Assembly: GCA_019055375.1 (NCBI GenBank)
Contig: JAHQIW010001903.1
Location: 1-64,000 of the forward strand
Length of the DNA stretch: 64,000 nt
Reading direction: 5' to 3'
Source: Parelaphostrongylus tenuis
Lineage: Eukaryota > Nematoda > Chromadorea > Rhabditida > Metastrongylidae
Of this stretch, positions 1-64,000 are shown piece after piece (position 1 is the first letter of the stretch; each line of letters opens with the position of its first letter). The position numbers and the translations under genes are program-made. Below the pieces are notes generated by a model. That model made no database searches, was not told the DNA's origin, and saw only the letters and a list, made by a program, of their open reading frames with translations.

Positions 1-13
1 CAAAAATTTTGAT

Positions 14-257
14 AGTCGAATTCACCACTCAATATAAGAAACCGTTTTTCAAACTTTTTGACGTTCATGAAGAAAACGAAGTCTGTAAGTCTACAATGAA
101 TGAGAGAGGACGAACGAATCGAATGCTAGGAGAAGTCTATTTCACTGTGCAACGCTTAAGAACTAAACAGTGCTTCATCTCAGTTTGCAAGTGCTTTAAA
201 AAGTTTAGTTTCAAAAATCTGAAAAACGATTTCTTATATCGAGTGGTGAATTTGACT
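14..257. mobile_element. Small TIR element (MITE-like)
   Basis: A 244-bp unit is bounded by inverted arms at 16-50 and 221-255 that match at 32 of 35 positions, extending about 2 bp outward. The arms carry AATTCACCACTC internally. No clear target-site duplication was seen. The interior (about 60-132) is also present near 17187-17259. An open frame crosses it, but I consider that incidental. The family is not identified. Confidence 0.6.
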
Positions 258-263
258 CAATAA

Positions 264-1384
264 GAATTTTCGGTTTTCGATATTGCAAGAATTTTGTCTC
301 AGTTAGAACAACGCTTCTGAGCGAACCTTGCTGAATCTAATAAGAAAAATAGCTGCGTGAAACTACATTTGATACAATCCCGATAAATCCGCTAATGGAT
401 AACAGTATGTTGTTCTGCAGCATAGGATGACATGGAAATAAATTTCGATTAACTCTTCACTGACAGAATCACCTCAAACGGCGTTAGAAATTGTTCTGGA
501 AAACATTCTACTGTGCTTGTTGCACCCATCGTAAAGGTCCATGTTTTGGGTAGAACTGGTGGTTCCACTCTTCTAAGGTGAGTTAGCAAAACTCTCTGAC
601 TCCAAAGATAACAAATTCTCTTTTGTTTGATTCGCAAATAAGAAATTGCAAGCATCGTCAGCGCTGTAGAATTATGGCTGTTGTTACGAGGCTTTTATGT
701 ACGCACAATAAAACTGAATAAGCAGTACCGTGTCACAGTAGCTTCGTATCGTTTCTATGAGCCACTGCGATACAAAGGCTTCAAAACAATAATTTCCTTG
801 AACTTTGAGTCCGTTAGTAGAATCAAGCACTTTCAACCACTGCTTTTTGAGGTCATGTTCATGTGAGCGCAATTGTTTCACAGCTCCGTATTTGGTTGAT
901 CATTGTGTAGTGGACCTCCAATTAATGTTTTTGGAGTCACACCAATTTTTTGCAACTTATTTGAAGAAATTCCTGACTCGCAAAGGCTTTCTGTCAGGTA
1001 CAAAGATCGATTACTAGAGAGACTACTACCTTGAAAAAAGTCAGTCACAACATGTATTCGAAGCACGCGATGAGAACGATAAATGACTAAGTTTTCATGA
1101 GTTTTTTCACCAAATAATAAATTTCCTCTGATTACAAGTGCGGGGAGTGTCATGTGACGACATCAGTCGATTTTCCTCTTAGAAGAAAGAAAAGCCACTT
1201 TAGGGATGTTGGCACCAAATATTTGTTCTTACTGCAGTCACATAATTTCTTCTGAACGACATATTCTGACAAACATCGTCGTTTCTAGTCTGTTAAATGT
1301 CACGCAACGCCATTCTGGCTACTACAGGCTGCAGTATACCGATGGAGCAATTAATGTAGGCTAGACGCCCAAGCGCACTCAGTA
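264..1384. other. No recognisable gene
   Basis: Only short open frames without recognisable motifs are seen, and no clear repeats. Confidence 0.4.
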
Positions 1385-1570
1385 TGTCTATAAAATTTGT
1401 TTTGTTGATGAAGGGTTCGACTGATATTTTGGATAAGAGTTTCCACAAATTCACTGAAGGATTCAGAAACAAGCGAGAAATGAGGTGTCACCAAGAATGT
1501 GCTAACACAAAGAAATAATCGTGAAATCGTGCCAGAGTTAGTCGTAGGAAAAACAGTTACATTAAGATAC
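1385..1570 (+). repeat. Dispersed repeat, copy 1
   Basis: This stretch resembles 9690-9870 on the same strand. Shared blocks include GATGAAGGGTTCGACTGATA-like and TCACTGAAGG-TTCAGAAAC sequences and a later GTCGTAGG or ATCGTAGG block. The element type is unknown. Confidence 0.4.
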
Positions 1571-2087
1571 CGGGTTTTTTAGTGATTTACGAGATTTCTA
1601 CACTTCATACAATCTGAAGTGTATCAAAATGAGAAGGTACAGTGATTGCTATTAGGAAAGCAAGTAAGGTAACGGTGAGCAGAGGTTTTCTCGCTTTCCT
1701 TCGTGAACGTCCCAAGTTTCTCAATATGGTCGATGTTTTTGGAACGCTCTCAATATCTTCGCAATTTCGAGACAAAACATTATTCATTGTTGTACATTTC
1801 GCACAGTACAGTCTCATTTCATTCGTGCAAAGGTGAGAAACTCTTTAATGGTTTATCTCATTTCTGCAGATGCTTTGAAAAGATCATCTGAAAAGCTTGA
1901 AGCGTCGTTTTTTCTAATACATGTGATCAATTCACGGTTTTTTTTTCAGATATTTCAACACTAAGAAAATGCTGCACAAGCAAATGAATCCATTCAATTG
2001 AAGGATTAAATATGTTTATTAGATCAAAGTCATAACAGTAAACAAAAAAGTATGTAACAAATTCTCAGTCTTCCCCTTCGATAAACA
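1571..2087. other. No recognisable gene
   Basis: The stretch is AT-rich. A short palindrome near 1600-1622 (CACTTCAT and its complement around a 5-base loop) is the only structure noticed. Confidence 0.4.
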
Positions 2088-2088
2088 T

Positions 2089-2570
2089 TTATACATTTAA
2101 GAAGTCGCTTCCATAAATTTCTAACGATGCTCGCACACATTTCCACCTAATTCCGTTCCAACCACGTGTCAAAGCCGTTTTAAAAGCGTCTGCGTTAACA
2201 CGGCGAGTAGTCGACAATTCGTTCTCTAATATGGAGCACAAGGTATAATCCACTGGCTTGATATCCGACGAGTTTGTCAGCCAAATTTCATTGCTCCAAA
2301 ACCTTGGGGGCACTCATTAACAGATGGCAATCGTTAAGCGAGCCGAATGCGCAGAAGCTCAGTCTTGCTGAAGCGCAAATTCGTCGACACCAAAGTACTG
2401 AGTACTCCAAGGCTCTAGTGCGCCCCATAAGACTCGATGCTGATAGCTCGCAGCGTTGATTTTGACGTTTCTGTTAGTGAAGGGAAGTTGACGATGTTGT
2501 TGGAAACGCCACAAAGAAGATCTAGCCCGAAAAAGTTCATCGGAATCTGTGTGACTGTAGTGTTCCACTG
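2089..2570 (-). pseudogene. Tc1/IS630-like transposase C-terminal remnant
   Basis: Two minus-strand frames encode the end of a Tc1-like transposase. Frame 2568-2359 reads VKINAASYQHRVLWGALEPW and ends in FALQQD, matching the family block around the second catalytic Asp (QQDxAPAH). Frame 2313-2089 reads NSSDIKPVDYTLCSILE, matching the SPDLNPxDYxxWxxLE block, followed by a basic C-terminal helix region. The frame changes between the two parts and the N-terminal DNA-binding half was not found, so this is a truncated, frameshifted relic. The family assignment rests on motif order; the exact subfamily is unknown. Confidence 0.7.
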
Positions 2571-2759
2571 TCAGCGTTCATGAGTTCATGAACAAAGATG
2601 GGATTACAAAAACTTCCGCTATGATATGGAATTGATAGCGGAGAGGTTCTACACTAATCTTTCCCGTTCCACCATCCGTCTCGGGCCCCGCAATCCCCAC
2701 TGGAGAAAAATCATTTGGGATTCTACGTTCTGAAGCTTAACTTACGATAGAAAGCACGA

Positions 2760-3589
2760 AAAAAAGGCACAGCTCCATACACCCAACAAGAGAACATGAG
2801 CGCCGAGTGAAATGCAACACTGCAGACAAACTATCTCAAATTATCATTATATTAACTATAGTGGAAAGCCATGTCGAGGACTCAGCCGAACAAATGAAGC
2901 AAATTGAGTATGAAACATGATTTTGTTTCTGCTGCAACAAGTGATAAATCTTCTTTAAAATCAAACTTATCTCCAAGATTACAGAGATTTAAGCTTTTGA
3001 TTGAATTCCAAATGTGTGGGAGAAAACTTTTATCCAGCAAGGAAAGCTTACAAACGCTCGTGTATCATATTTGATACACATGTTTCATTAGGGGTTAAGG
3101 AATCAGCAATAGAGAAAAACGTAAGAGTTTGTGTTTTGTTTGACAAGGAATTGTCAAATTGTACTAAAATATCTTGCATAGCGTATTTCAGTACATGTCA
3201 TTGAGTTTTGATCTAATTTGATATACTTGTTATTAATGTAAAATCTCGTCGCTGCATGTAAATAGAATTTCAAAGTGCTCAAGATAAAGTTGAGCAGTAG
3301 TCATGCAGACTGATCGTTTTTTGATGTCATTCGGTGAAACCTTCATAAAGCTGTCGCAGTTGATTTTATTCTAGTTATTCACAATAATCTTTCATTATTT
3401 TGTTCCAAGTAATCCTTGTTCAACTACTATCTTTATGGCCACTAATGATACAACAGCAGTAGTATTTTCTTGAATTATAGACGCGAGAGATTCCTTCATG
3501 TAAATTTTTCATTTGCAAATTTCTCACCTGCTTTTGAAATGAAGCGCTAAATCAAAATACATCACATTGCACACTTCAGTGCAATTTAT
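2760..3589. other. No recognisable gene
   Basis: AT-rich sequence downstream of the transposase relic. It holds short open frames only and nothing I can identify. Confidence 0.4.
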
Positions 3590-4850
3590 TGCATCACCTG
3601 TATCACCTGTCGTCCCGTTGATCGTCGAGTGACTCGAGCGAGTACCAGCAACTCTTCCATTTTTCCCTATCGCGTGCAAGAGAAGCCCAGTGGGTCCTCC
3701 TTGCTCTAGGAATTCGCTGAGCATCATATCTTTCTTCCATCGCTTTCGTGAAGAAATCGGACCAACGGGTCAGTGGTCTTTCTTTAGAGCGCTTGACGTA
3801 CCGAGGAATCCAGTCGGTAACGGCTCTCGTCCATCGGTTGTCGTTGAAGCGCATCACGTGTCCGGCCCACCTTATTTTCGATATCCTGGCGTGTAGAACG
3901 GCGTCTCTGATTTTCGATCGTTGACGTAGGTCGGAACTTCGGGTCCTTTCTCTCATTTGCGAGATGCGGGATACTCCTAGCATCGACCTTTCGACTGCGC
4001 GTTCGATAACGCAAAGTGATCTTTCATCCTGATTATGTAGCGACCAGGTTTCTGCTGCATACGTTAGGGCAGGGATAATTGTCGAGTCGAAAAGGTGGGC
4101 ACGGAGTCGGATGTTCTTTGTCCTCTTCACTACATCTTCGATGCTCTTAAACGTTCCCCAAGCCGCTCGTTTCCTACTGCTCAACTCTGGGGCTAAGTTG
4201 TTTATCATGTTGATTTCACGACCTAGATAGATGTAACTGGAGCATTCGGAAATTGTCGTTCCGTTGAGCGTGAATGGGGCAATAGAAACCCATCCGTTCC
4301 TCATGAACATTGTTTTCGTTAGATTCAGTTGAAGACCGATCTTTCCACAGGCGTTATCGAAATCAGTCAACATTCGTTCCGCTTGGCTGATGTTTTGTGT
4401 TATGAGAACGATATCGTCAGCAAAGTGAAGATGGTTTAATTGTCGACCGTCAATTTTCACTCCCATTTCGTCCCATTCTAATGTTCGCATGACGTTTTGT
4501 AGGGTGGCAGTAAATAGTTTTGGCGATATTGTATCGCCTTGTCTAACCCCTCTTCTTACGTCAATGGTGATATTGTTGTAGAATGGAGATATTCTGGTCG
4601 TGAAATCTTTATAAAGCTCACGAAGGATCATTATGTACCGAGTAGGGGCGCCCTGGTTATCCAGAGCCTCTATAACCGCTTCCGTTTCTACTGAATCAAA
4701 GGCTTTTTTCAGATCGATAAAAGTGAGACAGAGTGGTTGTTTGTACTCTCGCGAAACTTCAATGAGTCTTGTGATCGTGTGGATGTGGTCCATGGTACTA
4801 AATCCTTTTCTGAACCCTGCTTGTTCAGCTGGAGGGAAGGCCGTGGCAGA
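3590..4850 (-). mobile_element. RTE-type LINE fragment: reverse transcriptase domain and C-terminus
   Basis: A 396-codon minus-strand frame (4793-3603) continues in frame a little upstream to a PPAEQAGFRKGF block. It encodes the RT palm: motif A is LTFIDLKKAFDSV (residues 23-35, catalytic Asp), then RRGVRQGDTISP (80-91), and motif C is FADDIVLI (124-131, catalytic DD). The C-terminal tail KIRWAGHVMRFNDNRW is typical of nematode RTE proteins. The apurinic endonuclease half is missing, so the copy is 5'-truncated near 4850. The RT part shows no stop. The 3' end carries two copies of ACAGGTGAT, consistent with the short tandem-repeat tails of RTE elements. This is the best preserved RT in the window. 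Other RTE pieces lie at 11.1, 28.7, 30.4 and 38.0 kb. Confidence 0.92.
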
Positions 4851-5500
4851 GTGGGTGTGATGTTTGCCACGGCGCGCGTGGAGCCCAGTTCAACCACCCG
4901 TGGAACGTCACAGCCACGTGATCCTTGAGATTGCAGGGAGATAAGCCCCACGAGTATTCCATGTCTTTCAAGAGAAAGACAAAAAACGAGATGATGGCTA
5001 GAACTTTTGGGATCCGCGCAATAAAGATTGTGTTGACGAGTACTGCGAAAAAAAAATTTCAAATAGGTTAAGGTCTCGATAGAAAAGACTAACTTCAGCC
5101 ACGGACCTCCCTCTTTGAGGGATCCCGCCCGGTTAGTCGCGAGGGCACGTGGCGCATCCCCAGGTGGTGGATAGGGGAATAAAACGCGAACCAAAAGCGA
5201 CCGTGTGCTTCCCAGAGACGCAGGTGGATTCAGGGGACGAGCTCCCTGCTTCTGCAGTGCCGACTTGACAAAACTCTATTTCTACGAGTCAAGTCGGCCA
5301 AAAGCCTGCAATCAAGCGGCTGGGAAGTACATGGGAGGCGGTTAGGAGTCGCCTCCAACAAATAAGCTCCTCCCGCTCCTCCGAGAGAGACTGGCAAGCT
5401 ACTCGTGAGTACCCAGCCCCCACGTTTAGAGCCTGGCAAGCTACACGTTGGGTATCAAAAATGCCAAAAACAGTAACAAATTTATTGCATAACTCTGAGT
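4851..5500. repeat. Unidentified GC-rich repeat next to the RTE fragment
   Basis: GC-rich compared with its surroundings. It contains two near-identical blocks containing CTGGCAAGCTAC (about 5390-5401 and 5430-5441) and a stem GACTTGAC/GTCAAGTC near 5263-5293. The segment 5085-5150 is similar, in reverse complement, to 31290-31370. It may be part of another retroelement's untranslated region. Confidence 0.4.
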
Positions 5501-5579
5501 AATTAACACTCAAATGATTGCAATGTCCGTATATAATGCTGTAATGCAGCAGTAAATAAGAGCCAAATGGAAATGTTTA

Positions 5580-5720
5580 CAATAAACCCAATGGTGTAAA
5601 GTGGTGTGCAAAAACGTGTGCGTCATCTGGAATTCGAACCCAGGTCTTACGCTTTCCGGGAGTATGTGCTAAACCGTTGCACCACCGACACTCGTTTTGC
5701 ATTCCACTCTTTCTACACTA
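5580..5720 (-). mobile_element. tRNA-derived SINE (family S1)
   Basis: On the minus strand a box A-like GGTGGTGCAACGGTTTAG (around 5673-5690) is followed by a box B-like GGGTTCGAATTCC (around 5629-5643), spaced as in a tRNA. The downstream part, containing GTGGTGTGCAAAAAC, recurs near 5890 and around 32560. This is a SINE head, not a tRNA gene: the acceptor stem does not pair well. Confidence 0.6.
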
Positions 5721-5941
5721 CAACGCGTTATCTGTCATCAGCCAACCACCTACGATGTGGCGGAACAGTCATTATCGACATTGAAACCACTTCTGTTGAC
5801 AGATATTGGGTTACAATAATCAATCGGGAATCATTTTAATTGACCGCCGACTGCGGTGTTATGATGTTTCAATAAATCCAATGATGTAGAGTGGTGTGCA
5901 AAAACTGAAAATGTTTACTTTGAATACATCACAGTCCAATT

Positions 5942-7437
5942 TCAGTTTCCTCCGACAATGGCGACTGCCGAGAGGAAGTGCGATCCGAGTGGACCCGATG
6001 CCAACATTCGAATCGCTCGATTTGCTACACTTTGCCACATTGCTTTTGACCAACTCGCCATGATAATGTTAGTGGTCTGGAGAGAACCTTTTTCACAAGA
6101 CAAAGTTGTATAAATAGAAGAATTAAATTCATACTGAAAGAGATCCTGAAATTGTCACAGGTGCGCCGGACACAGGCGTTATTTTCACACCCTGATTCGC
6201 TGGCGCTGGCTGCATCATACACGTTATCCTGGCGGTTACAGAGCAAATTGCCGTCACCGTGTTGTCGTTAATGATGCAAGCTCTTTCCATTGGCATTACT
6301 GCAAGAAACTGTAAGCCTCATAGGGACTTATCTACGAAAAAGTCGAAAAAGTTTTGAGCGTTGATGTTCTTCCATTATTTGTAGCTTTTTGAACCATTAC
6401 GTCAGACTTTGAGTGTTGTACCATTCTCAGAAAAAGACACAAAAAATTTCATCTAAATAACATCGATGTCACAGGTTCGAATTTTGGTGGAGTTATTGAT
6501 GGTTTTCTTCATATTCCGCGACCCTTTATAGCAATATTGTACCAATCGTTTGTATTACGAATAGTAAGAAAGCCGTTCTTTTTTGATACCTATCGCATTT
6601 TTGTTTGTCTCGCAAAATCAGAGATTGAATACTCACGCGGATCTACGCCTCCGTCACCGAAACGCACATTCGGGCATTCCAACGGTGTGTAATTGACTGT
6701 CACAGTAAGCTGACTCAAAATGGCCGAGATGACAGCATCAGGCAGGAGTGCACTGCGAGCCTGGCTTTCTAGAACGTCAAAGACCTGAAAAGCAGACTTT
6801 TTCATGATTTCAAAAAGCTTATTTAAAAGTGTTTAAGTCAATTTGCTCATAACGTTGAAAATCGCATCAACATTGGGTGGCCGAAATATTGTTAGTCGAT
6901 TGAAGCTCACTTTCTACACTTTCTAAAGTACCATATAAGGCAAAAAAACGCTTGAAATCTAAGAGTTGCTCCTTACTGTTTGCATTACAAGGCGTTCTAC
7001 GAATCCTTTGGCTCCTGCCTCGCTAGTTGCAATACCAGGAACTTGAGCCAGGACAGCACTTGAGGTGGAGTAAGCCAAGACGACAGGCAAAGTAAAGCCA
7101 GTAACAGTGAAATTCCTTGTGCTCCCTGCAAAAGATTTTATAGTTTCTTCTAATAAATGGTTAGCAGCGACATTACTATACTGGACAATTTTTCTTCCTT
7201 TTTTTTTACCGAAAATCCAAATTCTTTTATCAAAGGACTTGGACTGCAACGTCTCAGAGCCCATTTTCATTTTGCTGCTTTCAGAACTGAAAGTATTTGA
7301 GCAACCGTAGCAATACGCTATTTATCGCCTTGACCAGCTGGCATCACTCCACATCCAAACGCTGTCGAGATTGTGGCCAACAACGAAATCATGAAGTGGT
7401 CCGTCGGATTTCCAGCTTTGTTCACAAGAAAAACCAT
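5942..7437 (-). CDS. Putative secreted nematode protein, copy A (234 aa, five exons)
   Basis: Five exons join into an uninterrupted 705-nt reading frame: 7437-7329, 7125-6977, 6784-6637, 6298-6135 and 6076-5942 (stop 5944-5942). All intron phases match. Introns 2-4 are GT-AG; intron 1 starts with GC. The ATG at 7437 precedes a hydrophobic stretch MISLLATISTAFGC followed by GVMPAGQ, suggesting secretion or membrane insertion. Conserved blocks are FTVTGFTLPV (exon 2), VLESQARSALLPDA (exon 3), a Cys-containing block with PVSGAPVTISGSLS (exon 4) and RAIRMLASGPLGSHFLSA (exon 5). Exon lengths equal those of copy C exactly and nearly equal those of copy E. I do not recognise a named domain and the function is unknown. 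The gene model is well supported by the paralogues; no transcript evidence is available. Confidence 0.85.
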
Positions 7438-7724
7438 ATTTAACCACTAAATAGCTAAGCAAAGATCATGATCTCAGCGCAAGCAAATTGGCAACTTTTG
7501 CCCCAGATAATTCACAAGGTAAAAACGAATTAGGAGCTTAGCCCCTGAACATAAGTGGTGTCAGTTTAACAGCTTTTCAGAATTTTCCAGTAGTTTCAAA
7601 CGTTCAATTCGCTTAATGCGGAGTATTTCAAAAAGCTTCGTGATATTAGGTCTCCTACTAAGCTTCTGAACTTGATCTAGAAAATAAAAATCGTCCTACA
7701 AAACAGATTTTCATTTTACCTACT

Positions 7725-8690
7725 TTGTGCAGAATTTTGTTGAGCACCGTTTGGCAAAATTTTGCACATGCTTGCCTAACAATGGAGCTGTCATGGGAAA
7801 TCATTCGCAGCTTACTGCTTTACAAGTGTCAATTGAGGCACAATTTTCAAACTGCATTTGACAACATTAATCGTGCAAAAGGCCTCCAAGTTGTGGGGGG
7901 AACTACGGCGTATGAATGTTTTACAAAATTTCGCAATGGAGATAATGGTTTGACCGATCATTCAGGATTCGGAAGACCGCGTGAATTTGACCGAGAAGCA
8001 ATCACTGAAGCGATTGAAAAGGATCCGACTTTGTCAACCGGTGATTTAGCCGTGATCTTCAATATCCAGATCAGGAAGATTTTGGAAAATGCAAAAGATG
8101 CATTCAAGAAATGGCGTGAGGGCAACTGGATCTCGCACGATATCACACAAGCTCAAAAGAGCAATCAAAAGCACATTGCGCAAGCTCATCTTCGTCGTCA
8201 TCGCCGCTCTTCGTCTTTGAACAGAACTGTCACCATTGATGAAAAGTGGATCTTCTATGAGAACCAGCGTCGTCCAAATCAGTGGTTGTCACCAGGTCAG
8301 CAGGGAGCGTCAACACCGAGACCAAATCGATATGCCTGAAAAGCAATGTTGATCATTTTGTGGGACCGAAGTGAGTAGTCGATTTATTGGGACTTGTTGC
8401 AAGTCGGTCAGACCACTAACGCTGAGCGATATTGTTAGCAACTGGACCACTGCAATCCAGCAATTCCACATCACTGTCAAGTCATTTTGCTTCAAGACAA
8501 TGCAAAGCCACAAATTGCCAAGAAAACAAGGAATATGTTGACCGATTTGGGCTAGGAGCACTTGTATCATCCGCAACAGCCGCCAGATCTATTTCCGTCC
8601 AATTTTCATCTCTTCTGATTAATGGAGTGATGATTGGACAAGAAGAAGTTTCACGACATCAGTTATTTGCATCGAGAATTGACTGATTGG
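7725..8690 (+). pseudogene. mariner transposase pseudogene
   Basis: One continuous frame from about 7783 (first ATG, MELSWEII) to about 8618 shows mariner features. These are an N-terminal helix-turn-helix-like region ending in GFGRPREFD, then TIDEKWIFY (first catalytic Asp, near 8240), QDNAKPQIAKKTR (second catalytic Asp, near 8495) and HPQQPPDLFPSNFHLF. In the last block the third catalytic Asp position reads Asn. Stops interrupt the frame at about 8337, 8374, 8437 and 8549, but no frameshift is needed. The element is therefore dead through point mutations. Terminal inverted repeats were not identified, so the boundaries are approximate. Confidence 0.85.
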
Positions 8691-8692
8691 TT

Positions 8693-8850
8693 TACTATAT
8701 TCTAAGAGAACTGAGTGGTGAGCAAAAAACGACCTCAGGCGGAAATCGAACCCACGTTTCATCCTATCCGGAGATGCGTCGGGCAAATGATCGTAACAGT
8801 GCAAGATGCAATAAAAAAAGACGATCAATTTCGAGTAATAGTAATTAGAG
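8693..8850 (-). mobile_element. SINE S1-like copy, inverted partner of the 8960 copy
   Basis: The minus strand carries a box B (GGGTTCGATTTCCGCC) around 8745-8760 and the tail CTCACCACTCAGTTCTCTTAG. It is nearly the reverse complement of 9000-9085. Box A is missing, so it is 5'-truncated. A block at 8800-8840 recurs in direct orientation at 9088-9140. Confidence 0.6.
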
Positions 8851-8959
8851 TAGATGTCAGCTCTACTGGTTTATAAAGCGAAATCGTATACCCGATCAAA
8901 CCTGTCAAAGGTTGGTGGCTGATAGCTAACATTGAGATGTTGAAGAATGAGTGGTCGGG

Positions 8960-9090
8960 CAAATGTGCCTCAGTGGTGTAGTGGTAGAGCACGCGTCCCG
9001 GGATAGGATGAAACGTGGGTTCGATTCCCGCCTGAGAGTCGTGTTTTTGCTCACCACTCAATTCTCTTAGAATATAGAAAACATCGTAAC
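8960..9090 (+). mobile_element. SINE with well-preserved tRNA-like head
   Basis: Sequence 8967-9040 folds as a tRNA-like cloverleaf. It has a box A (GTGTAGTGGTAGAGCAC), an anticodon-like stem CGTCC/GGATG, and a T arm GTGGG/CCCGC with TTCGATT in the loop. Only five acceptor pairs form, and the base before the anticodon is G rather than U. I therefore call it a tRNA-derived SINE head rather than a functional tRNA. The tail ends in the CACCACTCAATTCTCTTAG block also seen in inverse at 8693. Confidence 0.6.
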
Positions 9091-9189
9091 AGTGCAAAAT
9101 GCATTAAAAAATACGATCAATTCCGAGTATCAGTGATTGGTTTACATCGAAAAATAATGAGTTTTATAAGCGCGGAATTGAGTTGTTGC

Positions 9190-9689
9190 CGGATCGTTAG
9201 CAGAATTGCATCCAGGTAGACGGAGAATACTTCGACTAATGTTATTTGATACTTTCCTCTACTTGAAAAAGAACTTTTTAGATTTTTAGATTAAGTTTGA
9301 AAACTTCGTTGGCGACGTAATGGCTTTCGCCAGAGCCGGGGTTGCTCGGAGCCCGGGGCTCTGAAGTGCATGTCAAATTTCAATGACATTAAGCTGCATA
9401 ATAGACCACTGAACGAAAACAGATAAGGCACCAATTTCTGAAATGGTGCGCCTTGACGCTCCCGCCTTCTCATTTCAGATGCTGCCACATAAAATTCTCT
9501 CTCTCTCGAAAACGAAAAATTGCAGAAGACAGAACACCGAACTCATATAAGCACTTTTGAGGAATTTTGTAAAAGAGATATCGATTATCAAATATAAAGT
9601 AGAACTTTGCTGCCAAACATTTCTGGCCACAATTTTCTGTAAAACACCAATCACATTTATTCACTTGTGCTCTATTGTCTAACATTTAC
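9190..9689. other. No recognisable gene
   Basis: A GC-richer block (9310-9370) and short open frames are present. Nothing identified. Confidence 0.4.
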
Positions 9690-9870
9690 TACACCTATGA
9701 TATCTTTGCTAATGAAGATGTCGACTGATACCCAAATAGAAATTTCTACGGTGTTTCACTGAAGGGTTCAGAAACAGATGTGTAGTGGTATGTTTTCAAG
9801 GAACACCAGTAAAAAGAAGCAAAACTGTAGTGGTGCCAAAATTGATCGTAGGCAGAAAGTTTCATGAAGA
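9690..9870 (+). repeat. Dispersed repeat, copy 2
   Basis: Similar to 1385-1570 on the same strand, including a shared TCGACTGATA block and TTCACTGAAGG-TTCAGAAAC. Confidence 0.4.
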
Positions 9871-9879
9871 AATCAAATC

Positions 9880-11085
9880 GTGATGTGAAATGAGAAAGTC
9901 CTAACTTCAATAAAATTGCCGCTTTATCGAAACGTGTGCACTAAACACTTAAGCAACCAATTGTGATGACGCTGAACAAAGGCTTCCTTGCTCACCTTCC
10001 AAACGTTTCAAATTTTTCTTACAGTGGATGTTTATTAACCGCTCTTAAGTTTTCCACAATGTGCCCACAAAACAGAACATGTTGTTGTGCATTTCTTATG
10101 AAGTCTCATTTCCTTTGTGTAACACTTCAGTGGTCCATTTCCTTTTTTTGCTTTTTCGCTTGGAGAGTTTATCTCGGAAGTCCACAGCATAGTTTTCTTT
10201 TGATAAGCGGTCAATGCAACTCAATCGTATTCTGAGCTTTCAGAGTAATTCGGAAGCTCTCAACCATAACAATATTTGGAGCGTATGTTGCTGTGTCCTA
10301 CAAGAGAGAGAACTGTACTCAATGCGAATAAGACATTTTTGTTAGTAGATTACAGTGGCACTCTAATTTATATTATGTAAAAGAAATGCGCCATACGATG
10401 GAGTGGATTTCGGACTATGCAGCTCATTTTGCTGACGGTTGTGTTTCCAACAAAGTGAAAAATCTTCTGAAACACGTTTCCTTTACTATGGAGGTCACTT
10501 GTGTTTGAAGCAGAGAATCCCACTCATTTTCAACGAGGATTCTCTGTTGGAACATAATAAACTTTGCGTTATCTGCTTGACGAGCGACGATTTAAAAGCA
10601 CTGTTAGCGCTGTATAATCATAGCCCTTCTTAGAGGTTTTTTAAGAGCGATTGAAGCGTAAACAGCTCCTTGCCATAGCACTTCCGTGTTGTTGAAATTC
10701 CGTGCTGTAGTTATTTAGTGTTGCCGCAGTTTCCTGTTTTAGATGTTTCGTATTGCTACAATTCCGTGTGGAAGCAGTTCTGTACTTTGGTACTTTCATG
10801 TCGCTTTACTTTGATTGCTAATCGACGTGCAATATCGTTATATTGATCACCCTACACTTTCAAGACGATGCTGCACTAAGCTAACGACTTTGATTACTGC
10901 TGTAACAAAAATTTCTATTCGGAATCATATGATTACATTTGTCTCGCAACACTACTTTGTATGGCTTGCCATCTTGTGTCACATGCTGTCCCAATTACTA
11001 TCAAGAACTCGAGCGCGCTTTAGTAGACAGCCCATTTTCCCGTTTAGCGTTGAAGAAAACCAAAATATGTTCTTCTAACTGCGAG
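9880..11085. other. No recognisable gene
   Basis: Short, unsupported open frames only. No repeat or motif was recognised over about 1.2 kb. Confidence 0.4.
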
Positions 11086-11089
11086 AATT

Positions 11090-11720
11090 CGTTGGGCATC
11101 CACTCTTTCCTCTAGGTTTTTCGGAAAAAATCTGTCGTCGTTAAAACGTATTATAGGTCCTTCTCGATTGATCATGAACATCTTGGCGTACAGAATGGCG
11201 TACAGAACATCGCCCTTGATTTGAAATCGTCGACGTAGTTCAGAATTTCAACTCCTATCTACCATTTGAAAAATACGGGATACTCGTGTACAGACTTTTT
11301 GACTGAGCATTCGAAATGCCAAGTGATTTTTTTTACTGATCAACTGCAAGCATGTTCTCAAAGCGTACGTTAAAATAAATATAACGGCTTAGATGAAAGC
11401 TAGATACAAAGTCGGATGTTTTTCATTTCCTTTAATACATTCCTGATGATATTGACCGCATCGTGACCCACTAGCTTCTTGCTGGTCAGCTCTGAATTTA
11501 GGCAGTTCATCACATTAACTTACCATCTCATAAAAGCGAAACTTGAGCACTTAGAGATAATCATTTCGTCAAGAGTGAATAGCAAATCAAAACCAATCCT
11601 TCGATCAATAACACCGTTTTCTTGTTATTTTGACAAAGACGCGCTTTTCCAGGAGCGTTTGCAACATTGGTCTACATTTGTCTTACCTGTTTGATACTTG
11701 ATGTTGTTAAAACGATACAA
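11090..11720 (-). mobile_element. Heavily decayed RTE reverse-transcriptase relic
   Basis: The stretch aligns by eye with the minus-strand RTE fragment at about 3840-4420. It shares a conserved order of blocks: the ACGTCGACGATTT-like region, a GGGATACTC block, the region with TCGGATGTT, the TGCTCAACTCTG-like block and the TCATCATGTTGATTT-like block. Many indels and stops are present, so no coding capacity remains. Confidence 0.6.
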
Positions 11721-11811
11721 TCAATAAAGAGAAAATGAAGTGATTCTTAGCAGATCCTTTCATTATTATTTGAGCCAAGTTGTCATGTGGTCTGGTAAGA
11801 GCTTTTGTACA

Positions 11812-11854
11812 GCCCGATACACGTGTTTCGTCCTTACAGACCCGTCACTCGGGC
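11812..11854 (-). ncRNA. Hammerhead ribozyme motif, family II, core mutated
   Basis: All three stems are kept. Stem I is GCCCGA (minus; complement of 11849-11854) with UCGGGC (complement of 11812-11817). Stem II is GUCU/GGAC closed by a GUAA loop. The GAAA box is followed by palindromic stem III ACACGUGU and then A at the cleavage position. The upstream core reads GUGACGG instead of CUGACGA, which changes two essential positions, so cleavage is not expected. The flank GAGCCA-CATG-GTGGTCT matches the 34.4-kb copy. Confidence 0.7.
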
Positions 11855-12489
11855 AGAACCGGAAGACGGGTTCTATGCAACAAGGCATCTATCATTTACC
11901 ATCATTGGGTATATTTAGAACATTATACCCCCGCTAAAAGATGAATAAGAAGAATTGTAAATAAGTATTGGTCCTCCGAAATGGTTTACTGCCTCATCGT
12001 GGCTGGGAGGTGCTCTTGGATTCTGGACAGCGAAGTACAGGGGAGGCTTCAGCCTGCCAATAGGGCCATCAACACTGAGGACTCTAGCATTTCCTCTCAG
12101 AAAGCCCAGCTATGGGCTAATCGCACATGAATAACCGCCGTCTTGGTAGCTACTAGTCGCAAGGTGGTAATCTCCCTCTAATCCACGAGGACCGGAAACT
12201 GCTCTAATGTAGTGACGACCTGAGGAAGCCTCAGCTAGGCTTATCTCGAGATTCCAGGAAGCAAGACTCCTAAGCCAGCAAAGTTTGCTTGTGCTGGGGC
12301 TAGCTCCATCAGTGAAGGCGAACCGTCAAAGTAACCAAGCATCCAAATGCTAAGTAATAATAAGTAAACAAGTGAGTGGATGGCGAGATTCGTCGGTGAT
12401 TAGTAATATAATATCCAACGATGCTGAATGATACGCGGAACTATCGAAAAAGATACTTCGGTGGCTTGTATCGAGGACAGAATGTTAGC

Positions 12490-12572
12490 AGAGCGGTGGC
12501 CTCAGGGTGTAGTGGTAAATATATCCTCGGTGAAGGTTAAACGCGGGTTCTACTTCGCCTAGAGTCAACAAT
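12490..12572 (+). repeat. tRNA-like segment (family S3), unit 1
   Basis: A box A-like GGGTGTAGTGGTAAAT and a box B-like GCGGGTTCTACTTC lie at tRNA spacing. The copy at 15258 preserves both boxes better. This is a SINE-like promoter remnant rather than a tRNA gene. Confidence 0.5.
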
Positions 12573-12999
12573 TTTGCATAAGACTCTTCATCATTGGATA
12601 TATAATCATAATACCGGCACTGCTATAAGAGCAGTTGGATTGACAATTCTCGTAAATTTCGGTGCCATCTAATCAGATGACGGAACTGAATAATAAGTGG
12701 AGGAGTAATAAGGTAGTAAGATAAGTAGGTAAGGTGAATAGATAATTTAACACTTTATTCATCCGCCATAACAGTGTTTTTTTTCACAGTGTGAATCCCA
12801 GTACTTCTAGCGTTAAATTTGTTTTTCCGACTTCTCCTATAGATCGTAGAATACTTATTGAGCGAATCTCCTTGCAATCTCAAAAATAGCCTGGCCGTGG
12901 CGTTAGATAAGGCGTTGTTGTTGACTGCCGAAGAGAGTTCGGGAGGTGGAGCTCCGCTTCACTGTAAAGGAGGACGAAATAAAGTAAAATAAAAGAAAA

Positions 13000-13560
13000 A
13001 CAAAAACACTAGCCACGAGCAATCGACTGTTAATCACTGCAATGTCCGGTGATCATGTCACTAGGCATGCAGTGATGTGTTATCTGTGGGTACGGTGAAT
13101 ATTCACTTGACACGCGATGCAACCTGCTCGTCGGCGATTCCTCTATGTAAAAGGTTCTCCCTCGAGAGAGATTCACACAGAGATGCAAGGTCAAAACACG
13201 TGTATTGCGCTGTCTAAGTGCCCATGAACGACCTCATAAGAAGGATCAAAAAATAAATTATCAATTCTTGAGGGATGCGCCACGCATTCGTCTTCAACTT
13301 TTAGCTCTGAGTTTGAGGTGATTGAATGCATATCTGGCCTTTGAAATGACTCGCGGTGACCTCCCGCTGTATCGGATCAGTGCTGCTTATCCTCCCAAAC
13401 AAGTCTGAGACCTGTCTGGTACCAGATTAACGACCCCGGAATAATGAATGGCTTGGTGGCCATGGGCGCGAGGTCGAACCATCGACCTTGCGCGCGACGC
13501 ACTGCACTTCTAACCACTGCGCCATAGGCGCTCCTACTGCACTGTATGTATGCTCATGAA
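13000..13560 (-). mobile_element. SINE-like element S2 with tRNA-like head, unit 1
   Basis: The minus strand from about 13535 reads GGCGCAGTGGTTAGAAGTGC (box A-like), then GATGGTTCGACCTC (box B-like). A body follows that recurs at 15690-16240, 61560-61770 and 62397-62660. The distal part (13005-13260) is related to the family II ribozyme repeat: the plus strand has CTAGCCACGAG and, at 13170-13220, an HHR-like block. The whole could be one composite element or two abutting ones. Confidence 0.6.
13170..13220 (+). ncRNA. Degenerate hammerhead-like block in S2, unit 1
   Basis: It contains AGAGATGCAAGGTC, then AAAACACGTGTA and GCGCTGTCTAAGTGCCC, parallel to the family II ribozyme at 34427-34469. 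The CUGANGA core is lost and GAAA reads AAAA. This is a relic. Confidence 0.4.
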
Positions 13561-14129
13561 AGACCTCATAAAGACTTGAAATATGCTGTCAGGTGATCAA
13601 TGTGTGGATGAAAATGACGTAACGAAGCACAATTAGCGTCATATGGGATATATAGCGTACCTCAGCTTTCTCATAGGATTTGTTCAGATCGGAAGAGAAG
13701 CATTATATGCCAAAGAAGACGTCGTCGTCGTCCGGTAGATTTTTCGATATTTTGTCGCTTAAAAGCTCAACAAAATGCCTGAAAACGAGAGAACACTTAC
13801 CAGTCGTCAACACTGTGACAAAAGGGATTAGAATAAAATAGGAAAAAAAGGAGGAAGTTTATAGCAAAACAACCAAGAACATTGACCTAAACTGAGAGAA
13901 ATAGACTACCTGCTTCTTACATTATCCAGCTTCATTTCTTAATAAAAATAAATAAAATAAAACGTAAAACCTCGAAGTAAAAACTAAACAGAAAAATAAA
14001 GATAATTTGAAAAAAAACTTCCTGTAGCATATACGGTGCCTCATATTTTTCTTAGAGTTCCCGACTCTAACTTCACGTCGGCTGCGGACCTGGCGTGATT
14101 GGCGATCGATCATACACCGACTGGGCCTA

Positions 14130-14350
14130 ACGGTTGGCCCTTTCGCGACCCTGGGCCCACGGTCTCTGCATCTCTGACCGTCAACTCTGGACTGTCTGCT
14201 CCACCTCCTCCGCATCTCTAACGCCTAGCGTGCTGCGTCTAACAGCAGCGTGCTGCTACGTTTAACAGTGGCACGCTGTGGATTAGAGATGTAGAAGAGA
14301 TGGGCAGACCGTCCACAACTGCCAGTTAAAGATGTAGAGAGCGTGCGTCC
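14130..14350. repeat. Foldback (long inverted repeat), unit 1
   Basis: Arms of about 75 nt (about 14160-14225 and 14270-14345) contain CTCTGCATCTCTGACCGTC and its approximate complement, around a GC-rich centre with CAGCGTGCTGC repeats. The same structure, longer, is found in unit 2. Confidence 0.65.
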
Positions 14351-15257
14351 ATGGTTGCTGTGGTCGTCTTTAACTGAACATCGATAGAGATTTCGAGCTA
14401 AAAAAATTTTTATTTACCGATTTTAACCCTTTAGGAACCACCGTCGATAGCAGGCGACCTCGCGCGCTAGTGGCAGGCGGGCAGCGTTTCTGGGTCTATC
14501 GCACCTGTAGATAGTGCCTGCATGCCTTGCTCCGAGACGCGACGCCGCCATTACACTAGTTGAGTGATGGTGCGACGTCGCGTGGGGCGCGTGTTTTATC
14601 CCTGCACCACCGATGCCTGTTTTGCTACCGCTCTTTCTACGTAACGACGCACTTATCACTTAACATCGCTGGATATACTTATGCCATCATACCACAGCTA
14701 AAAGATTAAATAAGAAGACTGTAATCAGTACTGGTCCTCCGAAATGGTTTGCTGCCTCATCGTGGATGGGAGGTGCTCTTGGATTCTAGACAGCGAAATT
14801 CAGCAGAGGGTTCAACCTCCCATAATGGCCTTCAACGATGAGGAGTCCAGCATTTCCACTCAGAAAGCCCAGCTATGAGCTGATAGTACAGGAATGACCG
14901 CCGTTTTGGTAGCCGCTAGTCGCGAGGTGGTGATTTCCCTCTGATCCACGAAGGACCGGAAACTGCTCTGATGTGGTGAAGGCTTGAGGATGCCCCAGCT
15001 AGGCTTACCTCGAGACTCCGGAAACAAGACAGCCAAACCAGCGCAGTTTGCCTGTGCTGGGGTTCGCCCTATCAGTGAAGACGAACCGCTCGAAGTGACC
15101 AAGCATCTAAATGATAAGTAATAATAAGTAAACAAGTGAGTGGGTGGCGAGATGCTTCGGTGATTAGTAGTATAATATTCAACGATGCTGAATGATACGC
15201 GGATCTATCGAAAAAGATACTTCGGTGACTTATTTCGAGGACAGAATGTTGGCAAAG

Positions 15258-15336
15258 CGGTGGTCTCGGTGGTGTAGTGGTAACATCTGTCCTTGGTGAA
15301 GGTAAAACGCGGGTTCTACCCGCACTAAAGTCAATA
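15258..15336 (+). repeat. tRNA-like segment (family S3), unit 2
   Basis: Box A GGTGGTGTAGTGGTAACATC and box B GCGGGTTCTACCCGC are better preserved than in unit 1, and the T stem is perfectly paired. The anticodon arm is poor. Confidence 0.55.
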
Positions 15337-15689
15337 ATTTTGCATAAGACTCTTCATCACTGGATATATAATCATAATACCAGCACTGCTATAAAAGCAG
15401 TGTATAAAACGCAGTATATCATCGCCGTCACAGTGTTTGTTTCACTGTGAGAATCCCAGCACGTCTAGCGTTAGATTCGTTTTTCCGTCTTCTTATTGAA
15501 CATCGTAGAATAATGATTGATCGAATCTCCTTGCAATCTCGAGGACAGCCTGGCCGGTGGCGTTCCATAAGGCGTTGATGTAGACTGCCGAAGAGAGTTC
15601 GGAGGGTGGAGCTTCGCTCCACTGTAAAGGCGGACGAAATAAAATAAAAGAAAAATAAAATACTAGCCATGTGCAATCGACTCCGTCCG

Positions 15690-16240
15690 TGGTCCTGCAA
15701 TGTCCGGTGATCATGTCACTAGGCATGCAATGATTTTTACCCTTCGGTACGGTGAATATTCACTTGACACGCGATGCAACGTGTTCGTCGACGATTCTTC
15801 CATGTCAGAGGGTCCTCCTCCGAGAGGGAATGGCACAGACAAGGCTGCAAGGCCGAAAACGGTGTATTGCGCTGTCTAAAGCCCATGAAAGTCCTCATAA
15901 AAGGATCAAGGATAAGCTCTCGGCGTTGATCAATCCTTGAGGGATGCGTCATGCATTCGTCTTTAACTTTAGCTTCGTTTGAGGTGACTGAATGCACATC
16001 TGGCCTTTACAATGACTCGCGGTGGCCTCCCGTTGTAACGGGTCAGTGTTGCTTATCCACCCAGACAAGTCTGAGACCAGCCCGGTAACAATTTGCCGAC
16101 CTCGAAAGGATGAATGGCTTAGTGGCCATGGGCGCGAGATCGAACCATCAATCTTTTGTGCGACAGTGCACCTCTAACCACTGCGCCATATGCGCTCCTA
16201 TTGTACTGTATAATTGCCCGTAAAAGACCTCATAAAAGGC
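15690..16240 (-). mobile_element. SINE-like element S2, unit 2
   Basis: Colinear with 13000-13560. The tRNA-like head lies on the minus strand at about 16200-16115, with a box A-like GGCGCAGTGGTTAGAGGTGC and a degraded box B. Confidence 0.6.
15831..15885 (+). ncRNA. Degenerate hammerhead-like block in S2, unit 2
   Basis: CAGACAA stands where CUGANGA is expected. It is followed by a GGC/GCC stem with a UGCAAG loop, an intact GAAA and GGTGTATTGCGC. Two core positions are altered, so activity is unlikely. It is nevertheless closer to the ribozyme than the unit 1 copy. Confidence 0.45.
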
Positions 16241-16789
16241 TTGAAATATGCTGTCAAGTGATCAATATGTGGATGAAATGACGTAATGGAGTGTAATTAG
16301 CGTCATATGAGATATATAGCGTACCTCAGCTTTCTCATCGGATTTGTTCAGATCGGAAGAGAAGCATTTTATGCCAAAGAAGTCGTCGTCGTCCGCTAGA
16401 TTTTTCGACATTTCGTCGCCTAAAAGCTCAGCAAAATGCTTGAAAACACCAGAGAACACTTATCAAGTCGTCAACACTGTGACAGAGGGATTAGAATAAA
16501 ATAAAAAATAAGTAGTAAGTTTCATAGCAAAACAACCAAAAACATCGACCAAAACTGAGGGAAATAGACTACCTGCTTCTTACATTATGCAGCCTTAATT
16601 AAATAATAAAAATAAAATAAATAAAACATAAAACCCCAAAGTAAAAACTAAACAGGTAAATAAAGATAATTTGGAAAAAAAAACTTTTAGAGCTTTTCAG
16701 ATACGGTGCCTCTCATTTTCCGTAAGCTCCAGACGTTTAACTTCACGTCGACTGCGGACTTGGTGTGATAGGCGATCGACCATACACGA

Positions 16790-17045
16790 CTGGGCCGAGC
16801 GGTTAGCCCTTTCGGGACCATGGGCCCACGGTCTCTGCATCTCTGACCGTCAATCTGGACTGCTCTGGCTCCATCTCTTCTACATCTCTAACTCACAGCG
16901 TGCTGCGTCCTATCAGCAGCACGCTGCTGCGTCTGAACAGTGGCACGCTGGGGATTAGAGATGTAGAAGAGATGGGCAGACCGTCCACAACTGCTAGTTA
17001 AAGATGTAGAGACCGTGGGTCCATGGCTCCGAAAGGGCTAGTGAT
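16790..17045. repeat. Foldback (long inverted repeat), unit 2
   Basis: Arms of about 110 nt run from AGCCCTTTCGGGACCATGGG (left) to CCATGGCTCCGAAAGGGCT (right) around GC-rich CAGCACGCTGCTG sequence. The arms extend further than in unit 1, where the right arm end has diverged. Confidence 0.7.
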
Positions 17046-17345
17046 TGTCGTTGCGGTGTTGGTCCGCCCATCCTCCTTCCCAATTGCCGAACACTCTCCG
17101 GCAATCAGTACACGGACGACCCCAGGGAACAATCCGGCCTGGCTATCCTCGCGATTGCAAGGAGATCTGCCCGATCAGCATTCTACGACGTTCATGAAGA
17201 AAACGAAGTCTATAAGCAGACAGTGAATGAGAGAGGACGAACGAATCAAATGCTAGGAGTGTTTGGATTCGAACACTACAAAAGCGATACGGGTTTCGTA
17301 AGATAATAGATAGATAGTATACAACGACGTGCCCCTGTGGGATTT
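17040..17345. repeat. Segment present only in unit 2
   Basis: About 300 bp absent from unit 1. Its part 17187-17259 matches window positions 60-132 (blocks ACGTTCATGAAGAAAACGAA and GAGAGAGGACGAACGAATC). Either an insertion into unit 2 or a loss from unit 1. Confidence 0.55.
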
Positions 17346-17609
17346 ATAGCATGCGGAAGCTGTGGTCGCCTTCAACTGAACATCGATAGCGATCTCAAGC
17401 TATAGAGAGTTTTATTTACCAAGGTTCTAACCCTCTGGGAACCGCCGTCGATAGCAGGCGGCCTCGCGCGGCAGTCACAGGCAGGCAGCATTTGTGGGTC
17501 CATCGCACCTGCAGATATTGCCTGTATGCCTTGCTCCGAGACGCGACGCCGCCATTACACTAATTAAGTGGGGTACGACGTCGCGCGGCGTGCTACGTTT
17601 CGTAACATG

Positions 17610-19140
17610 TCGTCCTCAAAGGGTTAAGCTTGAACCTGCTCAAATTTGAAGGAAACACTGCATAAAAATATAGAGGAATAGATTTATAGAATTAAAAGAT
17701 TTGTAGGTGAAAACTTTCCTATATAAAGGCATACATCTTACTGTGGACACGATAGCGCAGTGTTCAAGAATGCAGTGTATCACAAAGGAAGGTGATAAAC
17801 GTGTTGCTGGTTTGATCGCCTCCCAACACTGTTTTTCAATCAATCAATCAATCACCCGAAAGCCTAAGAAATGCCATAGCCTCCGCTGTCTTTCAGACTG
17901 CATGAAAAATTGCTTTGACAAGCACTATACGTCACCCGTAACAAAAAGGAAACCCTCAAGCAGCTAACCGAAGCATTATGTAAATTGTTCGAAGACTTTT
18001 GTAGAGAACGAATGCGAGAGAATGAATCGAATATAGGGAATTCTTTGATTCGCACACTGAAGTGTGATAACGGGTTATGTAAAGATGAGAAAAGACAATT
18101 AGTGTTTGAGTACCTCCTTGTCTTAGAATGTGACTCGAAATGGATCGACGTTAACTATACGCGGGTAGACAATGGCAGATTTTCTTAGCAAAAAAGTGCA
18201 ACCTTCTAGTGAGCAAGAGCTATCGAATGGAGTCTCTATCCCTATGGCTCAGAAAGGCAATACAAGAATCGTTGGAGAAACAACTCCACGTACAACCGCA
18301 AGGTTGTTGAGATGCGAGCAAGGCTCGGAATCTTAGATGGGCTTCAAATCTGTAATCGTATTTATCACGGGCTCACGTACTATTGACCACACCATATTCT
18401 CAGCTAAGTTTGAGCCCTATCGACGAATCAGCAGTTACCCGCCAACTGCAATGATCTGGATAGAAATGACCGAGGTATATTTAAATTCGTCAAAGTCTCT
18501 ATAACTATTAATTATATAAATTTTGACCGGGCAGCTGGGACGGCTACGAACAGCGGTTGATCGCGTACGATGCTATGAAAAGTTGGCGGTTTTGTGAAGA
18601 AATTTAATTTTGATCGTCACTAAGGAGGGTTTAATCGACTCTAGTATGTAGAGAATTAGTGAAGAGACTTTACTAAGACGTATATCTATTCATATCTCTG
18701 TTTATTTAATGTTCGTTTCTTATGTCAGCATTAGTTCACCTTATCAATGGCCAAAAAAATGGTAACTGAATAATCAACTATGTAAATCATTCTGTATTTC
18801 TGAAACTGAGTATTACGGCATTAATCTTTCACTTTTGAACCATCTCATTCCATACAGCACTCAAAAGTCAAAATAAACTCATAATCTGATAACATGTTTT
18901 GATCCTTCCATTTTTCGAGATCTATTATGGCATTTATGCAGTACTAGACAGGTGCTTCGAGCTTTCTAGGCTCAGCAGTAGTTTAGCGCTTTTTGGCTCA
19001 GCCGATTCCTTGCAGAGGGATATAACCATCCTTATTATTGAAAAATCCAAGAGAGTATAAAGTGGCAAAGAAGATGCTGTAAAGTGAATTGGACGCTGCT
19101 TCACCAAACTCTCAATAATTTTCTGTTACATCCTAACATC
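17610..19140. other. No recognisable gene; (CAAT)4 at 17837-17852
   Basis: Short open frames without motifs. The only simple repeat is a four-unit CAAT run at 17837-17852. Confidence 0.4.
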
Positions 19141-19164
19141 ATGTTTCAATCGTTTTGTGAAGTC

Positions 19165-19207
19165 TGTCAGTTCAGGAGGTGTAGCCCTCCTCATTAGTGG
19201 TCCAAGC
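19165..19207 (-). ncRNA. Degenerate hammerhead motif, left arm
   Basis: The minus strand reads CUAAUGA for the core (G5 to A), then a GGAG/CUCC stem II, then UGAA instead of GAAA. A relic. Confidence 0.45.
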
Positions 19208-19373
19208 CCCAAACTGAACGCTACTCTATAGCAAGGATGGAGAGGCGTTGTTTATGGTGACAACACATGCTATTGTGTTATCCTCATTTATTTCAGTGTT
19301 AGACAATATCGTGTTATCACCATAAACAGCGTTTCCCCATCCCTGCCGTAAGGTAGAGTTCAATGTAGGGCAT

Positions 19374-19420
19374 GGGTCACTGATGAGGAGGGCGGCACCT
19401 CCGAAACGTACGTTTTGCAC
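19374..19420 (+). ncRNA. Hammerhead ribozyme motif, right arm (CUGAUGA core)
   Basis: Core CUGAUGA lies at 19380-19386. Stem II is GGAGG/CCUCC with loop GCGGCA (19387-19402). GAAA is at 19403-19406, and palindromic stem III is ACGUACGU (19406-19413). The stem I strands GGGUCA and UUGCAC pair poorly, so the core is intact but stem I is decayed. Confidence 0.65.
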
Positions 19421-19440
19421 TGGCGTAACAACCTCGGTCA

Positions 19441-20215
19441 GACTTTGAACATTCTTACTGGGTATACTGAAGAGGAATTTTAGACGATGATTGCTCAAGA
19501 TTATAGAGCCGGAATAGTACTCTACTTGAACTGTCTCGGCTTCAATAGGAGTGAAGCTGATCACATCTGGAGGTTAACATTTTCTAAATCTACGCTTTGA
19601 TTTGAAGTTATTAAAGACTGACAAATGTCAAATAAATTTCGACAAAAGTCATAAAAACCTGTAAGTATCAACTGCGAAAGAATTCTCACATTTGACTAAT
19701 AAACTCAGCAGTATTTGGCCTAGCAGCTCCTATGATGGACAAAGTGCTAAGGAGCTACTCAGTCCTTTTTACGTGTTATTCTATTAGCAAATTCTTGACT
19801 CGAAAAGCTTGAGCAGCAATCAGCATTTCCTTCAGAGTCGAAAACGGATAAAGAACTTTATAGTCAGTAACAGGAAAAGATGATGAAGTGGAAGTACAAT
19901 CAAGGTTATATTTTGCTTGTGTCAGAGCTTTTACTAGATTGTTTATTGATAAGCATACATGAAGTCGTTTGAAAAATTCACTTTGGCCAGTCTTTCGACG
20001 GAATCACCTTTATCGCTACCACGATAGTTCGTGTAGAATGTCCACAAAAGTTGCTTCTGTTTCCGATGTTAGTCCTTACAGGTTTAACATCAAGCTGTCA
20101 TAAAGTAGTAATTTGATTGACGGTTGCTATGTGTCCCGAGAACTACCGCGTGAGATCATCTCACTTCAGACTATAATAATTCCTTATTTTCTTCTTTAAG
20201 CCAAACATGAAGAGT
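19441..20215. other. No recognisable gene
   Basis: A minus-strand open frame ends inside the ribozyme repeat to the left and is treated as spurious. Nothing else identified. Confidence 0.4.
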
Positions 20216-20219
20216 TACA

Positions 20220-21835
20220 TTAATCTTTATTTAACAGCTGACATTTCGCCAGTTCGCCATCTTCATAGCCTGGAAAGAGCCTTCTTTTTCAAAGCCTCTC
20301 TGCAATCCAATCAATCAAGCATCTCCATTAGTTCCTTAGAAAAAATCAGCAAGCCTAGATTTTAATCGCATCAAGCTCAAATCAACTCTCAACATACTCA
20401 CAGCTTTTTATATATGTTACACTGAGTTATTTAAGTTGAGATCACCGCAAGAAGATCACATAGGCTCGTAATGCACCCTACCCATCAAAACAACAGTCTT
20501 ATAGAATGACTTATGTCACGAGTAATAACGAGGCATTCCTTCCTGCGGTTGATAGTTGGACTGATCGTGTTAGTCCAAAGTGCTTCAAAAATTTTTCGCG
20601 CTGATGTTTTTGTTCCTGCGCAAGGATGGTGACTTCGATCTCAAAATCAACTCCGTCGTGTTTCTGTTCTCTATGCGTCCCTAGCGAGGTGTTCCGGCTA
20701 TCAAGACGCTTGTCAGCTAGGTGTTCTATTCGGGCATAGAGCGGCCAACCCGTTTCGCCAATATATTTGTCGCTACACGCTCTGCAAGAGATTAGGCAGA
20801 CTGTACCTATGCTCATACAATCACCGTCTCTGCCGTTACAACATATTTTACAATCTTTCGTTACACAGAGACGGTTATATAATCGGTTGCGAACTAATTG
20901 ACGTTTTAGAGTATTCGGCGGAATTTCGATATTAGCCAACAATTGCTCCAAACCTGTTCTTTTCAATGAACAGAACAGAAAGATAAAAAGAGACTTTCCT
21001 TTCATTGGAGTTTTCGTTCAGAGGCGTGCTGTTTTCGCTAAACCTAAGCCGGGGGTTACAAATTCGCATCCATTAGAAGTGTCTATTTTCCGAGCCATTT
21101 CACGGATTCTGCTCTCTGTTTCTCCGCGGTACTTACATTGGCTGCTGTTTGAAACATGTTTTTTACTGGCGCTTTTTCAGTTGTGAGGGATGTGAAAAGA
21201 GATAGTGAACCAGGTTATTCTAATTACTTGGCTTTCGGTACCACTTTGTTATGTAGCCGCTCTCGCGTAAGTTTATTTGCACGTTCAAGGAAGAGAGCCA
21301 ATCATCTTTTGATAACTCACAGGTGGATTTTATGTACTCCGACTGTTCATTCAATAATCTAAAGCAAGTATCTAGCTCCTTTTAAGTGGAACAAATAACC
21401 AAACAATCATTTATATACTTACAGTATGGCCGGAGATCCATTACTGGTGCTTCCACTTTCGGCATAGAGGCAATCGTCCGGCTAGGTTCCAGTCGCCTCC
21501 CCAGTGCTAGCCCTCTCATTTGAGCATAATATTTCCCGGACCATCTGAAGATTGAGCAGTTCAGGCACTCTTCTAATAGAACCGTAAAATGCTCAACCGA
21601 CAAGCCATACATGTTTACAGCTACCTGGTGTTGTATCAGAAGCTCATGTGTGGCTTGCAATGCGGAGTCATTCGACACGTTGGCATATAGAGCAGTGACG
21701 TCGAATGACTCTATTACGTAGGCATTGTTCAGGTTCGCTTTGCGTAGACCCAGGAGCATCTGGGTGTTCGCCAGGTGCGCTGGAATGTGTCCTAGCAACT
21801 GGGATTTATTAAAGTCAAGAACATGTTGGAATCAT
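20220..21835 (-). mobile_element. Penelope-like element (PLE), degraded
   Basis: The minus strand carries, 5' to 3', an RT piece (21798-21382) with ESFDVTALYANVSNDSA and a catalytic block reading CKYINDCLVI, where PLEs have YIDD; the first Asp is replaced. A GIY-YIG endonuclease piece (21005-20511) follows, with CLISCRACSDKYIGETGWPL and a downstream EQKH block. The RT plus GIY-YIG order is diagnostic of PLEs. Frameshifts separate the pieces, so it is not autonomous. An HHR-like motif lies at the 3' end. Confidence 0.85.
20232..20278 (-). ncRNA. PLE 3'-end hammerhead-like remnant
   Basis: The minus strand has AUGAAGA (C to A at the first core base), a short weak stem II, then GAAA followed by UGUCAGC. 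It sits at the 3' side of the GIY-YIG frame, as in the other PLE ends here. Confidence 0.45.
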
Positions 21836-22059
21836 TAAAACATTCGATATCGAATGATTACAAATAGTCCTCAAGAAAGAGCCTTGTCCAGCGATGTTCA
21901 AAGCACAAATCTGTTTTTCTCCTGCACCGCTGTTAAAAGAGCTTCTCCAAAGCAAACGTATTTTTTGGTTTTTCAAACTTGCACTATCGAACGAGCACTA
22001 GCACCCTAAAGAAGAATTTTTGTCGAGCGAAATTCAAGTGAGATAAGAAAAAAAAAATG

Positions 22060-22270
22060 CGGGGTTTGGAACATCACAATTTTATTTTGAATTATTTAGC
22101 GTTATAGAAGGGTGTTTGAAAAATCGGCGAAGTGTGGCTGTAACCCGAAGTCTCAGCTCTCGGATGGCTATTAACACTTTTATGAGAAGTTCCTTTCCAG
22201 CAAACGAGGTTGGTTTTTTATTTGTCTCCTCCTAATCAGAAAAACCAACTTTTTATTTATTGTTATAATT
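22060..22270 (+). repeat. Dispersed repeat M, copy
   Basis: Contains blocks shared with 24490-24800 (inverse), 25130-25420, 29930-30080 and 47260-47950. These are a GTGTTTGAAAAA-like block, AAGTCTCAGCT, GGCTATTAACACTTTTATG and TCCTTTCCAGCAAA. The element type is unknown, possibly a non-autonomous DNA element. Confidence 0.5.
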
Positions 22271-22431
22271 GATGATCTAATAAACGTAATTATTCCTTCA
22301 ATTGAATGAAGTCATCTGTTTGCTTAGTACTTTTTTACTTTTCGCTTCGACTGTTTCTTGACCCCTCGCTCAAATTTCAGTGTGCCTGATAGTTATTTTT
22401 AAGCCACGCATGTAGTCTATTGTACGCACTT

Positions 22432-22478
22432 ATATACTGAAATGCAAGTGTTTTGGCACTGCAGCCTCGTCAGTGTAA
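22432..22478 (-). ncRNA. Hammerhead relic, family II, left arm
   Basis: Core CUGACGA is intact (complement of 22467-22473) and stem II is GGC/GCC. GAAA reads AAAA and stem I pairing is lost. Probably inactive. Confidence 0.5.
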
Positions 22479-22547
22479 AACGTTCCTCGTCAACTCCTCT
22501 GTAGTGTAAAATGTACATCCCGAGGAACAACTGAGCGAAAAGGCACC

Positions 22548-22600
22548 GTTCAACAGACGAGACTGCAAGGCCTAAACGCATGTATTGCTCTGTAGAAGTG
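22548..22600 (+). ncRNA. Hammerhead-like relic, right arm
   Basis: CAGACGA, then GACUGCAAGGCC, then UAAA, then CGCAUGUA. It resembles the S2-type block with several core changes. Confidence 0.4.
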
Positions 22601-22639
22601 CCCATAACAGACCACATTCATGGGTCAAAAATCAGTACC

Positions 22640-23480
22640 AGCCATATTCATTTAGTTTCGAAATTTCTGGAAAATTGACGGAACTTTTTACGCCCCTGTA
22701 CGCCACATTTGACAGGAAACTGACCTTTCGTTAAGTCAAAAACTTTCTGAATTGAGTTACAATAGAAGTGGCCTGATTTGAGAAACTATCAAGTGATAAC
22801 CATACATTGATCCATAGAAAATAAGTTGCGAAGTAATTATTTACACGACCTTTGTTAAATCAGTTTTATATAATCACTGCATAAATTTGCTTGACACATT
22901 ATTGCATTCGAAGAGCAAGGAGAGTACTGTAGCGAAGCTGTTCGTCGCTCAATGACTCAATTGAGACGACAAAAAAGTGCGAAGACACAGAAATTTTTCA
23001 ACACGGAACTTATACAACGCGAAGCTGCCAGTGCTGCTTATTCAGCTTCAATTATCGTTGGTACAAGGACTCACAACAGGGCCAATGATCATACAGCTTT
23101 GATGGTGCTTTCGATTTATCATTCACGAAGTAGACACGATAGAATTTATTATGTTTAGAGTCGCGGCAATCGTCGTTAACGTTCTGGAGATCAATGGATC
23201 TTCCTGCTTCACACATTAGGCTGTTTATCACTGAGATGAGGCTCGTCACAAGGAAAGAAATGCTTTCTAGGTGCTTTCAATTCGTTATTGGTGCATGAGT
23301 CAATGAAGAGCTCTCATACTTCGAAGTTTAATCAAACGTATGCTGCCCACAGTTCTATAAATGGAGAGCGAGTGTTCTATTGCCCACTGGGAAAATGTCA
23401 GAATCGCATTAAACGAAGTTCTTGTTATTGTAAAGCACACAGATATTTACCTGAAAACGTTGATTTGAATTGAGACTGTC
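22640..23480. repeat. Dispersed repeat L, partial copy
   Basis: Blocks such as TCAATTGAGACGACAA and the region around CAAGAGATTATTTACACGA-like sequence are shared with 33180-33800 and 54240-54560. The type of element is unknown. Confidence 0.45.
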
Positions 23481-23484
23481 GGAT

Positions 23485-24485
23485 TACTTCAAAAACTTAA
23501 AATAATGAGTAGGCCGAATTGATCGCCCATCATAGGAAGATTTCGTTCGGCACTTTTCAAAGGATTTTTTCAAATCATCATTGAAATGAAAAGCAGCCAG
23601 ACCGTTACACAGTTGTGAGACTTCAATATACGAAATGTGCGCCAACAAACTCTGCTTTCTCTGCATATCGGCGAGAGACTGAGGGCGTTCCTGAACATAC
23701 ATCTCGTGAGAAATTTCAAACGTCTAAAAAGGCAAGAACGATTCCTCCTCTTGGTGTTTTTAACAAGGTCCACTGTAGTTTCCCACTTCGATACATTGTC
23801 AGCTCAGTCGAGGTGTAGGATTCTTTTACCTTACGATGAGATCTGATGCCTTTATGCAATCATATGCTCCTCGACTATTTCTGACAAGGCCTGCCTTCTG
23901 CCTTCTCATATTTGTGGATTTTGGTAGTTTCACTGATACTTGTCTTTGAATCCTCTAGAAAGATTCTTCAGAACTTCCTATTTGAATATCAAAGCAATTA
24001 GGATACTGAACAAGTTTGATTTATCGCTCATTGTGAGATTATAACGATTCAGACCTCACAAATGATTTATCCGAAACCGTAGCGAAAATTAGATGAGTCA
24101 TTAAACTGCTACAAATAAGATGAAATTTCATTATACAAAATGTTGGCCCCTCTCTCAATAAGGAAGATTTCATAAGCATAGCAAATGTGAGAAGCCAATA
24201 AGAACATCATCGCCTAACAAAAGCGATTTTATTTTATGTAATTTGTTACTAGAAACGTTTCATCAGCAAGAAGTTATGCTCCGTTTTTGTCATTCGATAC
24301 ATGTATTCACGAATTTCTCCCACAAGTGCACTTCTTCTTCGGCGTTTTGTCGCTTCGAACTCTTTAATTTGAGAAATCACGATTTCCTATCGCAGCATCG
24401 GAAATCAGGAAATAGAAATCGATCAAGCCACATCATTTAAAGGACTGCCGCGTCTATTGATACTTATATTTGAATGGTCTCTTCC
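23485..24485. other. No recognisable gene
   Basis: Overlapping short frames on both strands without motifs. Nothing identified. Confidence 0.4.
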
Positions 24486-24489
24486 ACGT

Positions 24490-24800
24490 AACTTACTCTC
24501 ATTCTGCAACATGCGTTTCACTTCATTAGCAATTTTCCTGTAAAAACTCCTATGAATAGTTTCCCTCCGGCAGAATCTGTTACAAAACGTGTTACAAAAT
24601 ATTCTTTTTGATTCGGAAGTAACAAATGAAAAACCGATCTCATTGGCTGGAGAGGAATTTTTTGTAGGAGTGCTAATAACCATTCGAAAGCTGAGACTCG
24701 AGACTACCACCTCACGTCGCCGTTTCTTCAAAACACCCTTTTATAACGTTGTAGCATCCAAATAAAAAAATATGTTTCACACTCGCCTTTTGCCTTCATT
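24490..24800 (-). repeat. Dispersed repeat M, inverse copy
   Basis: Reverse complement blocks of the 22060 and 25130 copies. The plus strand shows GTGCTAATAACCATTCGAAAG and CACCCTTTTATAACGTTGTAG, the latter also near 47330. Confidence 0.5.
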
Positions 24801-25129
24801 TTATCACTCCTACAATTCGCTGAAAGCCGAAAAGCAGGTCAATGTTTAGAGAAATTTTTGTAGTATCTGATTCAATCATTTTATCTGGAGTTTCTTTCGA
24901 AGCGGAAGAAGATTTCGATTGAATAACAAAACATCGATCATCCCGCCTCGCCCGCTCCTGCTACGGCCATTCCTTGTCGAAAAGCCTGTAAACAATGCTA
25001 CCAAAATCTTACTTTTCCTGCTCGGTACCGAATTTCTAGAGTTTAAGCTCATCGCTAAAATCAGAAAGTATTATCCCTATCATATGATTGCTAGTTCTCT
25101 GAAGAAAGAGCTCTGTTTGGCGAAGTTTG

Positions 25130-25425
25130 AAGCACGAACCGAAGACTAGCGGAGATCAAAAGAGTTTGAGTACCATCACTCCGATGAAGGAGTTTTTCTA
25201 GCGAAATACAAGAGAGATTAGAAGAAAACATGAGGTTTCATAAAAGATGATTTTATTTCGAATGTGACAATGTTATGACGAGGTGTTTTGAAAAACAGGC
25301 CCATGGGGTTGTAGCCACAAGTCTGAGCTTGAATGGTTACTAACACTCCTATGGAAAATTCTTCTTCAGCAAATGTGATCACTTTTTCATTTTTTCCCTA
25401 ATCAGAAAGAACCGATTTTGCTAAT
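25130..25425 (+). repeat. Dispersed repeat M, copy
   Basis: Shares GGTTACTAACACTCCTATG, AATCAGAAAGAACC and flanking blocks with 22060-22270. Confidence 0.5.
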
Positions 25426-25606
25426 AATCAAACGAAATAGGAACATTTGGAGCTCCTGAAAGATTTCAAAGAGCTGCTAAGGCGACTTCACTCCCGTAAA
25501 AGTGCTAAGAGCGAAATTAGTTCTTACATGTGAATGATTTGTTGCAAAAAATGGTATATCTACTCACTGCCGCGTCCACAGTATTTTCAGCTTTTAGGAG
25601 CTAACA

Positions 25607-27173
25607 ATGGATATTTTTATATACACTGCGAAAAGAGTGAACGAACCACTTATGATTTCATTGTTAGCCACAATTTCGGCAGTATTTGGATGTGGAGTGT
25701 TGCCTTCAGGGCAAGGTAATGAATAGAAGTTTGCTATGGTATTACAGGCATTCCTATTCTTGAAAAGAAGACTATGATCTCCAATCAGAATTAATTCATC
25801 CAACAATTCGCCGGTACTCCAGAGGTGCCTTAATCCGAGCTTTCTGATGAAAAATTCCAACTTTGGATAAAAAAAGGAAGTGAAAGCTCATGAAACTCAG
25901 TAATTCACTTTTTGTCTATCACCACAAAAATTAGAAATTCCCATTGCAGGAAGCACTAGAAATTTCAACGTTACTGGCTTCACTTTGCCTGTTGCCATGG
26001 TTTACTCTACCGCATCTGATGTACAGGCCCAGGTCCCTGGTATCGCAACTAGCTCGGCAGGAGCTACTGGTTTTGTACAACGTCTTGTAATGCAAACGGT
26101 GAGCTGTAGTATTCAGATATCAAGTGTTTCCTTCTTGTTGCGATTTTGCGATATGTGGAATATAGGAAATGAGCTTCACGCGTGTTGACAATATGTCGGT
26201 TTCTTGGTGTCAATATGACTTGCATCGATCCATATATTGATAGGGAACACTTTCGAGCGAACCTTTCAAATAGGTAAAGAAATTTACAGTTCAGGTCTTT
26301 GGCGTTCTCGAAAGCCAGGCTCGTAGTGCGCTCCTACCTGATGCTGTAATCTCGGCCATTTTGAACCAACTAACTGTAACAGTCACTTATGCTCCATTGA
26401 TGTGCCCGAAAGTTCGCCTCGGTCTTATGAACCAAGAAAACCGTGGGTATTTTCAACATTGTATTATTTGAAAGATTCGAAGCACGTATATAACATTATC
26501 TGAAAGGAAGCAATTTTACTCAGAGGTCTTAAAGAAATCCAAGAAAATTCCCAAAAAATTAGTAGAAGAAGGTTGAGAATATGGCGAAAGCTATAGTGAT
26601 GGCAAAAATGGAAACCTTTGAATTCAGTGCTGTTTTTGAGCAGCTTTTTCGTATCCTTTCTCATAAATGGTATAGTATTCAATCTGTCCGGTGATGGTTT
26701 GAAATGTCCCAAAAATAAAAGGAAATCAGTGCTTGTAACTGCTTCTTGCAACATTCCTTTCAATTTCTATTATGTTAGATAAAAATGTTTCTCAAAGTAT
26801 CATAATATCTTACAGTAAACATGATGGAAAGTGCTTGCATCGTCATAGGCGACACGGTGACTGGAATTTGCACTAATATGGACCAACAAGCGCGGCACCC
26901 ATGTCAGCTGCCAGCGAGCCGATGGTGCAAATAGCACCTGTGTCCGGCCCACCGTTGACAATTTTCAGGATCTCTTTCGGTTTGAGCGGCATTCTTTTCC
27001 TGTACAAACTCACTTTGTCCAGAAACAATTTTGTATAGACAACGAACATTATCATGGCAAACTGGTCGAGATCGATGTGGCAAAGTGTAGTGAATCGAGC
27101 GATGCGAATGTTGGCATCGGGGCCGTTTCGATCGCACTTTTTCTCGGCAGCTGCTACAGTCGACGGGAACTGA
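25607..27173 (+). pseudogene. Secreted-protein family, copy C (five exons, disrupted exon 4)
   Basis: Exons at 25607-25715, 25950-26098, 26295-26442, 26816-26979 and 27039-27173 have the same five lengths (109, 149, 148, 164 and 135 nt) as copy A. All have GT-AG introns and matching phases. The start ATG leads into MISLLATISAVFGCGVLPSG. Exon 4 begins in frame (ACIVIGDTVTGICTNM), then a one-base loss near 26885-26890 puts the next part in another frame. That part reads APVSGPPLTI in the alternative frame. An extra T near 26962 restores the original length. Reading frame 0 hits TAG at about 26928-26930. It is either a very recent pseudogene or a sequence error in exon 4; exon 5 (RAIRMLASGPFRSHFFSA) is intact. 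Function unknown. Confidence 0.75.
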
Positions 27174-27174
27174 A

Positions 27175-28695
27175 ATTGAGGTGTGATGTGTGTAGAGCTA
27201 CCTCTACTTTTCAGCCGTTGTTTAATGTGGCCACTGAAGCTGCAAACTCCCAAAACGGATGGATTTTGATTTGTTAGATTGATGCAATGAATTATATTGA
27301 GTATACAATGTGATAAATTTGGATTAAATTCCTTTCTTAGAAAGCAGCCAATAAATTTGCAAATAAAAAGAATCACCTGAGGGACTTCTCTTCCTCTTTT
27401 CATTTCCCTCTTCGAACGGTTGTTGATCAATTTTCGCAAGAGCGGCGCGATTTTCGTACCCTAGCAGGGCTTTTTTTTTCTTTCGAGAAGACAACTTTAG
27501 TTCTCTTCCATTATAATGCTGCATAATTGTGCATGCATATGATTAGGTCTATCCATAATTTTTGACACTAGAGCAATAAACACCAAAGCAATTGAAATTG
27601 CATGATTTTGATATCGTTAAATTGTGCGTTTCCTTATCAGCATTTTTGTATAGAATTTACCTGTAATTGCTTTGAAAGGGAGCTGTCGTGGGGAAAAAAT
27701 TTGCTTTCTACTCATTCACGAATGGAGCGCAGTGGAAAATGATAATGAAGCGGCGTGCAAGAATAATGGAGCTTGGGGTGATGATGGAGTTGCACAAAAG
27801 CGGCAAAGAAGTATTCACGAGATCAAAGCTGGAGCGAACACTTGGAGGATCACTTGGGCTCGAGCCGTCCATAGAAAACTCCATCAATCTTGCGTGCCGC
27901 GTCACTAGCATTTTTCGCTACGCGTTCATTCGTGCATGAGTAGCAAGCGCATTTGTTTCCACATCACTTCCACCTTAGAGCAAGTATAGGCAAGTTCTTC
28001 AAGAATGTTCACATGAAAATGAGCATTTGAACGATGACAAGCTCATGTCAATTTCAACCAATTCTTGCTATTATAGATGTTTATACATTATCACCAAAAC
28101 TTTTGGAACGACGCAAAGCTCTCACGCGCGAATAAACTCTAAGTGTGAAACTTAATCTTCTTTTTATGCCTACATTGCACATTAGAGACCTTTAAAAAAA
28201 CCAAAATAACGGAACTTTCAAAATTCGCACATTAGATGAGTACCGGTTTTGCTTAACGACATGCTGTCCACACTCCACCTGGCTAAACAGCACTGCGGGT
28301 GCGAAACATGTTTTTATATTCGCTGTTGCAGCGTAATCGCATGAACTTTCTATAAACCAAGCATAGTCTCATCAAGATTTAAGCTTTCAAATAAATTATT
28401 CACCTTCATTGGGAAAACTCTGTTGAGCAAAAATGACCTCTTAAAGCTGGGATTAATACAACACTCACCGCTCGCGAGGGTTAATCATGGGGTCACTTCA
28501 GTTTGTAATCCAATTTATTCAAGCTTTGTAGACATTGCGAATTCTCTTCCTAACCTATACACCTTCGACTATGACTGTTATTGTTCTCTCTTTGGGAACT
28601 TCCTTCATCGCTTCTGTGTGGCGTTATGCAAGGTCAGGCATGAGATCTCAGTTGTCCGCGTCTAGCACGATTTTGCGTTGGCGTATTAGCCCGAG
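27175..28695. other. No recognisable gene
   Basis: Short frames only. Nothing convincing was recognised between copy C and the RTE relic. Confidence 0.4.
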
Positions 28696-28699
28696 TGTT

Positions 28700-29370
28700 T
28701 TAGAGTCAAACAACTCTTGATGACTTTCGGATTCTACACTTTCATAGTGCTCAAGTGAGAGTGTTGGATAAGCCGGTTGTATTCTGCGTCAATGTCGTTA
28801 ATGACGGTATTCTTGCATTAGTCGAAGAATGACTTGATCCCATTTTTAATAGTTTTGAACTTTCGCATGCTACACATTGCATCTTTGAGGAAAATAGAAT
28901 GTTGCGCGGGCGAGATGATCGATCATTTGAAGAAATTTTGAAGCAGCGGAGCTATTGGTTTATTTTAATGTGATCTATTCCATTATGACACTTCCACATC
29001 CACCGCTGCGTATGGACGTTTTCTAAAGTGAAATGAATCGTTTTGCTCGTCGTGATAATCCCTCTCACTCTGTTCCATTTCTATCCGTGGGTCTCGATAG
29101 AACTTTCTTCAAGTGTTCTTCGAAGGCCAATTTCCGCGTTGAAATTTCCAATGATCACTTGAAGATTGTATGAATTTTCTGTGGAATGTTTTTGAGTCTA
29201 TATAGAACGCTTTTACTTCGTCTTCACCATTGCTTCAAGTTGGTGCATAAGCAATAAAAATGGTCAAAGCCGGCAGTAATTCACATCTTTACAGCCACAT
29301 TCGGCCGAACCGGCTTGTGAGCTATTCGGACGAATCGATATTATTGGTCTGTACTTTTCCACTATAAGGT
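28700..29370 (-). mobile_element. RTE endonuclease-domain relic 1
   Basis: Minus-strand frames give NIDSSE, LTSRFGRMWL, LLPALTIFIAYAPT, EDEVKAFYID and, across a frameshift, VIIGNFNAEIGL. This is the GDFNAKIG block of RTE apurinic-like endonucleases. Later blocks correspond to the RWTWESPGG and IDHI region. Many stops and frameshifts; no RT part follows in place. Confidence 0.7.
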
Positions 29371-29929
29371 GACAAAAAAGCGGATTTCATCCGCTAAACA
29401 AAAACATTTTATAGGAGTGTTAGTATTCATTGTAAGCTTAAAGTTCTGGTTAGAGCCGTACTTGGCCTGTTTTTCGAAAAGGCTTTTTTTGACATTGTTA
29501 CAGAAGAATAACCTATGTGTTTCACACGAGCGTTTTTCTCGCAAGACGTTTTCTTTTTCTATTAGTAATCACTCGATAGCGTAGAATTTGAAGATTCCAA
29601 CTTCGGGCATGTTTTTATAGAAAGAGCCTTTTTCCGCAGTGTAGCAGGGAAAAGAAAATTGAGTTTCACATAGTCGGCTTGCTTGTTTGCAGGCTAATTC
29701 ACTGTCGGGGGGTCTGGTGGTCGCAGATTCGATGAGGCAGTCGTCCACGATCCAGTGGCGCGTAGAGAAGTGCGACTTTTGTCTTCGACTAGGAAGTTTT
29801 TTCGCTCCAAAAGATACTCTTTATCAAACGTATGAATCTGATAGTAGAAGATCTTCTTTACTAACTCATGTGTTTTTTCGTGCCTCCAGCGAAGCTGTTC
29901 TAAATCTACAGCGCTATAAAAAGCTCTTT

Positions 29930-30085
29930 TGAAGAATCGGGACCCGTGCCGCGTTAGCCAGAGCTTTAAGCTTTCGAATGATTACTAACACTCCATTGAA
30001 AAGTTCCTGTCCAGCGAGTAATATCACTTTCTCATTTGCTGCCTTATAGTGGACTAGAACATCATAATCAAACTCCTTTTGACGA
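29930..30085 (-). repeat. Dispersed repeat M, fragment
   Basis: The plus strand has TTCGAATGATTACTAACACTC and AAGTTCCTGTCCAGCGA, matching the repeat M copies. Confidence 0.4.
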
Positions 30086-30369
30086 AAAGGCCAACGCCGC
30101 CGACAAAACACACTAATTAATATTCCAACAAGCACTTCTACGCACCACAAATGACAAGTAGCGCAGTGGTTGAACGCGACATGAGCACAAACATGAACGA
30201 TGGTTCAGTCTTGCGTCAAAGGATAGCAAGCCTTCTGTCCCTTCGACGTCGGTGAATTGCTGCCAGATTTGTCTAAGATAACAGATATCACATGATACAT
30301 CAACAAGAAGTCACAAATCATTGCTGAAGGTGGAGCTTGCGAAATTTTAAGTTAGCCTGAATGCTTCTG

Positions 30370-30970
30370 GTCATAATGCTCTTAGACAGCCTCTCCTGCC
30401 CTTAGTGCATTCTAGCCCATGAATCGCAGTGTGACGCTTTGGCGTTCTTCTAGATCCATTTTTTGCCTCAAAATTTGAATAATGACCTTCAAGAACGGTT
30501 CCTTCCTAACTTTTCTATGCCCATGCAAAACACTTCGAATTCGTCATTGTCGTAACTTCAGGTTTATGCGTAAAAAACGAAAATGGTCAAACTCAGCTTT
30601 GATCCACATCTTTTCAATTGCAATTGTTCGATCCCGGATGTGAATTGTTCATTGTCATACTCGTTTTGGCGAGAGCACCAACACCGCTGGTACCTCAACT
30701 ATTGAAAGTTCCAAAAAACAGTTCTTCTTCTATGTCATAGACAGCATCAAATGGATGATGTCTTCTTATCTCATCCAGGGCGATGACAGCGTACCTTATC
30801 CTTCTAGCCTGCATTACTAGGTCCTCTATAGAGGATCCATATGCAAATTACGTGCGTGGTAGGTAAGAATCGCCACGTTAGTTCGTTGCGATTCAGGCAG
30901 TCTAGGTAGTCTCGGAATTCTAGCAGCCTCTTCGTACTCTTCGCTACCAAAGCTGCCGCATTGAAAACCT
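30370..30970 (-). mobile_element. RTE endonuclease-domain relic 2
   Basis: The minus strand gives EDLVMQARRIRYAVIALDE, RRHHPFDAVYD and EEELFFGTFNS. SGVGALAKTSMTMNN follows and, further on, a decayed NFEAKNGSRRTP block (GDFNAKIGPRRT in the family). This is the N-terminal half of an RTE protein with several stops. It is a separate copy from 28700-29370, because the two overlap in protein coordinates. Confidence 0.7.
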
Positions 30971-31289
30971 TTTTGAGGTCAGAGAAATGAACCTGCTTCT
31001 TTCATTTTTTTCCATTTGGTGCCCAATGTTCATATTGGTGAGCTCCGAAGTAGGTCCAATAACTCACGTGTAGCTTGGCAGGCTCTTCCAATGTAACAAA
31101 TAGGGACCTATCTGTTGGACGTGGGTTCTAACCGCTTCCTGCGTACTTCCCAAATGCTTAATTGCACATTTCTGGGAGCCTGATTCGTAGGAAAGATAGT
31201 AGGACAAGTTGGTCTTGCAGAAACAAGTCCTCCTACAGTTTTCACCTACCGTTCAAAAAGCGCGTCGTTATTTATGATTTGCTTCAAAC

Positions 31290-31370
31290 TCGCTTTCACC
31301 AGGAGCAGTTTTAGGAGATCAGGCGCCTTCGCGACTAATCGGGCTGATTCTTTTAAGGTCCGTGGACTGT
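31290..31370 (+). repeat. Short repeat shared with 5085-5150
   Basis: TTCGCGACTAATCGGGC and AAGGTCCGTGGA match the reverse complement of the GC-rich repeat beside the first RTE fragment. Confidence 0.4.
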
Positions 31371-31399
31371 ATACATACATGGAAGAATTAACAATGACG

Positions 31400-32480
31400 A
31401 GCCGGCTATAAACTGGACCATTAGAAAACTTTTAGAAGGAATTATATCCAAGAAGAGTTATAATTTTGTAATCAAAAGACGAAATAATTTGCTATCAGCT
31501 TGCTCGAAACATTATTCGGCTAGAAATTTTGTACGCAATTACAATGAACAAATCCTTACTTCCATCAGGTGAGCATAAGCACATTCGCAATGTAGATGTA
31601 CATGTATAAAGAGTCAATAATAAAGCAAAATCGCTCGTAAACAGTCACACAAGTAAGATACATATAGCTCGGAATCTCACTTCAATGTTGCTACCGAAAT
31701 TGTGATAGAAAATGCAATTCCCGTCACAATCTCTTCCAGGCTTGGTAGTTAGCCATAATTCAGTTATCAAAACGTAGTGAAATATGTGGGCATAAGAACA
31801 GAAGAAAAGACATAACCTGGAAGAGTTTGCTCAATAGTAGTATAATTATTTTGCTCAGCAATAATCTGATCAACAAAAATGTTCAATGATAATTTGTTTA
31901 ATAACAACATAATTCAATTTTTAATAATTATCAAGTAAACTGAGGCTTGAAGGCACATTGCCATCGTGAAATGATGACATTTGATTGAAAACGCTTCTAC
32001 AGAGACAATTTTGGTAAAAAGAACATCTATAAGTTGCACACTCTGTCTATAATTTATATATTTTAACGAAAAAACCAATTAATTCGGCCTTTATACCAGT
32101 AAATACGACAGAGTTACGACATCGAAATAATAATGTATGTACAGACAATTATCATATACACAACCATGGTTATTGTGTAAGACTTGTAAGATGAGGTCAA
32201 GCCACTGGCTTGTACGAGTTGTAAAATTGTAAGTAATGTTGTCGTTCGAGTTCATAGTTCAACGTTCGAGTATACTATGTGAATGAAAAGGCTACAAGAG
32301 CATACATAGACAGCCTGCATCTACGGAATTATAGACATCACGACAAGCGAACGTTGATTGCTACTTCAAATCTACATATAGGAGGCAAACTATGAACATG
32401 GGATGGATAAGAGAATAATCGAATCTTTCTAAAGTACTGTGATGACAAGGTAGCTTTGAACCTGAACAGAGACAAAAGAT
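31400..32480. other. No recognisable gene
   Basis: Very AT-rich stretch with no gene or repeat recognised. Confidence 0.4.
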
Positions 32481-32554
32481 TTGAAACAAATTTGTGATCA
32501 TCAGTCAGAATTCTTTTTATTTGACTGCCAATTGCAGTGGTATGATGTTATTAG

Positions 32555-32690
32555 TATACCCATAATGTGGAAAGCTGTGCAAAAATGTTTGCGTCAGCCG
32601 GGATTCGAACCCAGATCTCACTCTTTCCGGGAGCGTATGCTAACCGCTGCACCACCGATTGTCGTTTTTGCACAGCACAGCAAATTTATG
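32555..32690 (-). mobile_element. tRNA-derived SINE (family S1)
   Basis: The minus strand has box A GGTGGTGCAGCGGTTAGC (about 32655-32638) and box B GGGTTCGAATCCCGG (about 32614-32600), with the T stem well paired. A downstream GCAAAAAC tail is shared with 5580-5720. Confidence 0.65.
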
Positions 32691-32869
32691 ATATTTGAAA
32701 GACGAGGAAACAAACGTGACGGCTTAGTGAACGTTAGACGATCGAATGTTGCTGTATTTGCCTCGAAGTGGGCGCATTGCCTGGCTAGGTCGTTTGGCAC
32801 TTGGTCAGGTCGCATGCCATTTGCTTGTGTAACGAACTTTAGGAGAAAATCTCAGAACTTTTTGCGCAA

Positions 32870-34020
32870 CCTCAGGTATGGTACGCTCTCAGCTTTACCT
32901 TTTCATACATTACTCCAACCGTGTTGAAGTGATGCGACGTCGCAAATGACGCTGGATGGTCCTAGGATGATAAGCTGCCGATATCACTCCACATGTGAAA
33001 ATCCATTCTGTGGTAGTCGGATTAGCATTAGGAGATCAGGAGATGAAGAACAGTGCTGGTCATTTTTTGCTTCAGAAGAAAATTCTATGAAACTAGCAAA
33101 GACAATGTGTTTGGCAAAACATTCCCTAAACTGGCTTTCGTAAATCAACTTGGACTGCAGGATTGCACTCTTGCGCTATTGTAATCGAAGAGGCATTTGA
33201 AACTTGGGGAACAGGAAACTTATGAATGTGCGCCACATAATTTCGTTGGTATTTTAAGCTTCGTGTATAAAGAATAACTGATTTTTTCCTTGTCTTTTAC
33301 CTCCATTTGTAACTGATGTTTCCATTTGACATAAAACTGAGCTTCTACCAAGTGAGCTAATCAAACCAAGTTGCAATAAAACTAGTGTAATTCCAATTGA
33401 TTGAGTACCGCACAACAATCAACAGTAAATAGCATTATTAAACAAGTCTATTCACGTTATCTTTGTTAAAACAATTTCATGGAAGTGTTGGCTGAAATTT
33501 GCTTGGTATAGATCGTATTAAGTACAAGTAGAATACTATAGCAAAAATGTTCGCCTTTTAGTGATTTAACTAAGGCAACACGGAACAGTTACAACACTGA
33601 AGTGCTTATTCAGTTTCGTTCCGCCTCCTAAAAGAAAAGCTCATAACAAGCCATTGAATCTACAGCACTCTCTGCTTCAATATCTCGTTCGCGGAACAGA
33701 AAAGAGAAAGATTTCCTTACCTTTCAAGTCAGAGATTTCGCTTTGACTGAATTAAGTGAAATCTTCAACTCAAGCCAATACGTGATCACTACTACGTGGC
33801 AAGGCGCTTTGAAAAAGGTTGCCATTTAGAACGACTTTCACTAACGCTTCAGGTGAGTCTGGTAAAAAGAGCTTATCGAGACCAAATTTCTAAGCTATCA
33901 CGTGCTGCAGAGCAAGAACAATTCCATAAATTGGAGAACGAATGACATTTGCGATGCTGTCGTAGCCGCTTCAAATGCAGTTCTGAGTAGTTTTCTTTTT
34001 CTTTATGGGATCCACCGATG
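32870..34020. repeat. Dispersed repeat L, copy
   Basis: Colinear by eye with 53600-54800. Shared blocks include CCTTTTCATACATTACTCCA/CCTTTCATGCATTAATTCCA, AGGAAAC-TATGAATGT, the AACACGGAACAG region and GTGCTGCAGAGCAA. No coding motif was found. Possibly a long non-autonomous element. Confidence 0.5.
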
Positions 34021-34426
34021 TTTGCTTAGAAGTGCTTATTTGAGTAAGAACAATTTTTCATGATTGAAAACCTATGCTCTCGAAGGCCCATACAATCTCT
34101 CTATAAAGAGGTAGGCGATGACGATATCTACACATTGGCCGTCAAGTGAAAACTCACAAGATCGTCATTTTCGACACTCGGTTGCTCATGGCTAGTATTT
34201 TTGTAACATTATATATTTTACTTCAACTGTTTTATCAATAGCACTCTCAAATTTCAATATATTTTCATAATTCATATTTGAGAATTTATTTTGTTTTGAT
34301 GTCGTCGAGTATCATGACATTCGTTTCGAGTGTTTTCTTAAGACCACAGCCCAAAATTCAATATTCCTTGCAATCATTTTTGAGCCACGCATGCCAGTGG
34401 TCTGTCAATGAGGGCTGACTTATAGA

Positions 34427-34469
34427 GCCCGATACACGTGTTTCGATCTTGCGATCTCGTCAGTCGGGC
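34427..34469 (-). ncRNA. Hammerhead ribozyme, canonical (family II)
   Basis: Every consensus element is present. Stem I is GCCCGA (complement of 34464-34469) paired with UCGGGC (complement of 34427-34432). Core CUGACGA is the complement of 34457-34463. Stem II is GAUC/GAUC closed by GCAA, a GNRA tetraloop (34445-34456). GAAA is the complement of 34441-34444. Palindromic stem III is ACACGUGU (34434-34441) with no loop, and A17 lies at 34433. The cleavage triplet is GUA. The very short stem III is typical of type I ribozymes that work best as dimers. Activity is predicted, not shown. Confidence 0.88.
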
Positions 34470-34731
34470 AGTTACCCCTTCTCGTCTTTTGCTAATCTCT
34501 GTAGATGCTCCAGTCCCCACACTAAGAGTTAGCGACGACGAACGCTTTATACTCTATGTGCAGTGAAGTTATGATATATTGAATATACTAGCCACGAGTA
34601 ATCAAGTGTACAACACTCTGTGTTGGTGAGTTTTTCACTGGACATAGAGTGTAAAGCATTCGTCCTCGCTAACTCTTAGTGTGGGGACTGGAGCACCCAC
34701 AGAGATTAGCAAAAGACGAGAAAGGATAACT

Positions 34732-34774
34732 GCCCGACTGACGAGATAGCACGATAGAAACACGTGTATCGGAC
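34732..34774 (+). ncRNA. Hammerhead ribozyme, right arm, stem II decayed
   Basis: Core CUGACGA (34738-34744), GAAA (34757-34760), stem III ACACGUGU and A at 34768 are intact. Stem I GCCCGA/UCGGAC has one mismatch. Stem II GAUA/GAUA has lost its closing G-C pair, so activity should be low or absent. Confidence 0.75.
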
Positions 34775-34849
34775 TCTATAAGTCAGCCCTCATTGACACA
34801 ACACTGGCATGCGTGGCTCATAAATGATTGCAAGGAATGTCGTCGAGTA

Positions 34850-36230
34850 ATTCCAAAAAATCGACAATGTTTTAACAACATCGATTTAATCACGAACTTT
34901 GAACATTCCATTAAAGTGACTATGAAAGCAATCACTGTCACCTCAGTTGTGGTCTTAACATCGTCCGCTGCACGTCCCCATATCGACGCTGCCGATTATA
35001 TAAACTCTGTCATTTTTGGGTCTCATGATAAGACCTAAGGCCTTATGCAGTAGTTTCTGCAGACATTTCAGGAACAGTTTTCCTTTGTCTTCTTCACAAA
35101 GGTGAATTTTCAAAAGTTTTCCCATTTCCCATTTGTCTCTTTATTCCTCGGTGTGATTCCCTCGTATAAAGCCTTGTTTCGGCTAAGATTGGTTTTTTGT
35201 CAACCTAAAAGATTTTCTGAATGAGAAAAGCTAATAACAACATCGAAGCTTAGCAAGCGCATTTCTCCTTCTCACACATTTGTTGCAAAAATCGCCTCAC
35301 AGCAAAAATTGCGTCGCTCTAGAACTCCGTAGACGGCAGCGCTTCAGTTAATGAAATGAAAGGACGGACGAACACGCGTTTTTTTTTATTTTAAACAGCT
35401 AACAACAATAAAAACGACAATAGCTCAACATCTGTTTCCATGTTCTATCCCATCAGTATTGTTTCATATAATCATACCGGCAAAATCGTTTTCAACTGGA
35501 TTCCCTGCATCACACAGTGTTCTTTCGAAGGTGTGCAGGATAGCGTGAGAAGAGGTGAAATAAGAACCACTAAGAAGTCAAAAAAAGAATAACTTTTGGG
35601 AATGAGAACAAATAAAAGTTGAACGAAAATTGCCAAACTAATGAAATTACTTAAATCACCACATTACTATTAGTACTAATTTCCAGTGCCTACCGTTCTT
35701 ATCGATGGAATTTTAGGGTACTTTTCGTTACTTGATATTGGATTTTACAGAAGTCCTTCTAGAATTGCGCTCACAATTTAGGCGTTTTTTTGATAGTCAA
35801 TAGCTTTACTTGAGGAAGTCGACACTTTATGTGGTAGGACCAGAAATCAGAAGGCGTGAACTTAATATAACCCATGCCATTTGAGGAAGTGGCGCTTCAC
35901 TAAAGATTTTGTTCAAGTGCTTTCTACACATTCATTATCATTCAACATTTTACATGCATCTTCAATTTTCAGTCTAAATTCTCGTGCCTCGGATGTAACT
36001 AGCAAAAAGCATGCTTTGTAAAATGTTGCTTCTAAACATGCGAGTTGGATACTCCTGGTATAAATGGAATATTCAAAAATACTACCAATACGGCGGCACT
36101 CAAGCATAAGCGCCCCATGCCACACCCCTTATTGCTTTGCGATATGTTTGATGCACATGATGTAGAATGTGTTCCTAGTTGAATCAACAATATTTGCAGA
36201 TCTTCAAAAGGCAAGATTGAGCCTTCCCAC
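34850..36230. other. No recognisable gene
   Basis: Short frames only; nothing identified. Confidence 0.4.
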
Positions 36231-36235
36231 ATAAC

Positions 36236-37021
36236 ATGACGGAAGATTCAAGCAATTCCCTTATGATTACGTTGCTAAGCACAATTTCGACAGCTTTGGG
36301 GTGCTGAGTAATGCCTGCAGTCAGGGTAACGAATTTGTATGGTATTAAAAATATTCTGAAACTCTGGAAGGATTTTACTATCTTCAATCAAGGTGAATTT
36401 ACATTCAAAATTTGTGCATACTCTAGGGCTGTCGCTTGGTGAAAGTATTTTGCGAAATAATAAGAATATAAGCTTAAAAGTTATTCAACTTAATCTATTT
36501 TTTGACTGACCACTGGAAACAACGAAGTTTTGCTCAGCGAATACTAGGACTTTCACCGCTATTGGTTTCACTATTTTATCCGTTGCCATTGTTTACACTG
36601 ATATGACTTCGGATTCTTCTCAGAATCCTGGCAATGCAAGTCATAGGGGAGGAACTCATGCATTTGTTTTACGTCTTGTAATGCAAATAGTGAGTTTCAA
36701 ACCCTAGATTTCATGTATTTTTCTCTTTTACGAGTATTAAAGAAAGGCATTTGAAAGGAGATTCAATTTTTTAGAGAGCACATCAGCTTTCAAGTGCTAG
36801 GATAGCCTAATAGCCTCTCATGATTGATTGAAAACAAGTTCGAGTAAACTCTTTGAACTATTAAGGGAAACTTTGTTCTTCGTATATGATGTTCATGGAA
36901 GCCAAGCTCGTAGCACACTTCTACCTGATGCTGTCATCACGGCTATTTTGGGTCAACTTGATGTTAAGATTAGTTACAAACCAATGTCAGATAGTTGTTC
37001 GTGCTTCAGACAAGGACAAAG
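36236..37021 (+). pseudogene. Secreted-protein family, copy D (three decayed exons)
   Basis: Remains of exon 1 (36236-36325) read MITLLSTISTALGC and then an in-frame TGA where the family has GVMPAG. Exon 2 (36538-36689) has FTAIGFTILSVAIVYTDMT and LRLVMQI, with good AG and GT flanks. Exon 3 (about 36882-37021) has GSQARSTLLPDAVITAILGQ, but its acceptor AG is lost. Exons 4 and 5 were not found downstream. The divergence resembles copy E more than A or C (VKIxYxPM block). A clear pseudogene. Confidence 0.8.
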
Positions 37022-37029
37022 GTAGGTCT

Positions 37030-38015
37030 TCAATATTGAACGTCCATTTCGAAGATGCAAAGTAAAATATAGCATTCATTTGAGAGCGGCACAGTGTTTA
37101 TCTCTTTAAGACGAACAATCTGTCAGCCTCTGCTTCTATTAAGTAAACCAATGTTTTTCTTTGATGTTTATTATTCCCTAAACACAACATCAATTTCCTT
37201 GAACTTGATAGAATTGCTTTAGAATGTGAGCAAAACAATGCAGTGGCAAGCGAATCAAAGCCTTTAGCCTGTCGCCTGATAGCAGCAATAAATCGGTAAA
37301 TTATAGGGGTGGTGATCAGATTGTGCATAACAGATTACATTGAAGCACTCAATGTGACGGATTCAAATTTAGAGTTTTCTATATAAAAATCTTGAAAACC
37401 TGTAAATAAAATCAAAGGAGAAGGACTCCTCTTTGCTCACACTTTGACGCAAAATTGTATCATTGCTGGTACAAAACAAATTTTTGAAACTGACTGTGCA
37501 GCTACACTTCAGAGCTTCATCCAAAAATTCTGCCGGAAAATGGTCATGTCTGGTATGTGGAGCTGACTGAATGACATAGAGAAAAGACTATTTTTTGGAC
37601 TGATAATTTAAGATATTCGAAGCCCGGTCCGTGTCGAATTTTCAACACAAATGTGTGTTTCTTCAAGGATATTTTCCATTATAGCTTTGGAAATCGGTTG
37701 ATAAAAATAAAAACAAAAACTTCCGCATCGTGTAAATTGACTTTTGTAAGCAGTGCTATAGAGTGGAGTTTTCTCAAGAGTATGCTCATGAGCAAACGAT
37801 GAAGCATTCAAAACCAAGCACATATTTTATAAAGTAAATCCACAATTGATGTAAGGAATTTGTTGATTTTTACCGATGATTTTATAGAAAAGTATTTTGA
37901 AGCTTCAAGGCCAAAAGTAACTGATAAAAATCCAGTAATTATTCTAATGAGAACGCTCTCTTCTAAAAATCTTAGAAATGTAATTGACAAGATTTCATTG
38001 AATTTAACACGTCTG
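37030..38015. other. No recognisable gene
   Basis: AT-rich with short frames; nothing identified. Confidence 0.4.
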
Positions 38016-38018
38016 CTT

Positions 38019-38705
38019 TGTCCCATTCACGCTCAACTGAACGACAATCTTCGAACTGCTCCAGTTACGTCTATCTAGGTCATGAAATCAACATGATGAA
38101 CGACCTAGCTCCAGAGTTGAGCAGGAGGAAACGAGCGGCTTGGGGAACATTCAAGAGCATCGAAGATGTAGTGAAGAGGACAAAGAACATCCAGACTCCG
38201 TGCCCACCTTTTCGACTCTACAATTATCCCTGCCCTAACGTATGCAGCAGAAACCTGGTCGCTACGAAAGCAGGATGAAAGATCACTGGAGTTATCGAAC
38301 GCGCAGTCGAAAGGTTGATGCTAGGAGTATTCCGTATCTCGCAAATGAGAGAAAGGATCTGAAGTTCCGACCTACGTCAACGATCGAAAATCAGAGGCGC
38401 CGTTCTACACGCCAGAATATTGAAAATAAGGTGGGCGGGACACGTGATGCGCTTCAACGACAACCGATGGACGAGAGCCGTTACCGACTGGATTCCTCGG
38501 GACGTCAAGCGCTCTAAAGGAAGACCACTGACCCGTTGGTCCGATTTCTTCACGAAAGCGACAGAAGAAAGATATGACGCTCAGCGAATCCCTAGAGCAA
38601 GGAGGACCCACTGGGCTACTCTTGCACGCGATAGGAAAAAATGGAAGAGTTGTTGTTACCCGCTCGAGTCACTCGACGATCAACTGGACGACAAGTGATA
38701 CAGGT
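38019..38705 (+). mobile_element. RTE 3' fragment, frameshifted
   Basis: Nucleotide-level match to the C-terminal half of the 3590-4850 fragment, on the opposite strand. It starts at CCCATTCACGCTCAAC. Protein pieces include SYVYLGHEINMMNDLAPELS, RAAWGTFKSIEDVVKRTKNI, then after frame changes KIRWAGHVMRFNDNRW. It ends at AAGTGATACAGGTGA. 5'-truncated, with at least two frameshifts. Confidence 0.88.
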
Positions 38706-41700
38706 GAACACGTTTGCGAAAATAAGCAGCCGACAAAACAGAAGTCATTGTCCTTCTGGCGGTTTATTCCATCCAATAAAGCTTTTTTTCCTATGCTGTT
38801 GCCAGGATCGCAAGAAGTTTTACCTTCACATCTCCTAATTTAGTAATTCAGAAAAAACAGTTGTTGCGAGCAAGTTCGTTTTGTTTGCGATCATAGACTG
38901 CTGTAGGCTCTAAAGAATACTAGCAGTTACTTTTTGACCTAAGCCTGGTGACTTCTATAAATTAAATACAGAATTTTCTCCCACTTCACCGAATTCAACT
39001 TAATTTGGCAACGCGCACTAGCAACGCAAAAGAGACCTTCTCTGGACCGCCGATTCCCATCATTGCAACCCTGCAGAGGGTCAAAGTTCGGCAAAACTAT
39101 ACTACTCAAGAAGAAGCTGTTGTCAAAGCCAAAGATGAAGCACCTTTTCTAAAGAACAACAAGATGGGCTAAATATTCGCTATAAATAGATTTTTCTTTT
39201 CCAAAGCTGACGTGAATAAATTCCAGAAGGGTGGCGGAAAGAAGAAAGGAAAATCCGGCTCCTTCATGACTGTGTCCATACTATACCCAGAGCCGCTTAA
39301 CAACCTAATAAATATGCTCAATGAAGTGCTCCTCCATTTCTTCCGATGTATCATTACTAACAAAAAAAAAGCTTCTGGTGTGACTGATGCTGCAAGCATT
39401 ACCTGCTGCCAAGGAGGCCAAGTCGGACGATGATAAGAAGAAGTGTGCTGGAGCAATCATGTCAAAGCTGGTGAATGATGGTAGCCATCACTGAGGAAAT
39501 GTTCCGTATCGGACTTACCAAAGTTTTCTTCAAGACAGGAATTTTAGCGCATCTTAAAGATCTTCGTGATGAAAAACTTGGCTGAATCATGACCGGATTC
39601 CAAGCCCACCAAGCCCAAACCCGTTGCATTTGGACTGGCGGATCAAAAACGAAATATGAAACGATGAGCGGGTCTGCTGATATTCCAAGGAATGTCCACT
39701 CATGTTGCACTCTTAGAAACTCGAATGGCTTAAGTTGTATGGAAAAATCAAGCCCATCCTCAAATCTGGAAAAGAAGCTAAAGAGATGGAAAAGCTAAAT
39801 GAAAGTGTCAAACTCTTGAAGAAAGTCTTGCTAAAGTGGAGAAGCTATGCAAAGAACTTGAAGACAGTATGACTGATTATTGAAAGAGAAGAACAGTCTA
39901 TTCACTGATCTCGAAAGCACCAACAGACAACTTTCCGATGCTGAGGAGCGCCTAGCTAAACTCCAAGTTTTCAAGTCAGACGCCAAAAACAAGTTGCTGT
40001 AAGTAAAATCTAGTGCTTTCTAAGTAGGGCAAGAGACCTAAACCTGAGCTCAATTCGGACAACAAATAAAATTACTTTTGACGGAAATTTAACAACCGTC
40101 TCGCCGATCAAGAAGACCGCAACGCTGATAATATGCGGGCGAAGAAGAATGTAGAATCTGAAATAGAGTCATTGAAGAAGCAAATCCAAGTATTTGAGAT
40201 GAGCTTAGAAGAGTCGTATCAGAGAAACAATCCAAAGATTTTCAGATTTGCTCGTTCCGGGACGAAATGCAGCAACAGGATGCAGTCATAGCAAAGTTTA
40301 ATAAACAGAAGAAACTCTAAGCAGAATTCAATCGTAAATTGATGGAAGATCTACAGTCCGAAGAGGGCAAATCAAACCACACCCAACAAGGTGGAAGCTA
40401 AACTCGAGCAGGCTTTGTATCTTGGAAGAAGGCTGTGAACGCAAAAAACGAGTTCATGCTGATCTATAAGCAAAAGCGAAAAGTAGAGGGAAAGCTGAAA
40501 ATCGCTCAAGAAAATATTAATGAAGCTGCCCAACAAAGTCACGATATACAAAACAATCTAAAAAAACAGGGCGAATTGCACTCTGTGAGAAGCAGTCGCG
40601 AATATAAACAAACTCTAGTTAGCAAGGTCCAACGTCAAATCGAAGAGAGACATAGTCGTGTTTCTGAGCTAGAAGAAGAGCTTGAAGGTGAACGCCAATC
40701 TCGTTTTAAGGCTGACAGAGCCAAGTTTGATTGCCAGAGAGAACTTGAGGAGCTCGGTGTTTGTCTAGATGAGCAAGGTGGTGCTACCACTGCTAAAAAT
40801 GAGTAAAATGAAAAGCGTGAAGCAGAATTAGCTAAGTCGTCACGACTTGGGGGAAGCAAACATGAGCAACCAAAAACCAACTCGGTGAACTGCGCAAAAG
40901 CATACCGACGCTGTTGCTGAGTTGACATATCAGCTTGACCAGGTGCAAGAACAGAAGGCCAAGATTGAGAAAGAAGAAATCCAGGCTAGCAGTGAAGCTG
41001 AGGATCTGGCCGTTCAATTGGACTCTGAGGTCTCAGCCAAACTTAACAACGAAAAACTTGCCAAGCAATTCGAACTTCAGCTGACATAATGCAAACTAAA
41101 TGCGATGAACAAGCTCGTCAACTTAAAGACCTTGCCTCTTTGAAAGTACGCATCCAAAGCGAGAACGGTTAACTTCATCGTCAGCTGGAAGATGCAGAGT
41201 CTCAGATGGACCATTTCTCACGCTTGAGGAGTCAGCTCATTGGCCAGCTTGAAGAAGGTCGCCGTACTGCTGATGAGGAAGCTCGTGATCGCCAGATGCC
41301 CTCGCTGCCCAAGCTCAGAATTACCATCATGAGGCTGAACAACTCCAAGAAAGTCTTGAAAAGGAGATTGAGTCCAAAACGAGGTGCTGCGGCAATTAAG
41401 CTAAGCTAATGCAAAAATCCAGTAGTGGAAAGCGCGAATCAAAGGTAAAGGTTTCACTCAAGCTGATAAACTTGAAGATGCAAAAAACGCCAGGCACAAA
41501 AGATCAGCGAGTTGCAAGAAAGGCTAGACGCAGCCAACTTCAAGGGTGTCTCTCTAGAGAACACTAAGAGTAGATTAGTGGGAGATCTTGATGATGTGCA
41601 GGTCGATGTAGAGCGAGCAAATGCGTTCGCTAATTTACTGGAAAAGGAACAGAAAGGCTTTGGCAAAGTCATCGACGAGTGGTGAAAGAAGACCGATGAC

Positions 41701-43490
41701 TTGCTTGCAGAACTTGGCAGTGCTCAGAGGGATGCTAAAAATAAATTCATTATTGCTCACGGCAAAGAACGCTCTAGAAGAATTACATAAAGTTGTTGAG
41801 GGCCTACGTCGCCAGAATAAGAGCTCAAGTCAGGGAGTCAAGGACCTTACTGACCAACTTGGTGGGGAAGTCGATCAGTTCACGAAGTGCAGAAGATAAT
41901 CCGCCGTCTTGAGATTGAGAAAGAGGAGTTGCAATATGCTCTCGACGATTCAGGGGTAGCCCTAGAAGTAGAGGAAAGCAAGTTGCTCCATGCACAAATA
42001 GAAGTATCGCAACTTCGCTCAGAGATCGAAAAGCGCATTCAAGAAAAAGAAGAGGTATTTGAAAACACTCGCAAAAACCATCAGCAAGCTATGGATTCAA
42101 TGCAAGCCACACTCGAGACTGAAACCAAAGGAAAGAGTGAGTTGGCTCAGAGTAAAGGAAAAGCTTGAAGCAGATATCACTGAACTTGTGATTGCTCTCG
42201 ATCATGCAAACAAGGCAAACACCGATGCACAAAAATCTGAAGCGTTACCAAGAATAGATCCGCGAGTTACAACTGCAGGTTGAGGAAGAGCAACGCCACC
42301 GAGATGACACCCGCGAGCAGTTTTTCAAGTGCCGAAAAGAGGGCTTCACTACTGTAATCAGAAGAAGAGAAACTGTTGGTGGCTAACGAAGCAGCTGAAC
42401 AAGCACGTAAGCAGGCTGAGTAAGAAGCCAACGACGCACAGCGATCAAGCGAAAGAAGCCTCCGGACAAGCTGCATCGCTAAGCGCTATGAAGAGAAAAC
42501 TGGGGTCGAAATTTAAACCTTGCACGTTAGTTTCTTTTATATTCAAATAATGTAGGTAAACCAAAGTGGTCAGCAAAGTTCTCACAATTATGAATTGTTC
42601 GGTTCAAAACATTCTCTGCTCTCATTACACTCTGAAAATAGATACACATCGCAGTCCTCACAGTGTGCATTTTCACTCTACAAGAGGGCTCCAAAAAAAT
42701 AAGTCTCACTCATAATGTGGAAAAAGCGCTCTATAGGTTGATTTGGATGAAACTCTCAACGAGTACAAGGCTTTTGAACAGCGCAGCCAGAAGCTGATGC
42801 CAACCGTCTGGCCGAAGAACTTCGCCAAGAACAAGAACACTCAATGAAAACTGAGCGAGTGCGCAAGGCCTGAACAGCAGCTGAATGAGATGCAAGTTCG
42901 TCTGGATGAAGGCAAAACTGCTGTATTGGAAGGAGGAAAGAAGGTAAACGTTCAAAAAGTATGATTTTCGAGAAGTTTATTCTATCGAAAACACTAACGT
43001 TATTGCCAAACTGGGACCACAAGTGCTTGAGGCTGAGTCAGAGCAGGACGCTGAACAGCGTCGATACCAAGAGGCTAATAAAAATCACTGTAAAGCCGAT
43101 TGCCGAGTTCGCCAACTTCAGTTCCAGGTGAACATTCGTTCTTTGATTCATTTACCCCGGGAAAAAATGTTTGCATAAATCAATGTAACTCTTCAAGTCG
43201 ATGAAGACAAACAAAACTTTGAAAGTCTGCAGGATCTCACAAATGAGTTGCATAACAAGTGGAAAACCAAAAGCGCCAGATAGAAGAAGCGGTGAGCTCA
43301 ATCCATTTCCCAGTTTTTCAGCTGTTTTCTTGAAGCCAAACATTTTTACCCAAAGCTACTAATACAAAAAGCGGTAAAGTGACTTTGAATATTGATTCAT
43401 AAAATCGACTGCTTTTTGAAAACCTTGCAGTAAACATTCAAAATGATTCCAAAAAAAAATGTCTAAAGCCTAAACGGGGTTGGTACGCCA

Positions 43491-43539
43491 GTGCCATACA
43501 CCGGTGTTTCGGAGGCTTCGGCATCCTCGTCAGTGACAC
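43491..43539 (-). ncRNA. Hammerhead ribozyme, family I
   Basis: Stem I is GUGUCA (complement of 43534-43539) with UGGCAC (complement of 43491-43496), 6 pairs including one G-U. Core CUGACGA is the complement of 43527-43533. Stem II is GGA/UCC plus GC/GC around a CGAA loop with one U-C mismatch (43511-43526). GAAA is at 43507-43510. Palindromic stem III is ACACCGGUGU (43498-43507) and A17 is at 43497. All invariant core bases are present. Confidence 0.85.
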
Positions 43540-43570
43540 CCGCCCCTGCACTGTAACAGGAGGAGCGCAT

Positions 43571-43612
43571 GTGGTGATGGCATAGTGTACAATGACACTG
43601 GTCCATCACCAC
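43571..43612 (+). repeat. Conserved hairpin in family I
   Basis: GTGGTGATGG pairs perfectly with CCATCACCAC, and inside it AGTGT pairs with ACACT. The same hairpin is at 46087-46128 and, less perfectly, at 46448-46489. Confidence 0.6.
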
Positions 43613-43620
43613 TTTTCAGT

Positions 43621-43650
43621 CGAAACCTCCAAAACACCGGTGTATGGCCC
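43621..43650 (+). ncRNA. 3' half of a hammerhead motif, right arm
   Basis: CCUCC, AAAA (for GAAA), then the stem III palindrome and UGGCCC remain. The CUGANGA half is deleted, so it cannot self-cleave in cis. Confidence 0.6.
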
Positions 43651-43919
43651 TGGCGTACCAACCTCGTTTAAGCTTTAGACATTCTTTTTTTTGTTTCATT
43701 TTGACTTCGAATAAAAGACAATGTGAACGCAGTGACTTTCATTACACTGCAGAACTTTCAGGAAGAGGTGGCAAATGCCAATCTGCAGAAGTATCGGCAA
43801 ATCTAGCATCAACGTGAAGATGCCGAAGAGCGTGCTGATGTAGCCAAGAACTCCCTATCGAAAATGATGGTCAAGGCTCGGTCGAGCGCCTCTACGGCTC
43901 CTAACGGTCTTTAGAAATC

Positions 43920-45335
43920 ATTGTCTGCAAAGGTGATGCGATCACCTTCTTGTTCTCGAGTTAGCGACTTCTAAGTAGTTCGATCTGAGGTCATCTCATC
44001 TGGTTATCAAGCGTATTTGGTGAAATTTAGCAAGATATCTATACTTCTTTAGTAGACTATAGTCTTGTTGAATAGTTTCCATCGATTTCACAGGTTGTTC
44101 ATATTCCGAGGCACGGTGACAAAATCAATGTCACTGTTAAGTGTTATTACAATCGTCTAAATTAATGTGTAGAAATACGCATCTATGCGAGTCAGAGAAG
44201 TAACAGAATAAACAGAATTTATGTCACCGATTTTATCCCTCAATTGACTCACCCAAAAAACAACAAAAAAATCATGATGGAAGGAAAACATTCAAACAAT
44301 GATAATAAGTGACAGATGGTCTTTAGTCTATTCTCTGTTGTAGTAGAACTTCTTATACAGTCACACAGTGATCAAAAAATATTGATTTTTACGACAGTAA
44401 TAAACAGACAATTATGAATACAACGAAATAGCCAACAGTAAAAAAACGATTTTCACAGATTTGTTCATTTGGCTCAAAAAATAATGACTTTAAACTTTGT
44501 GCGCCTTGATATTTCCATAATCGCGAGACAACAGAACGCAAAAGTTTACAACACCAAATGGATTATGTTTATAAAAAGATGATGTAAAAACAACACAAAA
44601 CAATATTTTCAGCATCGGAACACACATTCACGTTATAGCTGGGGAAGAAAAAGGCGAGTTGAAGTAATACACAATATTTTATTTTATACTCATAAAACAG
44701 AACAAAAGACAAAAACTATGCTTTCTATGTGGTTGTAAAACAAAGCTGCTTATAGGGAATTGTTTATTGCAAACTTTTTGCTGATAATAATTCCTGCAAT
44801 TAGTCCAAACAGAGCAACACTATGTAACACATGATCAAAGTCGTCCTTTAAATTATCAGATGTTCCAGATGGATGAAGACGCGACGCATGAAGAACACAT
44901 CACTTCCATAAGCGAGCATTGGACTAGTAGATTCAAGTTCAAAAGCGCTAAAACTATCAAAAATCTGAAACAACGGTTAGAAGAAAAAATAAAAGTATGC
45001 TATGCCTTCAAATATGTGCAGATATTTGATACATAAGATATAAAATGACGCATTTCGCACATCTTATGTTGCTTTATTTTAATCCTCTCGCAGTGTTTTT
45101 TTTCACTGTGCAGAATCCGGCAATTCTAGCATTAGTCGTTACTTCTATTCTTCTTAAACACTCTCGAATACTAGTTCAGCGCGTCTCCTTGCAATTTAGA
45201 TGATAGCCAAACTGTCTTGTTCCATACAACAATTCTTAATGACTGTCGCGGTGCTGGGAGATTAAGGGTTAGGTCACAATCTGTCTTAAATGTATATTTT
45301 TTACTGTGCTGGTTGATGATATAGCTTTAAAACTT
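43920..45335. other. No recognisable gene
   Basis: AT-rich sequence downstream of the myosin pseudogene. A block near 45080-45250 (TTTTTTTCACTGTG, then AATCTCCTTGCAAT-like sequence) resembles parts of the 12.8-kb and 15.5-kb tandem units. No gene. Confidence 0.4.
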
Positions 45336-45339
45336 TTCC

Positions 45340-45935
45340 TTACAAGCTTAACACAAAGTTTTTATAATCGAATTTATTTACACAGCCGATGTTTCGGCGG
45401 TTTCGCCTTCTTGAGAGTCTGGAATGATCAGATTGTCCACAACCCCGTTAGCCAATCACCACCACTATTTCGACAGAAAAAGAAACCCAAACGTAGATTT
45501 CAATCGTATGAGCGCATAACAAATTTTGACATACTCACCGCTTTTATGAGTCCTCTTCCACTAAGTGTTCGAGTGAAAACCAATCGTGCAGAGATTACAT
45601 ACATTGTGAATGCACTTTACACATCAAAATGAAGCCTTATTGCTGTGTTATATCACTTTTGATTATTAAGCATTCTTCCACCAACGGTTCACGTTTACAT
45701 TGGTGGAGTTCATACAAAGGACTTCCAAAATTCTTGCTCGCTGGGGCTCAAAGTTCTTGTGCGAAGAGTGTGAGTTCAACATTGAAATGTTCCCCGTTAT
45801 GCGCCTGTGTCCCATTGAAGCCTAGTGGAATACTTCGATTAGCAGTAAGCTCGTCAGCTACGTGTTCTTTTATGCGGAAGCAAAGTAGCCTACTCGTTTC
45901 GCCGACCTATTGAGTTGACAAAGAATTCTGAGGAC
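45340..45935 (-). mobile_element. PLE 3' fragment with GIY-YIG end
   Basis: The minus strand near 45910-45740 reads IGETSRLLCFRIKEHVADEL and then GFNGTQAHNGEHFNVELTLF. This is the C-terminal part of a PLE GIY-YIG endonuclease. The RT was not seen. The element's outer end lies near 45340 with an HHR-like motif. A family I element starts about 30 bp to the right. Confidence 0.7.
45375..45425 (-). ncRNA. PLE 3'-end hammerhead-like remnant
   Basis: The minus strand reads CUCAAGA, then an extra A, then GGCG/CGCC around AAAC, then GAAA, then a weak stem III. The core is altered. Confidence 0.5.
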
Positions 45936-45992
45936 TTTCGTTTTTCCAAAAAAAAAATTATTGTTTTCAGCCTAAACGAGGTTGGTACGCAA

Positions 45993-46041
45993 GGGTCATA
46001 CACCGGTGTTTCGGAGGTTTCGTGCTCCTCTTCAGTGACCC
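45993..46041 (-). ncRNA. Hammerhead ribozyme, canonical (family I)
   Basis: Stem I GGGUCA (complement of 46036-46041) pairs perfectly with UGACCC (complement of 45993-45998). The core is CUGAAGA (complement of 46029-46035). Stem II is GGAG/CUCC with loop CACGAAAC (46013-46028). GAAA is at 46009-46012. Stem III is ACACCGGUGU (46000-46009) and A17 is at 45999. Every invariant base and every pair is present, making it the best family I candidate for activity. Confidence 0.88.
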
Positions 46042-46266
46042 CCGCCCCACATTAAGCCCTGCATTGTAGCAAGGAGGGAGGCGTATGTGGTGATGGCATA
46101 GTGTACAATGACACTGGTCCATCACCACTTTCAGTCGATGGATTTCGGCTGGTAGACCAAAGTAAATCCATGTGATCGGCTGTTTTTGAAAACTCGTAAT
46201 AAGCATTCGAAATAATTCCAAAAAAAAATTTATGTTTTTAGCCTAAACGAGGGCGATGTGGGGCGG

Positions 46267-46315
46267 GGGTCACTGACGAGGAGACCGAAACCTCCGAAAG
46301 ACCGGTGTATGACCC
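46267..46315 (+). ncRNA. Hammerhead ribozyme, middle unit
   Basis: Stem I is GGGUCA (46267-46272)/UGACCC (46310-46315), perfect. Core CUGACGA is at 46273-46279, stem II GGAG/CUCC at 46280-46295 and GAAA at 46296-46299. Stem III reads AGACCGGUGU with one mismatch. The cleavage-site A is at 46309. Confidence 0.82.
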
Positions 46316-46534
46316 TGGCGTACCAACCTCGTTTAGGCTAAAAACATTAGTTTTTTCTGGTTATTTTGAATGTTTAATATGAGGTTTTAAAAACGGTAGA
46401 TCATATGGATTTATTTTGGTCTACCAGCCGAAATCCATCGACTGAAAGAGGCGATGGACTAGTGTCATTGTACACTATGCCATCACCACATACGCCTCCC
46501 TCCTTGCTACAACGCAAGGCTTAATGTGGGGCGG

Positions 46535-46583
46535 GGGTCACTGACGAGAAGGCCGAAACCTCCGAAACACCGGTGTATGGCCC
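46535..46583 (+). ncRNA. Hammerhead ribozyme, right unit
   Basis: Stem I is GGGUCA (46535-46540)/UGGCCC (46578-46583) with one G-U pair. Core CUGACGA is at 46541-46547. Stem II has one A-C mismatch (46548-46563). GAAA is at 46564-46567, stem III ACACCGGUGU at 46567-46576 and A17 at 46577. Confidence 0.84.
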
Positions 46584-46619
46584 TAGTGTACCAACCTCGT
46601 TTAGGCTAAAAACTTTGTT

Positions 46620-47255
46620 TTTGTTGAATATTTTCATGTACTTGAGTTTTTGTTCTTACTGTAGTTGAGAGTAGCTTCTTAAGGCTGTTTTGACTTATAA
46701 CACTTACGATAGAATTGACTCTTCAAGGGGGATTAGATAGAGTTGACTCTTTGAGGCAGAGTTCTCGCAAGACCAAATGCGATTGTTGAAGCTACATGAT
46801 CGTTGTGTGACAAAACAGCACTTGAATCGAAACGATACTCGTGTGGCATCAAGAATCGCTTTTACTGCCACGTAATTCCATCTCATAATAATGGTATAGT
46901 GTCATATATCAAAATACCCGTAAGAGACTGGTCTGAATGATAGCAAAAACTAATCTCATATGCATGGAAAATTACCAACAAGAACGAAAAAGTGCGGGAA
47001 ATCGCTTGCCAACCTAATAATTGTCGCCGTACGCCTTTCAGTTATTGGGTGATTTATTATCGTGCCATGCAATCACCGTTTTACCGTTAGGACATATTGT
47101 GCACTCTCGTATCGTACAGACGTGGTCACACAAGTGGCTTCAAAGTAGTCGGCTTTAAAGTAGTCGCTAGTATAATCAAAAACAGTTAGCGTGGCTCACC
47201 TCTGATATGAGAGGACAAATGATGAAACGACCCCTTTTGCTAGACAAAGACTTTC
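46620..47255. other. No recognisable gene
   Basis: Short frames; nothing identified. Confidence 0.4.
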
Positions 47256-47259
47256 CTTT

Positions 47260-47950
47260 ATCACTTTTAGTAATCATTCAAAAGTAATAATTTTTAGCTA
47301 CTGCGCTAAGTGCTCTTTTTCAGAAAGCACGCTTTTATAACGTTGTTGCATTCAAAATTAAAACGACGTTTCACATTGGAAGCGTGCTTTTAATAGTACT
47401 CCGCTGAAAGCACGAAAAGCATATGAACGGGTAGGGGAATCTTGTAGTATCAGAATGGAGCTTCTTTCAAAGTAGAGAAAAAGTCACAAATTAAAACAAC
47501 AAAAATGGCGCTCCACATGTGAGTTGCACCAGCGCGATCTCAATCGATCCCCGTAACGCATTAAGGCCAGCACACACCTGCTCTATGTCCAACACACACT
47601 TTCTGACAAGCAAATGCGCCACATATGTGAATGTCAATCGTATTTTCCCTGCAACACTGCAGTGAGACGGTCTTCTACAAATAAAGCACAGCGATGGAAT
47701 CATCGATACTAAGGCTATGGAATGTTGTTTATAATTTGAAGAAAGAGTCCTGTTCTGCACGAAATATGAGCGCGTGAAACACAAATGTTCTCTTTGTGCT
47801 ATAGCATTATAAGAAGACTTTGTCAAAAGGCGGTTACCTATCGCGGTAGATCGATATGTGAGCTTTCTAATAATTGCTAACACGCTTATGAAAAAACTTT
47901 TCCACCGAAATCAGTCAATTCTTCATCTGTTCCACTTAACAGAAAAAAAA
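47260..47950. repeat. Dispersed repeat M, two fragments
   Basis: Left fragment (47260-47440) has CGCTTTTATAACGTTGTTGC and a following GAAAGCACGAAAAGCA block, as near 24735-24835. Right fragment (47810-47950) has GAGCTTTCTAATAATTGCTAAC and AAACTTTTCCACCGAAAT blocks. The arrangement is compatible with one longer element. Confidence 0.45.
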
Positions 47951-48159
47951 TCGTTATCAACCTGTCTAGACCTCTACTTTCCAAAAAGGGTTCGATAGTT
48001 GCACTTATTTAGTTTGAAATAAACCATAAGATAACCGAACCTTCTTTCGCCGAAATTCTCGTTTCAGGGCTATTTCTTTTGAATCCATCTTAAGTAGCTA
48101 CAATTTTAAAGCCACTCTATATGGCTAATTGTCGCGCTAAATTTAGAAGCTTTGCCTTC

Positions 48160-49060
48160 TCCTCTCTTCTTTTTCGCTTCGAGAATGAAGGGATGTGGAC
48201 AACTGAATCGTATCACTCCGGCCTTAGAGAAGATGGAGGTGCCAAAACGTAAGCGTATTGAATTTCATTGATAAGTTAGTGGTTTTATAATGATATGGGA
48301 AATATGGACCAGGCATTCCTCTGTTGAGCATAAATATATTCCAAAACATGCACTGAATTGAAAGCCATTGACAGGGCCGCCTAGAGGTAGGATTGTTGCT
48401 GTGTTGTCTCTGCAGCTGGAAAATAGAACGGAAAATAGGATGCAGCGATAAATTACTAATAAATGAAGTTTATAAAGGAACGGCTGAGGTTCATCTTCCC
48501 ATTGGCTGAAATCCGCTGACTAATCGTAGTAAAGTATTGGAATCCGCTACAAATGTGCTCGTCGCTGAGAATTCGATTTAAAAAAGCACGAAGGTGTTTG
48601 TTCAGCTATATTCGGCGCTCAAAGATTTTTCGTAAAAAGCTAGTGATTCGAAAGCGTGGAATACGCTACCAGTTTGTCCATTCACAAGCAGAAAGCATAA
48701 ATTTTCCGATCGCAGCCACAGAACTCTCTCTAGCACATTGGAATTCGCAACAGAGCTTTGCATTCGCTAATTATAAGTGTAAGGCCACTCTCACAAGAGT
48801 GTTAAAGCTTTCCGATGCTACTTTAATCTGTAGAATCCTGAGCAGAAGTTTTTGAAGTGGTACGCTAGACAAAAACTCTTTGAGCTGATGGATGATTTCT
48901 TCTGCTAATCTAGTCGCGGGAATCTTGGACTGCTAACGAGCGCTGATCGGCGTAAGTGGACACCACTCTGAACGTTCATGCAGTTAAAAGCACAAAATGA
49001 GCTCGAGCGATGTCCTACGCTGTGTTCTTCCTGAATATCAAGCAATATTCAATTCCGACC
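48160..49060. repeat. Dispersed repeat L-related segment
   Basis: Shares GAGGTGCCAAAACGTAAGCG and neighbouring blocks with 53205-53225, and later blocks with the 53500 region. No gene was recognised; the 100-codon frame at 48553 has no motif. Confidence 0.4.
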
Positions 49061-49139
49061 TTACATAAACTACTGGTGAGAATAACTAATAATTTATTCA
49101 ATTGGCGTGCTTACACAATATTATCATATGAAAATCGAG

Positions 49140-50200
49140 AAAACTTATCTCGATTAGCTGACGCGAGGTTGGTAAACTAGACGTAGCAAGTCGGCTGACG
49201 TTTCGCCGACCCACCTTCTTCAAAGCCTAGGCGTATGTAGTATTGCTCTATTTGAGTGATTCGGAGGATCTTATTTATATGCTGCCTAGGTCAAGTAAAA
49301 GATCAAACGAAGAAAGGGCGCGAGATCTCGTGTGATGGTGACGCATTCGTCCTTCCTGTTCATTTCGGGATTTTGGTTTATCCAAATGCCTAAGAGTCTT
49401 GCGCGTGGATGTTTTGATTCCTGCGCTAGGACTGTGACAGTCACATCAAAATCGTTGTTGCTGTGTTTTTGTGCCCTGTGCAAACCTAAAGGTTTCGTTT
49501 TATCTATTTTAGATTTACTATCTAGATGTTCTTTTATGCGGATGGAAATTGGTCTAACCGTTTCGCCTATATATTCTTCCCCGCATGTTTTACATGTTAG
49601 TCAATAAATTGTGCCCGATCTCCTACATTTCCCTTCTTTTCCTTTAGGGCAGATCATACAGTTTTTGGCACCACGGAATTTTCAAGACCGCATCTTTTTA
49701 GGCACCTTTTAACCGCGCTACTAATTTCGCTTGATATAAATGGCAGTTTGAAGGGGACTTAATTCAGGTGCGGAGTATCGTTCTTTCGAGACCTAAATCC
49801 ACTTTTTGAATATTCCCAAGTAGCAGATATTTTGTAGCCGTTGGAAATGGTAATTTTTCGTGCCAAGTTTAACTATTCGTTCCTTTCCTCTTCTCCTGTG
49901 CACACAGTTTTAGCCGTTCGAAACATGTTTTTAATTAGCGATTTTTTCATGTGTGAAGAATGAGAGGAAAAGGTGATTGACCAAAATGTTTTTGTTACTT
50001 GGTTTTCGATACCATTCTGTACTATAGCCACTATCCGACAGTTTTAGTTGGATGTTTAAGAATGGAAGCCAGCACCCGTTTGGACTTTGTCGCGTAAATT
50101 TTATATGCTCTGACTGCCCGTTCAAGACTTCAAAACATTTGTCCATTTCCTCTTGTTTTAAAATGCAGACTTTTTTCCTAATTTTATAAGATCTAGGAAG
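49140..50200 (-). mobile_element. PLE, left head-to-head partner (5'-truncated)
   Basis: The minus strand gives the RT tail (50146-49931) with LNGQSEHIKFTRQSPNGCW and WLPFLNIQLKLSDSGYS. A GIY-YIG region follows around 49610-49500 (TCKTCGEEYIGET, RIKEHLDSKSKID), then HRAQKHSNNDFDVTVTVLAQ. A TGA at 49603-49601 lies just before the TCKTCG block. The copy lacks the RT catalytic motif. It is nearly identical to the corresponding part of the plus-strand PLE at 50278-52830. Confidence 0.88.
49178..49232 (-). ncRNA. PLE 3'-end hammerhead-like motif, left copy
   Basis: The minus strand has UUGAAGA (C to U in the first core base) and an extra A, then a weak stem II, GAAA, and a stem III of ACGU with ACGU around a 13-nt loop. 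C follows, giving a classical GUC cleavage triplet. Confidence 0.55.
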
Positions 50201-50277
50201 CTATACGTATGCGGCTTACCAAAGGACTCTCCAAAGATACTGAGCATTGAAATACAACTACTGCGCATCTCTTTAAG

Positions 50278-52830
50278 ATGCGTCCAAACAAAATGTTCTC
50301 CTACATAAACAAATGTGTATCAAAAGAACATTATTGTGCTCAGTATCTGGAGAAACGCCTTTGGGAGAGAATAGTAAACGAATCAATAGCTATTTGTAAT
50401 GATATCCAGCGCAATATCAAAAATAATCTGAGAGAAAGTTTGACTGCTTTCAATCAAAATCAAGACGTAAAAGCGTCGATTTCCCGTTAACACCGATAAA
50501 TCGGAAAATCAAGGCGCTTTAGAGAGATCAAGAGTCACTGAGTCAGGTGGCGTAACGCTTCCGGATGATGCGCGTTCATTATTAGAATTGGGTCCAAGTT
50601 TTGCACCTAGTCAGCCCATTTCTAAATTAACCCTGCGCAGAATCGTATGCAGTCTACAAGAACTTCAAAATCAACTGCGCTACAAGGCTAGATTAGAAGG
50701 GTTAGGTTACGAAAAAACGACACTACCACCCATTCCCTTCCCACAAACTTTTTACAAGGAAGGAAAACCAAATAGCGAAATCGACCCTATTTTTCGCGTT
50801 TTTTCAAACGAAGTTCTGCAAATACTCAACCACATTCGACATCAGAAAAATAAGCTACAATCTGACACACAAACAAGAATAAGGTTTGACCTAAATGAGG
50901 GAGCTCGTAAGATCAAAAACTATCCATCTATTCGTAAGTGATAAAGGTGGGTAATTTGTAGTAATTGCAAATCACCTGGATGTCGAAATAACGGAGAAAC
51001 ATCTTCAGGATGTCTCCCTCTATCGCCCATCCTCTGAGAATGAACATAAACTCCAATGTAAAAATCTAAACAAAGAATGGGTCAACCCGGCAAGTGCAGC
51101 GGGTTTGGAAACTTCAGTTATCTCGTCAGCTTAAAAACAATAATCCTATTTGTCCGGTCCTATACCTTCGCGTAAAAACACATAAACTTACATCTATTGA
51201 TGATCTACTGTCAACCGATCCATCAACATACAAGGTTAGACCTATCACCAGGTATAGGCGGACCAACGGATAGAATAACGTGGTTTCTAAACCTTATTTT
51301 TACTCAGGTGCTCAAATTCATACCAATCCATCCACCCAATACCCAAATGTTCCTAGATCACCTACGTTGCGCGAAACCAAACAACTCGCACGTAATGGAG
51401 TCATTTGATGTTACCTCACTCTATACAAACGTATCAAATGACTCTGCAATGCAAGCCATTTTCGAACTTTTAACTGAAAATGAACAAAAAGTAAATGTGT
51501 ATGGTTTCATAATTCAACAACTAATGACCCTCCTAAACAATGTCTTAGTTGTTCAATGTTGCGGTGGTCGCGAAAATACTTTACACAACACAGGGGGTTA
51601 GCCGTGGGTCAACGTTTAGCACCTAGTCTTGCCATGGCTTTTATGTATAAGGTGGAAGCTCCAGTTCTCGTTCACCGCCCATTGCTCTACTGCCGGTATA
51701 TAGACGATTGCTTCATTGTCTGTTCCACACAAGAGGAAATGGACAAATGTTTTGCAGTCTTGAACGGGCAGTCAGAGCATATAAAATTTACGCGAGAAAG
51801 TACAAACGGGAGCTGGCTTCCATTTTTGAACATCCAATTAAAGCTGTCGGATAGTGGCTATAGTACAAAATGGTATCGTAAAACCAAGTAACAAGAACAT
51901 TTGGTCAATCACCTTCCTCTCATCCTTCACACATGAAAAAATCGCTAATTAAAAACATGTTTCGAACGGCTAAAACTGTGTGCACAGGAGAAGAGGAAAG
52001 GAACGAATCATTAAACTTGGCACGAAAAATTACCATTTCCAACGGCTACAAAATATCTGCTACTTGGGAATATTCAAAAAGTGGATTTAGGTCTCGAAAG
52101 AACAATACTCGCACCTGAATAAAGTTCCCTTCAAACTGCCATTTATATCAAACGAAATTAGTAGCGCGGTTAAAAGGTGCCTAAAAAGATGCGGTCTTGA
52201 AAATTCCGTGGTAGTTATCGAAATCCCACCTCCCACCAGACGCCATCAGCTGATCCGCAATAGACTTTATGATCGATTGTGCAACACCAAAAACTGTATG
52301 ATCTGCCCTAAAGGAAAAGAGGGGGATTGTATGAGATCGGGCACAATTTATTGACTAACATGTAAAACATGCGGGGAAGAATATATAGGCGAAACGGGTA
52401 GACCACTTTCCATCCGCATAAAAGAACATCTAGATAGTAAATCTAAAATAGATGAAACGAAACCTTTAGGTCTACATTAGGGCACAAAAACACAGCAACA
52501 ACGATTTTGATGTGACTGTCACAATCCTAGCGCAGGAATCAAAAACATCCACGCGCAAGACTCCTGAGGAATTTTGGATAAACGCCCAAAATCCCGAAAT
52601 GAACCGGAAGGACGAGTGCGTCACCCTCACACGAGATCTCGCGCCCTTTCTTCGTTTGATCTTCTAACTTGACCTAGGCAGCACATAAATAAGACCATCC
52701 GAATCATTCAGATAGACTAATACTACATACCCCAGGCTCTAAAGAAGGCAGGTCGCCGAAACGTCAGCCGAACTTCTACGACTAATTTACCAACCTCGCG
52801 TCAGCTAATCAAGATAAGTTTTCTCGATTT
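50278..52830 (+). mobile_element. PLE, near full-length but inactivated
   Basis: Modules in order: an N-terminal region (50278-50490, MFSYINKCVSKEHYC); a basic region and DLNEGARKIKNYPSIRK followed by DKGG and FVVIAN (to about 50970). The RT core has LSPGIGGPTDRITWFLN (51240-51290), SFDVTSLYTNVSNDSA (51403-51450), AVGQRLAPSLAMAFMYKVEA and catalytic YIDD at 51697-51708. A linker follows, then a GIY-YIG domain with TCKTCGEEYIGETGRPL (52360-52410) and EHLDSKSKID. Several frameshifts and a TGA at 52352-52354 make it non-functional. The 3' end carries an HHR-like motif and the TACCAACCTCGCGTCAGC terminus. Confidence 0.9.
52730..52790 (+). ncRNA. PLE 3'-end hammerhead-like motif, right copy
   Basis: CUAAAGA (G to A) and an extra A, then stem II GGC/GCC around AGGUC, then GAAACGUCAGC. 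The second strand of stem III reads ACGA, so the cleavage-site pairing is lost. It mirrors 49178-49232. Confidence 0.55.
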
Positions 52831-53149
52831 TCATATAACAATCAATTATGTCGAGGTTTATAGAAAGTCGAACTCTTTAATATTACCATAAATTTTTCTA
52901 TGATTGCTAATGTTTCGAAATAATTTATTCCATTGGCAAGCTTACACAGTATTATTACATATTTTTCTATGATTGTTAATGTTTCGACATTATCACTTTT
53001 ATAAGTTACGATGATCTAAGATGCGCGCCCACAGCAGCCTTTTGCGTGAAAGTAGCACATACAAGTGAGGAGAATTTATTCGAATGGTGCTTCATAAGCT
53101 CAGAATCTACTCTATGCACTCTATGCGGTCATGGAGATCCATATCAAAC

Positions 53150-54900
53150 TATGGAGCGGATGTGGGCAATCGGGTTAAGTCAAGCCAGCTCCAAAGAAGG
53201 CGGACGTGCCAAAACGTAAACGGTATAAGTTTTCATAGTAAGTTCGTGATATCTTTATAAGCTAGAAAATTACTGATCAGGAGCGCTAAGGTTAGGCAAA
53301 AATTTATTTCAGATCATGCAAGAATTTACATTGTGTTATTTATTGAACAAATAGCAACGAACAATCCGAATCTTCTTATATCTCGGATTGACGAATTGGC
53401 TAATCAATAACTCGCTCTAGCGACGGGCTTACAAGAGGTCGTTAGAAATTTTTTCGCCGTACTAACGATGTAACGATATTGCCTCTAATAGAGTCACGAT
53501 GATCTGAGTTGAGAGTCCACACCAGCACTTTTTCCTGCAATGTTATTCTTCCTGGATTTCGCACTGAGATAAATCGAGTAGAGTGGAACAGCACAAAAAT
53601 GAAGCATCGTTCTCATCGTTGCCCTTTCATGCATTAATTCCAGCCAAGCTGAACGACATTACACGTGATTCTGGACGGTTTTTGGGAGATTCCCGACATA
53701 CATTACTTGCTTTCTTGGTGATAATCCATCCTACAGTGGTCCATTCACCATTCAGTGACATTTATGACAGTGACCATTGAGTGAATCACCATTCAGTGAC
53801 ATTTACTAAATAAGAAACGCTGTTCACCATGTGTCGTTTTATAAAGATTCTGTAAGCACAGCAGGAACACGTGTTCGGCATTAACATTCTTGAACTGGCT
53901 TCTTTTTGCCACCAGGTAAATCGCCTCGGATCGTATCACAACATTTATCCGCTCATGTAATAGGAAAAATGTAAATCGGACCTATTACTTGGCGATAAGG
54001 AAACCCATGAATGTCCACCGTCTGCTAAATTATTATCTTTGAGTGTTTCGTATACATGGAGTAGTGAATATTATGTTAATAGCTTAACTTGTAACTAATG
54101 ATTGAGTTTGACAGAAAGCCAAGCTCTGAAGAACTTTCAAATTAATTCGCAACTACATTGGTGCGATTCCACAAACTTTCACATGAATATGAAGAAATGT
54201 TCCTGAATTGTAAATTTGTGAAACAATTCTGTTCACATAATATTTGTCAAATCTGTTTTATGGAGGCACTGGCTGAATTCTCTTGAATAGCACAGTTCAA
54301 AAAATGCAAGGACACTGCTGTTCGTTGCTTCAGTGATTGAACTGAGACGACAAGGAACTGCTGCAATACGGCACTGGTCAGGCACAATACGGTCACCTTC
54401 AATCTACGCTATAAAAGAACCCGCAACAGAGGCGAAGCTGTTTATGCGCTAACGGTGCCTTCGACTTCATATTGGCTAAACAGACAAAGAATTTATAACG
54501 TTCTGATTCAGAGATAATTACTTGTAATGTATGAAATCTTCGGCTGCATCCAATAAGTAAATAACTATGACGCGGAATTACGCGTAGTGAACTAATGAAA
54601 TAACGTTTTTAGAACAATCTGATTACCGCTCGAAATGTTACTGTCACCAAGAAGTTCATCACCAATTCCCAGATTATCCTGTGCTGCAGAGCAACATAAA
54701 CAAGGAAACGAATTACATAGTTGATCATCAGCGAAGCTGTTGGAATAGCACTGAATCCTAATGAATTGCCTCGCAATGCTTTTCTTTGTTAGGTCTAGGA
54801 AGGCTTTAGGAAAAGCTTAAACATCTCTTACAACTTCAGATCTCTATGATATTGATTGAGTCAAATTGAGCGTTGATAATACATATGGTCGAAAAATTGC
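53150..54900. repeat. Dispersed repeat L, longest copy
   Basis: Colinear blocks with 32870-34020 and 22640-23480, plus the GCCAAAACGTAA block shared with 48240. A short direct repeat of 19 nt (CACCATTCAGTGACATTTA) occurs at 53746-53764 and 53787-53805. No transposase motif was seen. Confidence 0.5.
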
Positions 54901-54904
54901 AAGA

Positions 54905-55865
54905 AATTCACTGCATTTCAATAAGTTTCAGACCGATTAAAAAGTTGGGAAATCTGAAAATGAGACTGAAGAAGCCTCAGCTTGTCACTTCACTAGCATT
55001 CAAGGAGATACTGCTCTTATAATAAGACCTGGGACCTCAGTGCAGTCGGTTCCACAATTGTTTCTGAGACAATTTTCTTGTCCTTTTTCATAATGAAGAA
55101 ATGCGTAAGCCTTCTCATTTCCCATCAGCGTCGTAAACTCCTTTAGTGAAGTTCTGTAGTAAAACTTGTTTTCGCTATGAAACAGCCTCATCGTCAACAG
55201 ATTATTTCAAGAGTGAAGAGAATGTGAGGGGCTAGTAGGAATATCAAATCTGAACAAATGCAATTTCTACTTCCTGGTATTTTTCACAAATCGATATCTG
55301 CTTTCACAAATTTTTTCGCCAAAGTGCACTCGTAATTTAGCCGTCTTGTCTATTACTAATATGTTTTTTGGGAGAGTCATGATACATGTCGCATCTGAGA
55401 GACGGAACCGAATATAAGCCGCAGCGCTTGAAAGATTGGTGCATACACTGAAGTTTCTGTCAAGTGGCTCTTCTAAGAGCCTATTATCATCTTGACATAC
55501 TATCATTTTGACACCAATATCATCGAATTTGGCATGCATTTTGTTTCATCAACTGATGCCTCTGTGTTTTGGATTAGCAGACTTTGTCACTGATCGTGTA
55601 TAAAATGATTTTGCTTTGAATCAGGCAGTTGGGAACCCGTGAAGCTCTTGCATTTATTCAAAAGAAGTGAAGGCGACGCTACCTACGCATGAGTGCTCAA
55701 TGACAAATCTGTTTTTCTTTTGTGAATAAACTGGTGCATCAATTTTTGACGTAATTAGTTACAGACAGAAAGAAAAGGTTCCATTACTCAGCTCCCATTG
55801 CATTACCATCTTCTCTTCCGAAAGTTGCTTTTGAATCAATGTACAACATTTTCGAATTTTAGGAG
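54905..55865. other. No recognisable gene
   Basis: Upstream region of gene E. It may contain its promoter, but no motif could be assigned. Confidence 0.35.
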
Positions 55866-55871
55866 ACAAAG

Positions 55872-57377
55872 ATGACCATTTTTACGAACAAGGTGAGAAA
55901 TCTGACCGATTCTTATGTGATACCGCTGCTAGCTATAATCTCGACAGTGTTGGGATGTGGAGTGATGCCTGCAGGTCAAAGTAAATGATCAGAGGATATT
56001 ACCGATCTAAAAAAGAACATGAATCATTATCAAAGAAAACGCATATATACCACTTTTTAGCACTTTGGAGCTATAGCAATGAGAGTATTTCAGTGAAAGG
56101 ATTTCGCATAACAAGATAATAGAATAAGTCACTTAACGCAGTGATTTAATTTTTGATTATTCACTAAAGTGACTACGAACTTCCGTTGCAGTGAGATCAA
56201 GGTCCTTCACCGTCACCGGCTTCACCACTTTACCTGTGACTATGGTTTACTCTGATATGACTACGATTACTTCCCAGGTTCCCGGTATTGCAAGTGACAG
56301 AGGTGAAGCTCAGGCCTTTGTTTCACGTCTTGTAATGAAAACAGCGAGTTTGTAACACCTGGAATTAAGATGTTTTGCTCTTTTGCAAATTCTGAAGAGA
56401 CGTGAGAAACGATCAATTTTTTGGCAAATCGTTGGCTTCGTAGTAGAAACATGACTTGCATAGCTTCACATTCGATTAAAAAGATTTCTCCACAAACTCC
56501 CCAAACAAATAAAAATTATCCAATGTTCAGGTTTTTGATGTTCTTGAAAGCCAGGTTCGTAGTGCACTCCTACCTGATGCTATAATAACGGCCATTTTGG
56601 ATCAGCTCAGTGTTAAGATCAATTACGAACCAATGCTATGCCAGAAAATTATTCGCAATTTAGCAGCAGATATGGGTAGGTGTTTAATATTGAGTTTCCA
56701 TTTGACGGATTCCATGAATTATAGTCATTCATCAAGATGCAGAACTGCCCCTCTGCCCAATCAAGAAAAAAAATTTCCAGGAAATCAATAGAAATGGACT
56801 GTAATATGAGTAGGACCACTATATAGTAGTGTAAAAAACTGAAACCTTCGAAGGCAATCATAATTTTAACGAGTTTTTTCGCAACCTTGACCGTACATGA
56901 TGTAATTCGGGGTGTTAGGCGATGACCTAATTTATTCCAAAGAATATGAAGAAAATAAATTTTTATCTCGTTCATTTTTTCATTTTTATGCAAAAAGATG
57001 TCTTTCAACTACTTATACCTATAGTATTTGCAGCCGAAGAAATGAAGCGACAGAACTGCATCGTCATTAGCAACACAGTGACGGGAATTTGCACTTTGAA
57101 GCCGAATACAAACATGAAACCCTGTACAGATAAAGATGCGACGATAGGTCCTATTCCCGCCAATCATACCTCAATCACAGGAACTCTCATGGTTTGAGAT
57201 TTTTTTGCGTGACTTTGACTGTAAAGAAAAGCATCTGTGTAGACCACAAACTCCATTATGGCGAACTGGTCGAGAACGATGTGGCAAAGTGTTTTGAACA
57301 GAGCGATCAGAATGCTGGCATCAGGACCGTTTGGATCGCACTTCTTCTCGGCAGTGATCACTGTATATGTAAACTGA
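55872..57377 (+). CDS. Putative secreted nematode protein, copy E (232 aa, five exons)
   Basis: Exons 55872-55980, 56192-56343, 56531-56675, 57034-57191 and 57243-57377 (stop TGA at the end) join into 699 nt without a stop. Phases are the same as in copies A and C. Introns are GT-AG except intron 2, which begins GC. The ATG is followed by a hydrophobic stretch YVIPLLAIISTVLGC and GVMPAGQ, a probable signal peptide. Conserved blocks are FTVTGFTTLPVTMVYSD, QVPGIAS, LESQVRSALLPDAIITAIL, QNCIVISNTVTGICT, TSITGTL and RAIRMLASGPFGSHFFSA. Copy E has an Asn-rich exon 4 with extra Cys residues compared with A. No named domain was recognised and the function is unknown. It may be expressed, since the frame and splice sites are kept. 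Confidence 0.85.
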
Positions 57378-57379
57378 GA

Positions 57380-59215
57380 CTGAACTCGTATTTCAGGCAA
57401 ACATTTCTGTCTAACTGATATTAACTGTGGTATTTTGATTGTAATATATTAGCAGTTTATATGGACGTTGATCAGTCAAAGCGACGTATCAAATTACAGT
57501 GAACAATGCGATGAGTTTGATTCTAGTGTCTCTTAAGGAAGTACTGAAAAATTGCAAATGATAAATCACGGGAAGAATTACTCTTCGCTCATAACTCGAG
57601 AAAATGTTGTTTTAGCACTATTGCAAACTAAGCCGCTGGAATTCGATTTACAACGGCATTATTATGAAACTTTAGCTAGAAATCTACTCATCCGTCTGTC
57701 GGGAACTGATCGTATTTGGAAGCTGAAGCTAACTGAAGCATCGTGAATAGAACACTTTTTGATTTAATTTTCAGATACTCAGAGCTCACAAATTTGTATT
57801 TCTTTAAAGATGTCTCCCAATCAGGTGTGGATAATGAGTGGCAAAAAAATGAAAAGTATTTGTATGCTCCGAGTGGATCTTCTTGTGAGCTGTAGCATGT
57901 CTCATTTGTGCAGAATGATAGATAAAAGAGCTCTAGCTGTTTACAATTTTGAGCATTTCTGTCTTGACCCTTTCGGGACCACCTGTTGTAATAGGCATAC
58001 GCTGTGCAAATCGCCAATTTTTGGCATTTGATTAGGGTTTTATTCATTATCTTGGGTAAAAATCTAGGGTCTCTAGTAATAGTTCGATAGCTTAAGATAT
58101 CTTCTACACACTCGAATACTTTTAGTGCAAATATAACGTTTATGTTTGAAAAGAAAAGCTTTCTTTTACTATGAAATCACAGTGATGTTGGCATTCCGTC
58201 AATCGTAATAAGTTGTACAAAGAATATAATGATATATATCGATCAGTTTCTATATATTTTTTATACACAACACTTAAGAGTTATAATGGTGACTGAAATT
58301 GGAAAACAATGGATAGTATGTCAAAAGAAGCTGTTGCACAATGCATGCGCGCCAGGTCATCGATAAATCTTACCATAACCAAGTTTCTATAAAGCGATAC
58401 GTTCATTTCTAATAATTTATATAGTAGTGCACACGAGGAAGATGGAAACTAATGGACTACATGAAGATTTCTGTGCAAGAAGGGTGAATCGTTTCCAGGA
58501 GCACTAGTAAGTATAGTAGGCTACCCAATTCATCATTGTTTCAGCAAATCCAAGTTTTAATCATAGTCTGGGTGTAGTGATCTATTCTTTCCTGAAGATC
58601 GAAGCCTGATACTTGGACAAGCGCTGGATTGGCTGCTGTATTGGGGTCGAAAAAAATGATGATTTCACATTAGCTACGAGCTATACTAGCCATTGCATAT
58701 CTTAGGTAATGTAATTGTACTGCGCATGATTATATCTATTTTCTAAGTTACTGTGAGAGATTGGATCCGTTTGTTAGAAGAATTTGGTAAAGCTGCTATT
58801 TGTTGATGTTATCTTTCGTAAGGATATTGTAGAGCTGTTAGTTGCTGATATTGTGAGAGCAGTAATGCCTAAATAAGTGCTTCGAATAAAAGGTATTCTA
58901 CACTAGTGAAACTTGAAATCTTACACACTGCCTCCAACGTGTTACGAACTTTTGTCAGATGTGTAGATCAAGCACACTAATCACTCAGATCAAAGCCATA
59001 GCGCTTGTGTACTAGAGTAAGAACATACAATTTCTGTGATTGCTCTGTAGCATTCTCGCTAACTAGCTGTCACATCGTTATCGTTTTGGTAGTCTAGCTG
59101 GCTACGAGTATTCGCTTCTCTTTTTTATCTTACTTTGAATGTGAGTTTATTACTCCATGACAACTACAACTTGCTATGTTGTTTGCGATTATTGAGAGCT
59201 TACCTTTCAGCGCTG
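57380..59215. other. No recognisable gene
   Basis: Short frames only; nothing identified. Confidence 0.4.
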
Positions 59216-59219
59216 TTCA

Positions 59220-59541
59220 TGTCAGAGAAGACGGAAGAAGAGACTGGAAGCTTTTGAAGGCGAAGAATTGGAAACTATGCTCCAAGGCTTGGCTGTAAGC
59301 GCTGACGAGGACACTGGTAAAAATCAGACGCGAGCATGGATAAAAACGTGCTCACTCCACAAGATTCTGAGGATGACGATGACGGAACTGACGATGCGCT
59401 GAGAGCTCTCTTGAATGTTGACATTGTAGTTGATGATTGGGCCAACAATGTGCAGCCACCCAGCTTCCTGCCCTTTAATGACCCTGCGGCAGACGTCCAG
59501 AAACAATATTGTTTCGAGAACATCAGAAACCTGGAAAACTA
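59220..59541 (+). other. Possible gene fragment, acidic
   Basis: Two plus-strand frames look slightly protein-like. One is RRRKKRLEAFEGEELETML (about 59230-59290). In another frame, from 59336, comes MDKNVLTPQDSEDDDDGTDD followed by DIVVDDWANNVQPPSFLPF, ending at 59541. This could be a decayed or multi-exon acidic protein. No family was recognised and chance is not excluded. Confidence 0.25.
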
Positions 59542-59544
59542 AAT

Positions 59545-61320
59545 TCTTTATTAGTTCGAAGAGTTTATTCAAAATTGGTTTTAGTCAAATCCATAACGAA
59601 ATCTTGGTACATCGAGATTCGCCGCAAAACGTTCAAAACTCGAAAAAAAGGGAACGACTGAAAATTTAAGAGTTGCAACATTACAAAGCGTAAAACAAAG
59701 GGCTGAGATGCTCCCTGTCGCTTGGAATGCCAGGAGTCTGAGCGGTATCCGCGGTCGTATCAGTATACCATAGCCACAGGTAAAAAGGTGAAATCGGCGA
59801 CGGTGAAGGGCCTAGATATCACTGCAACGTAATATCGTAGTCCCTTAATGGATAATCGAAAATCAAGTCACTACGTTAAATAACTTATGCTATTATACTA
59901 TTCCTCGCAGTTCTCTCATCAAAAAACCCACTGCGATAGTTCCAAAAAGACAAACGAGTACTAAATATGTTCTCACTTCAACGGGTGTTTATAGATTTCT
60001 TTTCGAGGTTGGCAATATCTTTAGTACTATTGCAACTTAATTATTACTTTGACCTGCAGGCACACTGCACATCCCAGTACTTTCGAGATTGTAGCTATCA
60101 ACAAATCATAAAGTAACCAATCAGATGTCTCGCCTCGTTTGTAATAATGGTCATCTCTGTTTCCTAAAATATACCGTAAATTGAACTCAAAGCAAGTTTC
60201 CCACTTTTGCAGGGACTTGAATTAAGAGGTACAACGGATAAGATACTAGGCACCTATACGTGGGTAACGTCACTTTGACCTCTTTGAATATCACAAGAGA
60301 TTCACGGATTATCAACCCGCTTAAGTCAAAGCAATATCATTCAATGCACGTTTTGTGACAGAAACTGCTAGTGTGAAGCACAGTGTAATCAGATGATGGA
60401 TCAAATGCATCGAGTTGAATGATGATAGGCTTATTGGAAGAGACTGCTTGAACGGCATTTCCACTAAATGCGCCACTCCCCGAGTGGCATGCTTATGATT
60501 TGGTTCTCGCCTTCCTGTTTCGTTGACGTGACATAAATTGCGACTTTCCCAAAATAATATATTCACATTCGACAAAACACCGAGATTATAAGTGCATTTT
60601 TGAGAGAAAATCTGCGTGAGCAGTTATTGATTGACAAAAAGTAAATACAATTTTCGACGGCAGAGCGTTTTTTGAAGCAAATTTCTGAGGAGCACAAGGT
60701 GCGTTTGCTAAGCATTGATGTTCTAATGAGCCTCTCTCATAGGACCACTCACAAAATCTTTTTTGATGAGGAGGCCGATTGATAGCCAAAACAAGAACTC
60801 CTACAGAATTTCGCCGAAGGAATCACGAGACGAGCGGGAAATGGAAAGACTCCTGAGATTCGCCGTAACAGCCATGTTGAGGCCTTGGTCTTATCGTGAG
60901 GAATAAGATGATTACACTTCACAGGATCAACGGAATGTCAAGATGGAGAAGCGCAGTGTACATTATTAGGATTGAAATACTAATCGCTTACCATGCCGCT
61001 GTTTGATACAGTGCATCATGAACCTCTGTGCTACACCACCCACAAATATCTTCTTATGCCAGTTTGAAGTGTAACTGATTTTAAATATATCTGCCACTGC
61101 GCAGTCGCCATTGATCTATTAAGAATTACGAGGTGTTGAAGTTCAAATCCATCTACCTCTTGTTACTTCGCGTTCAACGAGTGTTTCATTTCGAAAGTCT
61201 GCTCCAATGCAGCAACATTTTCTATGGCTTCCAAAAAGCTACACTTTCTCCAGATGAAACTTTGATTTACCACGTGCGACACTCTCGATATTGATTGGTA
61301 TTTGGTACTGATCTTGTTGA
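59545..61320. other. No recognisable gene
   Basis: Short frames on both strands; nothing identified. Confidence 0.4.
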
Positions 61321-61369
61321 TTTTTGATGTTGACTGAGCTGATATTGGTTCTTATTTGCATAAATTTCC

Positions 61370-61475
61370 TTCACCCGCTTTCTTTTTCACCTCTTTCTTT
61401 CTTCTTTCACTTTTTCTTCCTCTTTTATTACTTCTTCTTTTTTTTCTTCTTTTTTCTTCCCTTTTTCTCTAATTA
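61370..61475 (+). repeat. Polypyrimidine tract
   Basis: About 105 nt, almost all C and T, mainly TTC and TTTC runs. A similar shorter tract lies at 62665-62750. Both are adjacent to S2 fragments. Confidence 0.7.
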
Positions 61476-61564
61476 TCAAAATTTTCAAAAGAATTCTATA
61501 GATATTCGCCGACTACACTTCTGCTTATTCTCATTATGGTTCACCAAGCCATCCATCCTTTCGC

Positions 61565-61770
61565 GATCGGTAAACTGGGATCATACTGGTCTCAGCCTTG
61601 TTTGGGAGGATAAGTAGCACTGACTTGGTGCAGCGGGAGGCCACTACGAGCCGTTGTAAAGGCCAGATATGCATACAATCACCTTAACGAAGTGAAATTG
61701 AAGACGAATGCATGGCTCATCCCTCGGGGCAGGATTGATCAACTCCGAGAGCTTCATCCTTTTAACCCCT
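61565..61770 (+). mobile_element. SINE S2 body fragment
   Basis: GTCTCAGCCTTGTTTGGGAG, GCGGGAGGCCACTACGAG, GGCCAGATATGCATACAATC and GACGAATGCATGGCTCATCC match the reverse complement of 13250-13420. The tRNA-like head is missing. Confidence 0.65.
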
Positions 61771-62396
61771 TGTCGAACTCTATTCTCGTGAACTAGTCTA
61801 TGTTTTAGATGTTCGTATTTTGAGTTTCCTGGCAGATATTGTTCATTTCGGCAACGATTCACGTATGAGACATTTCAGCTGTTAGTTCTAGTCAAGTTCA
61901 AGCATTTTTTTCTTGCCTTTTTTGAAATATATTTTCCATTGACCTTCGCAGGGATAATCAATGAAGCCTTGTAAAGAACTGAAGTCTTGAGAGGCTTGTA
62001 TCAAAATCTTTGGTCGGCTAAATGTTCTCACGCCTTCTTCTTCATAGTTAATGATCAAAGTCGAAAGGCCACAACAGACGTTCGTTCTTCCTCTCTTTTC
62101 TTAAACGGCCAGTGAGCGAGTCGAATCATCGGTCCAAGAAGAAGACGAGAATGTCTAACCGCTAACTGAATAAAGGTCTAGGTAGCCAATTCCTGTTATA
62201 TTGTCGCTGTCAGTTATTGTCAAAGTCGTCGAGGTTCTTCGCTGGTTTACTTATTGTCTATTGATCCTATATATATTGATTATTCTGTGGAAAAAGTAGT
62301 TTTAACAGTTTCGAAGCACACTGTCCTACAAATCCTTCTTAAAATTTCACTACATTTTGTATCATTTTTCAAGAACACTGCTCTTTCAAAAAGCTT

Positions 62397-62660
62397 ATGT
62401 GGTGCAGTGGCTAGAGGTGCTCTGCATCGCACGCATGGTCGATGCTTCGATCTCGCGCTCTTGGCTCACCATGCCTTCCATCTCTGCGGGGTTACTGTGA
62501 TTCGGTACCATAGTTGTCTAGAAAGGTAAAGATTATCGACTTGATGCATTGGTAGGCCACCGCGAGTAATTGTGAAGACCAGGCATGCATTCACTTATCT
62601 CAAACGAAACCAAAAATTGAAGGTGTATGCATGGTGCACTTCCAGGGCTTGATCAACGCG
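62397..62660 (+). mobile_element. SINE S2 with tRNA-like head
   Basis: Box A-like GGTGCAGTGGCTAGAGGTGC at about 62400-62420 and a decayed box B GATGCTTCGATCTC (62450). The body follows, with GGTAGGCCACCGCGAGTAAT and GACCAGGCATGCATTCAC. Same orientation as the 61565 fragment. Confidence 0.6.
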
Positions 62661-62759
62661 GAGGGTTCTGTTCTTTAGCACTATCTTTTCTTCCTTCTCT
62701 TTTCTTCTCCTTATTTTTTTCAGTCTTTTATTCTCTTTTTATTCACTTTGTCTTAGTTT

Positions 62760-64000
62760 ACGTACGCTTATTTATACTATTAGGTCGTTCAATAAGTTTT
62801 TTACTGGAGGCAAAGAACACCAAATTTGTTAATCAGAATTACTTAAATTGCATGGCTTTGGTATCGTTCGATTGCGCATTTTTTGGAGAAAATCGCGTTT
62901 CCTCTTCAGAGTGTACAGGTACTTTGCACTCGTGTTTACATGGTCTTTTCACAGAGTTAAGGTTTTTTCATCAAAGTTTCAGTATCCATTCGATAGCTTG
63001 AGAAACGATGATTCTGATTATATACTTAGTTTTTGGATTGAATAGCAAATGTAGGTTTTCAAGCGTTGTAAAAACGATGAACAAAAACTGCGTTTCGCTT
63101 CTGGAGTGTTTTGCGTGCTTCGCTAGTTTATGCCCGACTTTACAGTAGAATTTTGATAATCGTTCGCTAGTTTGAAAAGTGTAGATTTTAAAAACTAATT
63201 TGGCTTTTTCAAACTGATTTCTTAGTGTCCTGAAGCAAGAGAATTAAGATTGGATTTTACACTCTAAGTGAACACCTAGTCTCTTGAACTTCGCAGTGGG
63301 TGTCTTGATGACTGTATAGTGAAATTCGTACCCTAGAGACATTTTGCGATCAGAAGGTATGATATGTTACTAGAGGCTTCGTATAAAAGTTTTTTTTTTT
63401 CAATAAGAAGAAGTTCTGCGTGTTCTAAAAATTCCCACTTCTCAATACCAAGGTAACATCAAGGGGCAGACAACGCATCTCCATTTCTTATTTCTTATTT
63501 TTTGACGATATGTAACAACGTAAAACTGGAACGGATTTCTTTTGATTTGTGACTTTTTCAAGAACCTTATATGATGCGACTTCTAGTACGCAGTGGAATA
63601 TGCTTTCATAAAGCCCACAATCATCAATTTATAGAGCACATCCCTGGAGAATTTGAATATTCCTCGCCCAAATGTTTCAAGCCTTCCACTGATGTTGCTG
63701 ATCTATTGTATGAAATATTTATCCAACAAATAATAACTTATGCAACAGCCATCGACCATCAGCAGTTAACCTTAAATATTAGTACCGGTCACATTTACCC
63801 GTGCTGCATAGAATTTTGCTTGTTGAATTCAACAAAATATGCGTCCCATAGCAATAAACATCAAGTCCTAAAATAGTTTGTTTTCGGTTCATGAATCTTT
63901 TCAGTATTACAGGACATAATTTTCCGGCACAAATTATACAACTTGTCGAACGCCAGAACGCCTAGCAACACATCTCCTATGAGCAGGCAGTAATGAAATA
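62760..64000. other. No recognisable gene
   Basis: AT-rich with short frames, including a 101-codon frame at 63571-63876 with no recognisable motif. Confidence 0.35.

Follow-up and report, generated by a model that had tools for sequence, protein, structure and literature searches.

Head-to-head pairs of retrozyme-like hammerhead elements and Penelope-like elements in the nematode Parelaphostrongylus tenuis

Elements of the window and their ribozymes

The stretch of DNA analyzed here (the window) comprises 64,000 nt of contig JAHQIW010001903.1 of Parelaphostrongylus tenuis (assembly GCA_019055375.1, 481.5 Mb). It holds two families of retrozyme-like elements with type I hammerhead ribozymes (HHRs), with monomers of about 268 nt (family A) and about 318 nt (family B), and also Penelope-like elements (PLEs) with reverse transcriptase (RT) and GIY-YIG parts. 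The features are as follows:

11806..11861, minus: unpaired family B HHR relic (HHR model)
13163..13216, plus: unpaired B-like HHR (HHR model, E 0.0028)
15826-15878, plus: unpaired B-like HHR (HHR model, E 0.0006)
19135..19242, minus: left arm of family A; its HHR is a relic, 19135-19209 (model match E 0.17; homology 19170-19242)
19316..19471, plus: family A right arm with HHR 19368-19427 (HHR model, homology)
20100..22300 (limits approximate), minus: relic of a second PLE type, 3' end near 20176
22346..22486, minus: family B left arm with decayed HHR 22431-22486 (HHR model, homology)
22541..22660, plus: family B right arm with decayed HHR 22541-22596 (HHR model; outer end by eye)
34299..34311 (left) and 34837..34849 (right): 13-bp target duplication, ATGTCGTCGAGTA (P 0.003 and 0.001)
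34312..34570, minus: long-tailed left arm of family B with HHR 34421-34476 (HHR model, covariation, homology)
34566..34836, plus: short-tailed right arm of family B with HHR 34725-34780 (HHR model, homology)
43378-43386 and 43731-43739: possible 9-bp duplication around the 43.5-kb pair (P 0.08)
43388..43623, minus: long-tailed left arm of family A with HHR 43484-43545 (HHR model, homology)
43621..43704, plus: short-tailed right arm of family A, truncated within the ribozyme (HHR model, homology)
45952..46252, minus: family A left arm with HHR 45986-46047 (HHR model, homology)
46256..46625, plus: family A right arm with tandem HHRs 46261-46322 and 46529-46590, period 268 (HHR model, homology)
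49117..49128 and 52879-52890: candidate target duplication for the PLE pair (by eye, 11/12 positions agree; exact over 7, P 0.07)
49129..50156, minus: PLE left copy, 5'-truncated, short tail, with GIY-YIG-like ORF 49286-49600 (minus)
50157..52878, plus: PLE right copy, frame broken, long tail, RT part 51484-51891, 5' limit undefined

Several of the family A and B ribozyme copies are relics.

At 19.2, 22.4, 34.4, 43.5 and 46 kb, as well as in the PLE at 49.1-52.8 kb, the minus-strand copy lies to the left and the plus-strand copy to the right, with the 3' ends facing outward. The divergent pairs of HHRs or relics that the original prediction had placed at the first five sites were confirmed by our own models and by inverted repeats. 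The same geometry had been claimed for the PLE; the head-to-head arrangement is real, but both PLE copies carry only minimal HHR-like motifs (by eye) with one core base altered. Pairing does not extend to all HHRs either, as three of them (11806 minus, 13163 plus, 15826 plus) are not closely paired, and the rule of one sense ribozyme per strand fails at 46 kb, where two lie on the plus strand.

A scan of the window with Rfam 15 gave zero HHR matches, at the gathering score or at E ≤ 1, and the check by the Rfam model suggested earlier was unworkable, since this model detects none of these HHRs. We therefore used our own models, built from ten window copies that match by construction. The partners that did not belong to the building set are 43600-43657 (plus; 3' half of the ribozyme only, E 0.0024) and 19135-19209 (minus). 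With a strict motif scan, the window gave 3 HHRs, while 100 Markov sequences averaged 0.02. Families A and B have the CUGANGA..GAAA core, three helices and A-U beside the cleavage site, and are predicted to be type I HHRs. For family B, 83% of the cells were paired and two-sided changes occurred in 6/12 pairs, with only 2/500 shuffles as high. This covariation supports the hammerhead fold of family B. For family A, 92% of the cells were paired and 52/500 shuffles were as high, the variation being too small to tell; the family A model also detects family B copies (34426-34469, minus, E 7e-4). Folding of single ribozymes, a poor test, brought 0/10 sequences to a z of -2 (best -1.82, window 34421-34476). 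The PLE motif gave no significant fold; PLE copies in loci L018 and L012 retain CTGAAGA..GAAACGTC (by eye).

The small units are non-coding repeats that measure a few hundred bp and carry a type I HHR, and where target duplications are present they exceed 4 bp (9-14 bp in 5/12 units). Tandem copies are present at 46 kb (period 268), in L021 (270) and L001 (318), and in C2599, C3941 and C1966, while many other copies are non-tandem. In these traits the small units resemble non-autonomous, non-LTR retrozymes rather than SINEs. The RT of the window PLE matched RVT_1 (E 1.1e-9). The GIY-YIG-like ORF was below the cut-off (E 0.08), and PF01541 is precomputed in the relatives P0093 and P0094. By these domain matches, the 49-53 kb element is classed as an endonuclease-bearing Penelope-like element, and it also has PLE anatomy: inverted copies, a short candidate target duplication and a tail on one copy. 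A search of viral contigs with one exact pattern per family found no relatives, and neither did a search of viral and bacterial/archaeal contigs with PLE protein P0006.

The family A tail resembles the tail of the window PLE, and the family B tail resembles that of the second PLE type. This similarity is very uneven across single pairs (P 0 to 0.96), and its group shuffles ignore the relatedness of rows. The window contains 6 copies of TACCAACCTCG against an expectation of 0.03, every one of them behind a ribozyme motif of family A or a PLE.

Pair orientation, target duplications and arm ends

Close pairs (E ≤ 0.01, same family, <600 bp) were counted in the window and in L001-L021, with L014 dropped beforehand as near-identical to L013. 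We found 11 divergent, 0 convergent and 4 tandem pairs, compared to a permutation mean of 3.8 divergent pairs (P 5e-5). In 29 other 10-kb loci, with the window left out, the numbers were 9, 0 and 4 (P 0.0007), and the last 8 of these loci alone gave 2, 0 and 1 (P 0.15). The sampled contig starts are a non-random sample, and at laxer settings 1 or 2 convergent pairs appear. Among the best genome-wide matches of family A, which has 2,908 first-look candidates, 19 rows were divergent, or 18 if the window is excluded, none was convergent and 5 were tandem, one of the latter being a split alignment. We concluded that the divergent bias is present inside and outside the window, beyond chance; the excess over convergent and tandem pairs, for which the original prediction had proposed a test, was seen with our own models in these loci and matches.

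The target duplications of the five small units lie at the ends of the whole palindromes (each P ≤ 0.008, combined 9e-8), and one PLE pair is enclosed by a 13-bp target duplication. The duplication of the PLE pair is exact in L021. For the window copy, with its 11/12 identity by eye, the 12-bp duplication at the element ends is more likely than a 42-bp direct repeat beside the PLE; the latter overlaps a 69-bp tandem repeat of the flank and was rejected as a long target duplication. A clear target duplication was absent from 7/12 small units and from 4/4 held-out decayed units. For the recent L021 unit, a duplicate with 99.4-99.5% identity harbors a clean empty site with a single 10-bp target, while weak empty-site matches for L020 (60-63%) were left unused. 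With duplications around whole pairs and one empty site, the palindromes look like single insertions.

Two classes, about 45-80 or about 90-135 nt beyond the ribozyme cut, contain 36/38 mapped 3' ends. This tally leaves out 4/42 rows (L014; L002 9624-9733, window 34077-34272 and window 19170-19242); the last three are fragments or relics, and counting them gives 36/41. Alignments of <50 nt are absent from the listing. One short and one long end were combined in 9/10 small pairs (P 0.03, the rule having been noticed in the same data) and also in 3/3 PLE pairs examined. The only held-out hint for this rule is L023, where one end lies at 64 nt and the other at 107 nt; its target duplication has P 0.21. 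The 46-kb pair departs from the rule; its right end is ill-defined, and it was set aside as support.

Copying mechanism and alternatives

The same geometry, a similar duplication size, the same 3'-end classes and common tail sequence give good support to one copying mechanism behind both the small units and the autonomous PLE, as originally suggested. We consider it probable that PLE machinery mobilizes the retrozymes by reverse transcription primed on both cut strands. The same machinery, most likely PLE-encoded and with the PLE protein as the presumed enzyme, would insert the small units and the PLE. The cuts in the two target strands would be offset by about 9-14 nt, presumably leaving 3' overhangs, and each target 3' end would prime its own reverse transcript. 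The cDNA would start inside the template, either about 45-80 nt or about 90-135 nt beyond the ribozyme cut, and usually once at each place per insertion. Each cDNA would halt at an independent 5' point, and joining of the two 5' ends mid-unit would leave the copies head to head, their ribozymes close to the outer ends. The ribozyme may process or circularize the template. It counts against this explanation that none of the PLE copies seen in the species is intact, their frames being broken. A wider reading, for which we see the chances as evenly balanced, is that Penelope-type integration normally uses two cDNAs, with a protein dimer opening both strands and starting one cDNA per strand, at two different template positions, and that the retrozymes of this nematode are PLE satellites whose palindromes record it.

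For the head-to-head PLEs of rotifers, self-priming (snap-back) on a single template, in their case an antisense one, was proposed by the authors in the sections of PMC3846280 considered here; one arm would be copied from the other. Nested arms in 5/10 small pairs and the youngest unit, with arms identical over 309 nt, fit this proposal. The arms of the other 5/10 are non-nested, as the longer tail and the further 5' reach belong to different arms (firm for 34.4 kb and two L009 units), and thus neither arm was copied from the other in these pairs. Self-priming is therefore an unlikely origin, and the genome data already favor two-strand priming over it. The template switching during target-primed reverse transcription named in the original prediction would let a transcript from one target end jump to a family member's antisense RNA and continue to the other end. 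It permits independent end points, and template jumps of PLEs are reported in the same sections of PMC3846280. However, the second arm should then end with the antisense RNA, while the outer ends of both arms share the two classes. Because of these shared positions and the non-nested pairs it fits less well, and we regard it as rather improbable.

Foldback DNA transposons (MITEs, e.g., Mutator type) with hammerheads in their inverted repeats by chance would account for inverted repeats and 9-14 bp duplications. MITEs have the same terminal sequence on both arms, whereas the outer ends differ by about 40-70 nt in the five units with duplication-fixed ends, with a short and a long end in 5/5. 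The inner ends are also variable and tandem dimers exist, and such an origin would be very surprising. With elements as common as family A and its 2,908 candidates, two separate insertions may come to lie side by side, and assembly chimaeras might produce a similar picture. Yet a single duplication encloses both arms, one unit has an empty site, the inner gaps of the 19 divergent family A pairs range from -6 to 82 bp, and the arms diverge by 5-26% in 9/10 small pairs, unlike a chimaera. We give adjacent insertions or chimaeras hardly any credence. Diverged arms, target duplications and the empty site speak against an assembly artefact, which appears very unlikely from the sequences.

If the retrozymes are indeed satellites of PLEs, their palindromes would document PLE integration copy by copy. 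The integration mode of PLEs and the mover of animal retrozymes are still open in the considered parts of the papers cited here. The small paired insertions are very numerous and alignable, their ends can be read and some have an empty site, which makes both questions answerable from genome data.

Comparison with known systems

PLEs have been proposed as mobilizers of metazoan non-LTR retrozymes (PMC7229834, here and below as far as its sections at hand go). Like those retrozymes, the nematode units are small non-coding monomers with a type I HHR, a short helix III and a palindromic tetraloop, and they share tandem dimers, target duplications >4 bp and co-existence with PLEs. The nematode units are mostly head-to-head with a short and a long end, whereas the retrozymes in these sections of PMC7229834 are described as tandem only and nematodes are unmentioned. 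Head-to-head PLEs have already been published; for the same layout in retrozymes, no earlier report was found in the literature searched, as far as the sections at hand go.

According to the sections of PMC3846280 considered, endonuclease-bearing Penelope elements of Adineta vaga have inverted head-to-head repeats with a tail on one repeat, as seen here, and their target duplications of 8-10 bp are comparable to those in the nematode. In contrast to A. vaga, the nematode shows this anatomy in small elements without RT, and the non-nesting of half of the small pairs argues against the self-priming account given there.

The protein of the Anolis PLE Poseidon cuts and extends both target strands in vitro, with an internal start (PMC11167929), which speaks for our best explanation. 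The Anolis PLE showed no start-site difference between the strands and its HHR was dispensable in vitro, which counts against our best explanation. Both systems would have in common the involvement of both strands, a start downstream of the HHR and a genomic tail bounded by two start sites. While the Anolis data (PMC11167929) concern the element's own RNA only, the genomic pairs of the nematode usually combine a short and a long end.

Hammerhead families and their paired copies

The Rfam scan of the window returned no hammerhead ribozyme (HHR) matches. By motif, structure and models built from the window's own copies, two type I HHR families were recognized, both in small retrozyme-like elements:

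Family A, at 43-46 kb and 19 kb: helix III of three pairs, cap mostly CCGG
Family B, at 34, 22 and 11.8 kb: helix III of two pairs, cap mostly ACGT

Covariation was seen in family B, from just five sequences; family A sequences varied too little to show any. The original observation of a minus-strand HHR left of a plus-strand HHR was borne out by motif and models at all five places named (19.2, 22.4, 34.4, 43.5 and 46 kb). Both copies of the 22.4-kb pair and the left copy at 19.2 kb are relics. The truncation of the right arm of the 43.5-kb unit runs through the ribozyme, and the right arm of the 46-kb unit carries two tandem ribozymes with a period of 268. Other features of the window were as follows:

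3594-4251 and 38050-38707: element with reverse transcriptase domain (RVT_1) and its inverted second copy 34 kb away, 92-96% identical
5619-5691, 8967-9039 and 32594-32658: tRNA-like matches barely over the Rfam threshold, possibly tRNA-derived repeats
7662-8339: ORF with a Mos1-type HTH transposase domain
13010-16950: larger element carrying B-like HHRs (13163 + and 15826 +), two copies spaced by about 2.66 kb
40402-40806 and 43200-43915: myosin-tail-like gene pieces with stops (Pfam Myosin_tail_1; later exons by eye), the 43.5-kb pair lying apparently inside an intron
45334-45675 (-): 3' end of a third copy of the Penelope-like element (PLE), just left of the 46-kb unit
52881-52993: tandem repeat of about 69 bp, two copies, where the PLE pair is inserted
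61542-61687: inverted piece related to the larger element of 13010-16950

The nearest named proteins to the reverse transcriptase of the window PLE were from Angiostrongylus, Haemonchus and other strongylid nematodes (92 matches). The best matches of its GIY-YIG part (6 matches) were proteins of Ancylostoma and Parelaphostrongylus, along with two unnamed ones.

Orientation of neighbouring copies outside the window

Both family models were run on the opening 10 kb of contigs C1-C21 (L001-L021); such contig starts do not sample the genome at random. L014 was left out as a near-duplicate of L013. Pairs were same-family copies less than 600 bp apart at E≤0.01. Counting the window in, 11 pairs were divergent and 4 tandem, with none convergent, where permutation gave a mean of 3.8 divergent pairs (P 5e-5); laxer settings added one or two convergent pairs. 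In the eight later stretches the divergent/convergent/tandem counts were 2/0/1 (P 0.15); over all 29 loci, window excluded, they were 9/0/4 (P 0.0007). The assembly, 481,506,261 bases in 5,105 contigs with the window at C1355:1-64000, was also searched with the 46-kb family A dimer, 40 of 2,908 first-look candidates being scored. Among the 64 matches listed, on 39 contigs, neighbours were divergent in 19 cases (18 without the window), convergent in none and tandem in five, of which one is a split alignment; on 17 contigs no match had a neighbour. The predicted excess of divergent pairs holds in the 29 loci outside the window and among the genome-wide matches listed. The 26 PLE 3' ends in the window and 29 loci formed six divergent pairs, no tandem pair and one convergent pair 2.56 kb apart, counted up to 2.6 kb; the wider window PLE pair is outside the six.

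Ends and target sites of the pairs

Copies were mapped on the monomers and 38 3' ends tallied, leaving out four rows (L014 and three fragment or relic alignments). The ends lay 45-80 or 90-135 nt beyond the ribozyme cut in 36 of 38 cases. Where target duplications fixed the ends (by hand from coordinates), they were at about 58, 59, 61, 64 and 68 nt versus 103, 104, 115, 121 and 128 nt, one short and one long in all five units. Judged from where the alignments end, mixed ends were present in 9 of 10 small pairs (P 0.03). All three PLE pairs examined, after the rule had been noticed, were also mixed:

Window: about 70 and 113 nt
L021: 70 and 114 nt
L018: 60 and at least about 90 nt (the contig begins there)

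With these values entered by hand, 12 of 13 pairs were mixed (P 0.005). The inner 5' ends of the arms were scattered. Five of the ten small pairs, at 34.4 kb and in L006, L009 (two) and L010, have the longer tail and the further 5' reach on different arms; three of these are firm, since the margin in L006 is just 7 nt and one L010 end aligns poorly. All three firm pairs have target duplications.

Direct repeats were sought in the flanks of 12 small units. Exact repeats of 9-14 bp at the palindrome ends were present in five (each P≤0.008; combined P over 12 units 9e-8), and the search found none in the other seven, nor in any of four held-out decayed units:

34.4 kb: 13 bp
L009: 14 and 10 bp
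L020: 9 bp
L021: 10 bp

L021 also holds an inverted segmental duplicate (1-2583 and 4494-6331, about 99.4% identity; 1-1466 versus 6331-4867 at 99.4%, 2202-2583 versus 4876-4494 at 99.5%) that differs by the retrozyme pair: one copy has the 735-nt head-to-head pair, the other a single 10-bp target. The L021 PLE pair has a 13-bp duplication at 7311 and 7540, equalled by none of 2,000 random flank pairs; insertion-free relatives of its target are in L017 and at window 8716-8418 (78%). The head-to-head pairs look like single insertions.

Tail similarity and copying mechanism

Six copies of TACCAACCTCG lie in the window (0.03 expected), each behind a family A or PLE ribozyme motif. In group shuffles, whose values are optimistic because related rows counted as independent, 0 of 200 scored as high for family A tails against the window PLE, for family A against the second PLE type (the relic near 20-22 kb; a weaker resemblance) and for family B against the second type. 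One single family A-PLE pair gave 0 of 2,000, and four single pairs of family B with the second type gave P 0.0035, 0.06, 0.43 and 0.96. Shuffle tests gave no resemblance of family B tails to the window PLE (0.215) and no clear one between family A and family B tails (0.07). The purified PLE protein of another animal starts within a similar distance of its own HHR (PMC11167929).

One copying mechanism for small repeats and PLE, as originally proposed, is well supported by the same geometry, a similar size of the target duplications, the short and long ends and the tail likeness. The part naming template switching fared less well: a jump to antisense RNA would give no reason, alone, for both outer ends lying in the same two places. 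Self-priming, in which a single template is copied back on itself, is the reported explanation for rotifer PLEs (PMC3846280); non-nested arms are impossible from such a template. We favour a model in which each of the two target ends would prime its own transcript. Two-end priming would explain the non-nested arms, the shared outer-end positions, the target duplication and the independent truncation. The ribozyme may serve to process or circularise the template.

In the part of the literature covered, no report of head-to-head or nematode retrozymes was found. In purified form the Anolis PLE protein reportedly cuts and extends each of the two strands, with an internal start alike on both; the genomic tail falls between two start sites, and HHR mutants inserted normally (PMC11167929). 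Two-strand extension and internal start fit the nematode pairs, whereas Anolis in vitro lacks the strand difference in start site. Rotifer PLEs are reported to lie most commonly head-to-head, duplications being present and one of the copies tailed (PMC3846280); geometry and duplications are common to both, but the non-nested nematode arms speak against self-priming. With PLEs reported as candidate movers of animal retrozymes (PMC7229834), the nematode data join the Anolis PLE, rotifer PLE and animal retrozyme reports.
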